Origin: Cyclobacterium xiamenense
GTDB lineage: Bacteria > Bacteroidota > Bacteroidia > Cytophagales > Cyclobacteriaceae
Assembly: GCF_009467825.1 (NCBI RefSeq)
Contig: NZ_WIOK01000004.1
Span: 62,001-126,000, forward strand
Reading direction: 5' to 3'
Length of the DNA: 64,000 nt
This document shows positions 1-64,000 of the stretch, one piece after another (within the stretch, counting starts at the first letter, position 1; each line of letters opens with the position of its first letter). The position numbers and the translations under genes were made by a program. The notes beneath the pieces are model-generated. The model did no database searches, had not been told where the DNA came from, and saw only the letters and a list, made by a program, of their open reading frames with translations.

Positions 1-31
1 CATTACCAAAAAGAAAACGAGGATAACTAGC

Positions 32-2095
32 TTGTACTACCTCCTGTTAGCGCTCTTATTGTCAGGTGGTGCCTGTTCCGGGCCTTCGGCGACCCCACCG
101 GAACCCGTGATGCCCATTCCCCACGAACGGCAGCTGGAATGGCAGGACATGGAATTTTACGCATTTGCCCATTTTAATATGAACACCTTTACCAATCGGG
201 AATGGGGCATGGGCGACGAGGATCCTGCCTTGTTTAACCCAACCGATTTTGACCCCTCGCAGTGGGCGAAAATTTGCAGGGAGGCAGGTATGAAAGGAAT
301 CATCCTAACGGCCAAACACCACGACGGGTTCTGCCTTTGGCCTACCGAAACCACCTCCCATTCCGTAAAAAACGCCACCTGGAAGGATGGGAAGGGAGAT
401 ATCGTTCGGGAGGTTTCCGAAGCGTTTCGGGCGGAAGGTCTCAAATTTGGGGTGTACCTTTCTCCCTGGGATAGAAATCATCCCGATTATGGAAAGCCGG
501 AGTACATCGATGTCTTTCGGCAGCAACTCCGGGAATTGCTCACCAACTACGGAGAAATTTTTGAAGTATGGTTTGATGGTGCAAACGGCGGGACTGGATA
601 CTATGGCGGAGCCAATGAAGAGCGGCGGGTGGACAAAAAAAGCTACTACGACTGGGCTACCACCATTGACTTGATTCGTGAATTGCAGCCCAATGCCGTC
701 ATTTTTGGGGATGCTGGACCGGACGTACGTTGGGTAGGTAACGAGCACGGTTTTGCCTACGAGACCACCTGGTCTAATCTGATGCGGGATTCGGTGTACG
801 GTGGTATGCCGGAATATGCCAAAGTCTACGCTCCCGGCCAGGAAAATGGAACCCACTGGGTGCCCGCGGAAGCGGATGTTTCCATCCGGCCAGGCTGGTA
901 TTACCATCCCTATGAAGACCATAAGGTTAAATCCCTGCCACAGTTACTGGATATTTACTACCACAGTATCGGACGAAATAGTTCCCTTTTGCTGAATTTT
1001 CCCATTGATAGAAGGGGCTTGATTCACGAAAATGATCAGGCCCAACTGATGAAATTGGTCCATAAAATTCGGGAGGACTTTTCTGTACCGCTGCCGCTGG
1101 ATAAGGCCAGCATTACGGCTACTTCCACTTTGGGAAAGGGATACGAAGTGTCGGCCATATTGGAAGAAAAGGGCCGCTATTGGGCGGCAGCGGAAGGAAC
1201 CATTGCAGCCACCATTCAGCTGGAGTTTCCCGATCCGGTCCGGTTCAACCGGTTTCTCGTCCAGGAAAATATTGAGCTGGGGCAACGAATCAAGGCATTT
1301 GATGTCGAAATCAGGACAGAGGAGGGAAGCTGGACGCCTCTTGCCTCCGGCACCACCGTGGGCTTTAAGCGGATCTTACGCCTGCCGGATACGGAAACCA
1401 CGGCCATTCGTTTCGCCATTACGGATGCAAAAGCAAGCCCCACGGTGCAACACCTGGCGTTTTACCTGGCTCCCAAGTTACTGCTTCCTCCCAGCATCAC
1501 CCGGGATAAATCCGGCATGGTAAGCCTGAAAGCACCGGAAGAGGGGCTGGAGATCTGGTACACGCTGGATGGCTCCGACCCGGCGCAGCAAGGCAAGCGG
1601 TATACCGAGCCCTTCCCCGTACTGGATCCAACTGCGATTCGGGTGCTTTCAAAAGATCCGGGGACTGGAGAAATTAGCGAGGTTGCACTCAAGGCATTGC
1701 AACTTGCCCGAAAAGATTGGACCGTCTTGGGTGATGGCGAACAGTCCGAACACCTGATCGACGAAGACCCGACGACAAACTATTTTACAGATACGGACCG
1801 TGTTTCCATCGACTTGGGAAAAAGCTATGCATTGACCGGATTTACCTATTTCCCCATGCAAAACAGGTACCTATCCGGCCTGATTACCCGGTACGCATTC
1901 GCAGTTAGCGAAGACGGGCGACAGTGGACGCAGGTGAATGAGGGCGAATTTGGAAACATTGTGAACAGCCCTATCGAGCAACGGGTTACTTTTCCTACCG
2001 TAACAGGCAGGTACATTCAGTTGCGGGCACTGGATAAACTGGACGATAATCCGGCAAGTTATGCCGAACTGGGCGTACTTATTGGGAATCCGTAA
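32..2095 (+). CDS. alpha-L-fucosidase, GH29, lipoprotein with C-terminal carbohydrate-binding domains
   Basis: Retaining exo-fucosidase that removes terminal L-fucose from glycans, probably tethered to the cell surface or periplasm. The GH29 catalytic domain occupies about residues 25-360; the run AKHHDGFCLWPT and the nucleophile motif EVWFDGANG (Asp near residue 181) are diagnostic. A chitobiase-type C-terminal segment (about 505-555, WYTLDGSDP) and an F5/8 type C discoidin-like domain (about 565-685) follow, the usual layout for Bacteroidota fucosidases. The TTG at 32 is a poor start. The frame is open to the window edge and the upstream codons add a basic stretch (KKKTR) in front of the hydrophobic core and the lipobox-like SGGAC, so the true start probably lies outside the window and the gene is 5'-incomplete here. 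Confidence 0.92.
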   Translation: MYYLLLALLLSGGACSGPSATPPEPVMPIPHERQLEWQDMEFYAFAHFNMNTFTNREWGMGDEDPALFNPTDFDPSQWAKICREAGMKGIILTAKHHDGFCLWPTETTSHSVKNATWKDGKGDIVREVSEAFRAEGLKFGVYLSPWDRNHPDYGKPEYIDVFRQQLRELLTNYGEIFEVWFDGANGGTGYYGGANEERRVDKKSYYDWATTIDLIRELQPNAVIFGDAGPDVRWVGNEHGFAYETTWSNLMRDSVYGGMPEYAKVYAPGQENGTHWVPAEADVSIRPGWYYHPYEDHKVKSLPQLLDIYYHSIGRNSSLLLNFPIDRRGLIHENDQAQLMKLVHKIREDFSVPLPLDKASITATSTLGKGYEVSAILEEKGRYWAAAEGTIAATIQLEFPDPVRFNRFLVQENIELGQRIKAFDVEIRTEEGSWTPLASGTTVGFKRILRLPDTETTAIRFAITDAKASPTVQHLAFYLAPKLLLPPSITRDKSGMVSLKAPEEGLEIWYTLDGSDPAQQGKRYTEPFPVLDPTAIRVLSKDPGTGEISEVALKALQLARKDWTVLGDGEQSEHLIDEDPTTNYFTDTDRVSIDLGKSYALTGFTYFPMQNRYLSGLITRYAFAVSEDGRQWTQVNEGEFGNIVNSPIEQRVTFPTVTGRYIQLRALDKLDDNPASYAELGVLIGNP

Positions 2096-2221
2096 TGGGC
2101 AGCAATCAGCGGTAGAAAACCAGGGATTAAACCACCTGAATCCGGTAGTTGCGGAGTTTGGTTTGCTTTTTGTAGTTAACGAAGAGTAAATTTAAAACCG
2201 TACTACCAAACCACTCTAACT

Positions 2222-2386
2222 ATGTTAACCTGGGTAATCGTATTTCTTGTCGTAGCACTGATCGCCGCCGTACTGGGCTTTTCCGGACTTGCTTCGGGTC
2301 TTGCGTCTATCGCTAAAATTATTTTCTACTTGTTTTTGGTACTTTTGGTGATTGGGCTGATCGCCGGTGCAGTAAATGGGTTTTAG
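2222..2386 (+). CDS. DUF1328/UPF0391 family small membrane protein (54 aa)
   Basis: A 54-residue protein that is almost entirely hydrophobic. It starts [20 protein letters not shown] and continues with a second membrane segment ([19 protein letters not shown]). This pattern, with W4 and the AALIGF-like glycine-rich first helix, is that of the DUF1328 (YtjA/UPF0391) family of two-helix inner-membrane proteins of unknown function. The ORF begins with ATG, ends with TAG and is followed directly by a good intrinsic terminator, so it is very probably a single-gene transcript. It is too short for most ORF cut-offs. The biochemical role is unknown. Confidence 0.85.
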
Positions 2387-2391
2387 CATTC

Positions 2392-2440
2392 AAAACGGAA
2401 TGTTTGCCAACTACGTGTGGCGGGCGTTCCGTTTTTTTTT
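2392..2440. terminator. intrinsic terminator, probably bidirectional
   Basis: The arms AAAACGGAA (2392-2400) and TTCCGTTTT (2427-2435) pair, with a further inner GCCA/TGGC stem, and are followed by a run of nine T on the plus strand. It ends the DUF1328 transcript. The matching A-run on the other side lets it also serve the minus-strand operon that ends at 2461. Confidence 0.8.
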
Positions 2441-2460
2441 GCTGACGAGCCACGGGTAGG

Positions 2461-3486
2461 CTACTCTCCGGAAGGCACGGGGATTTCCCGCGCCGGTACG
2501 TTGACCACCTCTTCCAGAAAAGAAATGGAAGCATCGAGCACGGACGCCCATTGATCGGTTTTGATCGGGGACGTAATTACGTGGTCACCGGCATCGGGAA
2601 AGGTCATTTTTTGTTTGTCCGCTTCCGGTGTGCCCAGCTGCTCGTACATGGTCAACATGGCTGGTACCGATACGACCCTGTCCTGGATTTCTTCATTTTT
2701 GTAAAAATAGCCCATAAAAAGCGGTTGCCGGACTTTCTCAAAGGTCTCGGCATTCATTTTGCTTTTTACCAATACGGCAAGGCTGGTATAAGCATTGATG
2801 TGGAGGCGGTCGGCCCAGTATTTTCCTTCTTCGGGTTCCCGCGGTACTTCCATGATTCCCGACTCGGTCATGGTCAGTTGCATCAATTGCTTCATCCAGG
2901 GCTGAAAAAGTGGATCCAACCGGTCTCCGTAAATGGCGATGCAGGGGGAATACAGCAAGACGGCTGCTATTTCCGGACGCTCTTCGGCCAGAACCAGGGA
3001 CAAGGCTCCCCCCATCGAAGTCCCGAGGACAATTACTTTTTCACCCAACTGCCTGCTGATCATGTACGCTTCCCGTGCTCCCTGGATCAGATCGGATGCA
3101 CTCAGGTATTCGAAGGCATTTGGCCGGCTGATTCCGTGTTCCGGTAGGCGGCTCAGGTACAGGTTGGCACCAAAATGTGCGGCAATTTTGCGGTGTACCG
3201 GATCGCCCTCCATGTGGCTGGCACCAAAGCCATGCACATAGAGAATGCTATACGGCGTTTTCTCCTTCCGGGTACTATCCGCCCAGACAATGGTAGCCCG
3301 GTTGCCCGGCTTCAGGCCAGCTACCGTATCTTCTTTGTTCCGAACGTAGCTCTCCAATGCGGTTAAATTTTCCGGCACCTCCGGATACGCACCACGGAGG
3401 TCCTGAACACTTTCTTTCGGACCTACCATGTACAGGATGACCAGTAAAATGGCCGTTCCCATTAGCCAGGGAATAAGTTTTTTCAT
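2461..3486 (-). CDS. alpha/beta hydrolase with N-terminal membrane anchor
   Basis: Serine hydrolase of the alpha/beta-fold (monoacylglycerol lipase/carboxylesterase-like) class. An N-terminal hydrophobic segment (residues 5-22, WLMGTAILLVILYMV) is not followed by a convincing cleavage site, so it is probably an inner-membrane anchor with the enzyme in the periplasm. The oxyanion-hole run VHGFGAS lies near residue 85, the nucleophile elbow is GTSMGG (Ser157), and the likely catalytic His is in AGDHVI near residue 310. The natural substrate cannot be read from sequence. It starts 3 bp after the proC stop and is the last gene of a four-gene minus-strand operon (6814 to 2461), so it is probably co-transcribed with proC. 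Confidence 0.85.
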   Translation of the reverse strand: MKKLIPWLMGTAILLVILYMVGPKESVQDLRGAYPEVPENLTALESYVRNKEDTVAGLKPGNRATIVWADSTRKEKTPYSILYVHGFGASHMEGDPVHRKIAAHFGANLYLSRLPEHGISRPNAFEYLSASDLIQGAREAYMISRQLGEKVIVLGTSMGGALSLVLAEERPEIAAVLLYSPCIAIYGDRLDPLFQPWMKQLMQLTMTESGIMEVPREPEEGKYWADRLHINAYTSLAVLVKSKMNAETFEKVRQPLFMGYFYKNEEIQDRVVSVPAMLTMYEQLGTPEADKQKMTFPDAGDHVITSPIKTDQWASVLDASISFLEEVVNVPAREIPVPSGE

Positions 3487-3489
3487 GGG

Positions 3490-4290
3490 TTATTTTTTTA
3501 TATCCTCGTACGAAGCAACAACTCCCCGTACCATGGCCGAACTAAAGCCATGGTGTTCCATTTCGTTAAGACCCTTGATGGTGGATCCCTTTGGGGTGGT
3601 GACCTTGTCTATGGCTGCCTCGGGATGGATGCCTTTCTGGATGATTAGCTCCGCCGCACCCTTCACTGTTTGATTCACGATTTTATTGGCCGTTTTGGCA
3701 TCAAAACCAATTTGAATCCCCCCTTGGGTCATCGCTCGCATAAACCGCAGCACGAAGGCTGTACCACATGCGCCCAGAACGGTAGCCGCTTCCATGAGGT
3801 GCTCCTCAATGGTGATGGAGATGCCGACACTGTTGAAAATGGCTTTTACCAGGTCTTCCGATTCGGGGCTAAAATTTTCCCCGCAAATGCAGGTTATGGA
3901 TTCCTTGATGTCTGCGGCGATGTTTGGCATCACGCGAAAAATGGTGGTACCGGGATCCAGTTCATTTTTTAAGGTAGCGATGGTAACTCCAGCGGCGAGA
4001 GAGGCAATGACCACCTTTTCTTTTACAAGAAATGGTCGGATTTCTTGTAAAATGGGCACAATGTTATACGGCTTTACGCCCATGATAACAAAGTCGGCGT
4101 CCCGTACGGCTTCTTTGTTATCAGCCAAAACGCGAACGCCCTGGGACTGCAGGTAAAACAGACTCTCCGGATGCCGTTTGGTTACAGTTAGGTTTTTGCC
4201 ATCAAACCCTTTGCTTCCCAGCAACCCGTTTACGATGGACAGTCCCAGGTTTCCACAACCGATAATGGCAATCTTGGTGTTGGTTTCCAT
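3490..4290 (-). CDS. proC: pyrroline-5-carboxylate reductase
   Basis: Cytosolic enzyme that reduces 1-pyrroline-5-carboxylate to L-proline with NAD(P)H, the last step of proline synthesis. The 266-residue length is normal for the family. The N-terminal Rossmann motif is IIGCGNLGLSI (residues 9-19). The C-terminal P5CR signature is present as PEAAIDKVTTPKGSTIKGL (about residues 225-243), preceded by the conserved ACGTAFVLRFM helix. The ATG start sits 67 bp after the M1 peptidase gene. Sitting between a peptidase and a hydrolase, it may recycle proline from peptides, but that is inference from position only. Confidence 0.95.
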   Translation of the reverse strand: METNTKIAIIGCGNLGLSIVNGLLGSKGFDGKNLTVTKRHPESLFYLQSQGVRVLADNKEAVRDADFVIMGVKPYNIVPILQEIRPFLVKEKVVIASLAAGVTIATLKNELDPGTTIFRVMPNIAADIKESITCICGENFSPESEDLVKAIFNSVGISITIEEHLMEAATVLGACGTAFVLRFMRAMTQGGIQIGFDAKTANKIVNQTVKGAAELIIQKGIHPEAAIDKVTTPKGSTIKGLNEMEHHGFSSAMVRGVVASYEDIKK

Positions 4291-4357
4291 TTCTGGTTTC
4301 TTATTTACGATATAGGTGTAAATTTAGTCAATTATTTTTCTAAAAGTAGCACGGGCG

Positions 4358-6037
4358 CTACTCGGACGGTGCTCGAATTTGTTGGGTGAAAATATACAAG
4401 TTGGGATCTATTTCGAATACCCTGCCCGGTAGCAGCAAGTCGGTGGACTGCCAGGCAGCCGTTGGATGCAGCACATGGGTCAGGTTATTTTGGCTGACTG
4501 TGACCGGCATGGAAAAGCCATCCACCACTTCCTGCCACCGGTAATACAGTCGGTCGTCTTTCCAATAGTGCTGAAAAAGCGGTACCTGAGCGGTCCGAAG
4601 GTATTGGTCGAAAAATGTCTGCAGCGGCAGACCGGTTTCGCGTGCCAAAAACCCTTCTATATCCTGTGTGGACACGGTTTGGTGGTAAAAGGTCGCATTC
4701 ATTTTTCGGAGAATGGCCCGCCATTTTTCATCCTGATCTATCCACTGCCGGAGGGTATGCAATATATTGGCCCCCTTGAAGTACATGTCACCGGATCCCC
4801 GTTGGTTTACCCCGTAATCACCAATGATCGGGATGTCGTTTTTGATCACGCTACGGGCTCCCTGTAGGTAGGCGTTCCCGGCGTTCACGCCGTAGTGATA
4901 ATCAAGGAAAAGGCTTTCTGAATACGTGGTAAAACTTTCGTGAATCCACATGTCGGCGATGTCCCGGTAAGTGATGTTGTTGGCAAACCACTCGTGCCCC
5001 GCTTCGTGAATGATGATGTAATCGAAGGTGAGGCCCCAGCCGGTTTCGCTAAAGTCCTTGCCCTTGTAGCCCTGCTGGTATCCGTTTCCGTAGGTAACGG
5101 CCGATTGGTGCTCCATGCCCAGGTAGGGGACTTCGATTAGTTTAAAACCATCCTCGTAAAACGGATACGGCCCAAACCAATGCTCGAATGCCCGCATCAT
5201 TCGGGGAGCATCCTTAAACTGAACAAGAGCCTTTTCCAGGTTTTCCCTCAATACGTAATAATCCAGTGTGAGCGGGCCTTTTTCCCCAAGGTATTCTTCG
5301 GAAAAATGGGCGTAATCGGCTATGCTAATATTAACGCCGTAATTGGCGATGGGGCTACTTACGAACCAGTGATAGGTGGTTTTTTCCGGACTCGGTTTTT
5401 CGGTCTTTCGGAGCCTTCCGTTGGACACGTTCATCAATGGATCCGGAACGGTCACACTGATCAGCATGCTATCCGGCTCGTCATACATGTGATCCTTGCA
5501 GGGCCACCAGAGACTGGCTCCATCGCCCTGATTGGAGTTGGCGATAAAGGGCCGCCCTTTCTGGTCTTTTTCCCAGGTGAGGCCGCCACTCCAGGGGGGA
5601 TTCGGACTTATTCGTGGGGTTCCGCCGTAGACTACCTGGAGTTGATGGATTTCACCGACCTTCTGAGGCAATTCCAATTCCACAAAATACGCGTTGCCCT
5701 CCCGCCGGTAAGGCATTTCTCGGCCTTCCTGATAAAAGCCTTTGATTTCCATGGGTTCCTGCAGGTCTATTTGAAGCGTTTGGGAGGATTTCAGAACCTT
5801 ATAGTGAACGGTATTTTTGCCCTGAATGGATTTTCGCCTCGGGTCAACCTCCACATCCAGGTGGTAATACAGCAAGTCCCACCATTCCCTTTCCTCTGTG
5901 ATGCTTCCCCGCAAACTGTCCTGCCGGGAATACGGCACAGAAGTCTGCTGGGCCTGGGTTGGGAAGAGGGTAAGGGTATACAAAGTGGTGCACAAAAGCG
6001 CGAGGGAGCCAATTTTTTGGAAAGCGAGTTGCTGCAT
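4358..6037 (-). CDS. secreted M1-family zinc aminopeptidase
   Basis: Zinc metallopeptidase expected to remove N-terminal residues from peptides outside the cytoplasm. It has a signal peptide (about residues 1-29, ending PTQAQ), an N-terminal beta-saddle domain and a thermolysin-like catalytic domain. The zinc ligands are visible as HEAGH (His344, His348) with Glu345 as base and the third ligand Glu367 in WIHESFT. The exopeptidase motif normally GxMEN is here GMEHQS (307-312), with Asn replaced by His, as in several bacterial M1 homologues. At 559 residues it lacks the large C-terminal ERAP1-like domain. It starts 15 bp after the creatininase-like gene, in the same operon. Confidence 0.92.
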   Translation of the reverse strand: MQQLAFQKIGSLALLCTTLYTLTLFPTQAQQTSVPYSRQDSLRGSITEEREWWDLLYYHLDVEVDPRRKSIQGKNTVHYKVLKSSQTLQIDLQEPMEIKGFYQEGREMPYRREGNAYFVELELPQKVGEIHQLQVVYGGTPRISPNPPWSGGLTWEKDQKGRPFIANSNQGDGASLWWPCKDHMYDEPDSMLISVTVPDPLMNVSNGRLRKTEKPSPEKTTYHWFVSSPIANYGVNISIADYAHFSEEYLGEKGPLTLDYYVLRENLEKALVQFKDAPRMMRAFEHWFGPYPFYEDGFKLIEVPYLGMEHQSAVTYGNGYQQGYKGKDFSETGWGLTFDYIIIHEAGHEWFANNITYRDIADMWIHESFTTYSESLFLDYHYGVNAGNAYLQGARSVIKNDIPIIGDYGVNQRGSGDMYFKGANILHTLRQWIDQDEKWRAILRKMNATFYHQTVSTQDIEGFLARETGLPLQTFFDQYLRTAQVPLFQHYWKDDRLYYRWQEVVDGFSMPVTVSQNNLTHVLHPTAAWQSTDLLLPGRVFEIDPNLYIFTQQIRAPSE

Positions 6038-6052
6038 GCGTAGAAGGATTAT

Positions 6053-6814
6053 TTATTCGTAGCGGTCTGCCAGGTCCAGTTTTTCCAAATCGATCATGAA
6101 TTCCGCTACCTTTTGGGTGACATCGGTAAAAAAACGCTCGCCCTTCTCTTTGGAAGAGGCTTTCGGATTGCCAATACCGGTGTCTTCAGTCACCATGGAC
6201 CATTTTCGTTCTGCCCAGGCCCATCCTTCCCGGAGGGCATTGATCCGGGATTTTTTTTCGGCTCCGTCGCCCGCTTCTTCCAAAGGGCCCACCAAATGAG
6301 GTTGTAGGTGAAGGATGAGACTGGTTTCCATTTCATCCGCATGATCGCCCATGTGCTCAAAATAGGCCGTTTTATCCATGGCCTGAAACCAATTGCAGGT
6401 ACTGAAAAACATATCGGGAAAGGCAAGACCGATTTCTCGCAAAATGGATTTGAAATCGTTGCCTCCATGGCTGTTAAGAATCAGCAACTTGGGAATACCC
6501 TGCCGCTGCAATACCGTTGCCAGATCCCGAATGATCGCCATCTGGGTGGAGGGGTTGAGGTTCATGTCCAGGTAGATGTCCGACTGCCCCGTATTGACTC
6601 CAAACGGGACGGTGGGTAGGATCATGATTTTGGCACCAGCTTTCCAGGCAATTTCTCCGGCAGCTGCTGCGATGGCATCTGCTTCGTAACAATCCGTGCC
6701 GTAGGGCAGGTGGTAATTATGGGCTTCGGTTGCTGCCCAGGGAAGTACCGCCAGTTCGATACGCTCGTCCTTTAATGCCTTCCAGTTGGTCTCTGCCAAA
6801 ATATAGGGTCTCAT
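6053..6814 (-). CDS. creatininase-family amidohydrolase
   Basis: Member of the creatininase/creatinine amidohydrolase fold, a metal-dependent cytosolic hydrolase family acting on cyclic or linear amides. The family metal-site signatures are visible: LPWAATEAHNYHLPYGTDCYEA (metal Glu and His; Asp in GTD), VPFGVN, and the strongly conserved LILNSHGGND. At 253 residues it is of normal length. The family includes creatininase, the riboflavin/F420 formamide hydrolase ArfB and the mycofactocin peptidase MftE. None of the mycofactocin or F420 genes are nearby, so the substrate is open. It is the first gene of the operon leading to the M1 peptidase, proC and the hydrolase. Confidence 0.85.
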   Translation of the reverse strand: MRPYILAETNWKALKDERIELAVLPWAATEAHNYHLPYGTDCYEADAIAAAAGEIAWKAGAKIMILPTVPFGVNTGQSDIYLDMNLNPSTQMAIIRDLATVLQRQGIPKLLILNSHGGNDFKSILREIGLAFPDMFFSTCNWFQAMDKTAYFEHMGDHADEMETSLILHLQPHLVGPLEEAGDGAEKKSRINALREGWAWAERKWSMVTEDTGIGNPKASSKEKGERFFTDVTQKVAEFMIDLEKLDLADRYE

Positions 6815-7124
6815 AGTTACTCGTTAGTTGTGTAGCCAAACATGCTTCCGATGTGTAAATAAACCATATTTTTTTTTAAATCCCATCGGAAACGATGAAG
6901 ACTTCCCCGTATAGAAAGCCGGAAATTCGACATCCACTGGAAAAAACGCTACCGCAGCAGGGAGTAGGAAGGACCGCCGACCCAGACGGCAGCCGAGCTG
7001 CCTCCCTGTACCAGCCGCATAGCGATAAAAATTATACTTGCAGGGGTATGACCGTTGGGAACAGAAAGAGGACATCTACTTGCTCATGCCCGATATCCCC
7101 GATTTGTGAGCTGCCTTCATGGGC
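6815..7124. other. intergenic region, nothing recognised
   Basis: 310 bp between the start of the creatininase-like gene and the 3' end of the amidohydrolase gene. It should hold the promoter of the 6814 operon on the minus strand, but I find no exact TAnnTTTG box. The short ORFs in it have no recognisable features. Confidence 0.5.
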
Positions 7125-8510
7125 CTATTCCTTCTCCTGACTTGCGTACTTATTGGCGATGGCAGCCAGTTCTTCCTCGATGGTTTTTCCATCCAACCAG
7201 GTTCCACGTACCATCACGCCTGCCGGATGGCGTAGGTATTTCAGGTCTTCCAGGGGATTTTTTTCCACCAGGATCAGGTCAGCAGATTTTCCTGTTTTTA
7301 TTTCCCCGAAGTTTCCGTTAAAAAAGGCCGCCGGATGGAGTGTGCCAATTTGCAGGGCTTCGAGCGGACTCAATCCGGCATCCAGCATGCCCTGTAACTC
7401 GTGGTGAATGGAGAAGCCGGGAACGTTGAAAACCTGCGGTGCATCCGAACCCAGCAGTAAGCCCTGTCCCTGCTCGTGAAGGGCCTTGATCAATTGGTGT
7501 CGAATTTTATTATATCGCTGCCATTGCTCCGGATCGTACGCTTCCCCGGTAGTAAGGTTGTTTTTGCTGGCGATCCAGGCTTGGATGGTCTCCGGATGCA
7601 TGTAGCGCATCTCCGGCTCGCTTGCCAGTTTGCTCGCAGGTATCGGAGAAAACCAGCGGTCAAACAGCGCCTGTGTTGGTACTACCCAGACCCCGTTCGC
7701 TTTACTCAAAGCGGCCAGTTCGGAGATTTTTGAGGTATCTGCCACACCGGTAAAGTTGTAACCGAAAAACCCATTTTCGATCGGGTTGACCCCAACTGAT
7801 TCCGGTACCAGGCCTTCCAGAAAGCCATCTACATGATCCACGGTCTGGTACCCGCTTTCCAGTGCATGCCGAATTCCGACCAGGTTGGACACGTGACCGG
7901 CAAAGGGGATGCCTGCCTCGCGGGCGGCTTGAACCAAGGTGTCAAAAACATGCAGGCGGATTCCGGGATGCAATTTCAGAAAATCGTAGCCCGCATTGGC
8001 GTATGCGGTTACTTTTTCACGTGCCTCTTCGGGGGTTCGGACGGTGGTGCCATTCAAGGAGGGACTGGAGGTGACTATCCGGGGAGATAGAATCAGGCCT
8101 TGATCTGCCTTTTCACGAAGGGGTAAATGAACCGGATTTCCCAGCATACCACGGATGGTGGTAATGCCGTTGGAGAGGTAGAGAAATAGTGTTTCTTTGA
8201 CCAGGGAATCGTCCCAGGCTGCTGCCGGAATATGTGCGTGCATTTCCGTAAGGCCGGGTAACAGGTACTTCCCTTCGCAAGGAATGACGGTACCTGCCCC
8301 CCAATCTACCGGGTGTCCGGCAGGTAGGATCCGGTCGATTATCCGGTCTCCAACTACGACGTGGCATTTATTGATTTTGCCGGTGGCTACGTCGATTAGC
8401 CAAACGTTTTCCAGTACGGTATAATCGGCATTTAGCGGGTAGGTTTGCGTGTTTGATCCGCAGGTGAATAGCAGTAGACTGAGTGAAACGAGAGACAATA
8501 GGTAGTTCAT
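7125..8510 (-). CDS. amidohydrolase-family lipoprotein
   Basis: Metal-dependent hydrolase of the amidohydrolase superfamily (imidazolonepropionase/Xaa-Pro-dipeptidase-like branch), exported as a lipoprotein (N-terminus ends LLLFTC with Cys17 as acceptor). The binuclear metal site is visible: HAH (His91, His93), probable carbamylated Lys178 in FLKLHPG, His205 in AGHVSN, His225 in VDHVDGF and the final Asp in LLGSDAP. An N-terminal beta-sandwich half-domain (about 28-85) and the C-terminal SADLILVEKNPLED run complete the fold. The substrate is unknown; relatives cleave N-acyl or peptide bonds. It lies 45 bp downstream of the quinone oxidoreductase gene and is probably co-transcribed with it. 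Confidence 0.88.
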   Translation of the reverse strand: MNYLLSLVSLSLLLFTCGSNTQTYPLNADYTVLENVWLIDVATGKINKCHVVVGDRIIDRILPAGHPVDWGAGTVIPCEGKYLLPGLTEMHAHIPAAAWDDSLVKETLFLYLSNGITTIRGMLGNPVHLPLREKADQGLILSPRIVTSSPSLNGTTVRTPEEAREKVTAYANAGYDFLKLHPGIRLHVFDTLVQAAREAGIPFAGHVSNLVGIRHALESGYQTVDHVDGFLEGLVPESVGVNPIENGFFGYNFTGVADTSKISELAALSKANGVWVVPTQALFDRWFSPIPASKLASEPEMRYMHPETIQAWIASKNNLTTGEAYDPEQWQRYNKIRHQLIKALHEQGQGLLLGSDAPQVFNVPGFSIHHELQGMLDAGLSPLEALQIGTLHPAAFFNGNFGEIKTGKSADLILVEKNPLEDLKYLRHPAGVMVRGTWLDGKTIEEELAAIANKYASQEKE

Positions 8511-8555
8511 GGCCTATGAGGTTAATTGGGTTTACATAGCGGGTGCCTGCCGGGA

Positions 8556-9536
8556 TTAGACCAGTAGCAGGATTTTTCCCACGTGAGTGGAACTTTCCAT
8601 CAGCTGATGCGCCTTGTAGGCATCCTTTAATGGAAAGGCGGTGTGTACCACCGGCCGGATAAGATCCGGAAACAATGGCCAAACCTGAGCCATGAGTTGG
8701 GTAGCAATTTTCCCCTTGTAGGCGACCGATTGGGGACGCAGGGTCGAGCCAGTAACTACGAGTTCCTTTTTCATTATCCGGATCAGGTCCACCTCCCCCA
8801 GGGTACCACTCATCGCATTGATTAAGATTAGTCGTCCCTTCCGGGCGAGCAACCGAATGTTCTTTAATGTATAGGCGCCACCTACCATGTCGAGGATCAG
8901 GTCGATTTCCGCTCCCTGCAGGTGGTTTTTTAGCCTTTCCTCGAAATCATCCTCTTGGTAATTGATGGCCAGACTGGCCCCTAACTCTTCGCAGATCCGA
9001 CATTTTTCGTCTGTGCCTGCGGTCGTGTAGACTTCTCCCCCAAGTGCTCGGACCATTTGGATGGCGGCCACACCTATTCCGCTGCTGCCTCCATGCACCA
9101 GAACCTTCTCTCCGGAGCGAAATTTACCTATCGAGAAGATAGTGTTCCAAACCGTAAAAAACGTCTCCGGAAGTGCTGCCGCTTCCTCCAGACTGACGCC
9201 TTCCGGAATCGTGAGGCATTGATCTGCAGGAACCACCGCGTACTCAGCATACCCTCCTCCTGCGAGTAGTGCGCAAACCGGATCTCCGATCTCCCAGGTT
9301 TTTACCGTTTTCCCCAACTGCTCCACCCAACCCGAAACCTCCAGTCCGGGAATATCTGCCGGAACACCTTCCGGAGCCGGGTATTTTCCTTTGCGCTGCG
9401 CCAGGTCGGGACGGTTGACACCCGCTGCCCGAACCCGAATAAGTACCTCATTGTCTCCCGGAACCGGCACCGGACGATCGGATAGCTCCATCACCTCCGG
9501 TGGACCAGCCTGTTTGATCACAACAGCCTTCATCAT
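8556..9536 (-). CDS. NAD(P)H quinone oxidoreductase, zinc-independent MDR (PIG3-like)
   Basis: Medium-chain dehydrogenase/reductase of the quinone oxidoreductase/PIG3 branch, predicted to reduce quinones or enones with NADPH in the cytosol. The N-terminal GroES-like domain is evident (RVRAAGVNRPDLAQRKGKYP, then GLEVSGWVE), and the nucleotide-binding domain has VLVHGGSSGIGVAAIQM. Structural and catalytic zinc ligands typical of alcohol dehydrogenases are absent. The ATG overlaps the stop of the universal stress protein gene by one base (TAATG), which implies translational coupling. Pairing with a stress protein suggests a role in redox or electrophile stress (inference). Confidence 0.9.
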   Translation of the reverse strand: MMKAVVIKQAGPPEVMELSDRPVPVPGDNEVLIRVRAAGVNRPDLAQRKGKYPAPEGVPADIPGLEVSGWVEQLGKTVKTWEIGDPVCALLAGGGYAEYAVVPADQCLTIPEGVSLEEAAALPETFFTVWNTIFSIGKFRSGEKVLVHGGSSGIGVAAIQMVRALGGEVYTTAGTDEKCRICEELGASLAINYQEDDFEERLKNHLQGAEIDLILDMVGGAYTLKNIRLLARKGRLILINAMSGTLGEVDLIRIMKKELVVTGSTLRPQSVAYKGKIATQLMAQVWPLFPDLIRPVVHTAFPLKDAYKAHQLMESSTHVGKILLLV

Positions 9537-10336
9537 TATTTGATTACCAGCAGCGGGATATGGGTATGGTAGGCCATTTCTACGCTATGACTGGATTTAA
9601 AAAGTGAATAAAAGAAGCTTTTTTCTTTGGAAAACATGACGAGCAAGCTATCGGATTTATCCTGAAGGTATCGACTCAACCCCTCGTTTGCATCTTTTCC
9701 GCTGAGTTTTTGAAACGAAAAGTCGCAATCGGGAAAATGCTCGTCCAGGTAGGTTTCAACCCCCTTAAAGCTGATTTCCTTGGTGAAGTCCGCGTCGGAA
9801 GACACGTGGACCACCTCATAGGGTAGGTTCCAGGTTTCGGTCAGTTCGACCAGTTTCCGAAACATGGACTCGTTCTCATTTTCCAGTTCCAGGGCTACCT
9901 TGATCGATTTTACCGCATCAAAACCGGCCCCAAAGGGAACTGCGATGACCGGGACCTCGCTTTCTTTGACAACTGTGGCGGTGTTGGACCCAATCAGGTT
10001 CTTTTTGATCCCACTGGCTCCCTGCGTCCCCATGATGATCAAGTCGTAATCCCCGTTGGCCACGGTGGCAAATATGGCCGTGGACACGGTTCCCTGGATG
10101 ATTTTATAATCCACCTTCACCGAGCCATCGGTTTCGCTGATGGCTTTTTTCAACGCCGCTTTCGCGTCCGTTTCGATGGCTTGAATGATCTCTGCTGCCT
10201 GTGCAGCAAAGTCATACACGGCATAATACGAATACATTAACGTGATACTGGCATCCTGCTGCCGGGCATAGGACCGGGCAAAAGCGAATGCATTGGCGGC
10301 ATTTTCCGACAAATCGGTAGGGACCAAGATTTTCAT
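9536..10336 (-). CDS. universal stress protein, tandem UspA domains
   Basis: 266-residue protein with two UspA-type domains. The first (1-140) is well conserved: MKILVPTDLSENA at the start, and the ATP-binding pattern GTQGASGIKKNLIGSNTATV followed by PVIAVPFG. The second (about 145-266) is more diverged and retains the fold but not a clear G-rich nucleotide motif. Such proteins respond to starvation, low oxygen and other stresses; the biochemical output is usually unknown. It leads a three-gene minus-strand operon (stress protein, quinone oxidoreductase, amidohydrolase) and is divergent from the thioesterase gene, with an FNR-like palindrome between them. Confidence 0.92.
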   Translation of the reverse strand: MKILVPTDLSENAANAFAFARSYARQQDASITLMYSYYAVYDFAAQAAEIIQAIETDAKAALKKAISETDGSVKVDYKIIQGTVSTAIFATVANGDYDLIIMGTQGASGIKKNLIGSNTATVVKESEVPVIAVPFGAGFDAVKSIKVALELENENESMFRKLVELTETWNLPYEVVHVSSDADFTKEISFKGVETYLDEHFPDCDFSFQKLSGKDANEGLSRYLQDKSDSLLVMFSKEKSFFYSLFKSSHSVEMAYHTHIPLLVIK

Positions 10337-10389
10337 AGTATGTGGTTTTTACAGTCATTAAGGTACGGATTTTTAATCGATTCGCCACA

Positions 10390-10403
10390 ATGATTTAAAT
10401 CAT
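10390..10403. promoter_or_regulatory. perfect 14-bp palindrome resembling a CRP/FNR-family box
   Basis: ATGATTTAAATCAT reads the same on both strands and differs from the FNR consensus (TTGAT-N4-ATCAA) only at the outer base of each half. It lies 54 bp upstream of the stress-protein ATG on one side and directly abuts the -7 box of the thioesterase promoter on the other. A bound regulator could activate the stress gene and block the thioesterase gene. The resemblance is seen; the regulator is inferred. Confidence 0.45.
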
Positions 10404-10404
10404 A

Positions 10405-10412
10405 TATCTTTG
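10405..10412 (+). promoter_or_regulatory. -7 promoter box TATCTTTG of the thioesterase gene
   Basis: Exact match to the Bacteroidota -7 consensus TAnnTTTG, 28 bp before the ATG at 10441. No clear TTTG -33 element is seen at the expected distance. Confidence 0.5.
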
Positions 10413-10440
10413 CAATTGACAAGAAATCCATCGCAAGCGT

Positions 10441-10947
10441 ATGTTTGAATTTGATAAGAATAAACACTATCCGAAGGAAACGGAAAGCCGGGTGGTAGTC
10501 CGGTTTCAGGATTGCGACCCGCTCCAACACCTGAATAATGCCAAGTATTTCGATTATTTTTTCAATGCCCGGGAGGACCAGGTTCCCAAGCTGTATGGGG
10601 TGGAAATGATCGATTTTATTCGCAAATACAAGGCCGCCTGGGTGGTGTATAACCACACTATCTCCTATATCCGGCCTGCCCGGGTGGGAGAATGGGTACG
10701 TATCATGAGTCGGGTGATCTGGCACGACCACCAAACAGTACTTATCGAGTATTACATGACCGATGACAACAAGGAAGAGTTGAAAACCCTGCTCTGGACG
10801 ACCATGCGGTACGTAGACATGGCCCAAGGAAAGTCTACCGAACATACAGGTGCGGTAAAGGAATTTCTGCTGGCTGTTTCCGAAAAAATAGACATCGAGA
10901 ATACGAGCATCAAGGGCCGAATCAAAGAAATCAAGGCCAAATTATAA
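10441..10947 (+). CDS. acyl-CoA thioesterase, hotdog fold (4-hydroxybenzoyl-CoA thioesterase type)
   Basis: 168-residue hotdog-fold thioesterase, predicted to hydrolyse acyl-CoA thioesters in the cytosol. The YbgC/FadM-type active-site run is clear near residue 20: VVRFQDCDPLQHLNNAKYFDYF, with the Asp of CDP in the usual catalytic place and the HxNN helix after it. The central hotdog helix and strands (YKAAWVVYNHTISYIRPARVG) are also present. Acyl preference cannot be told. The gene is monocistronic, divergent from the stress-protein operon and convergent with the esterase gene at 11047. Confidence 0.88.
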   Translation: MFEFDKNKHYPKETESRVVVRFQDCDPLQHLNNAKYFDYFFNAREDQVPKLYGVEMIDFIRKYKAAWVVYNHTISYIRPARVGEWVRIMSRVIWHDHQTVLIEYYMTDDNKEELKTLLWTTMRYVDMAQGKSTEHTGAVKEFLLAVSEKIDIENTSIKGRIKEIKAKL

Positions 10948-11046
10948 AACAAACTACCTTCGATGCATCCCGGTGGCAGATTGAATAGGGTTTGGTCCTT
11001 CCTGGCCGCAAACCCGGTGGTGAAAAGACTACCGGTTTTTAAACAA

Positions 11047-13059
11047 CTACAGTCGCGTAAAACCGTGTCTACCTGCGGCTTTGAGACTTTTTTCGGACCA
11101 AAGGTACCGTGCTGGTACTTCTCCCAAAAAGCTTGTTCGGGTGGGGTACAGCAGGGCAGGAATTTGATACATATCCGTACATTTTAGTACCCCCAGGAGT
11201 TCCAATGCCGTATCCATACCGTGTGCGGGGCTGGGTAGGTCATGGGTCTCAGGAGGGTTGGAGAGGATTAGTTTTTCGCAGGATCCATCCAGCAATGCTG
11301 CATACATCGCCACCAGTCCCATTCCGTCCCGAGCCGCGATGCTAATTTTCTGCGGATCCACTCCGGGTAGGTTGCGCGCAAATTCGATAGCCCGTAGGGC
11401 ATCGTACACTTGCATGGAAGGAAGTGTTCTACCTGTCCAGGCTGCCGCTCTCCGAATATGCCAGTTTAACTCAGGTGCCCAACCAACCTCTCCGGTGCCC
11501 CGCACTTCCAGGTAGGCAACGTTTTGGCCCCGGGCAATTTTCTGAGCAAAACTTTCCGAATCCCAACGCAATTCTCCCGGGTTCCGCAAAACGATCACAA
11601 GCGGATGCGCTTCCTCCGGATTTTGGCGGTAAAATACATTCAGTTTCAACCGCCAACCTGCCTCGCTCGTAAAGGCAAATGTCTTGTTTCCATGCGGTGC
11701 CAGATCGTCCGTGCGGTAGATTTCTTTCCCTTCAAAACGTGCCGCTTCTTTGGGAAAGGCGGCAAAGGTATGGGTTCGCAGGTAGTCGGTGACTTTTTTA
11801 TGCAGTTGCAGCAGGTCTGCCTCGTTTTGAATGACAGGGGGCGGGGGCATGTTGAGAAAATGATCCTGAATGACCGGGGTGAGGTCGTCTGCCGGGGCTC
11901 CCTCGCTGTACACCTGCGGCTGTTCGGCCGAAAGCAAGGCTTCCGTATCCGTTTCAATGTCGGTGATCTGTTCGGGCGAAATATGTTTGCCCATCAGGTG
12001 TTCGAGAAAAAAAGAAAAAATGGCCGTACGCGATTTTTTGTGGTAGGAATGTCCCCCGGGGGTTTCTACCAGGCTGACCTGGCCTGTTGCACCCAGGTTC
12101 TGGTAGAAGGTAGCTAATTTTTGGTGAAAGGCACGGGTCGATTCTATGCCATACAACTCGTCCCGATCGGACTGAGCGATCAATAATGGCCGGGGGGCGA
12201 TCAGCGCCCCAATGTCCGTGAAGTCCCATTGGAACGGGTTGTGCGGCATCATGCAATCGCAGTGCCCGTCGATTCGTCGCTCGCCAATTTGAGAATCGAG
12301 GGTTCCCGCTCCACAAACGGGGGCAGCCGCCTTGATTCGGGAATCGGCGGCGGCCAGGTACCAGGTTTGGGATCCGCCTCCCGAAATACCAGTGACGCCC
12401 ACATTTTCCATATCGATTTCCTCCCGTATGGCGAGGTAGTCCAGGGCCCGTATGGCATTCCACAGCTCCACGGCGGCCGGGTTGTAACCCCTGGAGTACC
12501 AATGAAACCAACCTCTGTTATAGGGCCCCCAATGGTGGCCGGCGACTTCGCCAAATTGGACGGTGTCAAAGATTAGGGAAGCAAACCCCAGTTGAGCAAG
12601 CTTTCTGGGATGGGCCTGGTAGTGGACTTTTTGTCCCGGGGCATGTCCAGCGAGGTACAACACCAGTGGGGAGGGTGCGTTGCTGCCTTCGGGAACGTAC
12701 AGGTTGGCGGGTACGTACAATCCGGGCATGGATTCAAAGAAGAATTTCTCGATGCGAAAGCCGTCTTCTTGTACCGTGCCTGTATGCCGAACAGTGGGTG
12801 GGTCGCGCGGTTCTTCCAGTGAAAACCCCATCATTTCCATAAACTGCCGGTGGCGTTCCGGTCGCTCACGTTCCCAAGTGGACGCGGAAAGATCGGCAAG
12901 TGGAAAATCGGCACTCAGGGCAGCAGATGATTGGTACAGGTAGGAAAGGATGGAATTCGGTACCGGCTCTTGCTGCGCTGTGGATACAAAAGGCGATAGC
13001 AGAAGAATAAGGACTAAAAACGGTACGTACCAGGAAAATGAGCGCGACGTGTACATCAT
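11047..13059 (-). CDS. secreted acetylxylan-esterase-like protein with a second, degenerate hydrolase domain
   Basis: 670-residue secreted protein (signal peptide about 1-29, ending VSTAQQ) with two alpha/beta-hydrolase domains in tandem. The first (about 60-350) is of the acetylxylan esterase/dienelactone hydrolase type, with nucleophile elbow TGISGGGS (Ser226), a probable acid Asp in QSDRDELYG and His in ETPGGHSYHKKS. The second (about 430-670) keeps the fold, including VIVLRNPGE and the strand-elbow region IAARDGMGLVAMY, but the residue where the nucleophile Ser should be is Asp578, so it is probably inactive. This architecture occurs in glycan-degrading Bacteroidota and Planctomycetes. 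A likely role is removal of acetyl or similar ester groups from polysaccharides. Confidence 0.82.
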   Translation of the reverse strand: MMYTSRSFSWYVPFLVLILLLSPFVSTAQQEPVPNSILSYLYQSSAALSADFPLADLSASTWERERPERHRQFMEMMGFSLEEPRDPPTVRHTGTVQEDGFRIEKFFFESMPGLYVPANLYVPEGSNAPSPLVLYLAGHAPGQKVHYQAHPRKLAQLGFASLIFDTVQFGEVAGHHWGPYNRGWFHWYSRGYNPAAVELWNAIRALDYLAIREEIDMENVGVTGISGGGSQTWYLAAADSRIKAAAPVCGAGTLDSQIGERRIDGHCDCMMPHNPFQWDFTDIGALIAPRPLLIAQSDRDELYGIESTRAFHQKLATFYQNLGATGQVSLVETPGGHSYHKKSRTAIFSFFLEHLMGKHISPEQITDIETDTEALLSAEQPQVYSEGAPADDLTPVIQDHFLNMPPPPVIQNEADLLQLHKKVTDYLRTHTFAAFPKEAARFEGKEIYRTDDLAPHGNKTFAFTSEAGWRLKLNVFYRQNPEEAHPLVIVLRNPGELRWDSESFAQKIARGQNVAYLEVRGTGEVGWAPELNWHIRRAAAWTGRTLPSMQVYDALRAIEFARNLPGVDPQKISIAARDGMGLVAMYAALLDGSCEKLILSNPPETHDLPSPAHGMDTALELLGVLKCTDMYQIPALLYPTRTSFLGEVPARYLWSEKSLKAAGRHGFTRL

Positions 13060-13250
13060 GAAGTTAGCTGGGTTTATGATTCAGGTATGCCTGAACCGGG
13101 TTTTTTGGCTGCAAGCAATTTTCCAAGCTAGTCAAAATTTTGGAAAAATGCGCAACGACTCGGCCTTGCTTCCGCTAAATATGCCTCATCGCTATCCGTA
13201 CTTTTTGAGAAAAAAATCGGCCGGGGATGCCTCAAGCAAACGAATCGTCC

Positions 13251-13258
13251 TAAATTTG
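13251..13258 (+). promoter_or_regulatory. -7 promoter box TAAATTTG of the phosphatase gene
   Basis: Exact TAnnTTTG match 31 bp upstream of the ATG at 13290, giving a short leader of about 25 nt. No convincing -33 element is visible. Confidence 0.45.
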
Positions 13259-13289
13259 TTGTAGTAGAATCCGAACAAAAGAACAAACC

Positions 13290-14204
13290 ATGGGGCTAGA
13301 TTTTATTGGAGATATACACGGCCATGCCGCCGAACTGGAACAATTGCTGTTCAAACTCGGGTACCGCAAAAAAGGATCCGTCTATGCGCACCCCAGCAGA
13401 AAAGTGCTGTTTGTGGGGGACTATATTGATCGCGGCCCCCAAATCAGGGAAACCCTTGAACTGGTCAAGGGAATGTGCGAAAGCGGCCATGCCACCGCGT
13501 TGATGGGAAATCATGAGTACAATGCGCTCTGTTTTCATTTTCAGGAAAGGGGAGGGGGCCACCTTCGAAAACACCAAATAAAGAATATCATCCAGCATTA
13601 CGACACGCTCAAGCAGTTTCAAAACAAGCAATCTGAGTACGAAAAATACCTGGAATGGTTTAAAACGCTGCCGCTTTATGTGGAAACAGAAGGCTTTAGA
13701 GCTGTCCATGCGTGCTGGGATCAGGAACAAATCGATTTTTTGCAAGCAACGCTGCAAGAACAGAAGTTGACGGATGCGCTGATTTACGATTCGGTCAACG
13801 TTGGAACAGCCCTTAATCTGGCCGTCGAGCAGACCTTAAAAGGAAAAGAGTTGGCGCTACCGGAGGGCGAAACCTACCCGGATAAGGACGGTACGCTGCG
13901 GTCGTCCATACGGATTAAATGGTGGGAAAACCCTTCCCAAATGACCTACCGGTCTATCAGTGTGGAGCCCAACGAAAAACTTCCGGATCTTCCGCTAGAC
14001 GCGGCAGATTTTCCATCCCAGGGGTATTACGGAGTGACCGAAAAAAAGGTGTTTTTTGGGCATTATTGGTTAAAAGGAACTCCCTCCTTTCAAAAAACCA
14101 ATGTCTGTTGCCTGGATTACAGCGTCGCAAACCAAGGAAAGTTGGTAGCTTACCGATACTTCGGCGAGGGGGAGTTGGATGCGCAAAATCTTTGGTACGT
14201 GTAG
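13290..14204 (+). CDS. metallophosphoesterase (ApaH/PrpE-like)
   Basis: Cytosolic calcineurin-type phosphoesterase of the bis(5'-nucleosyl)-tetraphosphatase/PrpE class. The dinuclear metal motifs are intact: GDIHGH (Asp8, His10), GDYIDRG (Asp44, Arg48), GNHEYNAL (Asn74, His75) and a later HACWD. There is no signal peptide. At 304 residues it is longer than PrpE; the C-terminal third (YYGVTEKKVFFGHYWLKG) contains the distal GHY histidine. Candidate substrates are Ap4A-type dinucleotides or phosphoproteins; sequence alone does not separate them. It is followed 74 bp later by the PhyH dioxygenase gene. Confidence 0.88.
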   Translation: MGLDFIGDIHGHAAELEQLLFKLGYRKKGSVYAHPSRKVLFVGDYIDRGPQIRETLELVKGMCESGHATALMGNHEYNALCFHFQERGGGHLRKHQIKNIIQHYDTLKQFQNKQSEYEKYLEWFKTLPLYVETEGFRAVHACWDQEQIDFLQATLQEQKLTDALIYDSVNVGTALNLAVEQTLKGKELALPEGETYPDKDGTLRSSIRIKWWENPSQMTYRSISVEPNEKLPDLPLDAADFPSQGYYGVTEKKVFFGHYWLKGTPSFQKTNVCCLDYSVANQGKLVAYRYFGEGELDAQNLWYV

Positions 14205-14278
14205 AAGAGGCAGAGCAACAAACCGGAGAGGTGTAACATGGCCTTTTATTTTTCGAAAAATATGGTTAGTTTTCCTTT

Positions 14279-15139
14279 ATGAATAGTTTTACCAAACAAC
14301 AAATCCAAGATTATAACCGAGACGGGTACCTGCTTGTGCCGGAGTTTTGTTCCCGGAAGGAAACGGATACGCTGTACCGAGTCGCCATTGAGGACGAAGC
14401 CATGCGAACGAATGCGATGGACCTGAACGACCAATCGGGGAAAAAGACGCGTTTGTCGCTATGGTTCAAGCCGGGTAACGATGTTTTCGGCTACCTGACG
14501 CGGAGCCGAAAAATGGTGCAGTCCGTGGCTGCGCTTTTGGACGGGGACTCCCCGGTTTGCCATTTTCATTCCAAACTCATGCAAAAGGAACCCAAAGTCG
14601 GAGGGGCCTGGGAATGGCATCAGGACTACGGCTATTGGTACAAAAATCAGTTCATGTTTCCGGACCAATTACTTAGTGTGATGGTAGCCCTGACGCCTGC
14701 CACCAAAGAAAATGGTTGTTTGCAGGTAATTAAGGGCTCCCACAAATTGGGTAGAGTCAATCATGGCTTTGCCGGCGAACAGGTAGGGGCAGATCAGGTG
14801 ATGGTCGATAATGCACTAAAAACCATGGAATTGGTATACTGCGAGTTGCAGCCCGGCGATGCCTTGTTTTTTCACAGCAACCTGCTTCACCGCTCGGCCG
14901 CCAACCTATCCGATAAACCCAGGTGGAGCATTATTTCCTGCTTTAATTCCCAATCCAACCTGGCCTACAATGAGACGTCTACTGCCTGGAAAGAACCCAT
15001 CGAGCAAGTGCCGGACGAAGCAATTCTGGAATGGGAAGCGGCTTCTCTTTCGGAGGCAGTTTTTCTAAAAAAAGAAAACGACCCGGCCCTCAAAAATACG
15101 GGTTGGGAAGCAGACGTGCAGGTGCGTAAAGATGGCTGA
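14279..15139 (+). CDS. phytanoyl-CoA dioxygenase (PhyH) family protein
   Basis: Fe(II)/2-oxoglutarate-dependent oxygenase of the PhyH family. The facial triad is visible as HQD (His114, Asp116, in WEWHQDYGYWY) and His204 in LLHRSAANLS; Arg205 or the Arg in KPRWS is a good candidate for binding 2-oxoglutarate. The length of 286 residues is normal and there is no signal peptide. In Bacteroidota such enzymes often sit in carbohydrate-use loci next to sugar isomerases. The next gene is a TIM-barrel isomerase/epimerase, though 290 bp away and possibly with its own promoter. The substrate is unknown. Confidence 0.9.
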   Translation: MNSFTKQQIQDYNRDGYLLVPEFCSRKETDTLYRVAIEDEAMRTNAMDLNDQSGKKTRLSLWFKPGNDVFGYLTRSRKMVQSVAALLDGDSPVCHFHSKLMQKEPKVGGAWEWHQDYGYWYKNQFMFPDQLLSVMVALTPATKENGCLQVIKGSHKLGRVNHGFAGEQVGADQVMVDNALKTMELVYCELQPGDALFFHSNLLHRSAANLSDKPRWSIISCFNSQSNLAYNETSTAWKEPIEQVPDEAILEWEAASLSEAVFLKKENDPALKNTGWEADVQVRKDG

Positions 15140-15369
15140 GTTTTATTTGGTCTGTTCCTGACCTCAGGCCTCGATCTTTCCCAGGAGTTTTTATTCCTGA
15201 CGCATTTTTGGTCGCCTGATTGGGAAGACAGCAGGGTGAATGATTTTCCCGGCCAGGGTTTGCTGGTTTTTAGGTCAGACACTTACTCGAAGCCAAATAA
15301 AATGGATGATTTCCGATGCGAGAACGCACCGGACACGTAAAGCAAAAACCGTAGAAGTTGTTTTTACCC

Positions 15370-15410
15370 ACTAGTTTTTTCCGGTATCGGTTGATACTGG
15401 AAATACTAGT
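15370..15410. repeat. 41-bp imperfect inverted repeat just upstream of the sugar isomerase gene
   Basis: The arms begin and end with ACTAGT and continue as TTCCGGTATC and GATACTGGAA around a GGTT loop. Folded, this gives a stem of about 18 bp with one bulge and one G-T pair. It ends 20 bp before the ATG at 15431, so it is either an operator or a leader hairpin. The rest of 15140-15369 holds nothing I recognise. Confidence 0.5.
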
Positions 15411-15430
15411 AACTAACGATATCAGAAGAC

Positions 15431-16252
15431 ATGTCGATCAAATTTTACGCTCCCTTGTGGGGCAATACGCGCTCGTTTAAGGAATTTTGTAAGAATGTAA
15501 CCGAAGCCGGGTACGAGGGCGTGGAAATGGAACTTCCGCTGGACGTGACGGCGAAGCGCGAGGTGCTGAATACCTTGAAGGACTACGATCTGGAATTGGT
15601 CGCCCAGTACTACCAGTCTTTTGAACCGGACCCGGTAGCCAATTTCGATGCTTACCGTCGCTACCTGGAGCACTTACTGGAGGCCGCCCCGGTAGCGGTT
15701 AACTGCCAAACGGGTAAAGATTTTTTCACATTTCAGGAAAACGAGCCCCATTTTTCGCTGGCTCGAGAACTGTCGGAAGCCTCTGGAATTCCCATCACCC
15801 ACGAAACCCATCGCGGAAAATGCCTGTATTCGGCCCCGGTGGCAGCCATGTATTTTCAGAAAATTCCGGAGCTGCGCATTTGTTTGGATATTTCGCATTG
15901 GTGCAACGTGCACGAGTCTTTACTGGAAGACCAAAAGGAAGCCGTGGATCTGGCCCTTTCCCGAACCGATCACATTCACAGCCGGGTAGGGTTTGCGGAA
16001 GGGCCCCAGGTAAACGATCCCCGGGCTCCGGAATGGAGCGATGCCTTGCAGGCACACCTGGGTTGGTGGGATCGGGTGGTGCAGCGGCACCGCAAGGCCG
16101 GTACCAGCCTGCGTATTACCACCGAGTTTGGACCGTTTCCATACATGCCTTCCCTGGCTTACACCCAAATGCCGGTTGCCAACCAATGGGAAATCAATGT
16201 GTATATGCTGCATTTGCTAAAAGATAGGTACCTGGGAAGCTCTTCTCTTTGA
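15431..16252 (+). CDS. sugar phosphate isomerase/epimerase (xylose-isomerase-like TIM barrel)
   Basis: 273-residue AP-endonuclease-2 type TIM barrel, the fold of xylose isomerase, hydroxypyruvate isomerase and inosose dehydratase. It starts MSIKFYAPLWGNTRSFKEF with the characteristic EAGYEGVEMELP, and has the metal-ligand Glu and His candidates in ITHETHRGKCLY, the LRICLDISHWCNVHE strand and HIHSRVGFAEGPQVNDP. These resemble the divalent-metal sites of the family. It is cytosolic. Its likely role is isomerisation, epimerisation or dehydration of a sugar or inositol derivative. It ends 228 bp before the cytochrome c lipoprotein gene. Confidence 0.85.
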   Translation: MSIKFYAPLWGNTRSFKEFCKNVTEAGYEGVEMELPLDVTAKREVLNTLKDYDLELVAQYYQSFEPDPVANFDAYRRYLEHLLEAAPVAVNCQTGKDFFTFQENEPHFSLARELSEASGIPITHETHRGKCLYSAPVAAMYFQKIPELRICLDISHWCNVHESLLEDQKEAVDLALSRTDHIHSRVGFAEGPQVNDPRAPEWSDALQAHLGWWDRVVQRHRKAGTSLRITTEFGPFPYMPSLAYTQMPVANQWEINVYMLHLLKDRYLGSSSL

Positions 16253-16393
16253 TCGGGAAAGCAGGCAGTAGGCTGGCAAGAGGAAAAGCGAGGGATTTTG
16301 TCAGAAAAATCGAGTTTATTTCGGCAACTTCAACCACATTTTCTGGGCAGTGGTCCCCAAATCCAAATTCAAGGTGCCACCGGCTGGACCTTA

Positions 16394-16442
16394 GCCTCCC
16401 AAAATTTTTGTATTTGAAACTTTTGGCAGTAATTTGGGAGGC
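16394..16442 (+). promoter_or_regulatory. inverted repeat enclosing a candidate promoter
   Basis: The arms GCCTCCCAAA (16394-16403) and TTTGGGAGGC (16433-16442) are a perfect 10-bp inverted repeat. Between and overlapping them lie a -33-like TTTG (16407-16410) and, 19 nt later, TAATTTGG (16430-16437), one base off TAnnTTTG. A repressor bound across both arms would cover the whole promoter. The ATG of the downstream gene is at 16481. Confidence 0.45.
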
Positions 16443-16480
16443 TGTTCTCAAAACTTTAGTAAAGGTTGTTTTATAAACGC

Positions 16481-19273
16481 ATGAAGTACGCAAATTCCAC
16501 CGTTCCATTCTTGAAATTTACACGTAGCATCCAATCCGTTCTGCTGTTTTTAGTAGTTATTCTGGTTTTTTCCTGCCAGAAGAAGGTACCTGAGAAAAAG
16601 ATCACAGCGGTTGATTTTGAAACCGAAGCATTCGCTCCTTTTGTCGAACCGAATTTTCCCTTTATTACCACATCCATGGACGGCCGGGAACTGGGAGAAG
16701 GGTTTCCTGCGGACAATATTTCCGCCCGGGTATTGGCCCTGCAATTGGGCAATGAAGCCTATGCCTGCTTTGATACGGACATGCTACGCTGGACGGTGGC
16801 CTGGACGGGCGCGTTTATGCCCATGGTTACCATGGCTCAGATATCCTACGATGATTTTTACAATAAGGGAAACCAGATTCCCAAAATCGCCGGCGATCCC
16901 AAGGTAGCCACCGGTAGCTATCCAGGTTGGTCTTCCGGTAAGCCGCTGTTCTCGGATCCCCGAACACCCTCTCCTCACCCGCAGAGCCCAGCCTGGGGAG
17001 CGATTCCCGCGGAAATCGGCCGGTACGAAGGGATATATACCCTTGGTGAACAGGCAGTAATTGCCTATTCGGTGGGAGAAACCCGTATTCACGAATTGCC
17101 CGGTAGTTTGAAGCAGGAGGAAATGACGGCCTTTACAAGGCATTTTGAGGTTGCACCCACAGAAGATTCCCTTTTCCTGGTAGTGGCCGAAGTAGCCGGT
17201 GCCGACCGGGTGGAACAGGGGGAAAATACCCTGTTGATTCATCGGAAGGGAGAAATTACCGGTCTTGGCCTTCCACCGGGTCATTCCGGTGTACGCCTGG
17301 CCGTATTCGATGACCGGTATTTAGTAGCCAAAATAGCCCCCCATGCGGAAGCGATCGAGTTTGGATTGCTGGTATGGAAAGGGGCACCGGAACAACTACC
17401 TGCCTTTGAGGCGGCAACGGCCGAATTTAAGGGAAAGATGCCCGCTTATGATCAGGGAGGGCCTGCTTATTGGACCGAAGCCGTGCTTACACAGGGCCAT
17501 GTCTCCCCCGACACGGCTGCTTTTGTGACAGATCGCCTTACCCTTCCCGTTCCTAATCCCTGGAAGCGGAACGTGCGTTTGGTGGACATTGGATTTTTTG
17601 ATGCAACTAAAGCAGCCCTCGTTACTTTCGAAGGAGACGTGTGGATCATGGATGGCATTGAGGCCAATTTGGAGCGGCTGTCCTGGTCTCGTTTTGCTTC
17701 GGGCCTGTACGAACCCCAGAGTTTGGAGATCGTAGACGGCGCGATTTATGTATACGGGAAAGACGGAATCACCCGACTACACGACTTGAATGGGGATGGC
17801 GTAGCCGACTGGTACGAGAATTTTTCCAATGCCATGGCGCAGTCCATCGAAACCAGGGAATGGGCATCCAGCATGGTGGCCGATCCGGACGGAGGTTTTT
17901 ACGTGGCTAAATTTGGCGCCCTGGACATGGGACCCGAGACTTCATCTCCCAAATCCCTGATGGGATTTCGTTCGGCTTCGCACCACGATGGATCCGTTTT
18001 GAAAGTTTCTGCGGATGGCCGGTCCGTGACCCCCTTTGCAACGGGATTTCGGGGACCCTACCTGGGCATTCACCCGGAAGAAGGCTGGTTGACCGGTTCG
18101 GACCAGCAGGGGCATTACATGCCTTCCACTCCGATCATGTTGATCCGCAAAGGCGATTATTACGGGGTGCCCGCCACCGCGCACCGGGATCCCATTCCAG
18201 AGACCGCGCCCCCCATCGCCTGGATACCGCACAGTCAGGATCGCTCGGGGGTAGGCCAGGTCTGGGTAACAAGCAGCGAAATGGGTCCCCTCAACGGCCA
18301 ACTCTTACATCTTTCCTACGGCAGGCCGGGGTTGTTTCAGGTAAAAATCGACAGCGGATCGACCGTAGTTCAAGGAGGTGTGAATGTCATCCCGGGCAGT
18401 TACCCCGCGCCGACCATGAAGGGAAAAGTCAATCCGGGAGATGGGTTGGTCTACTATACCGGATTTTCCCTTTGGGGGCACAATTCGGAGACCCTAAGTG
18501 CCCTACACCGACTGCGTTATACCGGAAAGGATAATTTTATGCCCCGTGACTACAAGGTGCGGGAAGGCGGTATCGTTTTGCGGTTTGACCAGGAATTGGA
18601 TCCAGCCGCCGCGCAGGACATCGCTGCCTACCAGGTAAAGCGCTGGAATTACCAGCGAACGCAAAAATACGGATCCGGGCATTACAAGCTGGACGGGACA
18701 GTGGGGGAGGAGAACCTACCCGTATTGGAGGCGGTTCTTTCCGACGATCGGAAAGCGGTTTTCCTGATCGTGCCCCAGATTACTGAGGTGATGCAGATGG
18801 AAGTGGGCTATGCGCTGAAAACGAAAGCGGGCGTTTCCTGGTCGGATAAGGTATGGATGACCGTAAACGAGGTGGTCCGGCCAAACTTACTGGCGGAGGG
18901 GTTCAGTGATGTAAGCGAAGCGGATTTGAATCAGGAATACGACGCTTCCTTGCTGGCGGATGCGGCAGGCGAGGAAGCCGATGCTGTCCGTGGGAAGGAA
19001 CTTTTTATGAATTACGGATGTATCGCCTGTCATGCGGTGGAAGGCAGCGGGGAGGGTAAAATCGGTCCCAACGTAAACGGGCTCTACGGCTCGGAAAGGA
19101 CTTTTACCGATGGTACGACTGCATCCGCAGATGAGGACTACCTCCGGGAGTCCATCGTGGATCCGGGAGCGAAAGTGGTACAAGGAAGGGAAGGAGAAAT
19201 GCCTTCGTTTTTGGGTGTTTTGTCTGAAAATGACATCACTTCCATTATTTTGTATTTTAAAACCTTAAATTAA
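16481..19273 (+). CDS. large beta-propeller lipoprotein with C-terminal cytochrome c domain
   Basis: About 930 residues, counting from the ATG at 16481; the TTG at 16466 only adds five unlikely residues. It is a lipoprotein (LVVILVFSCQKK). The N-terminal part (about 40-330) resembles the DUF6797-type domain of secreted membrane-bound dehydrogenase-like proteins; the middle is a sorbosone/glucose-dehydrogenase-like beta-propeller (LHDLNGDGVADWYENF, DPDGGFYVAKFG). Near residue 850 a class I cytochrome c follows, with CIACH and a distal Met in EMPSFLGVLSE. It is expected to sit in the periplasm and pass electrons from substrate oxidation to the respiratory chain. A gap of 29 bp links it to the isochorismatase-like gene. 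The exact reaction is unknown. Confidence 0.82.
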   Translation: MKYANSTVPFLKFTRSIQSVLLFLVVILVFSCQKKVPEKKITAVDFETEAFAPFVEPNFPFITTSMDGRELGEGFPADNISARVLALQLGNEAYACFDTDMLRWTVAWTGAFMPMVTMAQISYDDFYNKGNQIPKIAGDPKVATGSYPGWSSGKPLFSDPRTPSPHPQSPAWGAIPAEIGRYEGIYTLGEQAVIAYSVGETRIHELPGSLKQEEMTAFTRHFEVAPTEDSLFLVVAEVAGADRVEQGENTLLIHRKGEITGLGLPPGHSGVRLAVFDDRYLVAKIAPHAEAIEFGLLVWKGAPEQLPAFEAATAEFKGKMPAYDQGGPAYWTEAVLTQGHVSPDTAAFVTDRLTLPVPNPWKRNVRLVDIGFFDATKAALVTFEGDVWIMDGIEANLERLSWSRFASGLYEPQSLEIVDGAIYVYGKDGITRLHDLNGDGVADWYENFSNAMAQSIETREWASSMVADPDGGFYVAKFGALDMGPETSSPKSLMGFRSASHHDGSVLKVSADGRSVTPFATGFRGPYLGIHPEEGWLTGSDQQGHYMPSTPIMLIRKGDYYGVPATAHRDPIPETAPPIAWIPHSQDRSGVGQVWVTSSEMGPLNGQLLHLSYGRPGLFQVKIDSGSTVVQGGVNVIPGSYPAPTMKGKVNPGDGLVYYTGFSLWGHNSETLSALHRLRYTGKDNFMPRDYKVREGGIVLRFDQELDPAAAQDIAAYQVKRWNYQRTQKYGSGHYKLDGTVGEENLPVLEAVLSDDRKAVFLIVPQITEVMQMEVGYALKTKAGVSWSDKVWMTVNEVVRPNLLAEGFSDVSEADLNQEYDASLLADAAGEEADAVRGKELFMNYGCIACHAVEGSGEGKIGPNVNGLYGSERTFTDGTTASADEDYLRESIVDPGAKVVQGREGEMPSFLGVLSENDITSIILYFKTLN

Positions 19274-19302
19274 TAACGTATCTTACCGAAAAATCCGGTA
19301 CG

Positions 19303-20205
19303 ATGAAACCTATCTTTTGTGTATTGCTTGTAATCGCCCTGATTTCCTCTTGCCAGTCTGGAAACAAGGAGGGTGCTGCTACTTCTGAATCAAATGGGAT
19401 ACAGGTTAACCTTCGAAAACAGGTGGCCATCAACAGTGAAAACGTGGCCTGGGAAACCAGGGCCTACCAGGAGGAATGGGACCCCACCAAAACAGCCTTT
19501 ATCGTAACCGATATGTGGAACGAGCATTGGTGCGAGAGTGCAACACAACGGGTAGGGGAGTTGGCACCTGCCATGAACGCCACCATTGCTGCCGCCCGGG
19601 AAAGAGGGGTCACCATCATTCACGCGCCCAGCGGGACAATGGAGTTTTATGCCGATGCCCCGCAGCGAGCTGCGGCAAAAGCCGTTGCCTACCATGCAGC
19701 TCCCGAAGCGTTCCCGATCAACGATTGGTGTTACCTCGACCCGGACACCGAATCCCCCCTGCCCATTGATGATAGCGATGGTGGCTGTGACAAGCCTTGC
19801 TCCAATGGCGAGCCCTGTGAGGAGCGAACCGCCTGGACCCGGCAAACGCCGGAAATAGACATTGCGGAAGGCGATTTTATTTCCGATCAGGGGCAGGAGA
19901 TTTTCAACATCATTCAGTCCAGGGATATCAAAAACATCGTTGTGATGGGCGTGCATCTGAACATGTGCGTGTTGGGACGGCCATTTGCCATTCGGCAGAT
20001 GGCAAATCTGGATAAAAACGTGGTATTGATGCGGGACATGACCGATACCATGTACAACCCGGAAATGCCCCCCTATGTAGGTCATTTTGAGGGAACGGAA
20101 TTGGTCGTAGCCCATGTGGAGCGGTATTGGGCACCTTCCATGCTTAGTACAGACTTTACAGGTCAGCAGGCCTTCGCCTTTCAGGGAGCTCCGGCAACTG
20201 AGTGA
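19303..20205 (+). CDS. isochorismatase-family cysteine hydrolase, lipoprotein
   Basis: 300-residue exported lipoprotein (signal ends LISSCQSG) of the isochorismatase/nicotinamidase fold. The catalytic Asp is in AFIVTDMWNEHWC, and the nucleophile Cys in MGVHLNMCVLGRPFAIRQM, with the usual cis-peptide-type VHLN before it. The family hydrolyses amides or vinyl ethers; an extracytoplasmic form is unusual but recurrent in Bacteroidota and Planctomycetes next to dehydrogenase-like propeller proteins. A cysteine-rich insert (GGCDKPCSNGEPC, about residues 161-175) is an added feature and may form disulfides. It is co-directional with the upstream cytochrome c protein and the downstream SusC/SusD pair. 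Confidence 0.85.
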   Translation: MKPIFCVLLVIALISSCQSGNKEGAATSESNGIQVNLRKQVAINSENVAWETRAYQEEWDPTKTAFIVTDMWNEHWCESATQRVGELAPAMNATIAAARERGVTIIHAPSGTMEFYADAPQRAAAKAVAYHAAPEAFPINDWCYLDPDTESPLPIDDSDGGCDKPCSNGEPCEERTAWTRQTPEIDIAEGDFISDQGQEIFNIIQSRDIKNIVVMGVHLNMCVLGRPFAIRQMANLDKNVVLMRDMTDTMYNPEMPPYVGHFEGTELVVAHVERYWAPSMLSTDFTGQQAFAFQGAPATE

Positions 20206-20274
20206 TGGTCTCTGCCTGCATTACCTCGCGTAGGATAAGCTATTTTCCGCCATCATTTCGCTCGAAATCCATTA

Positions 20275-20282
20275 TAGTTTTG
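20275..20282 (+). promoter_or_regulatory. -7 promoter box TAGTTTTG upstream of the first SusC
   Basis: Exact TAnnTTTG match in the 188-bp gap before the SusC-like gene; it would give a leader of about 105 nt. The -33 element is not clear. Confidence 0.4.
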
Positions 20283-20393
20283 TTAAATTGGTTTCAGTTT
20301 TTAATGCAATTGGTGACCAACTGATAACCCCCATGTAAATCTCAGGAAAGATTCATTGATGAGCTTTGTGGCTCAATAAAAAATGAATCAACC

Positions 20394-23300
20394 ATGGGAA
20401 AAAAACTACAAGTATTTCTTTTTCTGCTGCTGCTCACGAGTGGGATGGTGCAGGCGCAACGCACCGTCGAAGGCGTCGTGTTCGATGATACCGACCAGGC
20501 ACTTATCGGTGCGGTAGTTACGGTCAAAGGTACCACGAAAGGGACCGTTACGGACATCGACGGCAAATTCAGCCTACAACTAACGGATGCAGCCGAGGCC
20601 TTGCTGGTATCTTATGTGGGCTTTGTCCCCAAAGAGGTTTTAGTGGGTAATCAACGTTTTTTCGAGATACGTCTTCAGACCGATGATCTGTTTCTGGACG
20701 AATTTATCGTCACCGGCTACAGTTCCCAAAAGAAAAAAGACGTGACCGGTGCCGTATCGAGCATCGACATGGAGGAACTATCCAATATTCCTGCCCCAGG
20801 TGTGGATGCGATGATCCAGGGAAGAGCGGCCGGCGTGAGTGTGGTCTCGGACAATGCCCCCGGAGGTGGGGTAGCGGTCCGGATCAGGGGCTTTGGGACT
20901 ATTCGTAACAACGATCCGTTGTACGTCATCGATGGCGTGCCCACCACCTCGGGAATCAACATGATCAATCCCAACGATATTGCCACCTTTCAGGTATTGA
21001 AAGACGCATCCGCCGCATCCATCTATGGCTCTCGTGCCGCAAACGGTGTGGTGATTATCACGACCAAAAAAGGGAGATCGGAGCAAACACGTTTGAATTT
21101 CAACAGCTATGCAGGGATCCAAACGGCCTTTAATCTTCCCGAGATGCTGAATGCCCGACAATACGGAGAATTGCTATGGGAAGCTACACGCAATGACGGT
21201 GGTCAGCCATCCAGCGACGTGTACTGGTCCGGGTCGGAGCCTGTCATTCCTACCTGGTTGGATGCAGCGCAGAACATTCCCTCCGCAGATGTGGATTGGG
21301 TAGCGGAAATTTTCAGACCCGCGTTTATTCAGTCCCATAACCTGGATTTCTCCAAAAACACCTCCGATGCCAATCATTTCGTCTCCTTTAACTATTTTGA
21401 ACAGGAAGGATTGATCAAGCATACTGGTTTTAAACGGGTATCTGCCCGTTTTAATACCGAATACAAGGTATTGGACCGCCTTACCTTTGGTGAAAACCTA
21501 ACGGCCGCCTATACCTGGAATACCGATGTGACCACTAACGCCGCCCTTGGCAGCGTGGTATACGATGCGTACCGTTTTCCTTCCATTTCTCCGGTTTATG
21601 ACGTAAATGGCGATTTTGCCGGTTCGGCAACCAGCGATACCCAAAACCCCTTGGGCAGGCTTTACCGAAACAAGGATAATGTCCGGAAAAATCTAAAGCT
21701 TTTTGGAAACGTATACGGTATTCTAGCGCTCACAGAGGGCCTGGAAGTGAAATCAAACCTGGGAATCAACTTTGAGAATTACAATTACAGGAGATTTAAT
21801 CCCAGTTTTCAGGAGACGTATACGCAGCGGGTATTGAGTGACCTTTCTACGAACAATCGGTACCAATACGAGTGGGTTTGGTCGAATACGGTGAATTACA
21901 GCCGTACTTTCAATGATCATCAATTGGGGTTACTGGCAGGAGTGGAAGCAATCTCTTTTTACCAGGAGGGTTTTTCGGCAAGCAGATTTGGCTTTCCGTA
22001 TGACGACCCCAACTTCAGGTACCTGGACGCGGGAGATGGCAGCGATCAACGCAACGCTGGCACGGCCTCCGATTGGTCGCTTTTTTCCTACCTGACAAAG
22101 CTGGATTATTCCTATTTGGATAGGTACCTTGCTTCGGTAACCCTGCGCCGGGATGGAAGTTCCAAACTTGCGAACAATCGCTGGGGTACCTTTCCCGCTG
22201 TATCAGCCGGTTGGCGTGTATCGGCTGAGGAGTTTTTTGATCTCCCCGCGGTTGATGACCTGAAATTGCGCGTGGGTTGGGGAGAAACGGGCAATCAGGA
22301 CATTCCCCCGTATTCCACGTTTTCAAGCTACCGCAGCTATCCCAACTATTCCAACTATCCGCTTTCGGGTTCCCAAAACAGCGTTGTCCTGGGTTTGACA
22401 GAAACGAGAAATGGTAACCCCGACCTGAAATGGGAAACAACCACCCAAACCAACCTGGGGCTGGACGCGACCTTGTTTAACCATCGACTTGGAGTTAATG
22501 TGGACTATTTTGTCAAGACTACCCGCGACATGTTGATCGAACGGCCACTGACTCCCATGCTGGGTGGATCCAATATTTCCAGTTGGGATAATGCGGGCGA
22601 GATGCGGAACAAGGGACTCGAACTGAACCTGCAGTATTTCGGAAAAGAACGAAGGGATTTTAACTACTCGGTAGGGCTAAATCTGTCTTCCATTCGAAAC
22701 GAGCTCATTTCCTTGCCCGAGGAAGTCGATTACATTGCACTTCCCAGCTCCCTGTTGCATACCGTTAACTTTGGACAGGAGGTGACCCGTTCCGCAGTTG
22801 GTCAGCCCATCGCGTCCTTTTACGGATTTGAAGCCTTGGGTTTGTTTTCAAGTCAGGAAGAGATTGCCGCTCACGCAACCCAGCCGGATGCCCAGCCGGG
22901 GGATATCAAGTTCCGGGACACAAACGGAGATGGCATCATTGACAGCAAAGACAGGACCTTCATTGGCAATCCCCATCCGGATCTGACGGTGGGATTAAAC
23001 CTATCGGCTACTTTTCGGCAGTTTGACGCCGCGCTCTTTTTCTACGGAAGTTTTGGTAACGAAACCTACGACCTCACCCGGTACTACCTGGATTTCTTTA
23101 ACCTCAGCGCTTACAACAAACACCTTCGTGTATCGGAAGCCTGGAATCCCGAAAATCCAGATGCCACCGTGCCGCGCTTGTCGCTGAATGACGGAAATAA
23201 CAACATTCGCCCCAGCTCTTACTTCTTGTCGGACGGGTCCTTCCTTCGGTTGAGGAACATGCAGGTAGGGTATTCCTTACCAGAAGCGCTGGCGGGAAAA

Positions 23301-23492
23301 TTAAGCCTTAGTAAGCTGCGAATTTACGTTCAGGCCCAAAACGTATTCACGATCACGAGCTACAAAGGTCTGGATCCGGAGATCGGGCTTCAAAATTACG
23401 ATTCGGAGCTGCGCAACCTGGATATCGGTGTAGACCGGGGTATCTATCCTCCAAACAGAAACTTTACGTTGGGAGTGAATCTTACGTTGTAA
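20394..23492 (+). CDS. SusC/RagA-type TonB-dependent outer-membrane receptor
   Basis: 1032-residue outer-membrane importer for oligosaccharides or peptides, energised by TonB. It has a signal peptide (to about residue 22, VQAQ), a carboxypeptidase-like beta-sandwich (TVEGVVFDDTDQALIGAVV to about residue 105), the plug with the family run ASAASIYGSRAANGVVIITTKKG (about 200-225) and a 22-strand barrel ending in an aromatic/leucine C-terminus (NFTLGVNLTL). The SusD partner follows 78 bp later. Upstream oxidative and hydrolytic lipoproteins suggest that the import system and the periplasmic enzymes act on one substrate class, but the ligand cannot be read from sequence. Confidence 0.95.
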   Translation: MGKKLQVFLFLLLLTSGMVQAQRTVEGVVFDDTDQALIGAVVTVKGTTKGTVTDIDGKFSLQLTDAAEALLVSYVGFVPKEVLVGNQRFFEIRLQTDDLFLDEFIVTGYSSQKKKDVTGAVSSIDMEELSNIPAPGVDAMIQGRAAGVSVVSDNAPGGGVAVRIRGFGTIRNNDPLYVIDGVPTTSGINMINPNDIATFQVLKDASAASIYGSRAANGVVIITTKKGRSEQTRLNFNSYAGIQTAFNLPEMLNARQYGELLWEATRNDGGQPSSDVYWSGSEPVIPTWLDAAQNIPSADVDWVAEIFRPAFIQSHNLDFSKNTSDANHFVSFNYFEQEGLIKHTGFKRVSARFNTEYKVLDRLTFGENLTAAYTWNTDVTTNAALGSVVYDAYRFPSISPVYDVNGDFAGSATSDTQNPLGRLYRNKDNVRKNLKLFGNVYGILALTEGLEVKSNLGINFENYNYRRFNPSFQETYTQRVLSDLSTNNRYQYEWVWSNTVNYSRTFNDHQLGLLAGVEAISFYQEGFSASRFGFPYDDPNFRYLDAGDGSDQRNAGTASDWSLFSYLTKLDYSYLDRYLASVTLRRDGSSKLANNRWGTFPAVSAGWRVSAEEFFDLPAVDDLKLRVGWGETGNQDIPPYSTFSSYRSYPNYSNYPLSGSQNSVVLGLTETRNGNPDLKWETTTQTNLGLDATLFNHRLGVNVDYFVKTTRDMLIERPLTPMLGGSNISSWDNAGEMRNKGLELNLQYFGKERRDFNYSVGLNLSSIRNELISLPEEVDYIALPSSLLHTVNFGQEVTRSAVGQPIASFYGFEALGLFSSQEEIAAHATQPDAQPGDIKFRDTNGDGIIDSKDRTFIGNPHPDLTVGLNLSATFRQFDAALFFYGSFGNETYDLTRYYLDFFNLSAYNKHLRVSEAWNPENPDATVPRLSLNDGNNNIRPSSYFLSDGSFLRLRNMQVGYSLPEALAGKLSLSKLRIYVQAQNVFTITSYKGLDPEIGLQNYDSELRNLDIGVDRGIYPPNRNFTLGVNLTL

Positions 23493-23570
23493 CAAAACAA
23501 ATGAATTCCCCTGTAGGGCAGCCTGGTATTACCGAGCTGTCCGGAGGGGATTCGATAACCATACCTTGTG

Positions 23571-25232
23571 ATGAAAAATATACGATTACTACCAAGCATA
23601 TTTAGTCTTGCCCTACTGTTCGTCTCCTGCTCGGAATCCTTCCTGGACGAAGAGCCCATCGGAGAAATCTCTCCCGACCAAATCCTTCGGGTTGAAAACC
23701 TGGAAGGTGCGATTGTGTCGGCTTACAGCATTTTAAATGGTCAGATGGACAATGCATCCAGCGCCTTCAATTCTCCCGCCTCCAACTGGAATTTCGGAGA
23801 TGTGGTGTCTGACGATGCGTACAAAGGAGGGGGCGGTACCGGCGACCAAAACCAAATCCATCAGATGGAGCTGTTCCTTACCAATCCCTCGATAAGGGAT
23901 GTAGAACGTAAATGGCTTGCCCTTTACGAGGGTGTAAAAAGAGCCAATTTGGCGATCCGCCTGATTCAGCAAAGTGAGGAATTGGAAGCGGCTGTGGCCG
24001 GCAGACGGTTGGGAGAAATGCGGTTTCTACGGGGACATTTTTATTTCGAATTAAAAAAAATCTATAACCGGATACCCTATGTGGACGAAACGGCCCTTAC
24101 AGCAGAAGATTATTACGTGTCAAATACCGCACTGAGCGAGGTGGAATTGTGGGGCAAGATCGAAGCAGATTTTAATGCGGCTTTTGATGCTTTGCCGGAT
24201 ACGGCGGAGGAGCCAGGCAGACCTGGAAAATGGGCAGCAAAAGCATACCTGGCAAAAGTATTTCTGTACCAGCAAAATTGGACCCAGGCCGAAGCAGCGG
24301 CCGACCAGGTAATCGCAAGCGGGCAATACGAGCTAATGGAAAATTTCCGGGACGTCTTCCTACCTGAGAATGACAACGGGAAAGAAATCATCTTTGCAGT
24401 GCAACATTCCATCAACGACGGCTCACCCAGCAATTACAACGGATCCATCGGAGATCGATTGATGGCTCCGGGAGGACCTTTTTATCCGCAATACGGATTC
24501 TTGCGGCCCAGCCAAAATCTGGTAAACGCTTACAAAACGGACGAGAATGGCTTACCGATGGCAGACAATAGCGACCCGGTAGATGGGCAGTCTTTTGATC
24601 CCCGAATTGACCACACCCTGGCCCGGCCGGGTATTCCTTACCTGGATTTGGGTATCAATTACGAGGCCTCCTGGGCACGGGATCTGTCTACTTACGGTCC
24701 CTATAGCCCCAAAAAGCGAATGGTATCTGCCCTTTCCCCTCATTACCTGCAAATTTGGCCGTACGTGAATAGCTTGAACTATTACATAATCCGGTACGCT
24801 GACCTATTGCTTTGGAAGGCAGAGGCAGCGATTCAAAACGGCCATCTGGAAGAAGGTAGGCGGTATATCAATCTGGTGCGGGAGCGCGGTGCTTCGGGTA
24901 GCCGGGTACGCCAACTGGACGGGGTGTCCGATGCCGCCAATTACCTGCTGAGTCCCTACACGCAGGCATTTTCAGACAAAGAGCAGGCACTACAGGCATT
25001 GCGGACGGAAAGAAGGTTGGAATTTGCGCACGAAGGACACCGCTTTTTTGATTTGGTTCGATGGGGCCTCGCAAAAACGGTTTTGGATGCGTATTTTGAG
25101 GTGGAAAAAACCCGTAGGCCCCATTTGACCGGCGCGGTATTTACCGCCGGAAAGAACGAGTACTTTCCCATTCCGCAAAACCAGATAGACCTGGGGCGGG
25201 GATTGATTACCCAAAATCCCAACTACGAATAA
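23571..25232 (+). CDS. SusD/RagB-type surface lipoprotein
   Basis: Substrate-binding lid protein of the SusC/SusD importer, lipid-anchored at the cell surface. The start is ATG 23571 rather than GTG 23568. The signal ends LLFVSCSESFLDEEPIGE, typical of SusD proteins with the FLDxxP motif after the acylated Cys. TPR-like helices run through the N-terminal half (EMRFLRGHFYFELKKIY, AKAYLAKVFLYQQNW), and the C-terminal RagB signature LRTERRLEFAHEGHRFFDLVRWG is present near residue 475. It pairs with the receptor at 20394. No glycoside hydrolase follows; the next gene is an Hsp20 with its own control region. Confidence 0.95.
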   Translation: MKNIRLLPSIFSLALLFVSCSESFLDEEPIGEISPDQILRVENLEGAIVSAYSILNGQMDNASSAFNSPASNWNFGDVVSDDAYKGGGGTGDQNQIHQMELFLTNPSIRDVERKWLALYEGVKRANLAIRLIQQSEELEAAVAGRRLGEMRFLRGHFYFELKKIYNRIPYVDETALTAEDYYVSNTALSEVELWGKIEADFNAAFDALPDTAEEPGRPGKWAAKAYLAKVFLYQQNWTQAEAAADQVIASGQYELMENFRDVFLPENDNGKEIIFAVQHSINDGSPSNYNGSIGDRLMAPGGPFYPQYGFLRPSQNLVNAYKTDENGLPMADNSDPVDGQSFDPRIDHTLARPGIPYLDLGINYEASWARDLSTYGPYSPKKRMVSALSPHYLQIWPYVNSLNYYIIRYADLLLWKAEAAIQNGHLEEGRRYINLVRERGASGSRVRQLDGVSDAANYLLSPYTQAFSDKEQALQALRTERRLEFAHEGHRFFDLVRWGLAKTVLDAYFEVEKTRRPHLTGAVFTAGKNEYFPIPQNQIDLGRGLITQNPNYE

Positions 25233-25260
25233 AAAATGCGAAACCCGACCCATCAATTAG

Positions 25261-25336
25261 TGTCATTCTGACAGTGTTTTTGGTCAATAAGTAACCGGAT
25301 AGGTCCCCTCCCCCCGCTGTCAATCTGACAGCGGGG
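25261..25336. promoter_or_regulatory. two palindromic TGTCA-N3-TGACA sites upstream of hsp20
   Basis: Site 1 (25261-25273) is TGTCA-TTC-TGACA. Site 2 (25312-25336) has the same core extended to a perfect 11-bp inverted repeat, CCCCGCTGTCA and TGACAGCGGGG around ATC. The centres are 57 bp apart. No T-run follows site 2 and its loop would be only 3 nt, so an operator for a dimeric regulator fits better than a terminator. They lie 140-215 bp upstream of the Hsp20 ATG. The classical CIRCE element has a different sequence. Confidence 0.5.
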
Positions 25337-25406
25337 TAGTTGGGAAACGATCCGATTGTAATTGGCATATGATTTGTTTTTGGTCGGATAAAATGGTTAA
25401 CGGTTG

Positions 25407-25452
25407 TTGCCGGATTTCCGGCAATTTGTAACCCATTGAATCGGTTTATTTG
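25407..25452 (+). promoter_or_regulatory. candidate hsp20 promoter with an adjoining 18-bp palindrome
   Basis: TTGCCGGATTTCCGGCAA (25407-25424) is a perfect 8-bp inverted repeat around TT. It is followed at once by TTTG (25425-25428, -33-like) and, 16 nt later, by TTTATTTG (25445-25452), one base off the TAnnTTTG -7 consensus. The ATG is at 25478. Confidence 0.4.
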
Positions 25453-25477
25453 ATGTTTTACTTAAAACGCATACGCC

Positions 25478-25918
25478 ATGGAACAGGTAATTAGTAAAAA
25501 TGGATGGAAGCCCACATCGGGCTTGTTCGACGATTTGGTAGCCGGAGATTGGATCCAAACCAATCGGCGCAGAGGAAATACGGCTTTTGTGCCGATGGTA
25601 AATATTCTGGAATCCAATGAAGCCTACCGTATTGAAATGGGACTTCCCGGTATGAACCGGGAGGAAATAAAGGTGGAGTTGGATCAGCAGGTCCTGAGTA
25701 TCAGCGGAAGTGCGAAACAAAACGCTGCAAATGAGCAGGTACACTACCTGACCAAGGAGTTCAATTACCACTCCTTTAGCCGCTCCTTCCAACTCCCGGA
25801 GACCATAGATACCGAGCAAATCGATGCCCGGTTTGATAATGGTCTGTTGGCGCTTACCTTACCAAAGCGGGAGGAAGCCAGGCGGAAACCCATAAAAATC
25901 ATCGATATATCCGAATAA
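25478..25918 (+). CDS. small heat shock protein, Hsp20/alpha-crystallin family
   Basis: 146-residue ATP-independent chaperone that holds unfolding proteins in the cytosol. The alpha-crystallin domain runs from about residue 42 to 135: YRIEMGLPGMNREEIKVELD, then VLSISGSAK, the RSFQLPETID strand and the near C-terminal ARFDNGLLALTLPK box containing the A-x-x-x-NGxLxLxLPK signature. The C-terminal tail PIKIIDISE supplies the I-x-I type motif used for oligomer contacts (IKI/IDI). The length is typical of bacterial Hsp20. The upstream 245 bp hold three palindromes and a candidate promoter; a small conserved protein follows 34 bp downstream. Confidence 0.95.
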   Translation: MEQVISKNGWKPTSGLFDDLVAGDWIQTNRRRGNTAFVPMVNILESNEAYRIEMGLPGMNREEIKVELDQQVLSISGSAKQNAANEQVHYLTKEFNYHSFSRSFQLPETIDTEQIDARFDNGLLALTLPKREEARRKPIKIIDISE

Positions 25919-25952
25919 AGTCCAATGGTTTCACCCCCAAAAACAGCTACAA

Positions 25953-26147
25953 ATGATGCGTACGTCTTATTTGGATTACTACAAAATGATATTGGAAAAG
26001 GTAAGCTTCGACTATGGTCTGGTGAAGAAGGAACTTCACAAAGCCAATCAGGTACTGACCGGAGAAGAGCAATCCCGGTTAAGAAAATGGATGCTTCAAA
26101 ACGGACTACTTTTCGAAGCAAAGGCTGCCTTGCATACAGGTAGCTGA
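25953..26147 (+). CDS. small conserved hypothetical protein (64 aa)
   Basis: 64 residues with no signal peptide or membrane segment. It begins MMRTSYLDYYKMILEKVSFD and is rich in charged, helix-forming residues (KKELHKANQVLTGEEQSRLRKWML). I recall similar short proteins with the YxDYxKxxLEKVSFD start in other Bacteroidota, but no function is known to me. It lies 34 bp after hsp20 in the same direction and is followed by a terminator, so it is probably co-transcribed with hsp20 and may be stress-induced. The overlapping ORF in another frame (25925-26143) lacks any pattern and is a shadow. Confidence 0.65.
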   Translation: MMRTSYLDYYKMILEKVSFDYGLVKKELHKANQVLTGEEQSRLRKWMLQNGLLFEAKAALHTGS

Positions 26148-26199
26148 AGCCGCAGCGTCCGGTTGAACGGTAAATTTTGTACCTAGTGAAAATTTGAGC

Positions 26200-26234
26200 A
26201 AAAAAAGGTTCAGCAAAGCTGGGCCTTTTTTTGC
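26200..26234 (+). terminator. intrinsic terminator after hsp20 and the small ORF
   Basis: A-rich arm AAAAAAGGTTCAGC pairs with GCTGGGCCTTTTTTT around an AAA loop (two G-T pairs in the stem) and ends in a T-run. It is placed 53 bp after the stop of the 64-residue ORF. Confidence 0.75.
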
Positions 26235-26424
26235 TTTTAGCACCTCCTCTGCCGGTAGGTGTTTCGCCCCGAAAATCTACGCTTGGTTTCGTACTACCCG
26301 TGCCTTGATTTGCTGCGTGAAACATAAATTCGCATGGTAAATGATTGCCACCGAGGCTCTGATCAGGTAGGCAGGCGGCCGGTTTGGGCAGGTTGCTGCC
26401 CGTTGAAATCCAGCGAAATGCAGA

Positions 26425-26450
26425 AAAAATACCCCGATCCGGGTATTTTT
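26425..26450. terminator. bidirectional intrinsic terminator downstream of fdhD
   Basis: AAAAATACCC (26425-26434) and GGGTATTTTT (26441-26450) form a perfect 10-bp stem with a 6-nt loop. On the minus strand it ends in a T-run about 110 bp after the fdhD stop. The rest of the gap between 26148 and 26557 shows no gene. Confidence 0.75.
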
Positions 26451-26557
26451 CGGAATACCTATCTGGCTAACTTTGTGCTGGGTGATAAGTACATTTTTCG
26501 AAATGGGATTTTTTCCATGGAACCTGGAGGGCATTATTTAGGTGATTTTTTTGCTCT

Positions 26558-27406
26558 CTAGCTTATTCGCTCCCAGCCGCTGTAGCTATTGAACCGGTCG
26601 TGTTTCAAAAAGCCAATTAGTGTTTGGTTTTTTTCCTGGGCCAGGCGTACCGCCAGGCTGCTGGGGGCACCCAGTGCTACCAGGACCTGAATACCGGCAT
26701 TCACCGCTTTCTGTACCATTTCGAAGCTCACCCTACCGCTAAGCAGCACGATTTTGTTTTCCCGGGGTGCAATTCCCTGGCGCAGGGCGGCTCCAATCAA
26801 TTTGTCCAGGGCATTGTGCCGTCCCACATCTTCCCGAAGCAGGAGCATCTTTCCGCTGGCATCGTACAAAACAGCGGCGTGAAGGCCTCCGGTGTAGTTG
26901 AAGCCGGTCTGTTCGGCGTTCAGTGCTAAGGGCAAGGACCGAATCGTGTCTGCCGGGATTTTCCAACGACCATCCAAGGGTAACTCCGCTGCCTTGCAGC
27001 TAACCGCTTCAATGGCTGTTTTGCCACAAACCCCGCAACTGGCATGGGTAAAAAAATTCCGTGCCAGGTTTTCGGGATCAACCGCCAGATTTCCCCGCAA
27101 GCGTGCCCGAACCACATTGCCTTCCTCCTCCGGTTTTACCCGTCGGCAATAACGCATTCCCAACAGGTCCTTTTCCGCCTGGATAATACCCTCTGCGTAC
27201 AGAAAACCCATCACCAGATCAAAATCGTGTCCGGGGGTACGCATGGTGACCACCAGGTCTTTCTCCTGCCATGCTCCCCATTTTTCAAACTCCAGACGGA
27301 TTTGTAGCGGCTCTTCCACGGCAACTAAATCCGACAGGGTTTCGGTGCAGGAACCCCGCTGTTTTCTGATTTCCCAGGGCATGACCAAGCCGTTTTGTCC
27401 GCTCAT
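26558..27406 (-). CDS. fdhD: formate dehydrogenase accessory sulfurtransferase FdhD
   Basis: Carries sulfur from a cysteine desulfurase (IscS in E. coli) to the molybdenum cofactor of formate-dehydrogenase-type enzymes, activating them. The essential Cys pair is in FTHASCGVCGKTAIEAV. The cofactor-binding fold shows LREDVGRHNALDKLIGAAL and LLSGRVSFEMVQKA, all typical. I place the start at ATG 27406, giving 282 residues and a 4-bp ATGA overlap with the upstream molybdoenzyme gene; the longer frame back to 27454 adds 16 residues without family similarity. The overlap implies translational coupling to its only obvious client, the FdhF-like protein. Confidence 0.95.
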   Translation of the reverse strand: MSGQNGLVMPWEIRKQRGSCTETLSDLVAVEEPLQIRLEFEKWGAWQEKDLVVTMRTPGHDFDLVMGFLYAEGIIQAEKDLLGMRYCRRVKPEEEGNVVRARLRGNLAVDPENLARNFFTHASCGVCGKTAIEAVSCKAAELPLDGRWKIPADTIRSLPLALNAEQTGFNYTGGLHAAVLYDASGKMLLLREDVGRHNALDKLIGAALRQGIAPRENKIVLLSGRVSFEMVQKAVNAGIQVLVALGAPSSLAVRLAQEKNQTLIGFLKHDRFNSYSGWERIS

Positions 27407-29676
27407 GGGTTCATCCGTTTGAGGTGAACTTCCACGTATTTGGACGCCGGACATTGGCTTTCGCCGGAACGGTTTCCCAGGGCAACCAACACGTTTCCCT
27501 CCGGGAAGTAAACCGCCAGGCAGCCCCTCGTGATGGCGTAAGGCACCACCTGAAATCCTTCCAGGATTCGTTTCTCCCCTTCAAAAACACTGCTGAGCTT
27601 CACCCGGTCTCCTGTTTTGCACCCGTATTCCGCCATGTCTTCGGGATGCATCATGACCACCTCCCGGCTATTGGCGATTCCCCGGTAGCGGTCGTCGTAG
27701 CCATAGACGGTAGTATTGAACTGGTCGTGGCTGCGGATGGTCATCAGCGTAAAGGGCGTCTTTGGCGCCGAATCCGCCGGCAGCGGATTGACCGTGAGCT
27801 TTGCTTTTTGATCGTCTGTATGAAAGATACCTTCCCGTGCTCCGTTTGGCAGGTAGAACCCTCCGGGAACACGTGCCCGTTGGTTGTAACGCTCAAAACC
27901 CGGTATGACTTCTTCAACCTTGTCCCGGATTCGGTCGTAATCAACCGACATGCCCTCCCAATCCGTCGGGTTGTCTTTCCCCAGAACTGCCCTGGCCAAC
28001 CCACAAACGATGGCCACTTCGCTCTTGAGCTGCGTGGATGCCGGTTCCAGGTCGCCCTGCGACATGCGTACCCGGCCGGCCGTATCTTCCGTGCTGACCC
28101 ATTGCGGTCCGGCGGGGCTGATGTCTTTTTCCGTGCGCCCCAGACAAGGAAGGATGAGCGCCGTTTTTCCATGAATCAGGTGGCTTCGGTTGAGCTTGGT
28201 GGAAACCTGAACGGTCAGCTCACACTGCTGCAAGCCCTGGAATACCTTGGCGGTATCCGGAGCTGCCAGCGCAAAATTCCCGCCCATTCCAAAAAATACC
28301 CGGGCCTGCCCGGAGAGCATGGCTTCTACCGCACCTACTGCACCCAGGCCATGGTGCCGGGGAGGATCGAAAGAAAAGGCCTTTCCCAACCGGTCGAGAA
28401 AAGCGTCGGGCATTTTCTCCCAAATACCCATGGTGCGGTCGCCCTGTACATTGCTATGGCCTCTTACGGGCAGCGTTCCGGCTCCTTTTTTGCCAATTGA
28501 ACCCTTTACCAACAGGATGTTGACGATTTCACGGATGGTGTTTTCCGCGTTGCGGTGTTGGGTAATGCCCATGGCCCAGGCAATGATGATTTTCTTGCTG
28601 GAGGCAAGCAGGTTGGCGGCCTCCCGGATTTTTTCTACCGGTACCCCACTGGCTTCGATCAACTGGTGCAGGTCGACTTCCTGCAAATGCCGAAGCAGCG
28701 CTTCAAAGCCGCTGGTTTGCTGCCGGATGAAGGTACGATCCAATGTACGGGCCTTCCCGGCGGCATCGGCTTCCAACAGCATTTTCAGTAGGGCTTTTAG
28801 CAGTGCCAGATCCCCGTTCAGCTTTACCTGTAGGTGCAGGTCATGAATGACCGTTGGTTTGCCCACCCATTCCCAGGGTTTTTGGGGGTTTCTGAATTGG
28901 ATCAATCCTGTTTCCGGAAGGGGGTTTACCATGATGATTTTGCCTCCGTTTCGTTTGAGTTTTTCCAGGGAGGTAAGCATGCGGGGAGCGTTGGTTCCGG
29001 GGTTTTGGCCAAGAACCAGCAGCAGATCGGTCTCGGGAATGTCTGCCAGGGTCACGGATGCTTTCCCAATACCCAGGGTTTCCGACAGGGCCTTACCCGA
29101 AGCCTCGTGGCACATATTGGAGCAATCGGGGAGATTGTTCGTCCCAAATTGCCGGACAAAACATTGGTAGAGAAAAGCCGCTTCGTTGCTTGTGCGGCCA
29201 GAGGTATAGAACAGGGCCTGGTCCGGATGGTTCAATCCGTTGAGTTTTTCGGCGATAAGCGAAAAAGCAGCCTCCCAGGAAATGGGGCGGTAATGGCTGG
29301 CGTTTTCTTCCAGGACCATGGGCTCGGTCAGGCGGCCCTGTTTTTCCAGCCAATGGTCGGATTTTTCGACCAACTCCCGAATGCTGTGCTGCGCAAAGAA
29401 GGGAGGTGCTATCCGTTTATAGCCCGTTTCCCAGGCCACCGCCTTGGCTCCATTCTCGCAGTATTCCGCAAGTTTCGAAACCTCCTCCGGGTCGGGGTCT
29501 GGCCAGGCACAACTGGGGCAATCAACGCCTTTGGGTTGATTAAGTTTGAAAAGGGTTTTTATCCCCCGACCGATATGGGTTTCTTCCCACAGGGAGTAGG
29601 CCACGGACTGAATGGATCGTGGACCTGCGGCGGTTTTGGGAGGGGGGCTAAGTTTGACGCTTCTTTTTGGGCTCAT
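27403..29676 (-). CDS. FdhF/YdeP-like molybdopterin oxidoreductase, alpha subunit
   Basis: Large molybdopterin enzyme of the FdhF/YdeP family (about 757 residues from ATG 29676; the TTG at 29721 is less likely). The family-specific N-terminal run VDCPSCAWPDPDPEE carries Cys residues that probably bind an Fe-S cluster. The region SNMCHEASGKALSETLGIG corresponds to the active-site segment, and unlike true FdhH there is no UGA/selenocysteine or Cys in the Mo-ligand place. LLLVLGQNPGTNAPRM and GMGGNFALAAPD bind the pterin, and the C-terminal MoCo-binding domain shows TIRSHDQFNTTVYGYDDRYRG. Some relatives work in acid resistance, and many have no known substrate. It is coupled to fdhD. Confidence 0.92.
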   Translation of the reverse strand: MSPKRSVKLSPPPKTAAGPRSIQSVAYSLWEETHIGRGIKTLFKLNQPKGVDCPSCAWPDPDPEEVSKLAEYCENGAKAVAWETGYKRIAPPFFAQHSIRELVEKSDHWLEKQGRLTEPMVLEENASHYRPISWEAAFSLIAEKLNGLNHPDQALFYTSGRTSNEAAFLYQCFVRQFGTNNLPDCSNMCHEASGKALSETLGIGKASVTLADIPETDLLLVLGQNPGTNAPRMLTSLEKLKRNGGKIIMVNPLPETGLIQFRNPQKPWEWVGKPTVIHDLHLQVKLNGDLALLKALLKMLLEADAAGKARTLDRTFIRQQTSGFEALLRHLQEVDLHQLIEASGVPVEKIREAANLLASSKKIIIAWAMGITQHRNAENTIREIVNILLVKGSIGKKGAGTLPVRGHSNVQGDRTMGIWEKMPDAFLDRLGKAFSFDPPRHHGLGAVGAVEAMLSGQARVFFGMGGNFALAAPDTAKVFQGLQQCELTVQVSTKLNRSHLIHGKTALILPCLGRTEKDISPAGPQWVSTEDTAGRVRMSQGDLEPASTQLKSEVAIVCGLARAVLGKDNPTDWEGMSVDYDRIRDKVEEVIPGFERYNQRARVPGGFYLPNGAREGIFHTDDQKAKLTVNPLPADSAPKTPFTLMTIRSHDQFNTTVYGYDDRYRGIANSREVVMMHPEDMAEYGCKTGDRVKLSSVFEGEKRILEGFQVVPYAITRGCLAVYFPEGNVLVALGNRSGESQCPASKYVEVHLKRMNP

Positions 29677-30031
29677 TTTTTCCGGGTCTAGGGTGGCGCA
29701 GGTGAGGTTAAAGAAAAGCAAACTTTACAATATTCCCATAGATGCTACAAAAAATTATTCAAAAGGGCAGGCTGTCTGGACTGCTTGTCAGGTTTGCTTG
29801 GTCAGATGCCGTATTCATGTTGGAAGGTTTCCACGTTGAAACCTACCACAAAAATAAGGGCTCTTCGGAAAGAGATCCGTTACTAGTTCATTTCAGTAAA
29901 CGTTTTCTGGGAGCAAAACCTGTACCGAATTCTCTTATAAGGTGTAGTGGGGAGTTTGGTTATCTCAGGAGGAACCTGGCGGATCCATTCCAATGCACCT
30001 TATTCCAGCTGCTTACCGGTTCTGGACCGTG
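29677..30031. other. intergenic region, weak promoter signal only
   Basis: 355 bp between the molybdoenzyme start and the 3' end of the outer-membrane protein gene. On the minus strand TAAAGTTTG (29719-29727) resembles the -7 box but has a 3-nt rather than 2-nt spacer. The plus-strand ORF at 29742 has no recognisable features and overlaps the downstream gene. Confidence 0.4.
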
Positions 30032-32449
30032 TCAGTTTGTTACCCGTTTCTGTTCCTCCTGCGAGCCTACTTTTCTCTTTCTGGTTCCTTTGATTTTGCT
30101 GTTGCCAAATTTGTAGGTATAGCTGGCCATAAACACCCGATTGTCAAACCTAACCCTACCGTAAAAATCAATCCTGGCATCTTCAAATGAGCGTAATCGG
30201 AATTGGTTGGTTTCGAGTAGGTCGTTGCAGGCGATCCGTAGGACTCCGGCTTTTTCAAAGTCCTTTTGAATACCGAGGTTGATAAAGCCTCTCGATAGCG
30301 AATTTAAATAGCCCTGTATGGTCGGAGAGCGGTAATTCCCCAAAAGCTCCACCGTGTAGTTATTGGGAAGCGTAAAGGTGTTGGTCAGCACCAGCTGAAT
30401 CCCTCGTTGGTCCACCTCATATACCTCTCCATTCAGCACAGAATTGATTTTCTGGTAATTCGCGGTAAGATTACTTTGGGTCTCCCACCAGGAAGTAAAC
30501 TCCATTGGGAAGGCGAGCGTCAGGGCAACCGTCTGCGCTCGGTCAACATTTTCCGACTTCAGGAATAGGATATTGGTCTCCGCATCCAGGGTGGGTTGAA
30601 AACGTGCGATGACGTCTCTGTCCAGACTGTGTTGCACCGATAGAAGTAGGCTCTTGAAGGAATAGTCAGCCTTAATCGTAGTGGTATAGGTAGGCTTTAT
30701 GGTTTCATTTCCTGCTAAAAAGGTATAGGGGTCTAAAAGTAGTGCAAATGGTGCCATCTCGTTAAAGGAAGGACGGGTAATCCGGCGCCCATAGGAGGCA
30801 TGAACCCGGTGATTGGAATTAATTTTTCGGGAAAAAAACAGGGTGGGAAAGAAATTTCCATAGTCTCTTTTAACGAGTTCTTCTCCCGAGGCAGTAGTTA
30901 GGTTGCTGGACGTATGTTCGTAGCGTAATCCGGCACCCATCGTCGTGTTTTCATCCAATACGATGCTGGCCGAGGAAAAAGCGGCCAGGATATCTTCCTG
31001 CAGGACGCCATCGCTGCTAAACGTAGGATTGAACACCCATTCCGTTCCCACTTTTTTATCGAATACGACGGTATTTTCAAGCTGTGAAAAGGTAGCCCGA
31101 ATACCGGATTCAAGCGCAACCGACTCCCCTAATTTGATGGAATGGGTTGCATCTCCCACCCAAAGCGCTATGGGCGTATCTTTGGCTATTCTGACTTCCT
31201 CCGATTCGATGAAATTACTTGACTCATCGTAAAAGTCGATTTGATTTCTGGTAGGGAAGGAATTCGTATACCACAGGTAATCCAAATTAAAACCAAAGAC
31301 CTGATCCCTGCTTAGCGTATGCTGTAGGTGGATATTGCCCATTACATGGCTCCAGTTGTCAACTTCATCCAGGGACATGACAGCCAGCGAATCCGGGGAG
31401 ATGGAATAGGTGGATGCGGTACGTGTGGATGCGCTATTATGTCTACGGTTCTCGTAGCCACTAATAAGTCCGCTAAGGATGGTTTTGCTTCCCATCACGT
31501 AATCAAATCCAGCCTGATAGTTGAATGTTTTCCTGCGGTGGAAGTTATCGCTGTCTATTTGGATTCCCAGATCCTCAAAACCGTTATTGTTTCCTCTATA
31601 TCGGGTTGCGAAGGGGACCTGATCGGCATGGGAAGCAGACAATAGCCCAAACCAGCTGAATTTTGGCCCTTGGTGGTTCAGGGTGAAACTCATACTTCCA
31701 TTGTAGCCGGAGCCATAGCCCTGACCCGTGGTCAGGGAACCGTTGGTGCCAATCGTACCATTGTTTGTTTTCATGACGATGTTGATAAACCCAGCATCAC
31801 CGTCCGCGTCGTACCTGGCAGGAGGGACGGTGATGATCTCGATTTTTTCAACGTCTCTTGCGTTGAGACCTGCCAGCATCTGGTAGGCGGCCTCTACGGG
31901 CATTCGGAATCGTTGTCCATTCATCAGGATAACGACGCCGTTTTTGCCCAGGACGGAAAGCAAATTGTTTTGCCGGTCCACGGATACGCCGGGAGACCTA
32001 TCCAGCATCTCCAGAATGGATAATCCGGCGGCGGTAATGCTAGTGGCCACATTAACGATCATTTTTCCCTGTTCCAGCTCAAACAGTGGGCGGGTGGCCG
32101 TCACGGTCACCTCATCCAGCTGCTGTTGTTCTTCTGTTACCATGATAGCAGGTAGCTCATTTTTCCCGGTTCCCGGGAAGTGAAAGCCGGGAGAATAGCT
32201 TTTTTCGAAGCCAAGCTGGGACACTTCCACGAAGTAATCCCCTTTAGGTATGTCCGAAAAAACAAAGTGTCCCGATTCATCGGAAATAGCTCCCTTAATC
32301 AGGGCAGAATCCGTTTCATTCCGGAGCAATACACTTGCAAATGCGAGTTCATTGTCCCTGGAATCCCGCACGTCTCCCTGAATGACTCCCTGCGAAAATC
32401 CCGGTGTAAGTAGCGAGGAACAAAGAATTAAACCGATTACCGTTTTCAT
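30032..32449 (-). CDS. outer-membrane beta-barrel (TonB-dependent-like) receptor with carboxypeptidase-like N-domain
   Basis: 805-residue outer-membrane protein: signal peptide to about residue 19 (TPGFSQ), a carboxypeptidase-regulatory-like domain (VIQGDVRDSRDNELAFASVLL to about 100), a plug (ATSITAAGLSILEMLDRSPGV, then ARDVEKIEIITVPPARYDADG) and an outer-membrane beta-barrel family C-terminal region. It is the type usually annotated as outer membrane beta-barrel family or TonB-dependent receptor, but not SusC. It closely parallels the 803-residue protein at 45542 in layout and wording, so the two are probably paralogues. Promoter site A of the 21-bp repeat regulon lies upstream. The cargo is unknown. 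Confidence 0.9.
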   Translation of the reverse strand: MKTVIGLILCSSLLTPGFSQGVIQGDVRDSRDNELAFASVLLRNETDSALIKGAISDESGHFVFSDIPKGDYFVEVSQLGFEKSYSPGFHFPGTGKNELPAIMVTEEQQQLDEVTVTATRPLFELEQGKMIVNVATSITAAGLSILEMLDRSPGVSVDRQNNLLSVLGKNGVVILMNGQRFRMPVEAAYQMLAGLNARDVEKIEIITVPPARYDADGDAGFINIVMKTNNGTIGTNGSLTTGQGYGSGYNGSMSFTLNHQGPKFSWFGLLSASHADQVPFATRYRGNNNGFEDLGIQIDSDNFHRRKTFNYQAGFDYVMGSKTILSGLISGYENRRHNSASTRTASTYSISPDSLAVMSLDEVDNWSHVMGNIHLQHTLSRDQVFGFNLDYLWYTNSFPTRNQIDFYDESSNFIESEEVRIAKDTPIALWVGDATHSIKLGESVALESGIRATFSQLENTVVFDKKVGTEWVFNPTFSSDGVLQEDILAAFSSASIVLDENTTMGAGLRYEHTSSNLTTASGEELVKRDYGNFFPTLFFSRKINSNHRVHASYGRRITRPSFNEMAPFALLLDPYTFLAGNETIKPTYTTTIKADYSFKSLLLSVQHSLDRDVIARFQPTLDAETNILFLKSENVDRAQTVALTLAFPMEFTSWWETQSNLTANYQKINSVLNGEVYEVDQRGIQLVLTNTFTLPNNYTVELLGNYRSPTIQGYLNSLSRGFINLGIQKDFEKAGVLRIACNDLLETNQFRLRSFEDARIDFYGRVRFDNRVFMASYTYKFGNSKIKGTRKRKVGSQEEQKRVTN

Positions 32450-32670
32450 GCCTTATTGATTTAAAAGATTCGGAAAGTCCGTCCGGGTATTCGGTCAGTT
32501 GCCTCAATTCCTTCAGGATAACTTATTTCTACGCCAATTTTTGTACGTATGGATCCTTTATAAAGGACAGCGCTGGCCTTCATCCTGGCGGACTTTTGAT
32601 CGGTCAGGAAAGGTGAGGTCACCGGACATTTTGTAGTTTTGGAGTGCCAATGGGCATCCTGTGCACGAGA

Positions 32671-32736
32671 CAAACCTAGGGAATACCGAGGAAAGGGATT
32701 GCGTCAAATGTTCCAAAAAGCGGTACAGATGTTTCC
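32671..32736 (-). promoter_or_regulatory. regulon promoter A: 21-bp direct repeats plus -7 box
   Basis: Reading towards the 30032 gene: GGAAACAT (32736-32729), then exactly 21 bp on TGGAACAT (32715-32708), then 30 bp on a perfect -7 box TAGGTTTG (32678-32671). This is the same layout as sites B-G. The leader would be about 215 nt. Confidence 0.75.
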
Positions 32737-33178
32737 TGGCTATACCTATCCGGTTGTAAGTCGATAAAGAAACTCCTGCGTTTCAAGCAATCTTTTTTCG
32801 ATCTTCTTCCGATTCGGTAGCTCTCGATACCCATTTACTACTGGAACAGCCAAAATTTGTGGACCAGGTGAATCGAACCAGATGCGTCGACTGTCGTCTG
32901 CACAACGGGCGGCTTGGATTAAAAACCGATTAGAGGATTGCTGTTTCGGAAGGACAATCTGCTTGACCAGTAGATGTCTTCCACTGAAAATTTAAAGGGT
33001 CCGTTTTTAGTTTTCGGGTCAAAGTCACTGGTATCAGATCCTATATGGGAGGTGCCAGAATCATGGGTTCTTTACCTGTTCTACCCCTCAGTCTGCTGAC
33101 GTTGGGAGTCTGGAGCCGTTTTGACTTTCTATTTGAGGTTTTTTCACCGAATATATTAGTCGGAAAATACCGATACGA
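32737..33178. other. non-coding interval between divergent regulon promoters A and F
   Basis: No ORF here has recognisable features. It is AT-rich and bounded by regulon promoter A (minus) and F (plus). Possibly decayed sequence; I see no transposase remnant. Confidence 0.4.
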
Positions 33179-33245
33179 AGTAACAGAAGTCCAAGTTTTT
33201 GAAACAAATGTATTAACCAAGACAGTCTTTTTTGCCCTAATTTTG
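33179..33245 (+). promoter_or_regulatory. regulon promoter F: 21-bp direct repeats plus perfect -7 box
   Basis: AGTAACAG (33179-33186) and TGAAACAA (33200-33207) are 21 bp apart, followed 31 bp later by TAATTTTG (33238-33245), an exact TAnnTTTG. The distal repeat is the weakest in the set (five of the first seven bases). The next gene, DUF2306, starts 312 bp downstream of the -7 box. Confidence 0.65.
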
Positions 33246-33557
33246 AGAAAGTAATCCCGATGATGTGTTAGGCGACTACCAACATGGAGACAGCTACTGG
33301 TAATCCTTACCCTGTTGAAAGGCCGCTTTAACCTGAGTTAGAAATAAGTTAGATTATCTAAAATCATTACAGTTTCTGCTCATCGTTTACGCGAAGTCCT
33401 GTTTCGCTAGCCGAGGCACGGAGCTTCTGACGCAGGCGGCAGGAGTTATTTGGTTTGACAACGGACTACCTGCATTCGAAGGAGTTGCATTAGATCTCTT
33501 TGCAAGACAGTTTAGATTGAAAGAAAAAAACGAACAGTCACTTTAAACCTCACTAAG
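33246..33557 (+). other. long leader or decayed gene between promoter F and the DUF2306 gene
   Basis: About 310 bp that should be transcribed from promoter F. It contains no ORF with a start codon longer than about 15 residues; one start-less open frame of about 60 codons ends at a TAA before 33550 and resembles nothing I know. It may be a leader RNA or a deleted gene. Confidence 0.35.
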
Positions 33558-34229
33558 ATGGATTCGCTATCGCTAAAGACTAACGTATTTCGAAAGCCGC
33601 TTCAAATGGCCTTTTTGCTCTTATTGATTTATTTGGCCTACATGGCCTTGTACCACGGTATAAGGGGGTTGGCTTATTTTCAGAACAATTCCAATACAGT
33701 AATAAATCCCGTTATTCTTTTGGCACATATTGGAACTGGTTTCATAGCTCTTGTAATAGGACCTTTGCAATTTTCGGGCGGACTGAAGAAACGCTACCTA
33801 AAAGCCCATCGCAGGGTCGGCAAAATCTACTTGGTAGCAGTCCTCTTAAGCGGTATTTTAGGCCTTTTAATGGGAACCTATCGGACATTCTTCCTCAATC
33901 AAGTTGTTTTTGGTACAGGAACAATGGGGCTTGCTTTGGCGTGGCTTACTACAGCTATTGTCGCGTATAGTTATATACGGAACGGTCTGGTGGAAAAGCA
34001 TAAGGAGTGGATGGTTCGCAACTATGTGGTTACTTTTGGATTCGTAACGTATCGGATTGGGGCTGATTGGATGATCCAGCATGGCTTTAGTGGGCAGGAT
34101 TCAACCGTTATGGCTTGGTTATGTTGGGTACCTCAGTTAATGTTGGTGGATTATTTTTTTCAGCTAAGAGGCCAACATAAACGCCAAAAAGGCAACACCC
34201 TTGAAACCGAAGGAATGGCAAAACTTTAG
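33558..34229 (+). CDS. DUF2306 family membrane protein
   Basis: 223-residue inner-membrane protein with about six hydrophobic segments (MAFLLLLIYLAYMALYHGI, PVILLAHIGTGFIALVIGPL, IYLVAVLLSGILGLLMG, GTGTMGLALAWLTTAIVAY, and weaker later ones). The conserved KAHRRVGKIYL and EKHKEWMVRNYVVTFGFVTYRI runs, with their His and Arg residues inside the membrane half, are those of DUF2306 proteins. That family is of unknown function, with a fold reminiscent of quinone- or heme-interacting membrane proteins. It is the only plausible target of regulon promoter F. It ends before promoter E of the hybrid kinase gene. Confidence 0.82.
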   Translation: MDSLSLKTNVFRKPLQMAFLLLLIYLAYMALYHGIRGLAYFQNNSNTVINPVILLAHIGTGFIALVIGPLQFSGGLKKRYLKAHRRVGKIYLVAVLLSGILGLLMGTYRTFFLNQVVFGTGTMGLALAWLTTAIVAYSYIRNGLVEKHKEWMVRNYVVTFGFVTYRIGADWMIQHGFSGQDSTVMAWLCWVPQLMLVDYFFQLRGQHKRQKGNTLETEGMAKL

Positions 34230-34445
34230 TACAAGCTATCTCTCTTTCAAGCTCCTCCATAAAAACCAATCAGGGGTTTGGCGAAGGGCAGGGTGCGAAA
34301 TTTTCTTTAGCGGAGTTATTAGTTTTATTCAATGCAATACCTTGCCTACCGCTTTCTCCCCTAACTAGTTTCAGGGATTTATTTAACGGAATACCTATTG
34401 ATAGGTGCCTTAAATAAGATTAACCACTATTTTAATAATTTTGAA

Positions 34446-34511
34446 TGGAACGATTGTTTTAATCTTTGAAACATATGTATTAGCAACCGCCGGTAAATAT
34501 AAGTAGCTTAA
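34446..34511 (+). promoter_or_regulatory. regulon promoter E upstream of the hybrid sensor kinase gene
   Basis: TGGAACGA (34446-34453) and TGAAACAT (34467-34474) lie 21 bp apart; 30 bp after the second is TAGCTTAA (34504-34511), a weak -7 box in exactly the position seen at the other sites. An unrelated TAATTTTG (34436-34443) just upstream is an alternative -7 box. If real, the kinase activates its own gene. Confidence 0.55.
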
Positions 34512-34591
34512 AGGGTGAAAAAGCCAACTGGAGCGAAGTGAAATCAATCGCCAGAAAAGGGCCGGTGTTGGATCGTAATCGTGCCGAAAAG

Positions 34592-37500
34592 ATGGCTAAA
34601 AAACCTGTTTGTTGCATGAGGAAAGTAATGCTTGTTTCGCTTTTGTTATTCGCGGTATCCACCAAGAGTCAGGCGGTGATGCCGCAAGATAATGACCCGA
34701 TATTCCAGCGTTTTTCAATTCAGGAAGGGTTGAGCCACAACAGCGTTTTATGCATGATTCAGGATAGACGAGGATTCCTTTGGATCGGAACCTACGATGG
34801 CCTGAACCGTTTCGATGGCTATCAGTTCAAGGAATACAAGCACGATTACCAGGATTCCACAACGATTTCCCAGAACCTTACCATGGCTTTATATGAGGAC
34901 AATAAGGGCTTGATTTGGGTGGGTACCGCTGGGGAGGGCTTGTGTTATTTTGATCCTCAAACCGAAAAATTCACCCGGTATCCCCTTGTAGTCGAAGAAA
35001 ATGGGGCCTATGAAGACGTACCAACGATAAGTTCTATCCAAGAGGACGTACATGGAAACATATGGGTAGGCACCATCTATGGGTTGTTTAAACTAGAACC
35101 GGATAAAAAAACGGCTATTCACATTCCCTTGAGTTCATCGAAGCTGATCATTAACAGCGTTACACGGGACAGGTCCGGGAATATTTGGGTGGGGACCTCT
35201 AAAGGGTTATTCAAAATCCCTTGCGATGATCCTACATCCTTTATTCACTGGAAGCACGATCCGGAAGTAGCGGAAAGTATCGCCAGTGACGATGTAATGG
35301 CTGTGTTTGAAGATCATCGAGGAACATTGTGGATTGGATACATCGGTGGACTGGATAGTTTGGACCGAAAGACCAAAGAATTTATTCATTACCGGCATGA
35401 TCCATACGATTCGAATTCGTTGAGTACCGATATCCTAAATTCGAAGGCCATCACCGAAGATCAATGGGGAAATCTGTGGATTGGAACCACTAAAGGGCTG
35501 AATAGGCTAAATTCAGAAAGAACTGTTTTTACGCGCTACCATTCAGAACCCAATAATGTACACTCGATAGGCAGTGACGACATCCATGCTGTCCTACTGG
35601 ACAAGATGGGTAACCTATGGGTTGGTACAGTGAATGGGGGTATAAGCTTATCCAATCTGCAACCACGGGAATTTTACCTGATTCAACATCTACCGGATAA
35701 TCCCAATTCGTTGAGCAGTAACCTGGTGCGGTCGATTTATGAAGACACGAATGAAACCTTGTGGATTGGAACCGAGGGCGGAGGCTTGAATAAATATGAT
35801 CGGAAAAACGGAACCTTCACTCATTTCAACCACGAGCCAGATAACCCGAAAAGCCTTTTTAATGACTTGGTTAGTTCCGTTTTGGAAGACAGTAAGGGTA
35901 ACTTTTGGATAGGCTACGGGGGTAATAATTTTCTTCTCAACGTGGGAGGTGTAAGTAAAGTCGATAGCGCCTCCTCAAGTGTTACGCACTATGATATTCA
36001 AGCCGCAAGGGATTCCGGAGGAGATAGGGACGTGGTGGCTATTTTTGAAGATAAACGTGGTACCATTTGGCTAATCACTCAAAATGGTTTAAAACGATTT
36101 TCAGAGGAGACGGATACCTGGGATCATTTTTTACACGATACCTCTAATCCGGAGGGAATCAGTGATTTTTGGTGTTACGCGATTTTTGAAGACAGCAGGG
36201 AGGAGTTATGGATCGGAACCGGCGCTAACGCGCTGAACAAAATGGACAGAGAAAGAGAAGGCAGGTTTCAACATTTTACTGCTAACCCCAAAGATCCGAC
36301 CAGTTTGAGCAGTCATTCGATCAGACATATCGTAGAAGATAAGCACGGCTTTTTGTGGTTTGCTACGAGTGGAGGAGGAATATGTCAATATGATCCGCAA
36401 ACAGGGACTTTTACCCCTTTTACAACAAAGGATGGGCTCCCTAGTAATACCATTAACCGCATCGAAATAGACGAACAAGGGAAGTTCTGGATGAGTACGA
36501 ACAAAGGCATATGCCGTTTTGATCCTGAAACAAAGGAAGTGCAACGTTTTGACTTGGGATATGGATCGTTGAAGCATCACTTTACGACGGGATATTTCAA
36601 TGCAGGGTCCAGCACCAAAGGAAAGGACGGCACCTTGTATTTCGGGGGCAGTGATGGGGTAGTTTACTTTCATCCTGAGCAAATTGCGCCTGCCCCTAAT
36701 CCCGCTCCCGTAGTGCTAACCCGGTTCTCTGTATTCGATACGGCTGTGCCGGAATGGAATGAATCCATGGATATCGTCCTGCCCCACGACCAAAACTTCA
36801 TTTCGCTGGAATTTGCGGCGTTGAGTTTTGTAAATGCCCAAAACAACAAGTATGCGTATTTCTTAGAAAATTTCGATCAGGACTGGATTTACTCGGAAGA
36901 TCGACGATTTGTTAGCTATACAAATTTGAGTCCAGGCAACTATGTTTTCAAGGTAAAATCCTCCAACTATGATGGTGTCTGGAGCGATCCGGGAATCAAT
37001 TTGAACCTTACCATACTACCACCCTGGTGGAGCACTTGGTGGGCTTATCTGCTTTTTCTGCTAGTGGCAATTTTAGCCTTATATTGGATGAGAAGAAGCA
37101 TTATCTATTGGGAACGGATTAATTCCGACCTGAGGTTTCAACGACTCGAAGCCGAAAAAATGCACGAGTTGGATCGGGCGAAATCGGCATTTTTTGCAAA
37201 TATTTCCCATGAGTTTCGGACTCCGCTGACCTTAATATCTGGAACGGCGGAGTCGCTGAAAAAGAAAGAAGGAAGATGGGCGGAGGACGTTGAACTCATT
37301 GAAAGGAATGCTTCTAAGCTTCTTCAGTTGATTCGTAAACTGCTAGACCTTTCCAAGCTTGAGTCAGGAAAACTTAAAGTAGCATGCAAACCGGGTAGTA
37401 TCACCTCTTTTTTGGAGACAGTGACCGGTTCCTTTATTTCACTCTTTGAAAGTCGGGACATCTATTTCTACACGGACCTGCCTGAAGAGGAAATCATTGC

Positions 37501-38788
37501 TTCTTTTGATGCGCACAAGCTTGAAATGATTTTTTCGAACCTTTTATCGAATGCCTACAAATTTACCGCTAGCGGAGGAGAAGTAAGCTTCTCGGCCGAG
37601 GTAAGGACGGAAGGTGTAGATCGGCTCAGGTTAAGTGTAGCGGTAAAGGATACCGGAATTGGTATTCCGTCGGACAAGTTAGATCATATTTTCGAACGGT
37701 TTTATCAAGAAGAATCTACCAATACCAGAAGCTACGAGGGTACCGGTATTGGGCTTTCTCTGGTGAAGGAGCTTACCGAACTGATGGACGGCCAAGTTTC
37801 TGTACAAAGCACTGTTGGAAGAGGGTCTGTATTTTTTGTGGAAATCCCCCTAAAGCGTGTAGATCCGCTTGCGGTTGACCTGATTTCCGCGGGGCATCAT
37901 CACATTTTCTCCCCGGCGGTAGAAGAAAAGGCCACTGGGGAGCTAACTACCGAAGGCATAAACTTACCAACTGACGCTGGTAGACCGAAGCTATTGGTGG
38001 TGGAAGATAATGTAGATCTAAGGAATTTTATGCGCGGACAACTTCAGGGTGCCTATTCTATTTTGGAAGCGGAAAATGGTCACTTAGGAGTACAGAAAGC
38101 CTTGGCTTCGTTGCCTGACCTGATCATCACAGATTTGATGATGCCTGAAATGGATGGGATTCGGTTATGTGAAAAACTAAAGAGCGACGACCTTACCAGC
38201 CATATTCCGATAATTCTACTAACGGCAAGGGCAGATACGGAAAGCAGGCTCGAAGGGCTTGATATGGGAGCAGATGATTACCTGACCAAACCATTTAAAA
38301 TCGAAGAACTCTCGGCGAGGATAAAAAATCTTCTCGAATCCAGAAGAAAATTAAGAGAAAAGTTCCAAAATGGATTCTCTTTAAACCCCATAGAAATCAC
38401 AGCAACCTCTGTGGAGGAAAAATTTATGCAAAGGCTTTTCGATATTATGGAGGAGCATCACACGGATCCGGCTTTCGATTTGGAAAAGTTATGTAAGGTA
38501 ATAGGCATGAGCCGAACCAACCTCTACCGTAAATTAAAAGCCATCATTAACCAATATCCCACCGAGTTTATCCAGTCTTTTAGGCTTAAAAAGGCCGTTA
38601 TGCATTTTAAATGCCGTTCTGGAAATATCAGCGAAGTGGCGTACAGTGTCGGGTTCAATAGTCTAAGCTATTTTACAAGAATCTTTAAAAAACACTATGG
38701 GGCGACACCCACCGAGTATATACAACAGTTTTCAGAAACTCAACTTGTAACCGACAATCATCAAAAGCATGAAAAAAGGAATGATTAA
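34592..38788 (+). CDS. hybrid two-component system regulator (HTCS) with AraC output domain
   Basis: About 1398 residues from ATG 34592; an ATG at 34616 that starts directly at the signal peptide (MRKVMLVSLLLFAVSTKSQA) and a GTG at 34538 are alternatives. Order: signal peptide; periplasmic two-component propeller repeats (HNSVLCMIQDRRGFLWIGT and about a dozen like it); Y_Y_Y domain; one membrane helix (WWAYLLFLLVAILALYWM, coded near 37040); HisKA with FANISHEFRTPLTLI; HATPase (DTGIGIPSDKLDHIFERFYQ, EGTGIGLSLVKEL); receiver with acceptor Asp in LIITDLMMPEMDG; AraC-type HTH (MSRTNLYRKLKAI, EVAYSVGFNSLSYFTRIFKKHYG). It senses a ligand in the periplasm and activates transcription from the inner membrane. 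A probable controller of the 21-bp repeat regulon. Confidence 0.95.
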   Translation: MAKKPVCCMRKVMLVSLLLFAVSTKSQAVMPQDNDPIFQRFSIQEGLSHNSVLCMIQDRRGFLWIGTYDGLNRFDGYQFKEYKHDYQDSTTISQNLTMALYEDNKGLIWVGTAGEGLCYFDPQTEKFTRYPLVVEENGAYEDVPTISSIQEDVHGNIWVGTIYGLFKLEPDKKTAIHIPLSSSKLIINSVTRDRSGNIWVGTSKGLFKIPCDDPTSFIHWKHDPEVAESIASDDVMAVFEDHRGTLWIGYIGGLDSLDRKTKEFIHYRHDPYDSNSLSTDILNSKAITEDQWGNLWIGTTKGLNRLNSERTVFTRYHSEPNNVHSIGSDDIHAVLLDKMGNLWVGTVNGGISLSNLQPREFYLIQHLPDNPNSLSSNLVRSIYEDTNETLWIGTEGGGLNKYDRKNGTFTHFNHEPDNPKSLFNDLVSSVLEDSKGNFWIGYGGNNFLLNVGGVSKVDSASSSVTHYDIQAARDSGGDRDVVAIFEDKRGTIWLITQNGLKRFSEETDTWDHFLHDTSNPEGISDFWCYAIFEDSREELWIGTGANALNKMDREREGRFQHFTANPKDPTSLSSHSIRHIVEDKHGFLWFATSGGGICQYDPQTGTFTPFTTKDGLPSNTINRIEIDEQGKFWMSTNKGICRFDPETKEVQRFDLGYGSLKHHFTTGYFNAGSSTKGKDGTLYFGGSDGVVYFHPEQIAPAPNPAPVVLTRFSVFDTAVPEWNESMDIVLPHDQNFISLEFAALSFVNAQNNKYAYFLENFDQDWIYSEDRRFVSYTNLSPGNYVFKVKSSNYDGVWSDPGINLNLTILPPWWSTWWAYLLFLLVAILALYWMRRSIIYWERINSDLRFQRLEAEKMHELDRAKSAFFANISHEFRTPLTLISGTAESLKKKEGRWAEDVELIERNASKLLQLIRKLLDLSKLESGKLKVACKPGSITSFLETVTGSFISLFESRDIYFYTDLPEEEIIASFDAHKLEMIFSNLLSNAYKFTASGGEVSFSAEVRTEGVDRLRLSVAVKDTGIGIPSDKLDHIFERFYQEESTNTRSYEGTGIGLSLVKELTELMDGQVSVQSTVGRGSVFFVEIPLKRVDPLAVDLISAGHHHIFSPAVEEKATGELTTEGINLPTDAGRPKLLVVEDNVDLRNFMRGQLQGAYSILEAENGHLGVQKALASLPDLIITDLMMPEMDGIRLCEKLKSDDLTSHIPIILLTARADTESRLEGLDMGADDYLTKPFKIEELSARIKNLLESRRKLREKFQNGFSLNPIEITATSVEEKFMQRLFDIMEEHHTDPAFDLEKLCKVIGMSRTNLYRKLKAIINQYPTEFIQSFRLKKAVMHFKCRSGNISEVAYSVGFNSLSYFTRIFKKHYGATPTEYIQQFSETQLVTDNHQKHEKRND

Positions 38789-39095
38789 ACTCAGCGTATT
38801 GTATCCGAACGTAGATGACGCAACCTTCAATATGGATTACTACTGTGATCACCATCTTCCCTTAGTAAGAAGCTTGTTGGGAGATCATTGTAAAGGCGTT
38901 GAAGTGGAGAAGGGGCTGGCAGGATTGCCCCCCCCTGATACCCCGGCCCCCTACATCGTATGCGGCCATTTATTCTTTGATTCAATGGCGGATCTACACG
39001 TGTCAGTGAATGCAAACCTCGAACAGATGGTTGGCGATATCCCCAACTTTACTAATGTCCAGCCTGTGGTACAAATTGCTGAGGTGGTGATGTGA
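38769..39095 (+). CDS. EthD-family protein
   Basis: 108-residue dimeric alpha/beta-barrel protein of the EthD type. The hallmark NMDYYCDHHLPLVRSLL (about residues 21-37), with the conserved Tyr and His, and the ending VQPVVQIAEVVM are typical. Related ferredoxin-like dimeric barrels take part in ether degradation, polyketide cyclisation or heme/catechol chemistry, but many have no assigned reaction. The frame from 38769 overlaps the kinase gene by 20 bp; the internal ATG at 38781, giving MIKLSVLYPN like its relatives, is equally good and leaves an 8-bp overlap. Either way it is translationally linked to the HTCS gene. Confidence 0.82.
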   Translation: MKKGMIKLSVLYPNVDDATFNMDYYCDHHLPLVRSLLGDHCKGVEVEKGLAGLPPPDTPAPYIVCGHLFFDSMADLHVSVNANLEQMVGDIPNFTNVQPVVQIAEVVM

Positions 39096-39197
39096 AAAAC
39101 GCTATGGCATCTTTACCATATGTTTTATTCAGTCAGTTAACGCCTATCCATCGGTGTTCATTAAGTTGGCAATCGTTGATTTTTAAAGCTACATAGC

Positions 39198-40531
39198 ATG
39201 AAAATAGGCACAATCCTTTCTGTAATAGTTATTTCAATTCTTCAATCTTTGGTAATACCCGGCCGTTTATTTGCGTAATCAGCAGCTGAAAAGCTTTCGG
39301 CGCATGGTAGAGAGTTTGATAAACAAATCATAAAAGTCACCGATGGTGTGTACGTTGCTATTGGTTTCGCCTTGGCCAATAGTACTATGATAGAAGGCCC
39401 GGATGGTGTTATCATCGTAGATGTAACCGGTAGTCCGGCGGCTGCTGAGGAAGTCAAGGCGGCATTTACAGAAATCACCAATAAACCCATAAAAGCCATT
39501 ATTTACACACATAGTCATGGTGATCATACAGGTGGGGCAACCGCATTTGCCAAGGATGATAATCCAAAGATTTATGCACACGAGCGGTTCAATGGAGTCA
39601 GGTCAGGAGCGATATCCTCCAAATCCTTACGGTTCGCGCTGTCCGGCAATTTGGCCTTGCACTTCCATCTGACATATTCCTAAACGCTGGTATCGGGCCA
39701 AAGATAACAATTGATCGAAGTGGCTTCGTATCGCCCTCGCACACGTTCGCTGACCGGCTGGAAGTAGAAATAGCGGGCATTCCGGTTGTGTTGCAATACG
39801 CACCCGGTGAAACAGATGATCAATTGTATGTGTGGCTGCCAGGTAAGAAGGTATTATTGCCTGGGGATAATTATTTAAAGACTTTTCCAAATCTTTATAC
39901 AATACGCGGATCGAGTTACCGGGATATCCGACTATGGGCCCAAAGTCTCGACAAAATGCTTAGCGAAGGTGAGATTGAATACTTAGTTCCTAGCCATACG
40001 AAGCCTGTAATTGGTGCCGAAGAAGTAAATAAGACCATTACACATTACCGGGATGCGATACGCTTCGTCTACGATGAAACTGTAAAAGGTATTAATGCCG
40101 GAATGAGTCCCACAGAACTTTCTCAACAGGTGAAACTACCTGAACATCTGGCAAATGATCCAGTGCTACAAGAATTTTATGGAACAGTTCCGTGGTCCGT
40201 CCGTTCCGTTTATTCCGGTCTGATAGGATGGTTTGATGGAAATGCCACAAACCTGTATCCGCTGTCCTCCAAAGAACGCGCACTACGGATGGTAAAGCTG
40301 GCTGGGGGAGTCGATGTCATACGAAAAATGGCAACAACTGCTCTTCATGAGGGAGATCCCCAATGGGTTGCCGAACTAACCGATCACTTAATGGCGCCGG
40401 ACGAGAACGACAAGGAGGCAATGAAACTGAAGGCAAAGGCTTTAACGGTATTGGGAGAAAACCAAACCAGCTCCAATGGCCGAAATTATTACCTTACGCA
40501 AGCTCAAGAGCTGAATGAAAAATCAAAGTGA
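39198..40531 (+). pseudogene. alkyl/aryl sulfatase (SDS hydrolase-type metallo-beta-lactamase), disrupted
   Basis: Zinc hydrolase of the SdsA/alkyl-sulfatase type, in pieces. ATG 39198 opens a signal peptide (MKIGTILSVIVISILQ), but codon 27 is TAA (39276-39278), right at the cleavage site; the frame then continues with DKQIIKVTDGVYVAIGF and the zinc motif THSHGDHTGG. Near 39600-39630 the homology moves to another frame (ILTVRAVRQFGLALPSD, FLNAGIGP), consistent with loss of one base, and continues through YAPGETDDQLYVWLP, LPGDNYLKTFPN and VPSHTKPVIG to the stop at 40531. The dimerisation domain is present, but the C-terminal SCP2-like domain of full-length enzymes is absent. The nonsense codon could be CAA to TAA. 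Confidence 0.82.
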
Positions 40532-40698
40532 TTGCGAGTATACCCTCGCGTACCTTTTTGAAGGAAGGTGATGGGAGGCTGCAATCGCAAGCTTCCCATC
40601 TGGCGTATTCCGATAAGGTCAATATCCTGTATTTAAGGTTAAAGCCAGCATGTAGCGTACCGTTGATGCGTTTGAATCACGAAAGCACGAATGGCAAC

Positions 40699-41805
40699 TT
40701 AATCTGTCAATTCGTTACGAAATCCCTGTTTTTTCGTTGCTACCTGGTAAAGTGTTTTTCTGGCAGTTATAAAGAGTGTGTTGCTCCATTGGCCGGTTCC
40801 GAAGCATAGGTTGGACGGTACATTTTCTGGGATTCTTATTTCTGTGAGCTTCTCACCTTTTGGCGAATAGACAGCAATACTGCCGTTCAGAAGCGCCAGG
40901 TACAGATTGCCGTCCGAATCAACGGTCATTCCATCAGGACCTCCTTTTTCAAAATCAATCAATACGCCCTGGTACGCTACTGTCCCATCGGGAAGTAGTG
41001 AATATTCCAGCAGGGAACCTTTTATCGCCGGCTGTGGACCGTCGAAGCCTCTTGGCAGCGAACCCGAGATTCCGGTTCTTCCGAGATTAACCAAGTATAT
41101 TTTTTTCTGGTCAGGGGAAATGGCGATACCGTTAGGTTTACCGGCATTTGCACCGACGAGATGGACCGATTTATCGGGATCTATTCGGTAGATTCCATCC
41201 ACGGGCTGATCGATTGATTCCCTACCGAAATAGCGGGGATCAGTAAAGTAGATTCGGCCCTTGCTGTCAATTACCAGGTCATTTGGTGCGTTAAACTGCT
41301 TTCCATTAAAAAGTGCGGCCAATAGGGTGCTCTTACCAGTTTTCATGTCTGTTTTTACCACCCTTCGTCCCCCGAAATCTGCGCCTTCACAAGCGATTAG
41401 GTTTCCTTCGCTATCAAATACCAATCCGTTGGCCATCCCACTAGGAGACCGAAATACCTTTGCCTCGCCGGTTTGGGGATTATAAGTCCAGATGATTCCC
41501 GCTTTCATTCCTTCAACATCGGTAGCGGTAATGTCCGTAAAATATAAGATACCTTCCGGTGACATAGCCGGCCCTTCTAGCAATACGCCTTCTCCACCGG
41601 AAAACACTGCTCTAACCGTCGCACGCGGATCAATGATGTCGGCGGCGGATAGGCTGCTTTGTCCGTAGGATACCGAGTTCAGCGTACTACTTGCGGCCAT
41701 CAATAGCCCACAGATCACACCTATTGCCCCCGCTAGCGATTGTGGCCTTCTCTTCGTATTTTCTGCCTGTTGGGAGGCATTCCCACCCACATTAACCGTT
41801 CGCAT
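40699..41805 (-). CDS. SMP-30/gluconolactonase/LRE family lactonase, exported
   Basis: 368-residue six-bladed beta-propeller hydrolase that opens sugar lactones with a divalent metal. An N-terminal hydrophobic segment (AGAIGVICGLLMAASSTLNSVSYGQ) acts as a signal peptide. Metal-site positions are visible: the first-blade Glu in LLEGPAMSPEGILYFTD, Asn in FNAPNDLVIDSKGRIYFTDPRYFG, and Asp in GGPDGMTVDSDGNLYLAL. The length is normal after signal removal. The ATG at 41805 overlaps the end of the upstream FAD oxidase gene by 14 bp, so the two are one operon driven by regulon promoter B. A flavoprotein oxidase that makes a lactone followed by a lactonase is a chemically sensible pair (inference). 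Confidence 0.9.
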   Translation of the reverse strand: MRTVNVGGNASQQAENTKRRPQSLAGAIGVICGLLMAASSTLNSVSYGQSSLSAADIIDPRATVRAVFSGGEGVLLEGPAMSPEGILYFTDITATDVEGMKAGIIWTYNPQTGEAKVFRSPSGMANGLVFDSEGNLIACEGADFGGRRVVKTDMKTGKSTLLAALFNGKQFNAPNDLVIDSKGRIYFTDPRYFGRESIDQPVDGIYRIDPDKSVHLVGANAGKPNGIAISPDQKKIYLVNLGRTGISGSLPRGFDGPQPAIKGSLLEYSLLPDGTVAYQGVLIDFEKGGPDGMTVDSDGNLYLALLNGSIAVYSPKGEKLTEIRIPENVPSNLCFGTGQWSNTLFITARKTLYQVATKKQGFRNELTD

Positions 41806-43183
41806 TCGGCAGAATGTTATTGTTTAGGTGAAAGAAATTGTCGGGGTCGTACCGGTGCTTTAGTTTGGCCAATCGGGAATAATTTGGCCCGTACGCCACC
41901 TTGACCCGGTCCAGGCCATCGTCTGGCGAGAGCCAGTTTACCGCGGTGCCCCGTGTATGGGGCTCCACTTCGGCCCAGAAAGCTTTTGCCCAGGCAATCA
42001 GCGAATCGGCCTCTTGCGGATCCGCCCACTGTGGGGTAATGTCGAAATACCATTGCTGGTCCCGGTAGGGGAAGGGCGTTTCTTCCGGATCCACCCGGGT
42101 CACTGCGCCTTTCATCACGTTGAATAGAACCATGGAATAGGGACTGATTTCTTCGGTATGCTTCACAACAATGTCGATCAACTCGTCACTTATTTCCGGG
42201 AGATAGCCCATTTTGTTGTACCGTTGCAAGCCATGGGGAACGGCTGCATCCAAACTTTTTTGAAGCTGTACGTAAGGACCTGGAGCGATCAGGTCGGCCA
42301 TGGGTGGCCTAAAGGCCCTTAGCGGTTCCAACTGCCGATTTCCTTCATCGAAATCTCCTGTCCAGCAGACCACGAACCCAAAAACCTTCGTCCCATCGGG
42401 TAGTGTAAAGATCCCGGCGATAACGCTCATGTCGTATGGTGTATTCATGGAGTACTCCCGGTAAAATTGCAGAAGCTCCCTTGCCTGAGCCAGGGGATAG
42501 AGGATCATGCCAGCCAGTACCTCCGGCCCCACCTTGTGTAGCTTGTATTCAAAGGAGGTAACCACACCGAAATTTCCCCCTCCTCCGCGAATGGCCCAAA
42601 ACAGGTCCTTGTTTTCCGTCTCTGAGGCTTTGACAAAGCTCCCGTCTGCCAGGACCATGTCTACCGAAAGCAGGTTGTCTATGGTCAGCCCGAATTTATT
42701 CATCAGGTACCCTTGTCCTCCCCCCAGTGTCAATCCCGCAATGCCTGTGTGTGACACCACTCCGGCCGTGACGGCAAGACCAAAAGCCTGTGTTTCATGG
42801 TCAAGATCCGCCAATAACGCACCGGCTTCCGCCCTTGCGGTTTGCTTTACCGGATCTACACGCACCCCTTTCATGGCGGACAGGTCGATCAAAAGTCCGC
42901 CATCACAGGTCGATCTTCCGGCAAAACTGTGTCCGCCCGCTTTTATCGCCAACACCAATTGGTTTTCCCGGGCAAAATTCACTGCAGCGATCACATCCGA
43001 GACCCCGGCGCACTTGACCACCATAGCCGGATACTTGTCGATCATTGCGTTCCAGATGGTCCGGGACTGGTTGTAGCCTTCCAGATCGGGAAGTAGTAGC
43101 GCTCCCCGTAACGAGGATTGGAAGGCTGCTGAATCAATTTCCGGAGCCTTTTTGTCGGTTGAGATCAGATCGTTGGTTTTCAT
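41792..43183 (-). CDS. FAD-linked oxidoreductase, berberine-bridge-enzyme-like
   Basis: 463-residue flavoprotein of the PCMH/VAO family with a BBE C-terminal motif, like 6-hydroxynicotine oxidase and glucooligosaccharide oxidases. The FAD-binding domain shows AIKAGGHSFAGRSTCDGGLLIDL, where the His of GGHS is the usual covalent FAD ligand. The second ligand Cys of bicovalent members is missing: the corresponding run is AGVVSHTGIAGLTLGGGQGYL. The C-terminal BBE segment is YDPDNFFHLNNNI. There is no clear signal peptide. Relatives oxidise sugars to lactones or aromatic alcohols with O2. It is co-transcribed with the SMP-30 lactonase; regulon promoter B lies 88-153 bp upstream. Confidence 0.9.
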   Translation of the reverse strand: MKTNDLISTDKKAPEIDSAAFQSSLRGALLLPDLEGYNQSRTIWNAMIDKYPAMVVKCAGVSDVIAAVNFARENQLVLAIKAGGHSFAGRSTCDGGLLIDLSAMKGVRVDPVKQTARAEAGALLADLDHETQAFGLAVTAGVVSHTGIAGLTLGGGQGYLMNKFGLTIDNLLSVDMVLADGSFVKASETENKDLFWAIRGGGGNFGVVTSFEYKLHKVGPEVLAGMILYPLAQARELLQFYREYSMNTPYDMSVIAGIFTLPDGTKVFGFVVCWTGDFDEGNRQLEPLRAFRPPMADLIAPGPYVQLQKSLDAAVPHGLQRYNKMGYLPEISDELIDIVVKHTEEISPYSMVLFNVMKGAVTRVDPEETPFPYRDQQWYFDITPQWADPQEADSLIAWAKAFWAEVEPHTRGTAVNWLSPDDGLDRVKVAYGPNYSRLAKLKHRYDPDNFFHLNNNILPNANG

Positions 43184-43270
43184 AAAAATGGGGGTTTGGT
43201 TGAATTGTGTTTGTTACCGTCCCGAAGCAATCGGCTGGTACAGGGTATTCACGCCGTTGAAGGGGCGAAG

Positions 43271-43336
43271 TAAACCTAAGAAAAAGAGCAAAAAAGGAGT
43301 AGGCCATATGTTCCAAAAACCGGTGTAGATGTTCCA
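43271..43336 (-). promoter_or_regulatory. regulon promoter B: two perfect TGGAACAT repeats plus -7 box
   Basis: Reading towards the FAD oxidase gene: TGGAACAT (43336-43329) and TGGAACAT (43315-43308), 21 bp apart and both perfect, then 30 bp on TAGGTTTA (43278-43271), one base off TAnnTTTG. Spacing is identical to site A. Confidence 0.78.
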
Positions 43337-43942
43337 AAAGTTATAGCAGTAGGCCCCGATCTTTTCCGTTACTGAAAATTGCAACCTAAGTACCGATTAT
43401 TGGAATAGTTGTTCTACCGGATGAATAAAATACGGTCTAGATTTACCTCAATTACGGGACGGCTGATTTCAGTCAACGATTCAGCCAACGCAGGCGTATC
43501 CGGTGGTTTTTCACCAGGCTACATGTTTGCATGGGGGAGGAACCAGACCAATTCCTGGCTGGATCTGCGGCGCACCCGGGTTAGCGCACAGCTAGGTCTG
43601 TTTCAGCCGGGGCGGACAAAAAATCCGGGAGGGGTGAACGCATCCGATACCCGGAAACGGGAATCCGCTGGTGCCTTGAGATTTGGGAAAAAAAGAAAAA
43701 CATCAGATTGAATTGGATTATTTACCAAAAAAAACCGGGGTCATTGGCCACCGGTTTTTTTTGGTAGTTCCGACATTCGTGCTACCAGCAGCTTGCATGT
43801 TCCGAATGCTACTGCCAGGTTACGGCGAAAAGTTGAAAAGGGGAATGGATCCCGTTTTTTCCTGCCCACCCCTCTGTCCTACGTTTCGTGGGTTACTACC
43901 GGTTACCGCAGCAGGCGGTTAATCTTCTGTATCAACGCTTTA
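43337..43942. other. non-coding interval between regulon promoters B and G
   Basis: About 600 bp with no recognisable gene. Short open frames (for example 43409-43711 and 43683-43922) have no family pattern. It is bounded by promoter B (minus) and promoter G (plus), the same divergent arrangement as A/F. Confidence 0.4.
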
Positions 43943-44008
43943 TGAAACAAATAGCTTACAAATAGAAACATATGTACTACATGGATGAGTCGATACACGA
44001 TACCTTTG
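43943..44008 (+). promoter_or_regulatory. regulon promoter G: 21-bp direct repeats plus perfect -7 box
   Basis: TGAAACAA (43943-43950) and AGAAACAT (43964-43971) are 21 bp apart, and exactly 30 bp later comes TACCTTTG (44001-44008), a perfect TAnnTTTG. It would start transcription near 44013, ahead of the flavoprotein remnant and the SDR gene. Confidence 0.72.
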
Positions 44009-44062
44009 TAGGAATAGATAGCCAGTCAGTTTAAATCAATTGTATACTTCATTCACGCGTAC

Positions 44063-44254
44063 ATGGAAGTTTTCCAACAAAGACTACCGATTGAGGTCTG
44101 GGATGAACTCGTTCGTTCGGTTTCCGGATCTGTTGTATTCCCCCATTCAGAGCACTACGATACAGCAAGAGCTAGTTGGAATGGCATGCTTGATCGAAAA
44201 CCGATGGAGCGGATCGTGTACGGGCGGCATACGGAGATAATTGTGAACGGTTAA
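44063..44254 (+). pseudogene. remnant of a second FAD-linked oxidoreductase (N-terminal fragment)
   Basis: A 63-residue open frame starting MEVFQQRLPIEVWDELV. Its middle, SGSVVFPHSEHYDTARASWNGMLDRKP, matches the N-terminal pattern of BBE/PCMH-type flavoproteins; the intact gene at 41792 has RGALLLPDLEGYNQSRTIWNAMIDKYP in the same place. The frame ends at TAA soon after, and the following 135 bp before the SDR gene contain none of the rest of the FAD domain. It is therefore best read as the stub left by deletion of a paralogous oxidase, still placed behind an intact regulon promoter. A functional short protein is possible but less likely. Confidence 0.55.
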
Positions 44255-44389
44255 AGCAGCTAAAACAAGAATTCGATCCCAAAAACTGCTTTCGGTGCAA
44301 TAACACCATCGCTCCCTGGCCAGAGGGTTGTTTTCCTTTCCAGACAGAGATTACCAGATAAACCCATCTACACCTAAACAAAATATCGT

Positions 44390-45268
44390 ATGAAAAAAGT
44401 ATTAGTAACCGGAACAAACAGAGGGATCGGAATGGAAACCGCCCTTGCTTTTGGCCGTGCTGGCCACCAGGTTTTTGCTACCATGCGAAACCTGGAAAAT
44501 GCAACCGAACTTATGCGCAACAGCAAACAGGAATCCTTGCCAATTTCCATCTACCAACTGGATGTAGATTCGGATGAATCCGTCGCACAGTGCATACAGG
44601 CAATTACATCCGATCATGGGCCCATTGATGTACTGGTGAACAATGCGGGCATCGAGCGTCATGGCTCAGTAGAGGAAATGCCCATGGCAGACTTTCAAGC
44701 CGTCATGAACACCAATTATTTTGGGGTGGTCAGGTGTATTAAGGCTGTTTTGACATCCATGCGGAAAAAAAATAGTGGCTGTATAATCAATATAAGTTCT
44801 ATATCTGGTAAAATTGCTTGTACCCCGTTGGGAGCCTATAGCGCCAGTAAATTTGCACTTGAAGCCCTGACCGAGACGTTGGCACAAGAAGTAAAGCCCT
44901 ATAATATCCGAGTATCCGTCGTTGAGCCGGGAGTAATTAATACCGAAATGCCAATTAGTATCACCCAAAAGAGTTCTTCTTTTTATCCGCAAGTTCGTCG
45001 AATGGGGAGTTTTTTTTCCGAAATACTCAAGACTCCAACACCAGCGTCTATTGTCGCAGACCAAATCCTTGAAATAGCAGAGAGTGGCACATGGAAATTA
45101 AGGCATACCGCAGGACCCACAGCTGCACCTTTTTTGGACTGGCGTGCTTCAATGACTGACGAGCAATGGGTGGATTGGAACGCGCAGGAGGATACCGATT
45201 GGTACGATGCCGTAGAAGCTACGTTCGGCATGAATTGCCGGCCCGAGAAACTGGAAAAGGAAAAGTAA
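44390..45268 (+). CDS. short-chain dehydrogenase/reductase
   Basis: 292-residue classical SDR, an NAD(P)-dependent cytosolic oxidoreductase. Motifs: TGTNRGIG for cofactor binding (residues 7-14), DVLVNNAGIERHG, the catalytic Ser in IINISSISGKIA, and YSASK (Tyr and Lys of the catalytic tetrad) in LGAYSASKFALEAL, followed by VEPGVINTEM. No acidic residue at the end of strand 2 is obvious (FATMRNLENA, with an Arg), which suggests NADP(H) preference. It probably oxidises or reduces an alcohol/ketone in the same pathway as the FAD oxidase. Regulon promoter G lies about 380 bp upstream with only the oxidase remnant between. Confidence 0.9.
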   Translation: MKKVLVTGTNRGIGMETALAFGRAGHQVFATMRNLENATELMRNSKQESLPISIYQLDVDSDESVAQCIQAITSDHGPIDVLVNNAGIERHGSVEEMPMADFQAVMNTNYFGVVRCIKAVLTSMRKKNSGCIINISSISGKIACTPLGAYSASKFALEALTETLAQEVKPYNIRVSVVEPGVINTEMPISITQKSSSFYPQVRRMGSFFSEILKTPTPASIVADQILEIAESGTWKLRHTAGPTAAPFLDWRASMTDEQWVDWNAQEDTDWYDAVEATFGMNCRPEKLEKEK

Positions 45269-45278
45269 ACCAACTCAG

Positions 45279-45307
45279 ACCCTTGAGGTTTCCAAAACCT
45301 CAAGGGT
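45279..45307. repeat. perfect 13-bp inverted repeat after the SDR gene (REP-like or terminator)
   Basis: ACCCTTGAGGTTT and AAACCTCAAGGGT pair perfectly around CCA, 10 bp after the SDR stop. No T-run follows, so termination would not be classical. Palindromes of this AACCTTTGAGGT type are common between genes in Bacteroidota as dispersed elements (recollection). Confidence 0.65.
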
Positions 45308-45316
45308 TAATCAGCA

Positions 45317-45445
45317 TGCAGACCTTTGGGGTTTTCCCAACCCCGTATTCTATACCAGAGTGTTCACGAAAAAACCTCCGGGTTCTCAAAGACCCCAAAG
45401 GTTTAAGAACGTTGAGGTTTCCCAACTCTGTATTTGGTGTTGTGT
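45317..45445. repeat. cluster of degenerate palindromes related to the preceding repeat
   Basis: Contains ACCTTTGGGGT (about 45322) and its inverted copy ACCCCAAAGGT (about 45392), a small GGGGTT/AACCCC hairpin, and two direct copies of a TTGGGGTTTTCCCAAC-like block (near 45326 and 45411) followed by GTATT. Base changes in the second copy partly preserve pairing. The remaining gap to 45541 shows no gene. Confidence 0.45.
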
Positions 45446-45541
45446 TAAACTTAACTATTAATAATTCCCCGTAGTAAGCTGTTCGATCAGTTGATTTGTT
45501 CCATATGGTGCGACCAAAAGATCAATTCTTGTTTCCCACCG

Positions 45542-47953
45542 CTACTTGACATCCATCCGTTTCCGATCTTCTTCGGAAGCGGATTCTATTTTTACAGATT
45601 TCAACGTTTTATTTCCAAATGGACGCGAATAGTTTAGCATAAAGGTCCTGTTTCTCAAATAATAATCGTTCTGCATATGGAGGGGCGGTTCCCGAAATAC
45701 CACACCATTCAAAAGATTATTGGTGTTGAGTAAATCCGTGATTGCCAGCCGAATGGTTCCTTTGTCCCCGACAAGTTTTTTTTGGACCCCCAGATTCAGG
45801 GATCCTACGGGCCGAAAAATCAACAGGCCCCAGTTTCTTCTGGATTGAAAATTTCCCCCTACCTCCGCCGTATACCCATTACCAAGCATAAAGGTATTGC
45901 TCAGGTTCAAATTAAGATCGAAAACGGCATCCCGTTGATTCAGGGGTAAGTGCGCTGTTTCAAAACTTCTCCAATTCAGCCGAAGTGAAGACTGTAAATC
46001 CCAGTTGGCAGCAATAATCCAGGGAGCCGAAAAAAGCAGTCCGGTGGATTGAAGATACCGAAGGTTTTGGGGACTATACGTAACCAGTTCGTTTTTTGGG
46101 TCATAACTGGGTTGAAAAGGAGCAATTTCATTTTCCGTATAACTGTGTTCGAGTGCTACGGATGCCCGTTTGTAGGTTAGCTCCAGTTTATATGTGTCAA
46201 TAATTGATGGCAACAATGCGGCATTGCCGTCAAATTGCGTGTTTTGATTGATAAGCAATACGACAGGTACCAGGTCTCCCAAGGAGGGGCGGGTGATTCT
46301 TCGGTAGTAGCCCAAAGCCATAGCTGTATTTTCATTTAGGTTTTTCTGTATCAGGAGAGAGGGAAATAAATTTGCGTAATTTCTATTAATATCCCCTTTT
46401 ACATTGCCATTTTCAATGTCCGTGAGCGTGTGTTCATATCGTAATCCTACTTTAAAGTCTAGCTTGTTTCCTGCTTTCCAATCGCCACCGATATAGGCTG
46501 CTGAGACGATTTCCTGCACATGAGCCGAACCGGCCAGGATGGAACCGAGTTCCCCGACACCATTTTCATCGTAAGTAGACTGTATGGAGTTATCAAAGTC
46601 CATCCAGGATCTTTTTGCGCCTGCTTTGAGGTTGATGCCTTCGGCAGGTTGAAACTGGTAGTCTAAGGCAGCGATATGAAAGTTCATTGGTGCATAACTC
46701 TCCAAATCAAACTGGATGGCTTCGCTTTGTTCGGCGAAATAAGCGGCATTGTCATAGGTGGAAAGATTGTCCAGCTGAAGGGTCACCCAGTCGTAATCTA
46801 TTCTGAATGTATGTTTGGCCCACGGCTTAAAAGAATAATGAATGTGGGAACTTTGATTTGATATATCTCTAGATTCATGGTACAAAATGTCCGTTCGAAC
46901 GAGTGAATCGCCAACCTGAAGGATTGTCCCACCCTCTCCTCTCATGCTGTTGTTATTTTGTGTCAAATTGATATAGGCACCGATTTCGGATTTTTTGTCA
47001 AAGGTTTTTTGGATACCCACTCGGAACTGATGGGATTGCGAGAGTATGGCCCGATCTGTATCGCTTTGAAAGGATTTCAACAGCCCGCTCAGCGACTCGG
47101 AACGAAAGGCGTTTTGCCACAGAAGTACATTGTGGGTATGCAAATAGGCGTATTCGGCAAAAATAGAAAAGGATTTTCCCCTATGGGCGAGGCTTAAATT
47201 TGCACCATAGACTTCAGCTCTTTTTGCTCCGGCACTCAAGCCGAAGGTACCGTTGGTTCCGAAGTCGGTGCTTTCTTTGGTAACGATGTGTATGATGCCA
47301 CCGGCCCCTTCCGCATCCAGGTTGGAGGGTGGCTGGGATATCAGTTCTATTTTCTCCACATTGGCAGCGCTCATTCCCTGCAGCATTTGCATAAGGGATG
47401 CCATGGGAATTCTGCTCAGGGTATTGTTAATCATGACCATCACGCCCTCCCGGCCGTTTAGCGCGATGCTGCTTTGTTGCTGATTGACCATCACCCCTGG
47501 AGATCGGGACAGCACCTCCAAGACGGAACTTCCCGCCGCGGTGATGCTTTCCTGCACGTTTACCACCATCCGGTCCATCTGTTTTTCATACAGGGGCTTT
47601 TGGGCAGCCACGACTACTTCGGCCAGTTCGTCCTCACCTTCCATAAGTACAACAGGGGGTACGATGAGCCCTTCGTCCCGAGGTACCCGGATCTTGTGCA
47701 GGTATGCGCGAAACCCCACGGACGTTATTGAGAGCAGGTAGTCGTCGGCGGCAACCCGGTCAAAACGAAAACTACCGTCGACTTCAGAGACTGACCCCGC
47801 TACCAAAGAGGAGTCTTTTACGGCTAATATTCGTACGTTCGCGTAGGGTAGGGGGCTGCCATTTGCTTCGGTTACGGTGCCGGTAAGTTGGCTTTGCGCG
47901 GAAAGGATGACAGGCATTCCAGGCAACACGTACAGCAGGATAAGGTATCTCAT
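45542..47953 (-). CDS. outer-membrane beta-barrel (TonB-dependent-like) receptor, paralogue of the 30032 protein
   Basis: 803 residues from ATG 47953; the TTG two codons earlier is unlikely. Signal peptide MRYLILLYVLPGMPVILSAQ, then a carboxypeptidase-like domain (LTGTVTEANGSPLPYANVRI), a plug region (ESITAAGSSVLEVLSRSPGVMVNQQ; ANVEKIELISQPPSNLDAEGAGG) and an outer-membrane barrel with the family run YYRRITRPSLGDLVPVVLL. The 30032 protein has matching blocks (SITAAGLSILEMLDRSPGV; YGRRITRPSFNEMAPFALLL), so the two genes are clearly paralogous. It is presumably an importer for a regulon substrate. Promoter D lies upstream, and the second hybrid kinase is the next gene on that side. Confidence 0.9.
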   Translation of the reverse strand: MRYLILLYVLPGMPVILSAQSQLTGTVTEANGSPLPYANVRILAVKDSSLVAGSVSEVDGSFRFDRVAADDYLLSITSVGFRAYLHKIRVPRDEGLIVPPVVLMEGEDELAEVVVAAQKPLYEKQMDRMVVNVQESITAAGSSVLEVLSRSPGVMVNQQQSSIALNGREGVMVMINNTLSRIPMASLMQMLQGMSAANVEKIELISQPPSNLDAEGAGGIIHIVTKESTDFGTNGTFGLSAGAKRAEVYGANLSLAHRGKSFSIFAEYAYLHTHNVLLWQNAFRSESLSGLLKSFQSDTDRAILSQSHQFRVGIQKTFDKKSEIGAYINLTQNNNSMRGEGGTILQVGDSLVRTDILYHESRDISNQSSHIHYSFKPWAKHTFRIDYDWVTLQLDNLSTYDNAAYFAEQSEAIQFDLESYAPMNFHIAALDYQFQPAEGINLKAGAKRSWMDFDNSIQSTYDENGVGELGSILAGSAHVQEIVSAAYIGGDWKAGNKLDFKVGLRYEHTLTDIENGNVKGDINRNYANLFPSLLIQKNLNENTAMALGYYRRITRPSLGDLVPVVLLINQNTQFDGNAALLPSIIDTYKLELTYKRASVALEHSYTENEIAPFQPSYDPKNELVTYSPQNLRYLQSTGLLFSAPWIIAANWDLQSSLRLNWRSFETAHLPLNQRDAVFDLNLNLSNTFMLGNGYTAEVGGNFQSRRNWGLLIFRPVGSLNLGVQKKLVGDKGTIRLAITDLLNTNNLLNGVVFREPPLHMQNDYYLRNRTFMLNYSRPFGNKTLKSVKIESASEEDRKRMDVK

Positions 47954-48011
47954 GGTCAAGATCGTTTACAGGTTCTGTGCTTTATGTTGAAAGCAAGTGG
48001 AAACTAAAAAT

Positions 48012-48078
48012 GAAAAGTACGGATTTTGATCAGGCAGGAGTTAGTACAGATGTGTCAACAAGTTGTACAATTGGGGCA
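48012..48078 (-). promoter_or_regulatory. regulon promoter D upstream of the second outer-membrane receptor
   Basis: Reading towards the 45542 gene: TGCCCCAA (48078-48071) and TGACACAT (48057-48050) are 21 bp apart, then 31 bp on TACTTTTC (48019-48012), one base off TAnnTTTG. Both repeats are followed by TGTAC after two further bases. The repeats are weaker than at A-C, but the spacing is kept. Confidence 0.55.
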
Positions 48079-48167
48079 AACTGTTAGTATGTGGGTTGTC
48101 AAGGGTCGGCGTACCTTGTTACGTAAAAATTCTCAGCGGCTGGGGTACGTCGGTTACTATCCCGTAT

Positions 48168-49940
48168 TTAATGCACCAGGTATTCTGACGGTGTTTTTCC
48201 AAACTGTTTCTTGAAGCACTTATTGAAATACGATAAGCTGTTAAACCCGACCGCATAGGCCACCTCGGTAATATTTCCCGATTTTTGTTCCAGCAGGTGC
48301 TGGGCCCGTTTCAGCCGAACTGCCCGGATAAACTCGGTAGCCGAATGGTCGGTCAATGCCTTGAGCTTTCGGTGCAGGTTGGTCCGGCTCATGCCAATTT
48401 CCCGGCTAAAAAATACAACGTCAAAATCCGTATTCGCAATATTGTCTTCTAGGATCGCCATGGCTTTTTTCAGGAATTTCTCATCGGTGGAAGTTACGGC
48501 GATCTCGGAGGTTTTCAGATCAAGCGAACGGCTGAACCGTTCCCGGAGTTTTTTCCTGCCTTCGATAAGGTGGTGTATCCGTACCCGAAGCTCTTTCATA
48601 TCGAAAGGTTTGGTCAGGTAGGCATCTGCACCCGTATCCAGTCCGCCGATTTTGCTTTCCGAATCGGCGCGGGCGGTAAGGAGGACAAAGGGGATGTGGC
48701 TGGTCCGCTCGTCGTTTTTCACCTTTTCACTTAGGTTAATGCCGTCCATTACGGGCATCATCACATCGGAAATAATCAAGTCCGGTACGCTTGTAGCGGC
48801 GATCGTAAAGCCCTCTTGTCCATTATCGGCTTCCAGGATCCGGTACTGGTTTTGCAGGCTTTGTGCGAGAAAATGCCGGAGTTCCGGATTGTCTTCGACG
48901 ATTAGCACGGTAGTCCTGATCGCCAGGTGGTTGAGGGAGCGTTTCCCGGCTGGCTTTGGTGCTTGCGGTATCCAGGCGGTATCCAGTGCGCCCTCCGATT
49001 GCTTCAGCCCGGGAATCGCTCCGGGTTCGGCCCGCTCCAGGGTCAACTCAACGGTGAAGCAGGTTCCCGAATCGGGGCTGCTTTCCACCTGGATGGTTCC
49101 TCCCTGAAGCTCGGTGAGTTCCCGGACCAGTGCCAGGCCAATCCCGGTACCTTCGTAGCTGCGAGTGGCCGAAGCCTCTCCCTGGAAAAAGCGGTCAAAG
49201 ATATAGGGCAACCTTTCGGCGGGGATTCCGATGCCGTTGTCGGCGATTTTGAATTGTAGCCGGACGTCTGCTTCGGTTTGGGCCGGGCAGGAAACGTCAA
49301 ACCTGACGGTTCCGGAAGTTGGGGTGAATTTGTAGGCATTGATCAGGAGGTTGGAAAGCACCTTCTCCAATTTATCGGGATCAAAATTTAGGTAGATCGG
49401 GCCTTTGGGATAACTGCCGGAAAAAGCGATTTGCTTGCTCTCAAACTGGGAGGAAAAGGTGCCGGCCAGTCTTTTGGCAAAGCCGACGATTTCTCCGGGT
49501 TCCTTTTCCAGGGTTAATTTGCCAGCTTCCAGTTTGGAAAGGTCGAGCAACTGGTTGACCAATTGGAGCAGTCGATCGGCGTTTCTTTTTATCAGGCGAT
49601 GGCTTTCCTGCAGGATTGAAGGAGATTTTTGTTCGTCCTCGAGGCGGTCCACCGTGCCGGAGATCAGGGTAAGGGGGGTTCGGAATTCGTGGGAAATATT
49701 GGCAAAAAAGTCCGATTTGGTTTTGTCCAGGTCGCGCATTTTTTCGGTTTCCAGCCGTTTTACCTCCATATCCAACAGGCTTGTTTGTAGGGACCGCTTG
49801 GTTTGGGCATATTCGACCGCTAACAATGCAGAAAAGGAAACGGCTGCAGAAAATACGGCCAAATCCAATGTGATGGCTGTATCATAGGGAAACCCTGGTA
49901 ATACGTTGCCATGGAACAAGCAAAATAATGACCAGAACAC
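48168..49940 (-). CDS. hybrid kinase, C-terminal part (HisKA-HATPase-receiver-AraC); split from 49949 gene by a frameshift
   Basis: 590 codons from a GTG that is probably not a real start. Two membrane helices (WSLFCLFHGNVLP; ITLDLAVFSAAVSFSALLAV), then HisKA with FANISHEFRTPLTLI, HATPase (DNGIGIPAERLPYIFDRFF; EGTGIGLALVREL), a receiver with acceptor Asp in LIISDVMMPVMDG, and an AraC HTH (MSRTNLHRKLKAL; EVAYAVGFNSLSYFNKCFKK). The output half is very similar to that of the 34592 kinase. The upstream sensor ORF stops only 9 bp before this ORF; adding one T to the T7 run at 49959-49965 joins both into one frame of about 983 residues. So this is the rear half of a single gene, broken or misread here. 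Confidence 0.85.
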   Translation of the reverse strand: MFWSLFCLFHGNVLPGFPYDTAITLDLAVFSAAVSFSALLAVEYAQTKRSLQTSLLDMEVKRLETEKMRDLDKTKSDFFANISHEFRTPLTLISGTVDRLEDEQKSPSILQESHRLIKRNADRLLQLVNQLLDLSKLEAGKLTLEKEPGEIVGFAKRLAGTFSSQFESKQIAFSGSYPKGPIYLNFDPDKLEKVLSNLLINAYKFTPTSGTVRFDVSCPAQTEADVRLQFKIADNGIGIPAERLPYIFDRFFQGEASATRSYEGTGIGLALVRELTELQGGTIQVESSPDSGTCFTVELTLERAEPGAIPGLKQSEGALDTAWIPQAPKPAGKRSLNHLAIRTTVLIVEDNPELRHFLAQSLQNQYRILEADNGQEGFTIAATSVPDLIISDVMMPVMDGINLSEKVKNDERTSHIPFVLLTARADSESKIGGLDTGADAYLTKPFDMKELRVRIHHLIEGRKKLRERFSRSLDLKTSEIAVTSTDEKFLKKAMAILEDNIANTDFDVVFFSREIGMSRTNLHRKLKALTDHSATEFIRAVRLKRAQHLLEQKSGNITEVAYAVGFNSLSYFNKCFKKQFGKTPSEYLVH

Positions 49941-49948
49941 AAAACTCC

Positions 49949-51115
49949 CTAGCCAACCAAAAAAATTACCCAGGCACCTTTACTATTTTTCCGTACTGCT
50001 CTCCAGCTAACCAGAGCGGCCACTAAAGGGCCCATCGTAAGGTAATACGGCCAATAATAATTTGCTGCTTCATAAGGCCATTTCCAAGAGGGAATAAATA
50101 GCAAAGCGGAAACGGTGGCAAACCAAAACAATCGATCGAGCTTCTCTCTGGCAAATGAATACACGGCAAGTAGTCCCCATATGATGAATGTGCTAAAAAA
50201 CAAGCAACTGATCAATCCAATCACAAAATAGGAATCTCCTTCCCTGGGCATAAAGCGGAAAACATGTTCCAAAAAATACCCCAGTGCCAGACTTGACGTA
50301 AACAGGCTGTAGAAGAGATTGGTTTTATTGACGGGGAAGGTGATGAAAAAGAATAAATGAAGCAAGGCAAGGAAGAGCAAAAAAGTGGCTTTGCCAACCA
50401 ATCTGGAAGTTACAAATGCCCGTTTGGATACCAACCGTTTCACGGCCTTATCCATTTGATCCAGCTCAATAACCAAGGTTGGATTGCCTCCCCATAGTCC
50501 GAGGAAATTCATGTAGGGATTTCGTTTTGTAAATGAAAAGCGCACTGCCAAAACCTGATGGGGCTTATCTTCAAATTGAAAGCTGAAGGGGACAAAATTT
50601 GGATTATAAATGAGTTCCTTTTTGGAATCCTTGCTGACCTGTCCCAACGTATGTACCAACTTTCCATTGAGAAATAGTTCCGATGCCCCTCTTTGAAAAA
50701 TGGCCATGGACAACGGCGTGTTCAACCATGCGGAATCGACCGCTACATGCAGCCTAAACCAACCAATCTCGGCCTGTCTCAAATCTGTCAGGTAATGGAT
50801 GTCGGTAGTGGGGTCAATAGGCGACCAATCGCTGTCGTCAAAATCAGGATGTGCCCAGGAGGGATCGTCTCCCGGATGAAATTTCCAGTTCTGATTGAGG
50901 ATAATCGGATTGGTGTCAACTTCGAAAAGGATCACACTGGTTGAATCCATCGGTGTTGCTTCACTCGTATGGGAATAGAGAAAAAAGCACAACAGGCAGA
51001 TGAGCGGCAGCGGATGCACAGCTATGCTCCTATGAAAATGGACAGGAGCGAAACCAATAGCCTCCCGACAGATTCTCTTTTGTGTAAGTCTACCGTATGT
51101 AAAAGTGAAATGCAT
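49949..51115 (-). CDS. hybrid kinase, N-terminal 7TMR-DISM-like sensor part; frameshifted relative to 48168 ORF
   Basis: 388 residues from ATG 51115. A signal-like segment (HPLPLICLLCFFLYSHTSEA) precedes a jelly-roll extracellular domain with galactose-binding-like wording (NQNWKFHPGDDPSWAHPDFDDSDW; IGWFRLHVAVD; ASELFLNGKLVHTLG). This is followed by membrane helices (GKATFLLFLALLHLFFFIT; LFYSLFTSSLALGYFLEHVF; YFVIGLISCLFFSTFIIWGLL; LFWFATVSALLFIPSW). It ends abruptly inside a further helix at WVIFLVG-stop, where the other frame continues as FFGWLGSFVFW into the kinase ORF. That is the layout of a 7TMR-DISM sensor fused to a histidine kinase. Regulon promoter C lies about 140-200 bp upstream. 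Confidence 0.82.
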   Translation of the reverse strand: MHFTFTYGRLTQKRICREAIGFAPVHFHRSIAVHPLPLICLLCFFLYSHTSEATPMDSTSVILFEVDTNPIILNQNWKFHPGDDPSWAHPDFDDSDWSPIDPTTDIHYLTDLRQAEIGWFRLHVAVDSAWLNTPLSMAIFQRGASELFLNGKLVHTLGQVSKDSKKELIYNPNFVPFSFQFEDKPHQVLAVRFSFTKRNPYMNFLGLWGGNPTLVIELDQMDKAVKRLVSKRAFVTSRLVGKATFLLFLALLHLFFFITFPVNKTNLFYSLFTSSLALGYFLEHVFRFMPREGDSYFVIGLISCLFFSTFIIWGLLAVYSFAREKLDRLFWFATVSALLFIPSWKWPYEAANYYWPYYLTMGPLVAALVSWRAVRKNSKGAWVIFLVG

Positions 51116-51170
51116 CAAAAATAGAAAATTAACGATGGGTTATTTGGAAAATAATATACGAATAATTTAT

Positions 51171-51192
51171 TATACGGCTATACTTCCGTATA
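51171..51192. repeat. short inverted repeat TATACGG/CCGTATA
   Basis: 7-bp perfect arms (51171-51177 and 51186-51192) around 8 nt in the leader of the split kinase gene. Possible operator or RNA hairpin; weak evidence. Confidence 0.3.
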
Positions 51193-51251
51193 TAATTGGC
51201 TGTTAATTTTTTCTACTTTTTCCCGGTTGCTGGATTGCTATTTAAACACTA

Positions 51252-51318
51252 CCAAATTAGTAAATCAACGATACCTCCTGTTAGCACGGATGTTCCAGGA
51301 AGTTGTCCATATGTTCCA
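51252..51318 (-). promoter_or_regulatory. regulon promoter C: two perfect TGGAACAT repeats plus -7 box
   Basis: Reading towards the split kinase gene: TGGAACAT (51318-51311) and TGGAACAT (51297-51290), 21 bp apart and both perfect, then 31 bp on TAATTTGG (51259-51252), one base off TAnnTTTG. The remaining 200 bp to the sulfatase gene at 51519 shows no other clear signal. Confidence 0.7.
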
Positions 51319-51518
51319 TTTTGAGGATGACTGGTATCGATCACCCAAAAACGGTAGGTTTTTCGTGTAGGTTCGTATCGGCAGCTACCAAAAGGAAAAG
51401 CGGGCGAAATGGAAGGGTAGCTTTTTGAGGATCAACCGGGCTTTGTTTTAATTTTACCGATTTCCCCCTATATTTAAGCCAGTGCTTCACCTGTATTTCC
51501 GAATTAACGAGTTACCCA

Positions 51519-53015
51519 ATGACCAAAAACTACGCTTGTATCTTTTCCATCCTGTGTTTTACCGTTTTTTTTTCCTGCTCCGAACCGGCAGCCGAAGAAA
51601 AACCCTACAATATTTTGTTTATTGCCATTGATGACCTACGACCCGAACTGGGGGTGTATGGCAATGACATCATTCAGACCCCAAATCTGGATGCCATCGG
51701 TAATGGCGGATCCGTTTTTCTCAACCATTACGTGCAGGTACCCACCTGTGGTGCCTCCCGGTGTAGCATTTTGACCGGCATGCTGCCGCAGACCACCAAT
51801 CATCTGCAGAATTCTGCCATAGAGCAGTTTCTATCCAACGAGCCGGAAAAAGAACGACCGGAAAGTTTTGTCCATCATCTCAAAAGAAACGGCTATTACA
51901 CGGTCGGGATAGGAAAAATCAGCCATTCCGTGGATGGCTTGTGGTATGGCTACGAAGAAAGCCCCGAGGGAGCCAAAATGGAAATGCCCCATAGCTGGGA
52001 CGAGATGCTGTTCGATGCCGGCAAATGGGGAACGGGTTGGAATGCCTTTTTTGGCTACGCAGACGGCTCCAACCGGCAGGGGAAAAACAAGCAGGTCAAA
52101 CCCTACGAAGCAGGAGATGTGGATGACCTGGGCTATCCGGACGGACTTTCTACCCAGCTGGCTGTCAAAAAACTGAAAGAACTTTCGACGAAAGGCCAGC
52201 CCTTTTTTATGGGATTGGGTTTATTTAAGCCCCATCTGCCCTTTACGGCACCCAAAAAATACTGGGATCTCTATGACCGTGCGGATATTCCACTGTCTCC
52301 CTTTCCGGATTTACCCGAAAACGTTCATCCCAGCAGCCTTCAGGGTAGTGGTGAATTCAATCAGTACCAGTTGGGAGAGGAGAAAGCCGGACTGGACCGG
52401 AAGCTTTCCGACGAATATGCCAGGAAACTCCGGCATGCTTACTATGCGGCCGTCAGCTACAGCGATGCCCTGGTGGGCAAGGTACTGGAAGCACTGGAAG
52501 AAGAAGGCCTGGCAGACAATACCATCATCGTGGTTTGGGGAGACCATGGCTGGCATTTGGGAGATCACCGGGTCTGGGGGAAACATACCACCTTTGAAAT
52601 GGCGGTGCGCAGTCCGCTGATGATCAAGGTTCCAGGAATGGCAGCCCGAAAAATAGGAAATGAACTGCCCGTTAGCAGTATCGACCTGTATCCTACCTTG
52701 ATGGAACTGACGGGTATTCCCACCGATTTCCCATTGGACGGGCAGTCGCTGGTGCCCTTGATGAAAAGCGGAAGGGACGCTCAACGAGCGGCAATGGCTT
52801 TTAGTTATTTCAGAAATGGCATTTCCATGCGCACCGATCGGTACCGGCTCACCCGGTATTTCCGGGAGGCAGAACCCACGCTAGAGCTTTTTGATCACCA
52901 GAACGACCCCATGGAAACGGTAAACATTGCCGGGGAATTTCCGGAAATCGTCGCAGCGCTATTGCCTCAGTTAGAAAAGGGCAATACTGGGTTGTACGCA
53001 AACAGGGATAATTGA
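51519..53015 (+). CDS. sulfatase, iduronate-2-sulfatase-like lipoprotein
   Basis: 498-residue S1-family formylglycine sulfatase, exported as a lipoprotein (CFTVFFSCSEP). The active-site motif is CGASRCSILTG, with Cys77 to be converted to formylglycine and Arg81. Metal ligands are the Asp pair in FIAIDDLRPELGVYG and the later DHGWHLGDH, with HxxxxPFTAP (FKPHLPFTAPKKYWDLYD). That wording is typical of iduronate-2-sulfatase-like enzymes acting on sulfated polysaccharides. Activity requires an anaerobic-type or FGE maturase encoded elsewhere. It is the first gene of a tight operon: the next ATG comes 8 bp after its stop. It sits next to the sensor kinase of the regulon but on the other strand. 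Confidence 0.92.
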   Translation: MTKNYACIFSILCFTVFFSCSEPAAEEKPYNILFIAIDDLRPELGVYGNDIIQTPNLDAIGNGGSVFLNHYVQVPTCGASRCSILTGMLPQTTNHLQNSAIEQFLSNEPEKERPESFVHHLKRNGYYTVGIGKISHSVDGLWYGYEESPEGAKMEMPHSWDEMLFDAGKWGTGWNAFFGYADGSNRQGKNKQVKPYEAGDVDDLGYPDGLSTQLAVKKLKELSTKGQPFFMGLGLFKPHLPFTAPKKYWDLYDRADIPLSPFPDLPENVHPSSLQGSGEFNQYQLGEEKAGLDRKLSDEYARKLRHAYYAAVSYSDALVGKVLEALEEEGLADNTIIVVWGDHGWHLGDHRVWGKHTTFEMAVRSPLMIKVPGMAARKIGNELPVSSIDLYPTLMELTGIPTDFPLDGQSLVPLMKSGRDAQRAAMAFSYFRNGISMRTDRYRLTRYFREAEPTLELFDHQNDPMETVNIAGEFPEIVAALLPQLEKGNTGLYANRDN

Positions 53016-53023
53016 CGAAAACT

Positions 53024-54535
53024 ATGGAAAGGAAAAAACCATTACCATCCTACACCAGGCACTTTCTGCTTCTTGTTATCGCCTGTGCTGCATTTTCCTG
53101 CGGATCCGCCAAGGAAAGCGGCGAAGAGGTTGCATCAAAACCCAATATCATCTACATACTTGCCGATGACCTAGGGTATGGCGATCTGAGTTTTCTGGGG
53201 CAGGAAAAATTTCAAACGCCGCATATCGATGCCTTGGCAGCCCGGGGCATGGTGTTTACCCAACATTATGCGGGAACGACGGTTTGCGCTCCGTCCCGCT
53301 CGGCCTTGATGACCGGCTTGCATACCGGGCATACGCCGGTACGCGGTAACCGAGGTCTGAACGGGGGCCAATACCCTTTACCGGAATCCACGCAAACCTT
53401 ACCAAAGGTATTGAAAAATGCGGGGTACGTAACGGGCGCTTTTGGGAAATGGGGATTGGGCTATCCCGGTTCTACGGGCGATCCCCTGGTACAAGGCTTT
53501 GATGTTTTTTTTGGATACAATAGCCAGACCATTGCCCATAATTACTACCCCAGGGAATTAAACGATAACGATGCCATCTTGACCCTGGAGGGCAATCAGG
53601 GTGCCGAAGAGGGGCAATATGCGCCGGAACTGATTCAGGAACGACGGTTGCAGTTTATCGAAGCGAACAGAGACACTACCTTTTTCCTATACATGCCGTC
53701 CATTATTCCCCATGCGGAGTTATTCGCGCCGCAAGCGTATATGGAAACGTTTCTGAAACGAACCAATCCGGAGCCACCTTATCAATACGAAAGCCTGCTG
53801 GGCCCCGAAACGCCCTACCAAGGGGTAGACGATCCGGACCATCCCCGGTACAAAGTGGGCGGTTATGGATCCCAGCCCTATCCCCATGCCGCTTTTGCGG
53901 CCATGGTGACCCTGTTGGACGATCAGGTAGGACAGATTGTGGCCAGGCTGGATTCCCTCGGTATTCTGGAAAATACCCTGATCGTATTTAGCTCTGATAA
54001 TGGTCCCCATCTGGAGGGAGGAGCAGATCCCGATTACTTTAACAGCAATGGACCCTTTCAGGGATACAAGCGGGATTTACACGAAGGAGGGATTCACGTA
54101 CCCATGATCGCCAGCTGGCCGGCAAAGGTGAAAGCGGGCAGTCAAACGGATCATGTCAGCGCTTTTTGGGATGTTTTGCCCACACTGGCCGAAGCAGCGG
54201 GTGCGCGTTACCAACAAAGCATTGACGGAATTTCCTTTTTGCCTACCCTTTTGGGAGAAGGCGAACAGGAGACCCATCACCATCTTTATTGGGAATTTCA
54301 CGAGCAAGGAGGCAAGCAGGCGGTACGCATGGGCAAGTGGAAGGGAATCCGCCTGAATGTTTTTGCAGGTAATCAGGAAATTTTGCTGTATGACCTTGAG
54401 CAGGACCCCGGCGAAACCCGAGACCTGAGCAAAGATCATCCCGAGATCGTGGCAGAAATGGATCGATTGATGGAGGCGTCCCGGATGGAAGATCCGGAAT
54501 GGCCTTTCCGTTCGAAAATAGAAACCGAAAACTAG
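53024..54535 (+). CDS. arylsulfatase-type sulfatase, lipoprotein
   Basis: About 503 residues from ATG 53024; the TTG at 53012 overlapping the previous stop is less likely. Lipoprotein signal LLLVIACAAFSC. S1 sulfatase core: metal Asp pair in ILADDLGYGDLSFLG, active site CAPSRSALMTG (Cys88, Arg92), HTGHTPVRGN, FFGYNSQ, and the second metal site FSSDNGPHLEGG. It belongs to the arylsulfatase A/N-acetylgalactosamine-6-sulfatase-like group and is a different subfamily from its neighbour. Two sulfatases of different type in one operon suggest attack on two sulfate positions of the same glycan (inference). The next gene again starts 8 bp after the stop. Confidence 0.92.
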   Translation: MERKKPLPSYTRHFLLLVIACAAFSCGSAKESGEEVASKPNIIYILADDLGYGDLSFLGQEKFQTPHIDALAARGMVFTQHYAGTTVCAPSRSALMTGLHTGHTPVRGNRGLNGGQYPLPESTQTLPKVLKNAGYVTGAFGKWGLGYPGSTGDPLVQGFDVFFGYNSQTIAHNYYPRELNDNDAILTLEGNQGAEEGQYAPELIQERRLQFIEANRDTTFFLYMPSIIPHAELFAPQAYMETFLKRTNPEPPYQYESLLGPETPYQGVDDPDHPRYKVGGYGSQPYPHAAFAAMVTLLDDQVGQIVARLDSLGILENTLIVFSSDNGPHLEGGADPDYFNSNGPFQGYKRDLHEGGIHVPMIASWPAKVKAGSQTDHVSAFWDVLPTLAEAAGARYQQSIDGISFLPTLLGEGEQETHHHLYWEFHEQGGKQAVRMGKWKGIRLNVFAGNQEILLYDLEQDPGETRDLSKDHPEIVAEMDRLMEASRMEDPEWPFRSKIETEN

Positions 54536-54543
54536 TAGCAAGA

Positions 54544-56679
54544 ATGAGTAACGTAACGACTTGCCTTTTGATGCTGAGCGCTTGTGCGCTTTGGACGTCG
54601 GGTTGTACCTCTGATGAAGATCCGTTTAGTAGCTGGGAACAGTACCGGGGGAGTTCCACGGCTGCTCAGTTTTCCAGTTTGGATCAACTTACCAAAGAAA
54701 ATGTACACCTGCTCGAACCCGCCTGGACCTTTCACACGGGCGACAAGCGGGAGCGAACACCCATGGAATGCAATCCCATCGTCCTGGGAACGACCATGTA
54801 CCTGACTTCGCCACAGTTGGATCTCATCGCCCTGGATGCAGCGACAGGCGAGGAGCTTTGGCGTTTTGATCCGGAGAAGTACGGGCAATCTGGTGGCGTC
54901 AATCGAGGCGTTACGGCGTATACAGCAAGCGGTAAAACCCGTATTTTTATGGCAGCCGGGCACCTGTTGTTTGCCCTTGATGCGGAATCAGGAGCGCTGG
55001 TAGAAGCATTCGGGGAAAAAGGCATGTTGGACCTACGCAAGGACCTGGGGCGGGATCCGGAAACGCTTTCGGTATCCTTAAACACGCCGGGGATCGTCTA
55101 TAAGGATCTGTTGATCATTGGATCGGCAACCGGGGAAGGATACGATGCCTCTCCGGGACATGTCCGCGCCTATTCCGCCGAAACGGGTGATTTTCGGTGG
55201 ATTTTCCATACCATCCCGCAGGAAGGGGAATACGGATACGATACCTGGCGCTGGGTGGAGGGCGAAAATTACGGGGGCACCAACAATTGGGGCGGTTTGA
55301 GTCTGGACGAAGAAAGCGGATGGGTATACGTGGCCACCGGATCGCCCACCTACGATTTTTATGGGGGCAACCGCATCGGGGAGAACCTTTACGGCAATTC
55401 CATCCTTGCCCTGGATGCCAGCACCGGGGCCTACCAATGGCATTACCAGGCGGTAAGTCACGATATTTGGGATTACGACCTGCCCTGCGCACCGACCCTG
55501 GCAGACTTTCCCATGGATGGAAAAATGGTCAAGGCGCTGATTCAGCCGACCAAGATGGGGGAATTGATACTGCTGGACCGGGAGACCGGACAACCCTTGC
55601 TTGATTTGGAAGAGCAACTGGTGCCACCTTCCTATGTGCCCGGAGAAGTAGCCCATCCAACGCAAAAAATCGGACAGGGAATTCGGGTCGTCCCGCAGGG
55701 GCTGGACAGTACGTATTTGACGACGATTTCCGAGGAGGCAGCGACCTATGCAAAAAGCGAATTCAGAAAATACCGCAACGAGGGTATGTACACACCGCCC
55801 AGCCTGGAGGGCTCCCTTACCTTTCCGGCCACTCGTGGCGGCATGCTGTGGGGCGGGCTTTCCCACGATCCGGAAAACCACATGGTCTATGTGAATGCCA
55901 ATGAAATCCCCATGGTACTTCAGCTAAGGAACCTTTCCGGGGATTTCGAGGAGGGAGATTTGGTCAGCGGGCCCGGTTCTGGCAGGTACATTTACCTGTC
56001 CAATTGTTCCAATTGCCATGGGGCAAATCGACAGGGCCTGGGGGAGGCATTCCCGGCTCTGACGGACCTGAAGGAGCGGTACGACCGTGAATCCGCAAAA
56101 AAGATCATTACCGGAGGCAATGGGGTGATGCCTGCTTTTCGCGGTTTTGGAGAGGAGCAATTGGACGCCTTGCTCGGTTATCTGTTGGACGAAGTACCCG
56201 CTACGACCCCTGAGGAATCGGGTGCAGCAGAAAAGGAAGCCATGGACCGGTACGTATTGCAAGGGTTTCGCATTTTTACAGACGAGGAAGGTTTTCCCGC
56301 GAGTCGACCACCCTGGGGAACATTGAATGCCATTGACCTGACCACCCAAACCATCAAATGGAAAGTGCCCTTGGGTGAATATCCCGAATTGAAAGCCCGG
56401 GGTGTGGCGCCTACGGGTACCCAAAATTTCGGAGGTTGTGTGGCCACAGCCGGAGGACTGGTGTTTATTGGAGGATCAGCCGACGAAATGTTCCGGGCTT
56501 TTGATGCGGAAACGGGAGAAGTGCTTTGGGAATACCAGCTGCCTGCCGGAGGCTATGCGGTGCCTTCGGTGTATGAAGTGGAGGGCAGGCAATACGTGGT
56601 CATCGCCGCTGGAGGGGCCAATCGCCTGGGTACCCCGGCCGGAGATGCGTATGTGGCCTTTGCTTTACCGGAGGAGTAA
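54544..56679 (+). CDS. PQQ-dependent dehydrogenase with inserted cytochrome c domain, lipoprotein
   Basis: About 711 residues from ATG 54544, 8 bp after the previous stop. The signal ends LWTSGC. It is an eight-bladed quinoprotein propeller of the glucose/ethanol dehydrogenase type: WEQYRGSSTAAQFSSLDQL at the start, repeated blade closures (LDAATGEELWRFDP, LDASTGAYQWHYQ, FDAETGEVLWEYQLP) and DIWDYDLPCAPTL. A class I cytochrome c is inserted near residues 480-560 before the last blades, with CSNCH and a probable Met ligand in GVMPAFRGF. This periplasmic enzyme should oxidise a sugar or alcohol and feed electrons through its heme. In this operon the substrate may be a desulfated sugar (inference). 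Confidence 0.92.
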   Translation: MSNVTTCLLMLSACALWTSGCTSDEDPFSSWEQYRGSSTAAQFSSLDQLTKENVHLLEPAWTFHTGDKRERTPMECNPIVLGTTMYLTSPQLDLIALDAATGEELWRFDPEKYGQSGGVNRGVTAYTASGKTRIFMAAGHLLFALDAESGALVEAFGEKGMLDLRKDLGRDPETLSVSLNTPGIVYKDLLIIGSATGEGYDASPGHVRAYSAETGDFRWIFHTIPQEGEYGYDTWRWVEGENYGGTNNWGGLSLDEESGWVYVATGSPTYDFYGGNRIGENLYGNSILALDASTGAYQWHYQAVSHDIWDYDLPCAPTLADFPMDGKMVKALIQPTKMGELILLDRETGQPLLDLEEQLVPPSYVPGEVAHPTQKIGQGIRVVPQGLDSTYLTTISEEAATYAKSEFRKYRNEGMYTPPSLEGSLTFPATRGGMLWGGLSHDPENHMVYVNANEIPMVLQLRNLSGDFEEGDLVSGPGSGRYIYLSNCSNCHGANRQGLGEAFPALTDLKERYDRESAKKIITGGNGVMPAFRGFGEEQLDALLGYLLDEVPATTPEESGAAEKEAMDRYVLQGFRIFTDEEGFPASRPPWGTLNAIDLTTQTIKWKVPLGEYPELKARGVAPTGTQNFGGCVATAGGLVFIGGSADEMFRAFDAETGEVLWEYQLPAGGYAVPSVYEVEGRQYVVIAAGGANRLGTPAGDAYVAFALPEE

Positions 56680-56845
56680 ATTTGAGCAACGAGTTTGAAA
56701 TCGAAAATGTGAGGACGTAAACAAAATCGTTCACCACAGATGGTCACAGATTAGCGCGGCTATTTTTAATACGATGCATTTGGATCACATGCCGCTTTCG
56801 CTGGTACTGCGAAGTAACAAGGTAAACGATAGGCTCTAAAAGACA

Positions 56846-56875
56846 AAACTCCCTCTGCGATTGCGGAGGGAGTTT
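56846..56875. terminator. bidirectional hairpin terminator between convergent genes
   Basis: AAACTCCCTC (56846-56855) and GAGGGAGTTT (56866-56875) form a long stem, extended inside by TGC/GCG pairs. It lies between the quinoprotein operon and the minus-strand phosphoesterase. On the minus strand it is followed by TTTTGTCTTTT. Confidence 0.75.
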
Positions 56876-56934
56876 GCCTGTTCTGTTTTTTAAGATGTTA
56901 TTTTTTTGCAAAGGGAACGCAATCCGGCAAGCAT

Positions 56935-58497
56935 TTATTCGCTAATAGTTCCCTGCTCGTCAATGCTGAGTTCTTTTCTTTCGCCGTCTTTCTCCAGTCG
57001 CACGGCAAAAATCAGGTTGTTCGCTTCTTTCCGGGCGCTTACCCGCGTGATGGCGTAATCCGGGTACTTGCTTTGAAGAATCGTTTGCAGGTTTTCCGGT
57101 AAGGGGTCTTCGTAAGGGATGGTGTTGGAAAACCGCCGTTCCGAGATGGCTTCGGATTTTCGCTCGATAAATTTGTTCGTGCCGTCTGCTTGTTTTTCCA
57201 GATCGAAAGCATCGTATAGCTCTCCAATGGCGGTATAGGACTCAAAGCTCAGCTTGTCGCCTTCGATGTGAATGACTTGAAACAATTGGGTGTTTTCAGC
57301 GGCCCGGTCGCGGTCGGCCTCTAGATCATCCCATGCGTTTTTGCGTAGCTCGTACATCTTTCCTCCACTTACGGACACCACGTATACCGTTCCGGTTTTG
57401 TCCCGCGCGTTCACGCCGTCCAACACATTGTCTCCCGGAGATACGCGTCCCCGTGCGTAGCTGTGGTCGTGTCCCTGCAGGGCCAGGTCGACCTTGTATT
57501 TGTCAAAGAGTGGCTTCCACGCTTCCCGAAGCCGGGCATTGTCTCTTCCTTCGGAGGCAGAGAACAGTGGATGGTGGTAAGTGACAATGGTCCATTTCTG
57601 GGGATTATTGGCCAAAACTTCTTCCAGCCAGGGGATTTGTTCTGCCTGCATCACGTTGCTGTTCAGAGAAATGATCCGGGCGTCCTGGTAGTCCATGTAG
57701 TAGACCGTTTCGGCTAATTCGTCCAGGCCTTCGGGTCCGTTTTCGGGCAAGGTAAACTGGGGTTTCCACTGCAGGGAAAGTCTGCGTTCCGCGTCTGCCC
57801 CGTCCCATTCGGGAATGCTGCGGTATTCGTGGTTTCCGGGCGTAGAGAGGGAGGGAACCATGCTGTGTATAAAACCTCCTGCGGTAAACCATTCGTGCCA
57901 TTCCTGATCCCGGTGGGCAGTATTCACCAAATCTCCCGCGTGAATGATAAATTTGGCATCCGGTGCCTTACGGTACCCTTCCCGAATCAGCCGGGCCCAC
58001 AGTTCCAGAATGTAATTTTGTGTGTCGCCCACATAGAGAAAGGCAAACGGTGCGTCCTTGTCGGTGGATGCCGTGCTAAATTGAATCCATTCGCTCCAGG
58101 TATCCCCATCGCCGACCCGATAGGCATAGGTGGTGGCTGGCTGCAGGTCGGAAAAGGTTACGGAATGGTAATGCGCCTTAACGCGGGCTACTTCCACCGA
58201 GGAGGCATCCAGTAATTCTGTTTTGGCAGGCAGCGTAGTTGCGTTACGCCAGAACTTGGGTGCGCCATCTGCCACCGCAATTTCCGCAAAAGTCTGGGTG
58301 ATGCTGGTGTCGGTTCTCCAGGTGACACTGGCCTGATGGGCGGGGTCCGCGCCAAAATTCAGCACAATCCGATCCGGATAATACGAAGGTTTGCTCCATT
58401 CTTCGCGAAAAGATGGGGCTTTGTAGATGCGGTATTCCTGGGCCATGCTCCATTGGCAGGCGGCAATTAGTAACAGGGTAACAAGAAGGTTTTTCAT
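56935..58497 (-). CDS. secreted metallophosphoesterase with purple-acid-phosphatase-like layout
   Basis: About 520 residues from ATG 58497 (MKNLLVTLLLIAACQWSMAQ signal peptide); the longer frame adds 20 polar residues in front of the signal and is unlikely. An N-terminal fibronectin-III-like purple acid phosphatase domain (VLNFGADPAHQASVTWRTDT; LQPATTYAYRVGDGD) is followed by a calcineurin-like domain with VGDTQN, HAGDLVN, GNHEY, YHHPLF and GHDHSYARG. Purple acid phosphatases have GDxxY, whose Tyr binds Fe(III); here the motif is GDLVN, so the Tyr is missing and the enzyme should not be purple. A short C-terminal PepSY-like segment ends the protein. Likely role: phosphate release outside the cytoplasm. 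Confidence 0.88.
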   Translation of the reverse strand: MKNLLVTLLLIAACQWSMAQEYRIYKAPSFREEWSKPSYYPDRIVLNFGADPAHQASVTWRTDTSITQTFAEIAVADGAPKFWRNATTLPAKTELLDASSVEVARVKAHYHSVTFSDLQPATTYAYRVGDGDTWSEWIQFSTASTDKDAPFAFLYVGDTQNYILELWARLIREGYRKAPDAKFIIHAGDLVNTAHRDQEWHEWFTAGGFIHSMVPSLSTPGNHEYRSIPEWDGADAERRLSLQWKPQFTLPENGPEGLDELAETVYYMDYQDARIISLNSNVMQAEQIPWLEEVLANNPQKWTIVTYHHPLFSASEGRDNARLREAWKPLFDKYKVDLALQGHDHSYARGRVSPGDNVLDGVNARDKTGTVYVVSVSGGKMYELRKNAWDDLEADRDRAAENTQLFQVIHIEGDKLSFESYTAIGELYDAFDLEKQADGTNKFIERKSEAISERRFSNTIPYEDPLPENLQTILQSKYPDYAITRVSARKEANNLIFAVRLEKDGERKELSIDEQGTISE

Positions 58498-58743
58498 TTT
58501 TTGGGAATGCTTTGAATGGATATCGAGCAAGGTACGAAAATCAGGTTTGGATTTCAACGAATGGTATCAAACAAAGCTACGAAAGCGGGGTTACACGTGT
58601 GTTACGAAAATGGTAAGTATTGATGAAAAGATTGTGAAAAACCGGATTGGTATAACAGCAGAAACCGAGGCAGTTTTCGTACCAAAAGACAATTGGTTGG
58701 TCTCATATACTTTAAAAACTCGTTTTAAAGGAGGACCAGCATA
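58498..58743. other. intergenic region, nothing recognised
   Basis: Upstream of the phosphoesterase gene and holding its promoter presumably on the minus strand. The plus-strand ORF ending at 58744 mostly overlaps the gene and has no pattern. Confidence 0.4.
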
Positions 58744-58792
58744 AGCTACCTTCCCGACGCGTCGGGACAATCTACCCAGCTGAATGGGTTAA
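58744..58792 (-). repeat. diverged tRNA-like relic with TCCCGACGCGTCGGGA palindrome
   Basis: On the minus strand TTCAGCTGG (D-arm of the adjacent tRNA-Asp) is followed by GTAGATTG and then the perfect 16-bp palindrome TCCCGACGCGTCGGGA (58752-58767) and AAGGT. Same order as in the two better copies at 58913-59070. It lies beyond the tRNA terminator. Confidence 0.55.
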
Positions 58793-58806
58793 GAAAAGTT
58801 TTAAAT

Positions 58807-58835
58807 CAAAAAAGCCTGGGGAACCCCAGGCTTTT
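58807..58835 (-). terminator. intrinsic terminator of the tRNA-Asp transcript
   Basis: AAAAGCCTGGGG and CCCCAGGCTTTT pair perfectly around AA. On the minus strand the T-run continues (TTTTTTT), 4 bp after the tRNA 3' end. Confidence 0.85.
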
Positions 58836-58838
58836 AAG

Positions 58839-58912
58839 CGGAATGGACGGGACTCGAACCCGCGACCTCCTGCGTGACAGGCAGGCATTCTAACCAGCTG
58901 AACTACCACTCC
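58839..58912 (-). tRNA. tRNA-Asp (anticodon GTC)
   Basis: 74 nt, cloverleaf complete. The acceptor GGAGTGG pairs with CCATTCC (one G-T), discriminator G; D-arm GTTCAGCTGGTTAGAAT; anticodon arm CCTGC-CTGTCAC-GCAGG with GTC; T-arm GCGGG-TTCGAGT-CCCGT. CCA is not encoded. Two tandem relics lie on its 5' side and a strong terminator on its 3' side. Confidence 0.97.
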
Positions 58913-59070
58913 AATATTTATCTGTTTAATAGCTCGAACTCGCGACCTTCCCGATGCGTCGGGACATTCTAACCAGCTGAACTACCACTCCAATATTTAT
59001 CTATTTAATAGCTCGAACTCGCGACCTTCCCGATTCGTCGGGACATTCTAACCAGCTGAACTACCAATCC
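58913..59070 (-). repeat. two tandem 79-bp tRNA-Asp-derived repeats
   Basis: Units 58913-58991 and 58992-59070 differ at three positions by my count. On the minus strand each starts like the tRNA (GGAGTGGTAGTTCAGCTGG and the rest of the D-arm, identical to the intact gene; one base changed in the outer unit). The anticodon arm is replaced by TCCCGACGCATCGGGA or TCCCGAATCGGGA-type palindrome; the T-arm GCGAGTTCGAGC survives in part, and the 3' acceptor strand is replaced by AT-rich sequence. They lie upstream of tRNA-Asp in its direction of transcription. Confidence 0.8.
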
Positions 59071-59446
59071 AATTTTAGTCATTAACAGCGATTAGCCATC
59101 TTGATCACCGAATTTTTGCTAGCGAACTCCCTCGATTAATCAGGTATCCTTTCGGTTTTTGGTGTTAATTGTTTTGTACCTCTCTTTTGAAGTGATGCAA
59201 AGGTAGGCGATTGTTTTTTTTCACACAAGGCCAACCAGAAAAAAATATGATAGGGATATTTATTGGTTTCATACTCAACGAGATTAATTTCCCTGGTCGC
59301 CGCTAATCCGCAGGCGAGGTGGCGCGTTTCTAAATGCATTAGGGGTGGCACAACCGTTTAGGGGGATAATTTCACTCCCAAACTGGCCGGGGGATCGTAA
59401 GTTTTGCTGAGTAAAGGCCGTTTTAATCGAAATTTATTTTTACCTT
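59071..59446. other. intergenic region upstream of the VIT-family gene
   Basis: About 375 bp without a recognisable gene. It should contain the minus-strand promoter of the tRNA-Asp locus and the plus-strand promoter of the transporter gene. TATTTTTA just before 59447 is a weak -7-like match too close to the ATG to be convincing. Confidence 0.4.
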
Positions 59447-60211
59447 ATGCTATTCGTTTGTAAACGTTTTAACCGTATCCAGCCTTTGAAAGAATCTCAA
59501 TTACATCAGGAAATACCCATTTTTAAAAACTTACAGGAATACCTGCGGGAATTCGTTTATGGTGGAATCGACGGTGCGGTCACCACTTTCGCTGTAGTGG
59601 CCGGCGCGGTAGGAGCCAACCTAGATCCCATCGTAATTATCATCCTCGGATTTGCCAACCTATTTGCAGACGGGCTTTCCATGTCCATCGGAGCCTACTT
59701 GTCCTCCAAATCGGAAAAAGAAAATTACGCCAAACACAAAAGCATCGAATACTGGGAAGTAGACAATTTACCCGAAAAGGAGCGCGAAGAAATTGAAGTG
59801 ATTTACCGCGAAAAAGGCTTCAAGGGAGAATTACTCCAGCAGGTAGTGGATGTCATTGTATCCGACCGGCACCGCTGGGTGGACGAAATGATGAAAGATG
59901 AATTGAACATGATGGAAGAAACCAAAAGTCCGTTCAAAATCGGATTGGCCACCCTCATTTCATTTATTCTCGTTGGGTTTATCCCCTTGACCGTTTACGT
60001 GTGGGATTACTTTTACACCGTTGCCTTTGATGTGTTTTTCTGGACTTGCCTTTTGACCGGAATGGCATTTTTATTTGTGGGCGCACTGAAAAGCTGGGTC
60101 AATCAAACAGGACTTTTTCGAAGTGTTATGGAAACACTTTCTCTCGGCTTCATCGCTGCCTTGGTAGCTTATTATGTGGGAGATTTGTTGGAAACCTTCC
60201 TCCTGCAATAA
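59447..60211 (+). CDS. VIT1/CCC1-family metal transporter
   Basis: 254-residue inner-membrane protein of the VIT/CCC1 family, which moves Fe(II) or Mn(II) out of the cytosol (vacuolar in yeast and plants). The first-helix signature is REFVYGGIDGAVTTFAVVAGAVGA, followed by ILGFANLFADGLSMSIGAYLSSKSEKE with the conserved DG.SM. motif. A cytosolic helical metal-binding domain follows (EREEIEVIYREKGFKGELLQQVVDVIVSDRHRWVDEMMKDELNMME), then three more helices (LATLISFILVGFIPLTVYV, TCLLTGMAFLFVGAL, GFIAALVAYYVGDLL). The first 20 residues are poorly conserved, so the true start may lie a little downstream. It is probably a single-gene unit for metal detoxification. Confidence 0.92.
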   Translation: MLFVCKRFNRIQPLKESQLHQEIPIFKNLQEYLREFVYGGIDGAVTTFAVVAGAVGANLDPIVIIILGFANLFADGLSMSIGAYLSSKSEKENYAKHKSIEYWEVDNLPEKEREEIEVIYREKGFKGELLQQVVDVIVSDRHRWVDEMMKDELNMMEETKSPFKIGLATLISFILVGFIPLTVYVWDYFYTVAFDVFFWTCLLTGMAFLFVGALKSWVNQTGLFRSVMETLSLGFIAALVAYYVGDLLETFLLQ

Positions 60212-60411
60212 TAAAAAAAGGAGCCGATGGTTTGCAAAGACTCCTGGTATGGGTTTATAGTAACTGACTACAGCTATATTTTTTGGCAAAAGCCTCATTT
60301 CGCACGTAGTGTTTTGGAATGATTGCTAAACTTAGTAAAATCAACTGGAAGGACAAGCCGCTTGCCCAACTATCTGCCAGAAAAAAAAGAAAAAAATACA
60401 AAAATCTGTAT

Positions 60412-60650
60412 ATTTTATTTTCACGAAATAAAATTATGTGTTTTTCAGTCGGTTAAGAGTAAAATAAGTGTTTTAATTACATTTAATAATACTAGTTAGT
60501 GCTACCATTTTTGCTTTACGCAGGTCGGTGTAGAAGGGTTGTTGGCCCAAATTAATCCTTGCATTTGCTCAATTTTTCATGACGGGCGAGTACTAATTTT
60601 TATTAGCTAAATTTTTGGTTATATGCGTAAAAATACCTAAAATTAGCTAT
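60412..60650 (+). promoter_or_regulatory. AT-rich control region of the second SusC/SusD pair with two inverted repeats
   Basis: The 559-bp gap after the transporter gene is very AT-rich. It holds ATTTTATTT/AAATAAAAT around TCACG (60412-60434, perfect 9-bp arms) and a longer imperfect repeat with AGCTAAATTTT and AAAATTAGCT arms (60602-60650). These are candidate operators. TAATTTTG at 60757 matches a -7 box but lies only 6 bp before the ATG. Confidence 0.4.
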
Positions 60651-60770
60651 CATTCTTAAAAAGATGCTACCTAAGGTGCCGTTTTCATTCAGTACGGTTA
60701 ACAGGTGCGTTGGGCTTGGCTTTTTAAGATCGTTCTAATTCAATTACCTATAAACCTAATTTTGTAATCT

Positions 60771-63700
60771 ATGAAACACCTTATCAAACGCAGGGTTAGA
60801 CAGACCCTGCTTCGCGCATTACTGTCCCTCTTTTGGGTCGGCAGTATGCTGGGTAGTGGCAATCAACTGTTTGCCCAGCAACGGACCGTCACCGGGACCG
60901 TAACCTCTGCCGATTCCGGCGAAACCCTTCCAGGCGTAAACATTTTAGTGAAAGGAAGTTCGGTCGGAACGGCTACCGACATTGAAGGAAAGTACAGCAT
61001 TCAAGTGCCTTCTGCCGACGCCGTACTGGCTTTCTCCTTTATCGGTTTTGAAGTACAAGAGATTCGGGTTGGGAATTCGAGCAGCCTGGATGTGGCCATG
61101 CAGCCAGAGCTGTCTGCACTTTCAGAAGTGGTGGTGGTTGGCTACGGTACACAGGAACGCGCCAAGGTTACCGGGGCCATTTCTTCGGTAAGCAGCGAGC
61201 AAATTCGTGCCCTGCCGGTTCCTAACCTCGCCTCCGCCATTCAGGGCAGGGCAGCCGGGGTAAGCGTGACCAACTCGGGAGCTCCGGGGAGCAACCCCAT
61301 CGTCCGGGTACGGGGTATCGGGACAGTCGGAAACAACGATCCCTTGTATGTAATCGATGGGGTACCTGCTGGAGGCCTGAATCAGATCAATCCGGCGGAT
61401 ATCGAGTCCATAGAGGTATTGAAAGACGCTTCGGCCGCGGCCATTTACGGGTCAAGGGCGGCGAATGGTGTCGTATTGGTGACCACCAAGAAAGGAAAGC
61501 AGGGTGCCCCCCGGGTGTCCGTAGATTCCTATTACGGCACCCAAACAGCCTGGAAGCAATTGGATTTACTCAACCGGGAGCAGTACCTGGATTTTGGCAG
61601 GGATTTATTGGCCAATGGGGGGGAGCCTGCCCCGCAGCGTTTTGATAACCTCGGGGAGTTTGCCAATGTGGATACCGACTGGCAGGCAGCGATGTTTCGC
61701 TCGGCGCCCATACAAGATCACAATGTGGCGATCAGTGGAGGTACCGAAAGCGTCTTGTACAATGTGTCGGTCGGTTATTTCCAGTAGGAGGGTATCATGC
61801 GGGGAACGGGTTTCGAACGGGTTTCTTTCCGAAGTAATACCGATTTTAAAATCAACGACCGCATCAGCATCGGGCAGACGTTAACCCTCGCCTATTCGGA
61901 CCGGGACAACGAACCGTTTTCCGGTGGTAGAAGCCAAATCGAACACATTGTCAAGCAGGTGCCGTATATTCCGGTCAGGGATGCCAGCAGGCTGGGAGGC
62001 TTCCGTTCCCCGGACCGAGTGGACGGTTCCGATCCGGAAAATCCGGTGCTTAATGCCGAATTGCGTACCAACCGCCAGCAAGATTTTAAAATTCTGGGTA
62101 CCGGCTATATCGATGTGGATATTTACGACGGCCTTTCCTACAAGTTTCTGGTCGGTTTGGATATAGGCCTGGGCACGCAGGATCAATATACGCCGCGGTT
62201 TGATGCGGGAGATTTTAATTTCCAGCCTTTTGCATCCATCCAGCAAAACAGGTCTACGTTTGTGTCTCCTTTGATCAGCAACCAACTTTCCTATAGCAAG
62301 ACTTTTGGAGATCATTCCATCGATGCGCTTGCGGTACTTGAGCAACAGACCTTTAAACAAACTGGCCTGCAGGGTTCCGGGCAAAATTTCCTGACCAACG
62401 ACGTGCGGGTGTTGCAAGGAGTACAAAATCAAACCACCAGCGGAAATCAAACCGAATATGCATTGATAAGCTACATCGGTCGGATTAACTACGACTACGC
62501 ACAAAAATACCTGATTAGTGCCTCTGTTCGACGAGACGGTGGTTCCCGATTTGGTCCGGCCAATAAGTGGGGTACGTTCCCTTCCTTATCGCTGGGTTGG
62601 AGGATCAGCGAAGAGGGATTCATGCAGGCCCTTCCTGCGGTCAGCGACCTCAAACTTCGCGCAAGCTACGGAGAGACCGGAAACGACCGCATCGGCGATT
62701 ACGTGTATCAAGGGACCATCAACAGTAACTTCTTTTACAACTTTGCCGGTTCGCTACAGGGAGGAAGTACGATTTCCTCCCTGGCCAATGCCGATTTGCG
62801 ATGGGAGACCACCATCATGCGGAACATTGGCCTGGACCTGGGATTGTTCAACGACCGGTTTAGCCTTTCTGCAGAGTGGTTTGATAACACCACGGAGGGA
62901 ATGATCCTGGGCGTGCCAATTCCCCCCTCACTGGGATACGACGGGGCACCGGTAGCCAATGTTGGAAACGTGTCCAACAGAGGGCTGGAATTTACGGCCG
63001 GTTACCGAAAGTACTCCGGCGCCTTTCAATTCTCCGTGGATGGAAATATAGGTTTTGTCAACAACGAATTGACTTCTCTGGGCACGGGCAATACCATCTT
63101 TGGACCCGGTTTTCAGGGGGATCAGATGACCTTTACCGAAGAGGGGCAACCCATTGCGTATTTCTATGGCTGGCAAACGGACGGTATCTTTCAGCAGGGT
63201 GAAGATACCAGCATGCAGCCAAATGCGTCACCTGGCGACATTCGCTTTGTGGATGTAAATGGAGATGGCACTATCTCAGATGCGGACCGAACGTTTTTGG
63301 GGCATTACCTTCCCGACTTCACGTATGGAGTAAATTTTTCAGCCAATTACAAAAATTTCGACCTGAACGTCTTCATGCAGGGCGTCCAGGGAAATGAAAT
63401 TTTCAACTTGTTGCGTTTTCATACCGAAGGCATGACCCGTTTGTTTAATGCCGGTACCCAGGTGTTGGATCGTTGGACGCCCGAACGTCCCGATACCGAT
63501 ATTCCCCGAGCGGTTTCCGGTGATCCCAACCGAAACGCCCGGGCCAGTTCGCGCTGGATAGAGGACGGTTCGTATTTCCGGATAAAGAACCTTTCTCTTG
63601 GGTACACCATTCCGGGGGCAGCTCTCGAATCGTTTAGTCGAGGCACCATCTCCTCCCTACGGCTATACCTTTCCAGTCAGAATTTGTTGACCCTGACCAA

Positions 63701-63827
63701 TTATTCCGGTTACGATCCGGAGATTGCCGTGCGCACAGGCGTGGATTCTACCCTGGGTACCGGCATTGATTACGGGCAGTTCCCGGCTGCACGAACCCTG
63801 ATGGCAGGTGTACAACTTACCTTTTGA
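60771..63827 (+). pseudogene. SusC/RagA-type TonB-dependent receptor interrupted by an in-frame TAG
   Basis: Outer-membrane importer of the SusC type, 1018 codons if read through. Signal peptide to about residue 38 (NQLFAQQ), carboxypeptidase-like domain (RTVTGTVTSADSGETLPGVNI), plug with ASAAAIYGSRAANGVVLVTTKKGKQG and a full barrel ending LMAGVQLTF. Codon 339 (61785-61787) is TAG in the context NVSVGYFQ-stop-EGIMRGTGFERVSFRSN; relatives usually have YFQQEGI or YFNQEGI here, so CAG to TAG is the likely change. Reading frame and homology are otherwise intact on both sides. It is thus a fresh nonsense mutation, a suppressed codon or a sequence error. The SusD partner begins 25 bp after the end. 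Confidence 0.88.
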
Positions 63828-63851
63828 TTCCACTTACAAGACACGAAAACC

Positions 63852-64000
63852 ATGAAAACGAAATATATAAGCATGTTTATAGCCCTCTTTGTAGGAATGG
63901 TTTCCTGCGATGAGGAAAAGTTGGAACCGGTAAACCCCAATCAGTTGGGTATTGAAACCTTTTACCGCTCCGGTCCGCAATTGGAAGCGGCGGTCAATTC
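63852..64000 (+). CDS. SusD/RagB-type surface lipoprotein, 3'-truncated by the window
   Basis: The first 49 codons only. Signal peptide with lipobox (MKTKYISMFIALFVGMVSC), then DEEKLEPVNPNQLGIETFYRS and SGPQLEAAVN, the typical N-terminus of SusD proteins, in which each start is followed by an EAAVNGAY-like helix. It is placed 25 bp after the SusC-type receptor as its binding-lid partner. Nothing can be said about the rest. Confidence 0.88.
   Translation, partial: MKTKYISMFIALFVGMVSCDEEKLEPVNPNQLGIETFYRSGPQLEAAVN

Follow-up and report, generated by a model that had tools for sequence, protein, structure and literature searches.

In Escherichia coli, AraC binds at araI1 and araI2 to direct 17-bp half-sites that are 21 bp apart, and the promoter-proximal half-site overlaps the -35 element. 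Promoters in the Bacteroidota have a -7 box, TAnnTTTG. The closest described systems are the hybrid two-component system (HTCS) regulons of Bacteroides thetaiotaomicron. In the available text of one account (Ravcheev et al. 2013, PMC3878776), these regulons were chosen beside susC/susD and concern glycan use, their predicted operators are direct repeats with an average spacing of 21 bp, and the paralogous pairs BT4111/BT4124 and BT4178/BT4182 are proposed to have a common motif. HTCS genes are described as typically expressed constitutively at low levels (PMC6874557), and the binding of the receiver-DNA-binding parts of BT4124 and BT4663 to promoters of polysaccharide utilization loci (PULs) has been studied by EMSA, with and without phosphorylation (PMC11253607). 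We set aside PMC12125979 as an HTCS precedent; as far as its available text goes, its subject is a Vibrio regulator that is not an HTCS. We found nothing on HTCS operators in the available text of PMC10994844.

By computational analysis, we found a set of conserved promoter sites of similar geometry in the marine bacterium Cyclobacterium xiamenense, associated with AraC domains of the type found in two HTCSs, K1 and K2 (Table 1). In the window (the whole stretch of DNA analysed, 64,000 nucleotides) there are seven sites, A to G, each with two direct repeats 21 bp apart followed by a -7 box. An earlier note had given the positions, orientations, and spacing of these sites, two perfect copies of TGGAACAT in B and in C, and perfect boxes in A, F, and G; all of this was correct. 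The box is also perfect in C9 and C30, two sites beyond the window, and has one mismatch in B, C, and D and two in E. The sites combine the paired direct repeats of Bacteroides-type HTCS operators, placed before their expected targets at a spacing of about 21 bp, with the -7 box of Bacteroidota promoters. We think it likely (with a probability of roughly 0.82) that they are operators of AraC-type activators fused to hybrid sensor kinases, and that K1 and K2 are their readers.

Table 1. Predicted operator sites and neighbouring genes in the window.
Feature	Position (strand)	Description	Context
Site A	32671..32736 (-)	repeat 1 32729-32736, repeat 2 32708-32715, box TAGGTTTG 32671-32678	upstream of OMP1
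Site B	43271..43336 (-)	repeats 43329-43336 and 43308-43315, both perfect; box TAGGTTTA 43271-43278	upstream of FAD oxidase / SMP-30 operon
Site C	51252..51318 (-)	repeats 51311-51318 and 51290-51297, both perfect; box TAATTTGG 51252-51259	upstream of K2
Site D	48012..48078 (-)	weak repeat 1 48071-48078, repeat 2 48050-48057, box TACTTTTC 48012-48019	upstream of OMP2
Site E	34446..34511 (+)	repeats 34446-34453 and 34467-34474, box TAGCTTAA 34504-34511	upstream of K1
Site F	33179..33245 (+)	weak repeat 1 33179-33186, repeat 2 33200-33207, box TAATTTTG 33238-33245	upstream of DUF2306 gene
Site G	43943..44008 (+)	repeats 43943-43950 and 43964-43971, box TACCTTTG 44001-44008	upstream of FAD-oxidase remnant, then SDR
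OMP1	30032..32449 (-)	outer-membrane beta-barrel, OMP_b-brl_3 with CarboxypepD_reg	expected target of A
DUF2306 membrane protein	33558..34229 (+)		expected target of F
K1	34538..38788 (+)	HTCS: Reg_prop / Y_Y_Y sensor, HisKA, HATPase, receiver, AraC domain	
EthD-domain protein	38769..39095 (+)		immediately 3' of K1
SMP-30/gluconolactonase-like protein	40699..41805 (-)		overlaps FADox1 end
FADox1	41792..43183 (-)	FAD-linked oxidase with BBE domain	expected target of B
Second FAD oxidase, remnant	44093..44316 (+)	N- and C-terminal pieces, middle missing	
Short-chain dehydrogenase (SDR)	44390..45268 (+)		expected target of G
OMP2	45542..47959 (-)	OMP_b-brl_3 paralogue	expected target of D
K2 C-terminal part	48168..49940 (-)	HisKA, HATPase, receiver, AraC domain	
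K2 N-terminal part	49949..51118 (-)	without Pfam match	

K1 in this genome and K2 in genome G008 are each a single ORF with a sensor, HisKA, HATPase_c, receiver, and AraC-type domain in one chain, and the N-terminal part of the intact G008 K2 has a 7TMR-DISM_7TM domain. In the C. xiamenense assembly the K2 frame is broken near 49958-49964, so K1 may act alone in this strain. The earlier note had placed a hybrid kinase at 48168; an AraC domain is there, but the ORF is only the C-terminal part of K2, and site C precedes the N-terminal part. The note also counted the SDR gene among those controlled; this gene is indeed downstream of site G, but the FAD-oxidase remnant comes first, and in relatives the site is upstream of an oxidase-SDR gene pair. 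FADox1 and the SMP-30/gluconolactonase-like gene presumably form one operon. OMP1 and OMP2 are paralogues, as are K1 and K2.

The regulon resembles the HTCS regulons of B. thetaiotaomicron in having AraC-type hybrid regulators, direct repeats about 21 bp apart, and adjacent genes together with some distant members, as far as the available account of the latter goes (PMC3878776). In contrast to those glycan regulons, the Cyclobacterium targets are FAD oxidases, a lactonase, an SDR, an aldehyde dehydrogenase (ALDH), a SnoaL-like protein, and OMP_b-brl_3 barrels. The ten expected targets in the genome (OMP1, OMP2, FADox1, SMP-30, SDR, DUF2306, K1, K2, ALDH, and SnoaL-like) include no SusD, glycoside hydrolase, or lyase by Pfam and so do not make up a PUL. 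Our scan found no site at the SusC/D pair at 20394-25232, about 5 kb from OMP1. The genes for K1 and K2 both have sites, whereas HTCS expression is typically described as constitutive and low (PMC6874557). The BT4124 and BT4663 parts are AraC-type like those of K1 and K2, but the promoters studied are those of glycan PULs (PMC11253607, available text). The earlier note had called the regulon undescribed. We found no description of this gene set, but the direct-repeat kind is known from HTCSs of gut Bacteroides (PMC3878776). What is new is the regulon, its non-glycan targets, the presence of sites in front of K1 and K2 alike, and a nearly constant distance from repeats to -7 box, of which we saw no mention in the available text on B. 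thetaiotaomicron. A search for TGGAACAT in print with 'bacteroid' gave no HTCS motif title among the matches listed. Nor did any title among the matches listed for HTCS motifs, for promoters of HTCSs, or for Cyclobacterium, in searches with subscription papers mostly outside coverage, concern such a regulon or a fixed -7-box distance.

The 21-bp spacing stands out in the window. Pairs of TGRAACAT with at most two mismatches in 16 occurred five times at spacing 21 and four times in total at 35 other spacings (9 to 44). With at most three mismatches there were nine at spacing 21 versus zero to five at each other spacing; with at most four there was no excess (28 versus 8-33 elsewhere). In the whole genome, TGGAACAT-N13-TGGAACAT with at most two mismatches had eight matches, versus two for a reversed-pattern control. 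Five of the eight are A, B, C, C9, and C30. Only F and D matched TTTTGGAACATMTGTACTAAC with at most three mismatches in 5.78 Mb (control, 0). The earlier note's description of the regulon as local did not hold, and the sites are not confined to this block: C9 (upstream of an aldehyde dehydrogenase gene) and C30 (upstream of a SnoaL-like gene) are unlinked, on other contigs. Both were picked by their repeats alone, and in both the box that follows at the same distance matches TAnnTTTG perfectly.

Bases that played no part in selection are also conserved. In all nine sites of the genome, repeat 2 is followed by G at the third base and by A at the eighth, and the corresponding columns of a 41-site profile have G in 38 and A in 40. 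The profile combined 23 of 35 distinct hits from a scan of 20 stretches, 13 of 14 from a later scan of relatives, four K4/G002 sites (L111-L114), and D, which was added although the scans had missed it; rows that looked chance-like by eye (within genes or without the extension) were left out. With its extension, the half-site covers about 17 bp (TTTGRAACATnTGTnCTAAY), a length as for AraC-type proteins, and columns beyond the repeats and box hold little information. The box begins 29 or 30 bases beyond the 8-base core of repeat 2. There is no separate conserved -33 TTG element in the profile; its position is occupied by the end of repeat 2. This arrangement is like that of AraC at araI1/I2, with 17-bp direct half-sites, 21-bp spacing, and the proximal half-site at a promoter element. 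AraC is a soluble sugar-binding regulator without a kinase that acts at a sigma70 promoter, whereas the Cyclobacterium regulators are kinase-fused and the promoter box is TAnnTTTG.

Counterparts of the sites are present at orthologous loci beside similar hybrid kinases in Cyclobacterium and Pleomorphovibrio, which the earlier note had named as support. Repeat 1 differs from TGRAACAT at four positions in D (TGCCCCAA) and at three in F (AGTAACAG), and D, E, and F taken singly would not stand out; as predicted operators they gain support from counterparts in relatives. Better-matching versions of F and E are upstream of the DUF2306 and K1 orthologues in G115 (L081:6028 and L081:4790), with a further F counterpart at L075:12393 and a weak E counterpart at L038:7898. 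A D counterpart with two perfect TGRAACAT is upstream of an OMP1-like gene in G045 (L082:16802). Site B has counterparts in G002, G008, and G009, and site C in G008. The first scan (20 stretches, 387 kb, looser thresholds) gave 38 rows versus 4-13 (mean 8.1) in ten shuffles. Across 12 genomes of the genus, the N29 pattern with at most three mismatches had 21 matches versus 3 for controls, and the N30 version had 10 versus 1. The ten genus matches with at most one mismatch are upstream of FADox1 (4), aldehyde dehydrogenase (4), OMP1 (1), and a SnoaL-like gene (1). Upstream of FADox1 and aldehyde dehydrogenase, the repeats and box form a conserved island. In P. marinus the aldehyde dehydrogenase gene, with its site, adjoins K2.

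The sites are associated with K1 and K2. Stretches around K1/K2, 263 kb in all, contained 31 composites; leaving out the window, 199 kb contained 26. In contrast, 31 stretches around other HTCSs contained 2 in 597 kb; three K4 stretches, each with a single hit at an aldehyde dehydrogenase site, were outside this control set. L038, which contains K1 of G009, had no hit at the stricter threshold. The control stretches L043 and L044 around K3 (G000 C54, G008 C15) had no TGRAACAT composite. K4 has a half-site of its own, TTGCAACAA, as a perfect pair 21 bp apart with the box 29 bases on in five of five genomes. A signature in the AraC domain, SRT plus GFN[ST], picked after the domains had been inspected, occurred in 14 of 74 distinct C-terminal stretches: six K2, six K1, and two flavobacterial HTCSs, both of which adjoin exact composites. 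A regular-expression test for the signature missed many domains and was repeated with tblastn. Bizionia and Algicola, selected by the DNA motif on other contigs, each have an HTCS with this signature; its locus contains four composites in Bizionia and a single, weak composite in Algicola. Among 16 motif-selected genomes (from 16 of the 23 exact-composite stretches, leaving out five from the K1/K2 genomes G002, G008, G009, and G042, plus L096 and L105), the signature was found in 5, among 30 domains fetched, and in none of the fetched domains of the other 11. Regulators other than K1 and K2 may therefore read TGGAACAT elsewhere. An HTCS with SRT plus GFSD also has a TGGAACAA pair (L194).

It is unlikely, in our estimate, that the operators are real but read by another AraC-type protein (solitary or another HTCS), with K1 and K2 merely members of the regulon. 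Such a reader would fit an exception to reading by K1 and K2, namely that the aldehyde dehydrogenase site persists in G007 in the absence of both kinases (the best matches there, 39% identical to K1 and 42% to K2, are other HTCSs), and a solitary AraC-type gene (DUF6597 plus HTH_18) adjoins C30. However, no AraC-type gene was seen beside C9 among four ORFs scanned with Pfam, K4, the nearest HTCS to the G007 site, was rejected as its reader because of its own, different pair, and the sites follow K1/K2-type loci. A refinement compatible with reading by K1 and K2 is possible but doubtful: two overlapping regulons, in which K2 would read a TTTTTGGAACATTTGGC type (A, B, C9, and C30, box TAnnTTTG at 29) and K1 a TTTGAAACATATGTACTAAC type (C to G, box at 29 or 30). 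Only the TTTGAAACATATGTACTAAC type appears in the scanned stretches of G045 and G115, two genomes with K1 in which K2 had no full match at E 1e-130, and the TTTTTGGAACATTTGGC type occurs in the K2 genomes G000, G002, G008, G009, and G042. Against this split, G002 and G008 (K2, no K1 orthologue) carry the TTTGAAACATATGTACTAAC type before VOC or K2 itself, G007 has the TTTTTGGAACATTTGGC type with neither kinase, and there are just two K1-only genomes, with types sorted by eye. A clean division of site types between K1 and K2 is not proven.

The paralogy of the barrels and kinases could suggest that the sites are alike through a dispersed repeat element or recent duplication. We consider this very improbable and reject an origin from a repeat element, given how little information lies outside the repeats and box. 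Moreover, the sites precede unrelated genes on both strands, and the exact composite, searched in 84,980 species, occurred in 23 stretches, all titled Bacteroidota and 20 of them outside ORFs of >150 aa. Chance, in the form of a pattern over-fitted to a 64-kb window, is less credible still. It would fit the weakness of D, E, and F singly and the lack of a spacing excess at four mismatches, but not the excess at stricter thresholds, the genome-wide rarity, the genus scan, the enrichment near K1/K2, the boxes of members found through repeats alone, or the conservation at orthologous genes.

Reading by K1 and K2 suggests a mechanism, and that of the earlier note, in which the AraC domains of the kinases bind these sites, is very likely right in kind, judging from sequence. 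One AraC domain would grip each repeat of about 17 bp through two major grooves, placing two domains on one face of the helix with a separation of two turns. Because the downstream half-site reaches the -33 position, with the box 29 or 30 bp on, the bound protein would stand in for the -33 contact and recruit RNA polymerase. K2, with its 7TMR-DISM sensor, and K1, with its Reg_prop sensor, would presumably act in a phosphorylation-dependent manner in response to a small-molecule substrate. They would switch on dispersed oxidative small-molecule genes, namely those for FAD oxidases, lactonase, SDR, aldehyde dehydrogenase, and SnoaL-like proteins (VOC in relatives), along with the two outer-membrane barrels, DUF2306, and their own genes.

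We give somewhat less than an even chance to a more general module, in which HTCS promoters across the Bacteroidota would have a 21-bp direct repeat whose proximal core lies about 30 bp ahead of TAnnTTTG, and the half-site word (TGGAACAT, TTGCAACAA, TTGTTACAATAGT, or TTTGGAACAATA) would depend on a few residues in the recognition helix of the AraC domain. These four words adjoin different HTCSs at spacing 21, and of the 17 repeat windows that matched in the 31 stretches around other HTCSs, 12, from three distinct sites, were at spacing 21. The association of the SRT plus GFN[ST] signature with sites adds support. Against a rigid geometry, the best-fitting distance to the box was 24 bp for ATGTCCAAAT pairs in L150 and 32 for the L191 pair. 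A generic scan of the window, together with the flanking stretches L003 and L004, found no direct repeats of other words and, in the window, missed even A, F, and G.

The result is a well-supported, dispersed HTCS regulon with non-glycan targets, in which two sensors apparently use one operator type. The motif of repeat, spacing, and box is precise enough to locate members by sequence alone, as for C9 and C30. If the geometry and the link between residues and half-site are general, the regulons of uncharacterised HTCSs could be predicted, with the sequence of an orphan HTCS pointing to its regulon, and the small-molecule substrate of the K1/K2 regulon could be sought through its targets.

We found all seven window sites (A-G; TGRAACAT-like direct repeats 21 bp apart, then a -7 box, TAnnTTTG) at the coordinates that the earlier note had given. 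Pairs of TGRAACAT with at most two mismatches of 16 occurred five times in the window at spacing 21, versus four times summed over 35 other spacings (9-44). When four mismatches were allowed, spacing 21 had no excess (28 pairs, versus 8-33 at other spacings). Sites D, E and F, in each of which one repeat or the box is weak, were unconvincing taken singly. We also searched the organism's own genome (5.78 Mb, 97 contigs) for TGGAACAT-N13-TGGAACAT with at most two mismatches. There were 8 matches, versus 2 for the reversed control. Three of the 8 were sites A, B and C, and two more lay at new places, on contigs C30 and C9. Both new places have a perfect TAnnTTTG exactly 29 bases beyond the second repeat, although the search used the repeats alone. 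The earlier note had named hits confined to this block and to orthologous loci as support; with unlinked members at C9 and C30 the regulon is not local.

Coordinates of sites and other features discussed in the text
Feature	Location	Context
Site C9	C9:81889	before aldehyde dehydrogenase
Site C30	C30:49621	before gene with SnoaL match slightly below Pfam cut-off (27.6 vs 28.4 bits)
K4 TTGCAACAA repeats	L111:5489, L112:3872, L113:14780, L115:10233, L030	
TTGTTACAATAGT 21-bp repeats	L195, box near 6853	Spirosoma HTCS locus, before TAnnTTTG box
TTTGGAACAATA 21-bp repeats	L194:5352	Flavobacteriaceae MAG HTCS locus, before TAnnTTTG box
ATGTCCAAAT 21-bp repeats	L150	HTCS locus, before TAnnTTTG boxes
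Composite (repeats + box)	L114:10106	G002 contig C3; only short ORFs downstream on its strand
K2 AraC-domain fragment, 87 aa	L075:6201-6464	79% identical; adjoins intact K2, Pleomorphovibrio marinus
K2 frame break	window 49940-49964	at an A run, this assembly
Second FAD oxidase remnant	window 44093-44316	N- and C-terminal pieces, middle missing; still after site G, before SDR
Alkyl-sulfatase dimerisation domain by itself	window 39788-40531	between K1 and lactonase; probably a gene fragment
12-codon match to VOC protein end	window 45461-45496	just after OMP2; E 0.11, weak

The sites are predicted to control two OMP_b-brl_3 barrels, FADox1 (an FAD oxidase) with an SMP-30 lactonase, an SDR, DUF2306, and the kinases K1 and K2. 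Both kinases are hybrid two-component systems (HTCSs); K1 has Reg_prop/Y_Y_Y, and a 7TMR-DISM domain was found in the intact K2 of genome G008. In the window K2 is split over two ORFs, and the G008 protein aligns as two pieces meeting near 49958-49964. K2 is one open frame of 966-993 aa in G002, G008, G009, G042 and G112 and has a stop in G010. The frame break could be either an assembly error or a real loss.

The sites are conserved at orthologous loci, as the earlier note had proposed to check. An initial scan of the window and 19 other stretches (387 kb) gave 38 rows, or 35 distinct places, of which 12 were discounted as chance, versus 4-13 (mean 8.1) in ten shuffles. Across 12 genomes of the genus, the motif with its box and up to three mismatches gave 21 matches at N29, versus 3 in controls, and 10 at N30, versus 1 in the control. 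Ten N29 matches had at most one mismatch and preceded FADox1 (four genomes), aldehyde dehydrogenase (four), OMP1 and the SnoaL-like gene. Those with three mismatches in G001, G004, G010 (contig C64) and G011, 4 of the other 11 matches, look like chance. Orthologues of the aldehyde dehydrogenase (at least 90% identity) are in 4 of the 12 genomes, all four with the site. In Pleomorphovibrio marinus (G042) this gene (83%) adjoins K2 and has the site, and sites are also found at DUF2306 and K2. In upstream alignments the site is a conserved island before FADox1 and before aldehyde dehydrogenase, with one row each (G002, G112) beginning within the site. Automatic alignments for K1, K2 and DUF2306 did not register the sites among the rows listed; conservation there is taken from a list of 41 sites, not from alignments.

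We compared these 41 sites column by column. They were picked mostly by the 8-mers and the box, so those columns are biased. Among unselected columns, T immediately precedes the second repeat in 36 of 41, followed after that repeat by T at +2 (35), G at +3 (38) and A at +8 (40); the G and the A are each 9/9 in the own genome's nine sites. The first repeat has the same extension, more weakly. Based on these strong columns beyond the 8-mer, each repeat is predicted to be ~17 bp with two contact blocks. Two contact blocks per half-site are expected for the double helix-turn-helix AraC domain. No separate -33 element was conserved between the second repeat and the box.

A site also precedes a VOC-type gene in five genomes (G002, G009, G010, G042, G112; Pfam was run on the G009 protein); in G042 the gene is two ORFs. 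A search of the own genome, run without a positive control, gave no match. The remnant match after OMP2 weakly suggests that OMP2 took the place of the VOC gene.

Which kinases go with the sites? Stretches with K1/K2 clusters held 31 composites (13 stretches, 263 kb; 26 in 199 kb without the window), versus 2 in 31 stretches (597 kb) with other HTCSs in the same scan. L038, the K1 stretch of G009, had none at that threshold. Three stretches with K4, another HTCS, and one more stretch lie outside both sets, with one match each. In all five genomes with K4, two perfect copies of TTGCAACAA at the 21-bp spacing lie near the 3' end of this gene, and TAGCTTTG or TAACTTTG follows after 29 bases; the geometry is that of the TGRAACAT sites and the word is different. 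K2 orthologues (at least 69% identity) are in 5 of the 12 genus genomes, own included. K1 orthologues are in two, the own genome and G009 (72%), the next match, K2 proteins aside, being at most 44%. Counting against K1 and K2 as readers, G007 has the aldehyde dehydrogenase site and neither orthologue. The two recognition helices of the AraC domain contain SRT and GFN[ST] in K1 and K2, and likewise in the HTCSs that directly adjoin an exact composite in two flavobacterial stretches. Both are present in 14 of 74 distinct C-terminal stretches, for a signature defined after the domains were seen. It is possible that this signature marks the site's reader. Binding and activation by K1 and K2, and their substrate, are predictions.

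The exact composite was found in 23 stretches among 84,980 species, all titled Bacteroidota, outside ORFs >150 aa in 20 of 23; six were from the K1/K2 clade. From 16 genomes picked by motif, 30 AraC domains were fetched. The signature was in five: Cyclobacteriaceae MAG T3Sed10 (apparently G112), Aequorivita, Xanthomarina, Bizionia and Algicola. None was seen among the domains fetched from the other 11, which counts against it. The Bizionia signature-HTCS locus has four composites, on a contig other than that of the site used to pick the genome, and that of Algicola one weak composite. In eight stretches with HTCSs lacking the signature, a TGGAACAA pair was in one (SRT + GFSD) and in none of the other seven. 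The repeats TTGTTACAATAGT and TTTGGAACAATA look related (TTGnnACAA).

In the available text of the study of Bacteroides thetaiotaomicron, motifs were predicted for 16 of 36 HTCSs, all of them direct repeats with an average of 21 bp, interpreted as dimer binding to one DNA face, and paralogue pairs were proposed to share motifs (PMC3878776). Promoter binding by HTCS receiver-AraC parts has been studied by EMSA (PMC11253607, available text). Based on these excerpts the regulon, called undescribed in the earlier note, is new in its gene set, but its kind is already known. Among the matches listed for HTCS motifs, HTCS promoters and Cyclobacterium, the available text did not describe the near-fixed distance to the -7 box seen here. 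HTCS genes are called typically constitutive (PMC6874557, available text), whereas here sites precede both kinase genes. The regulon also differs in having unlinked members and in that its expected targets include no glycan genes.
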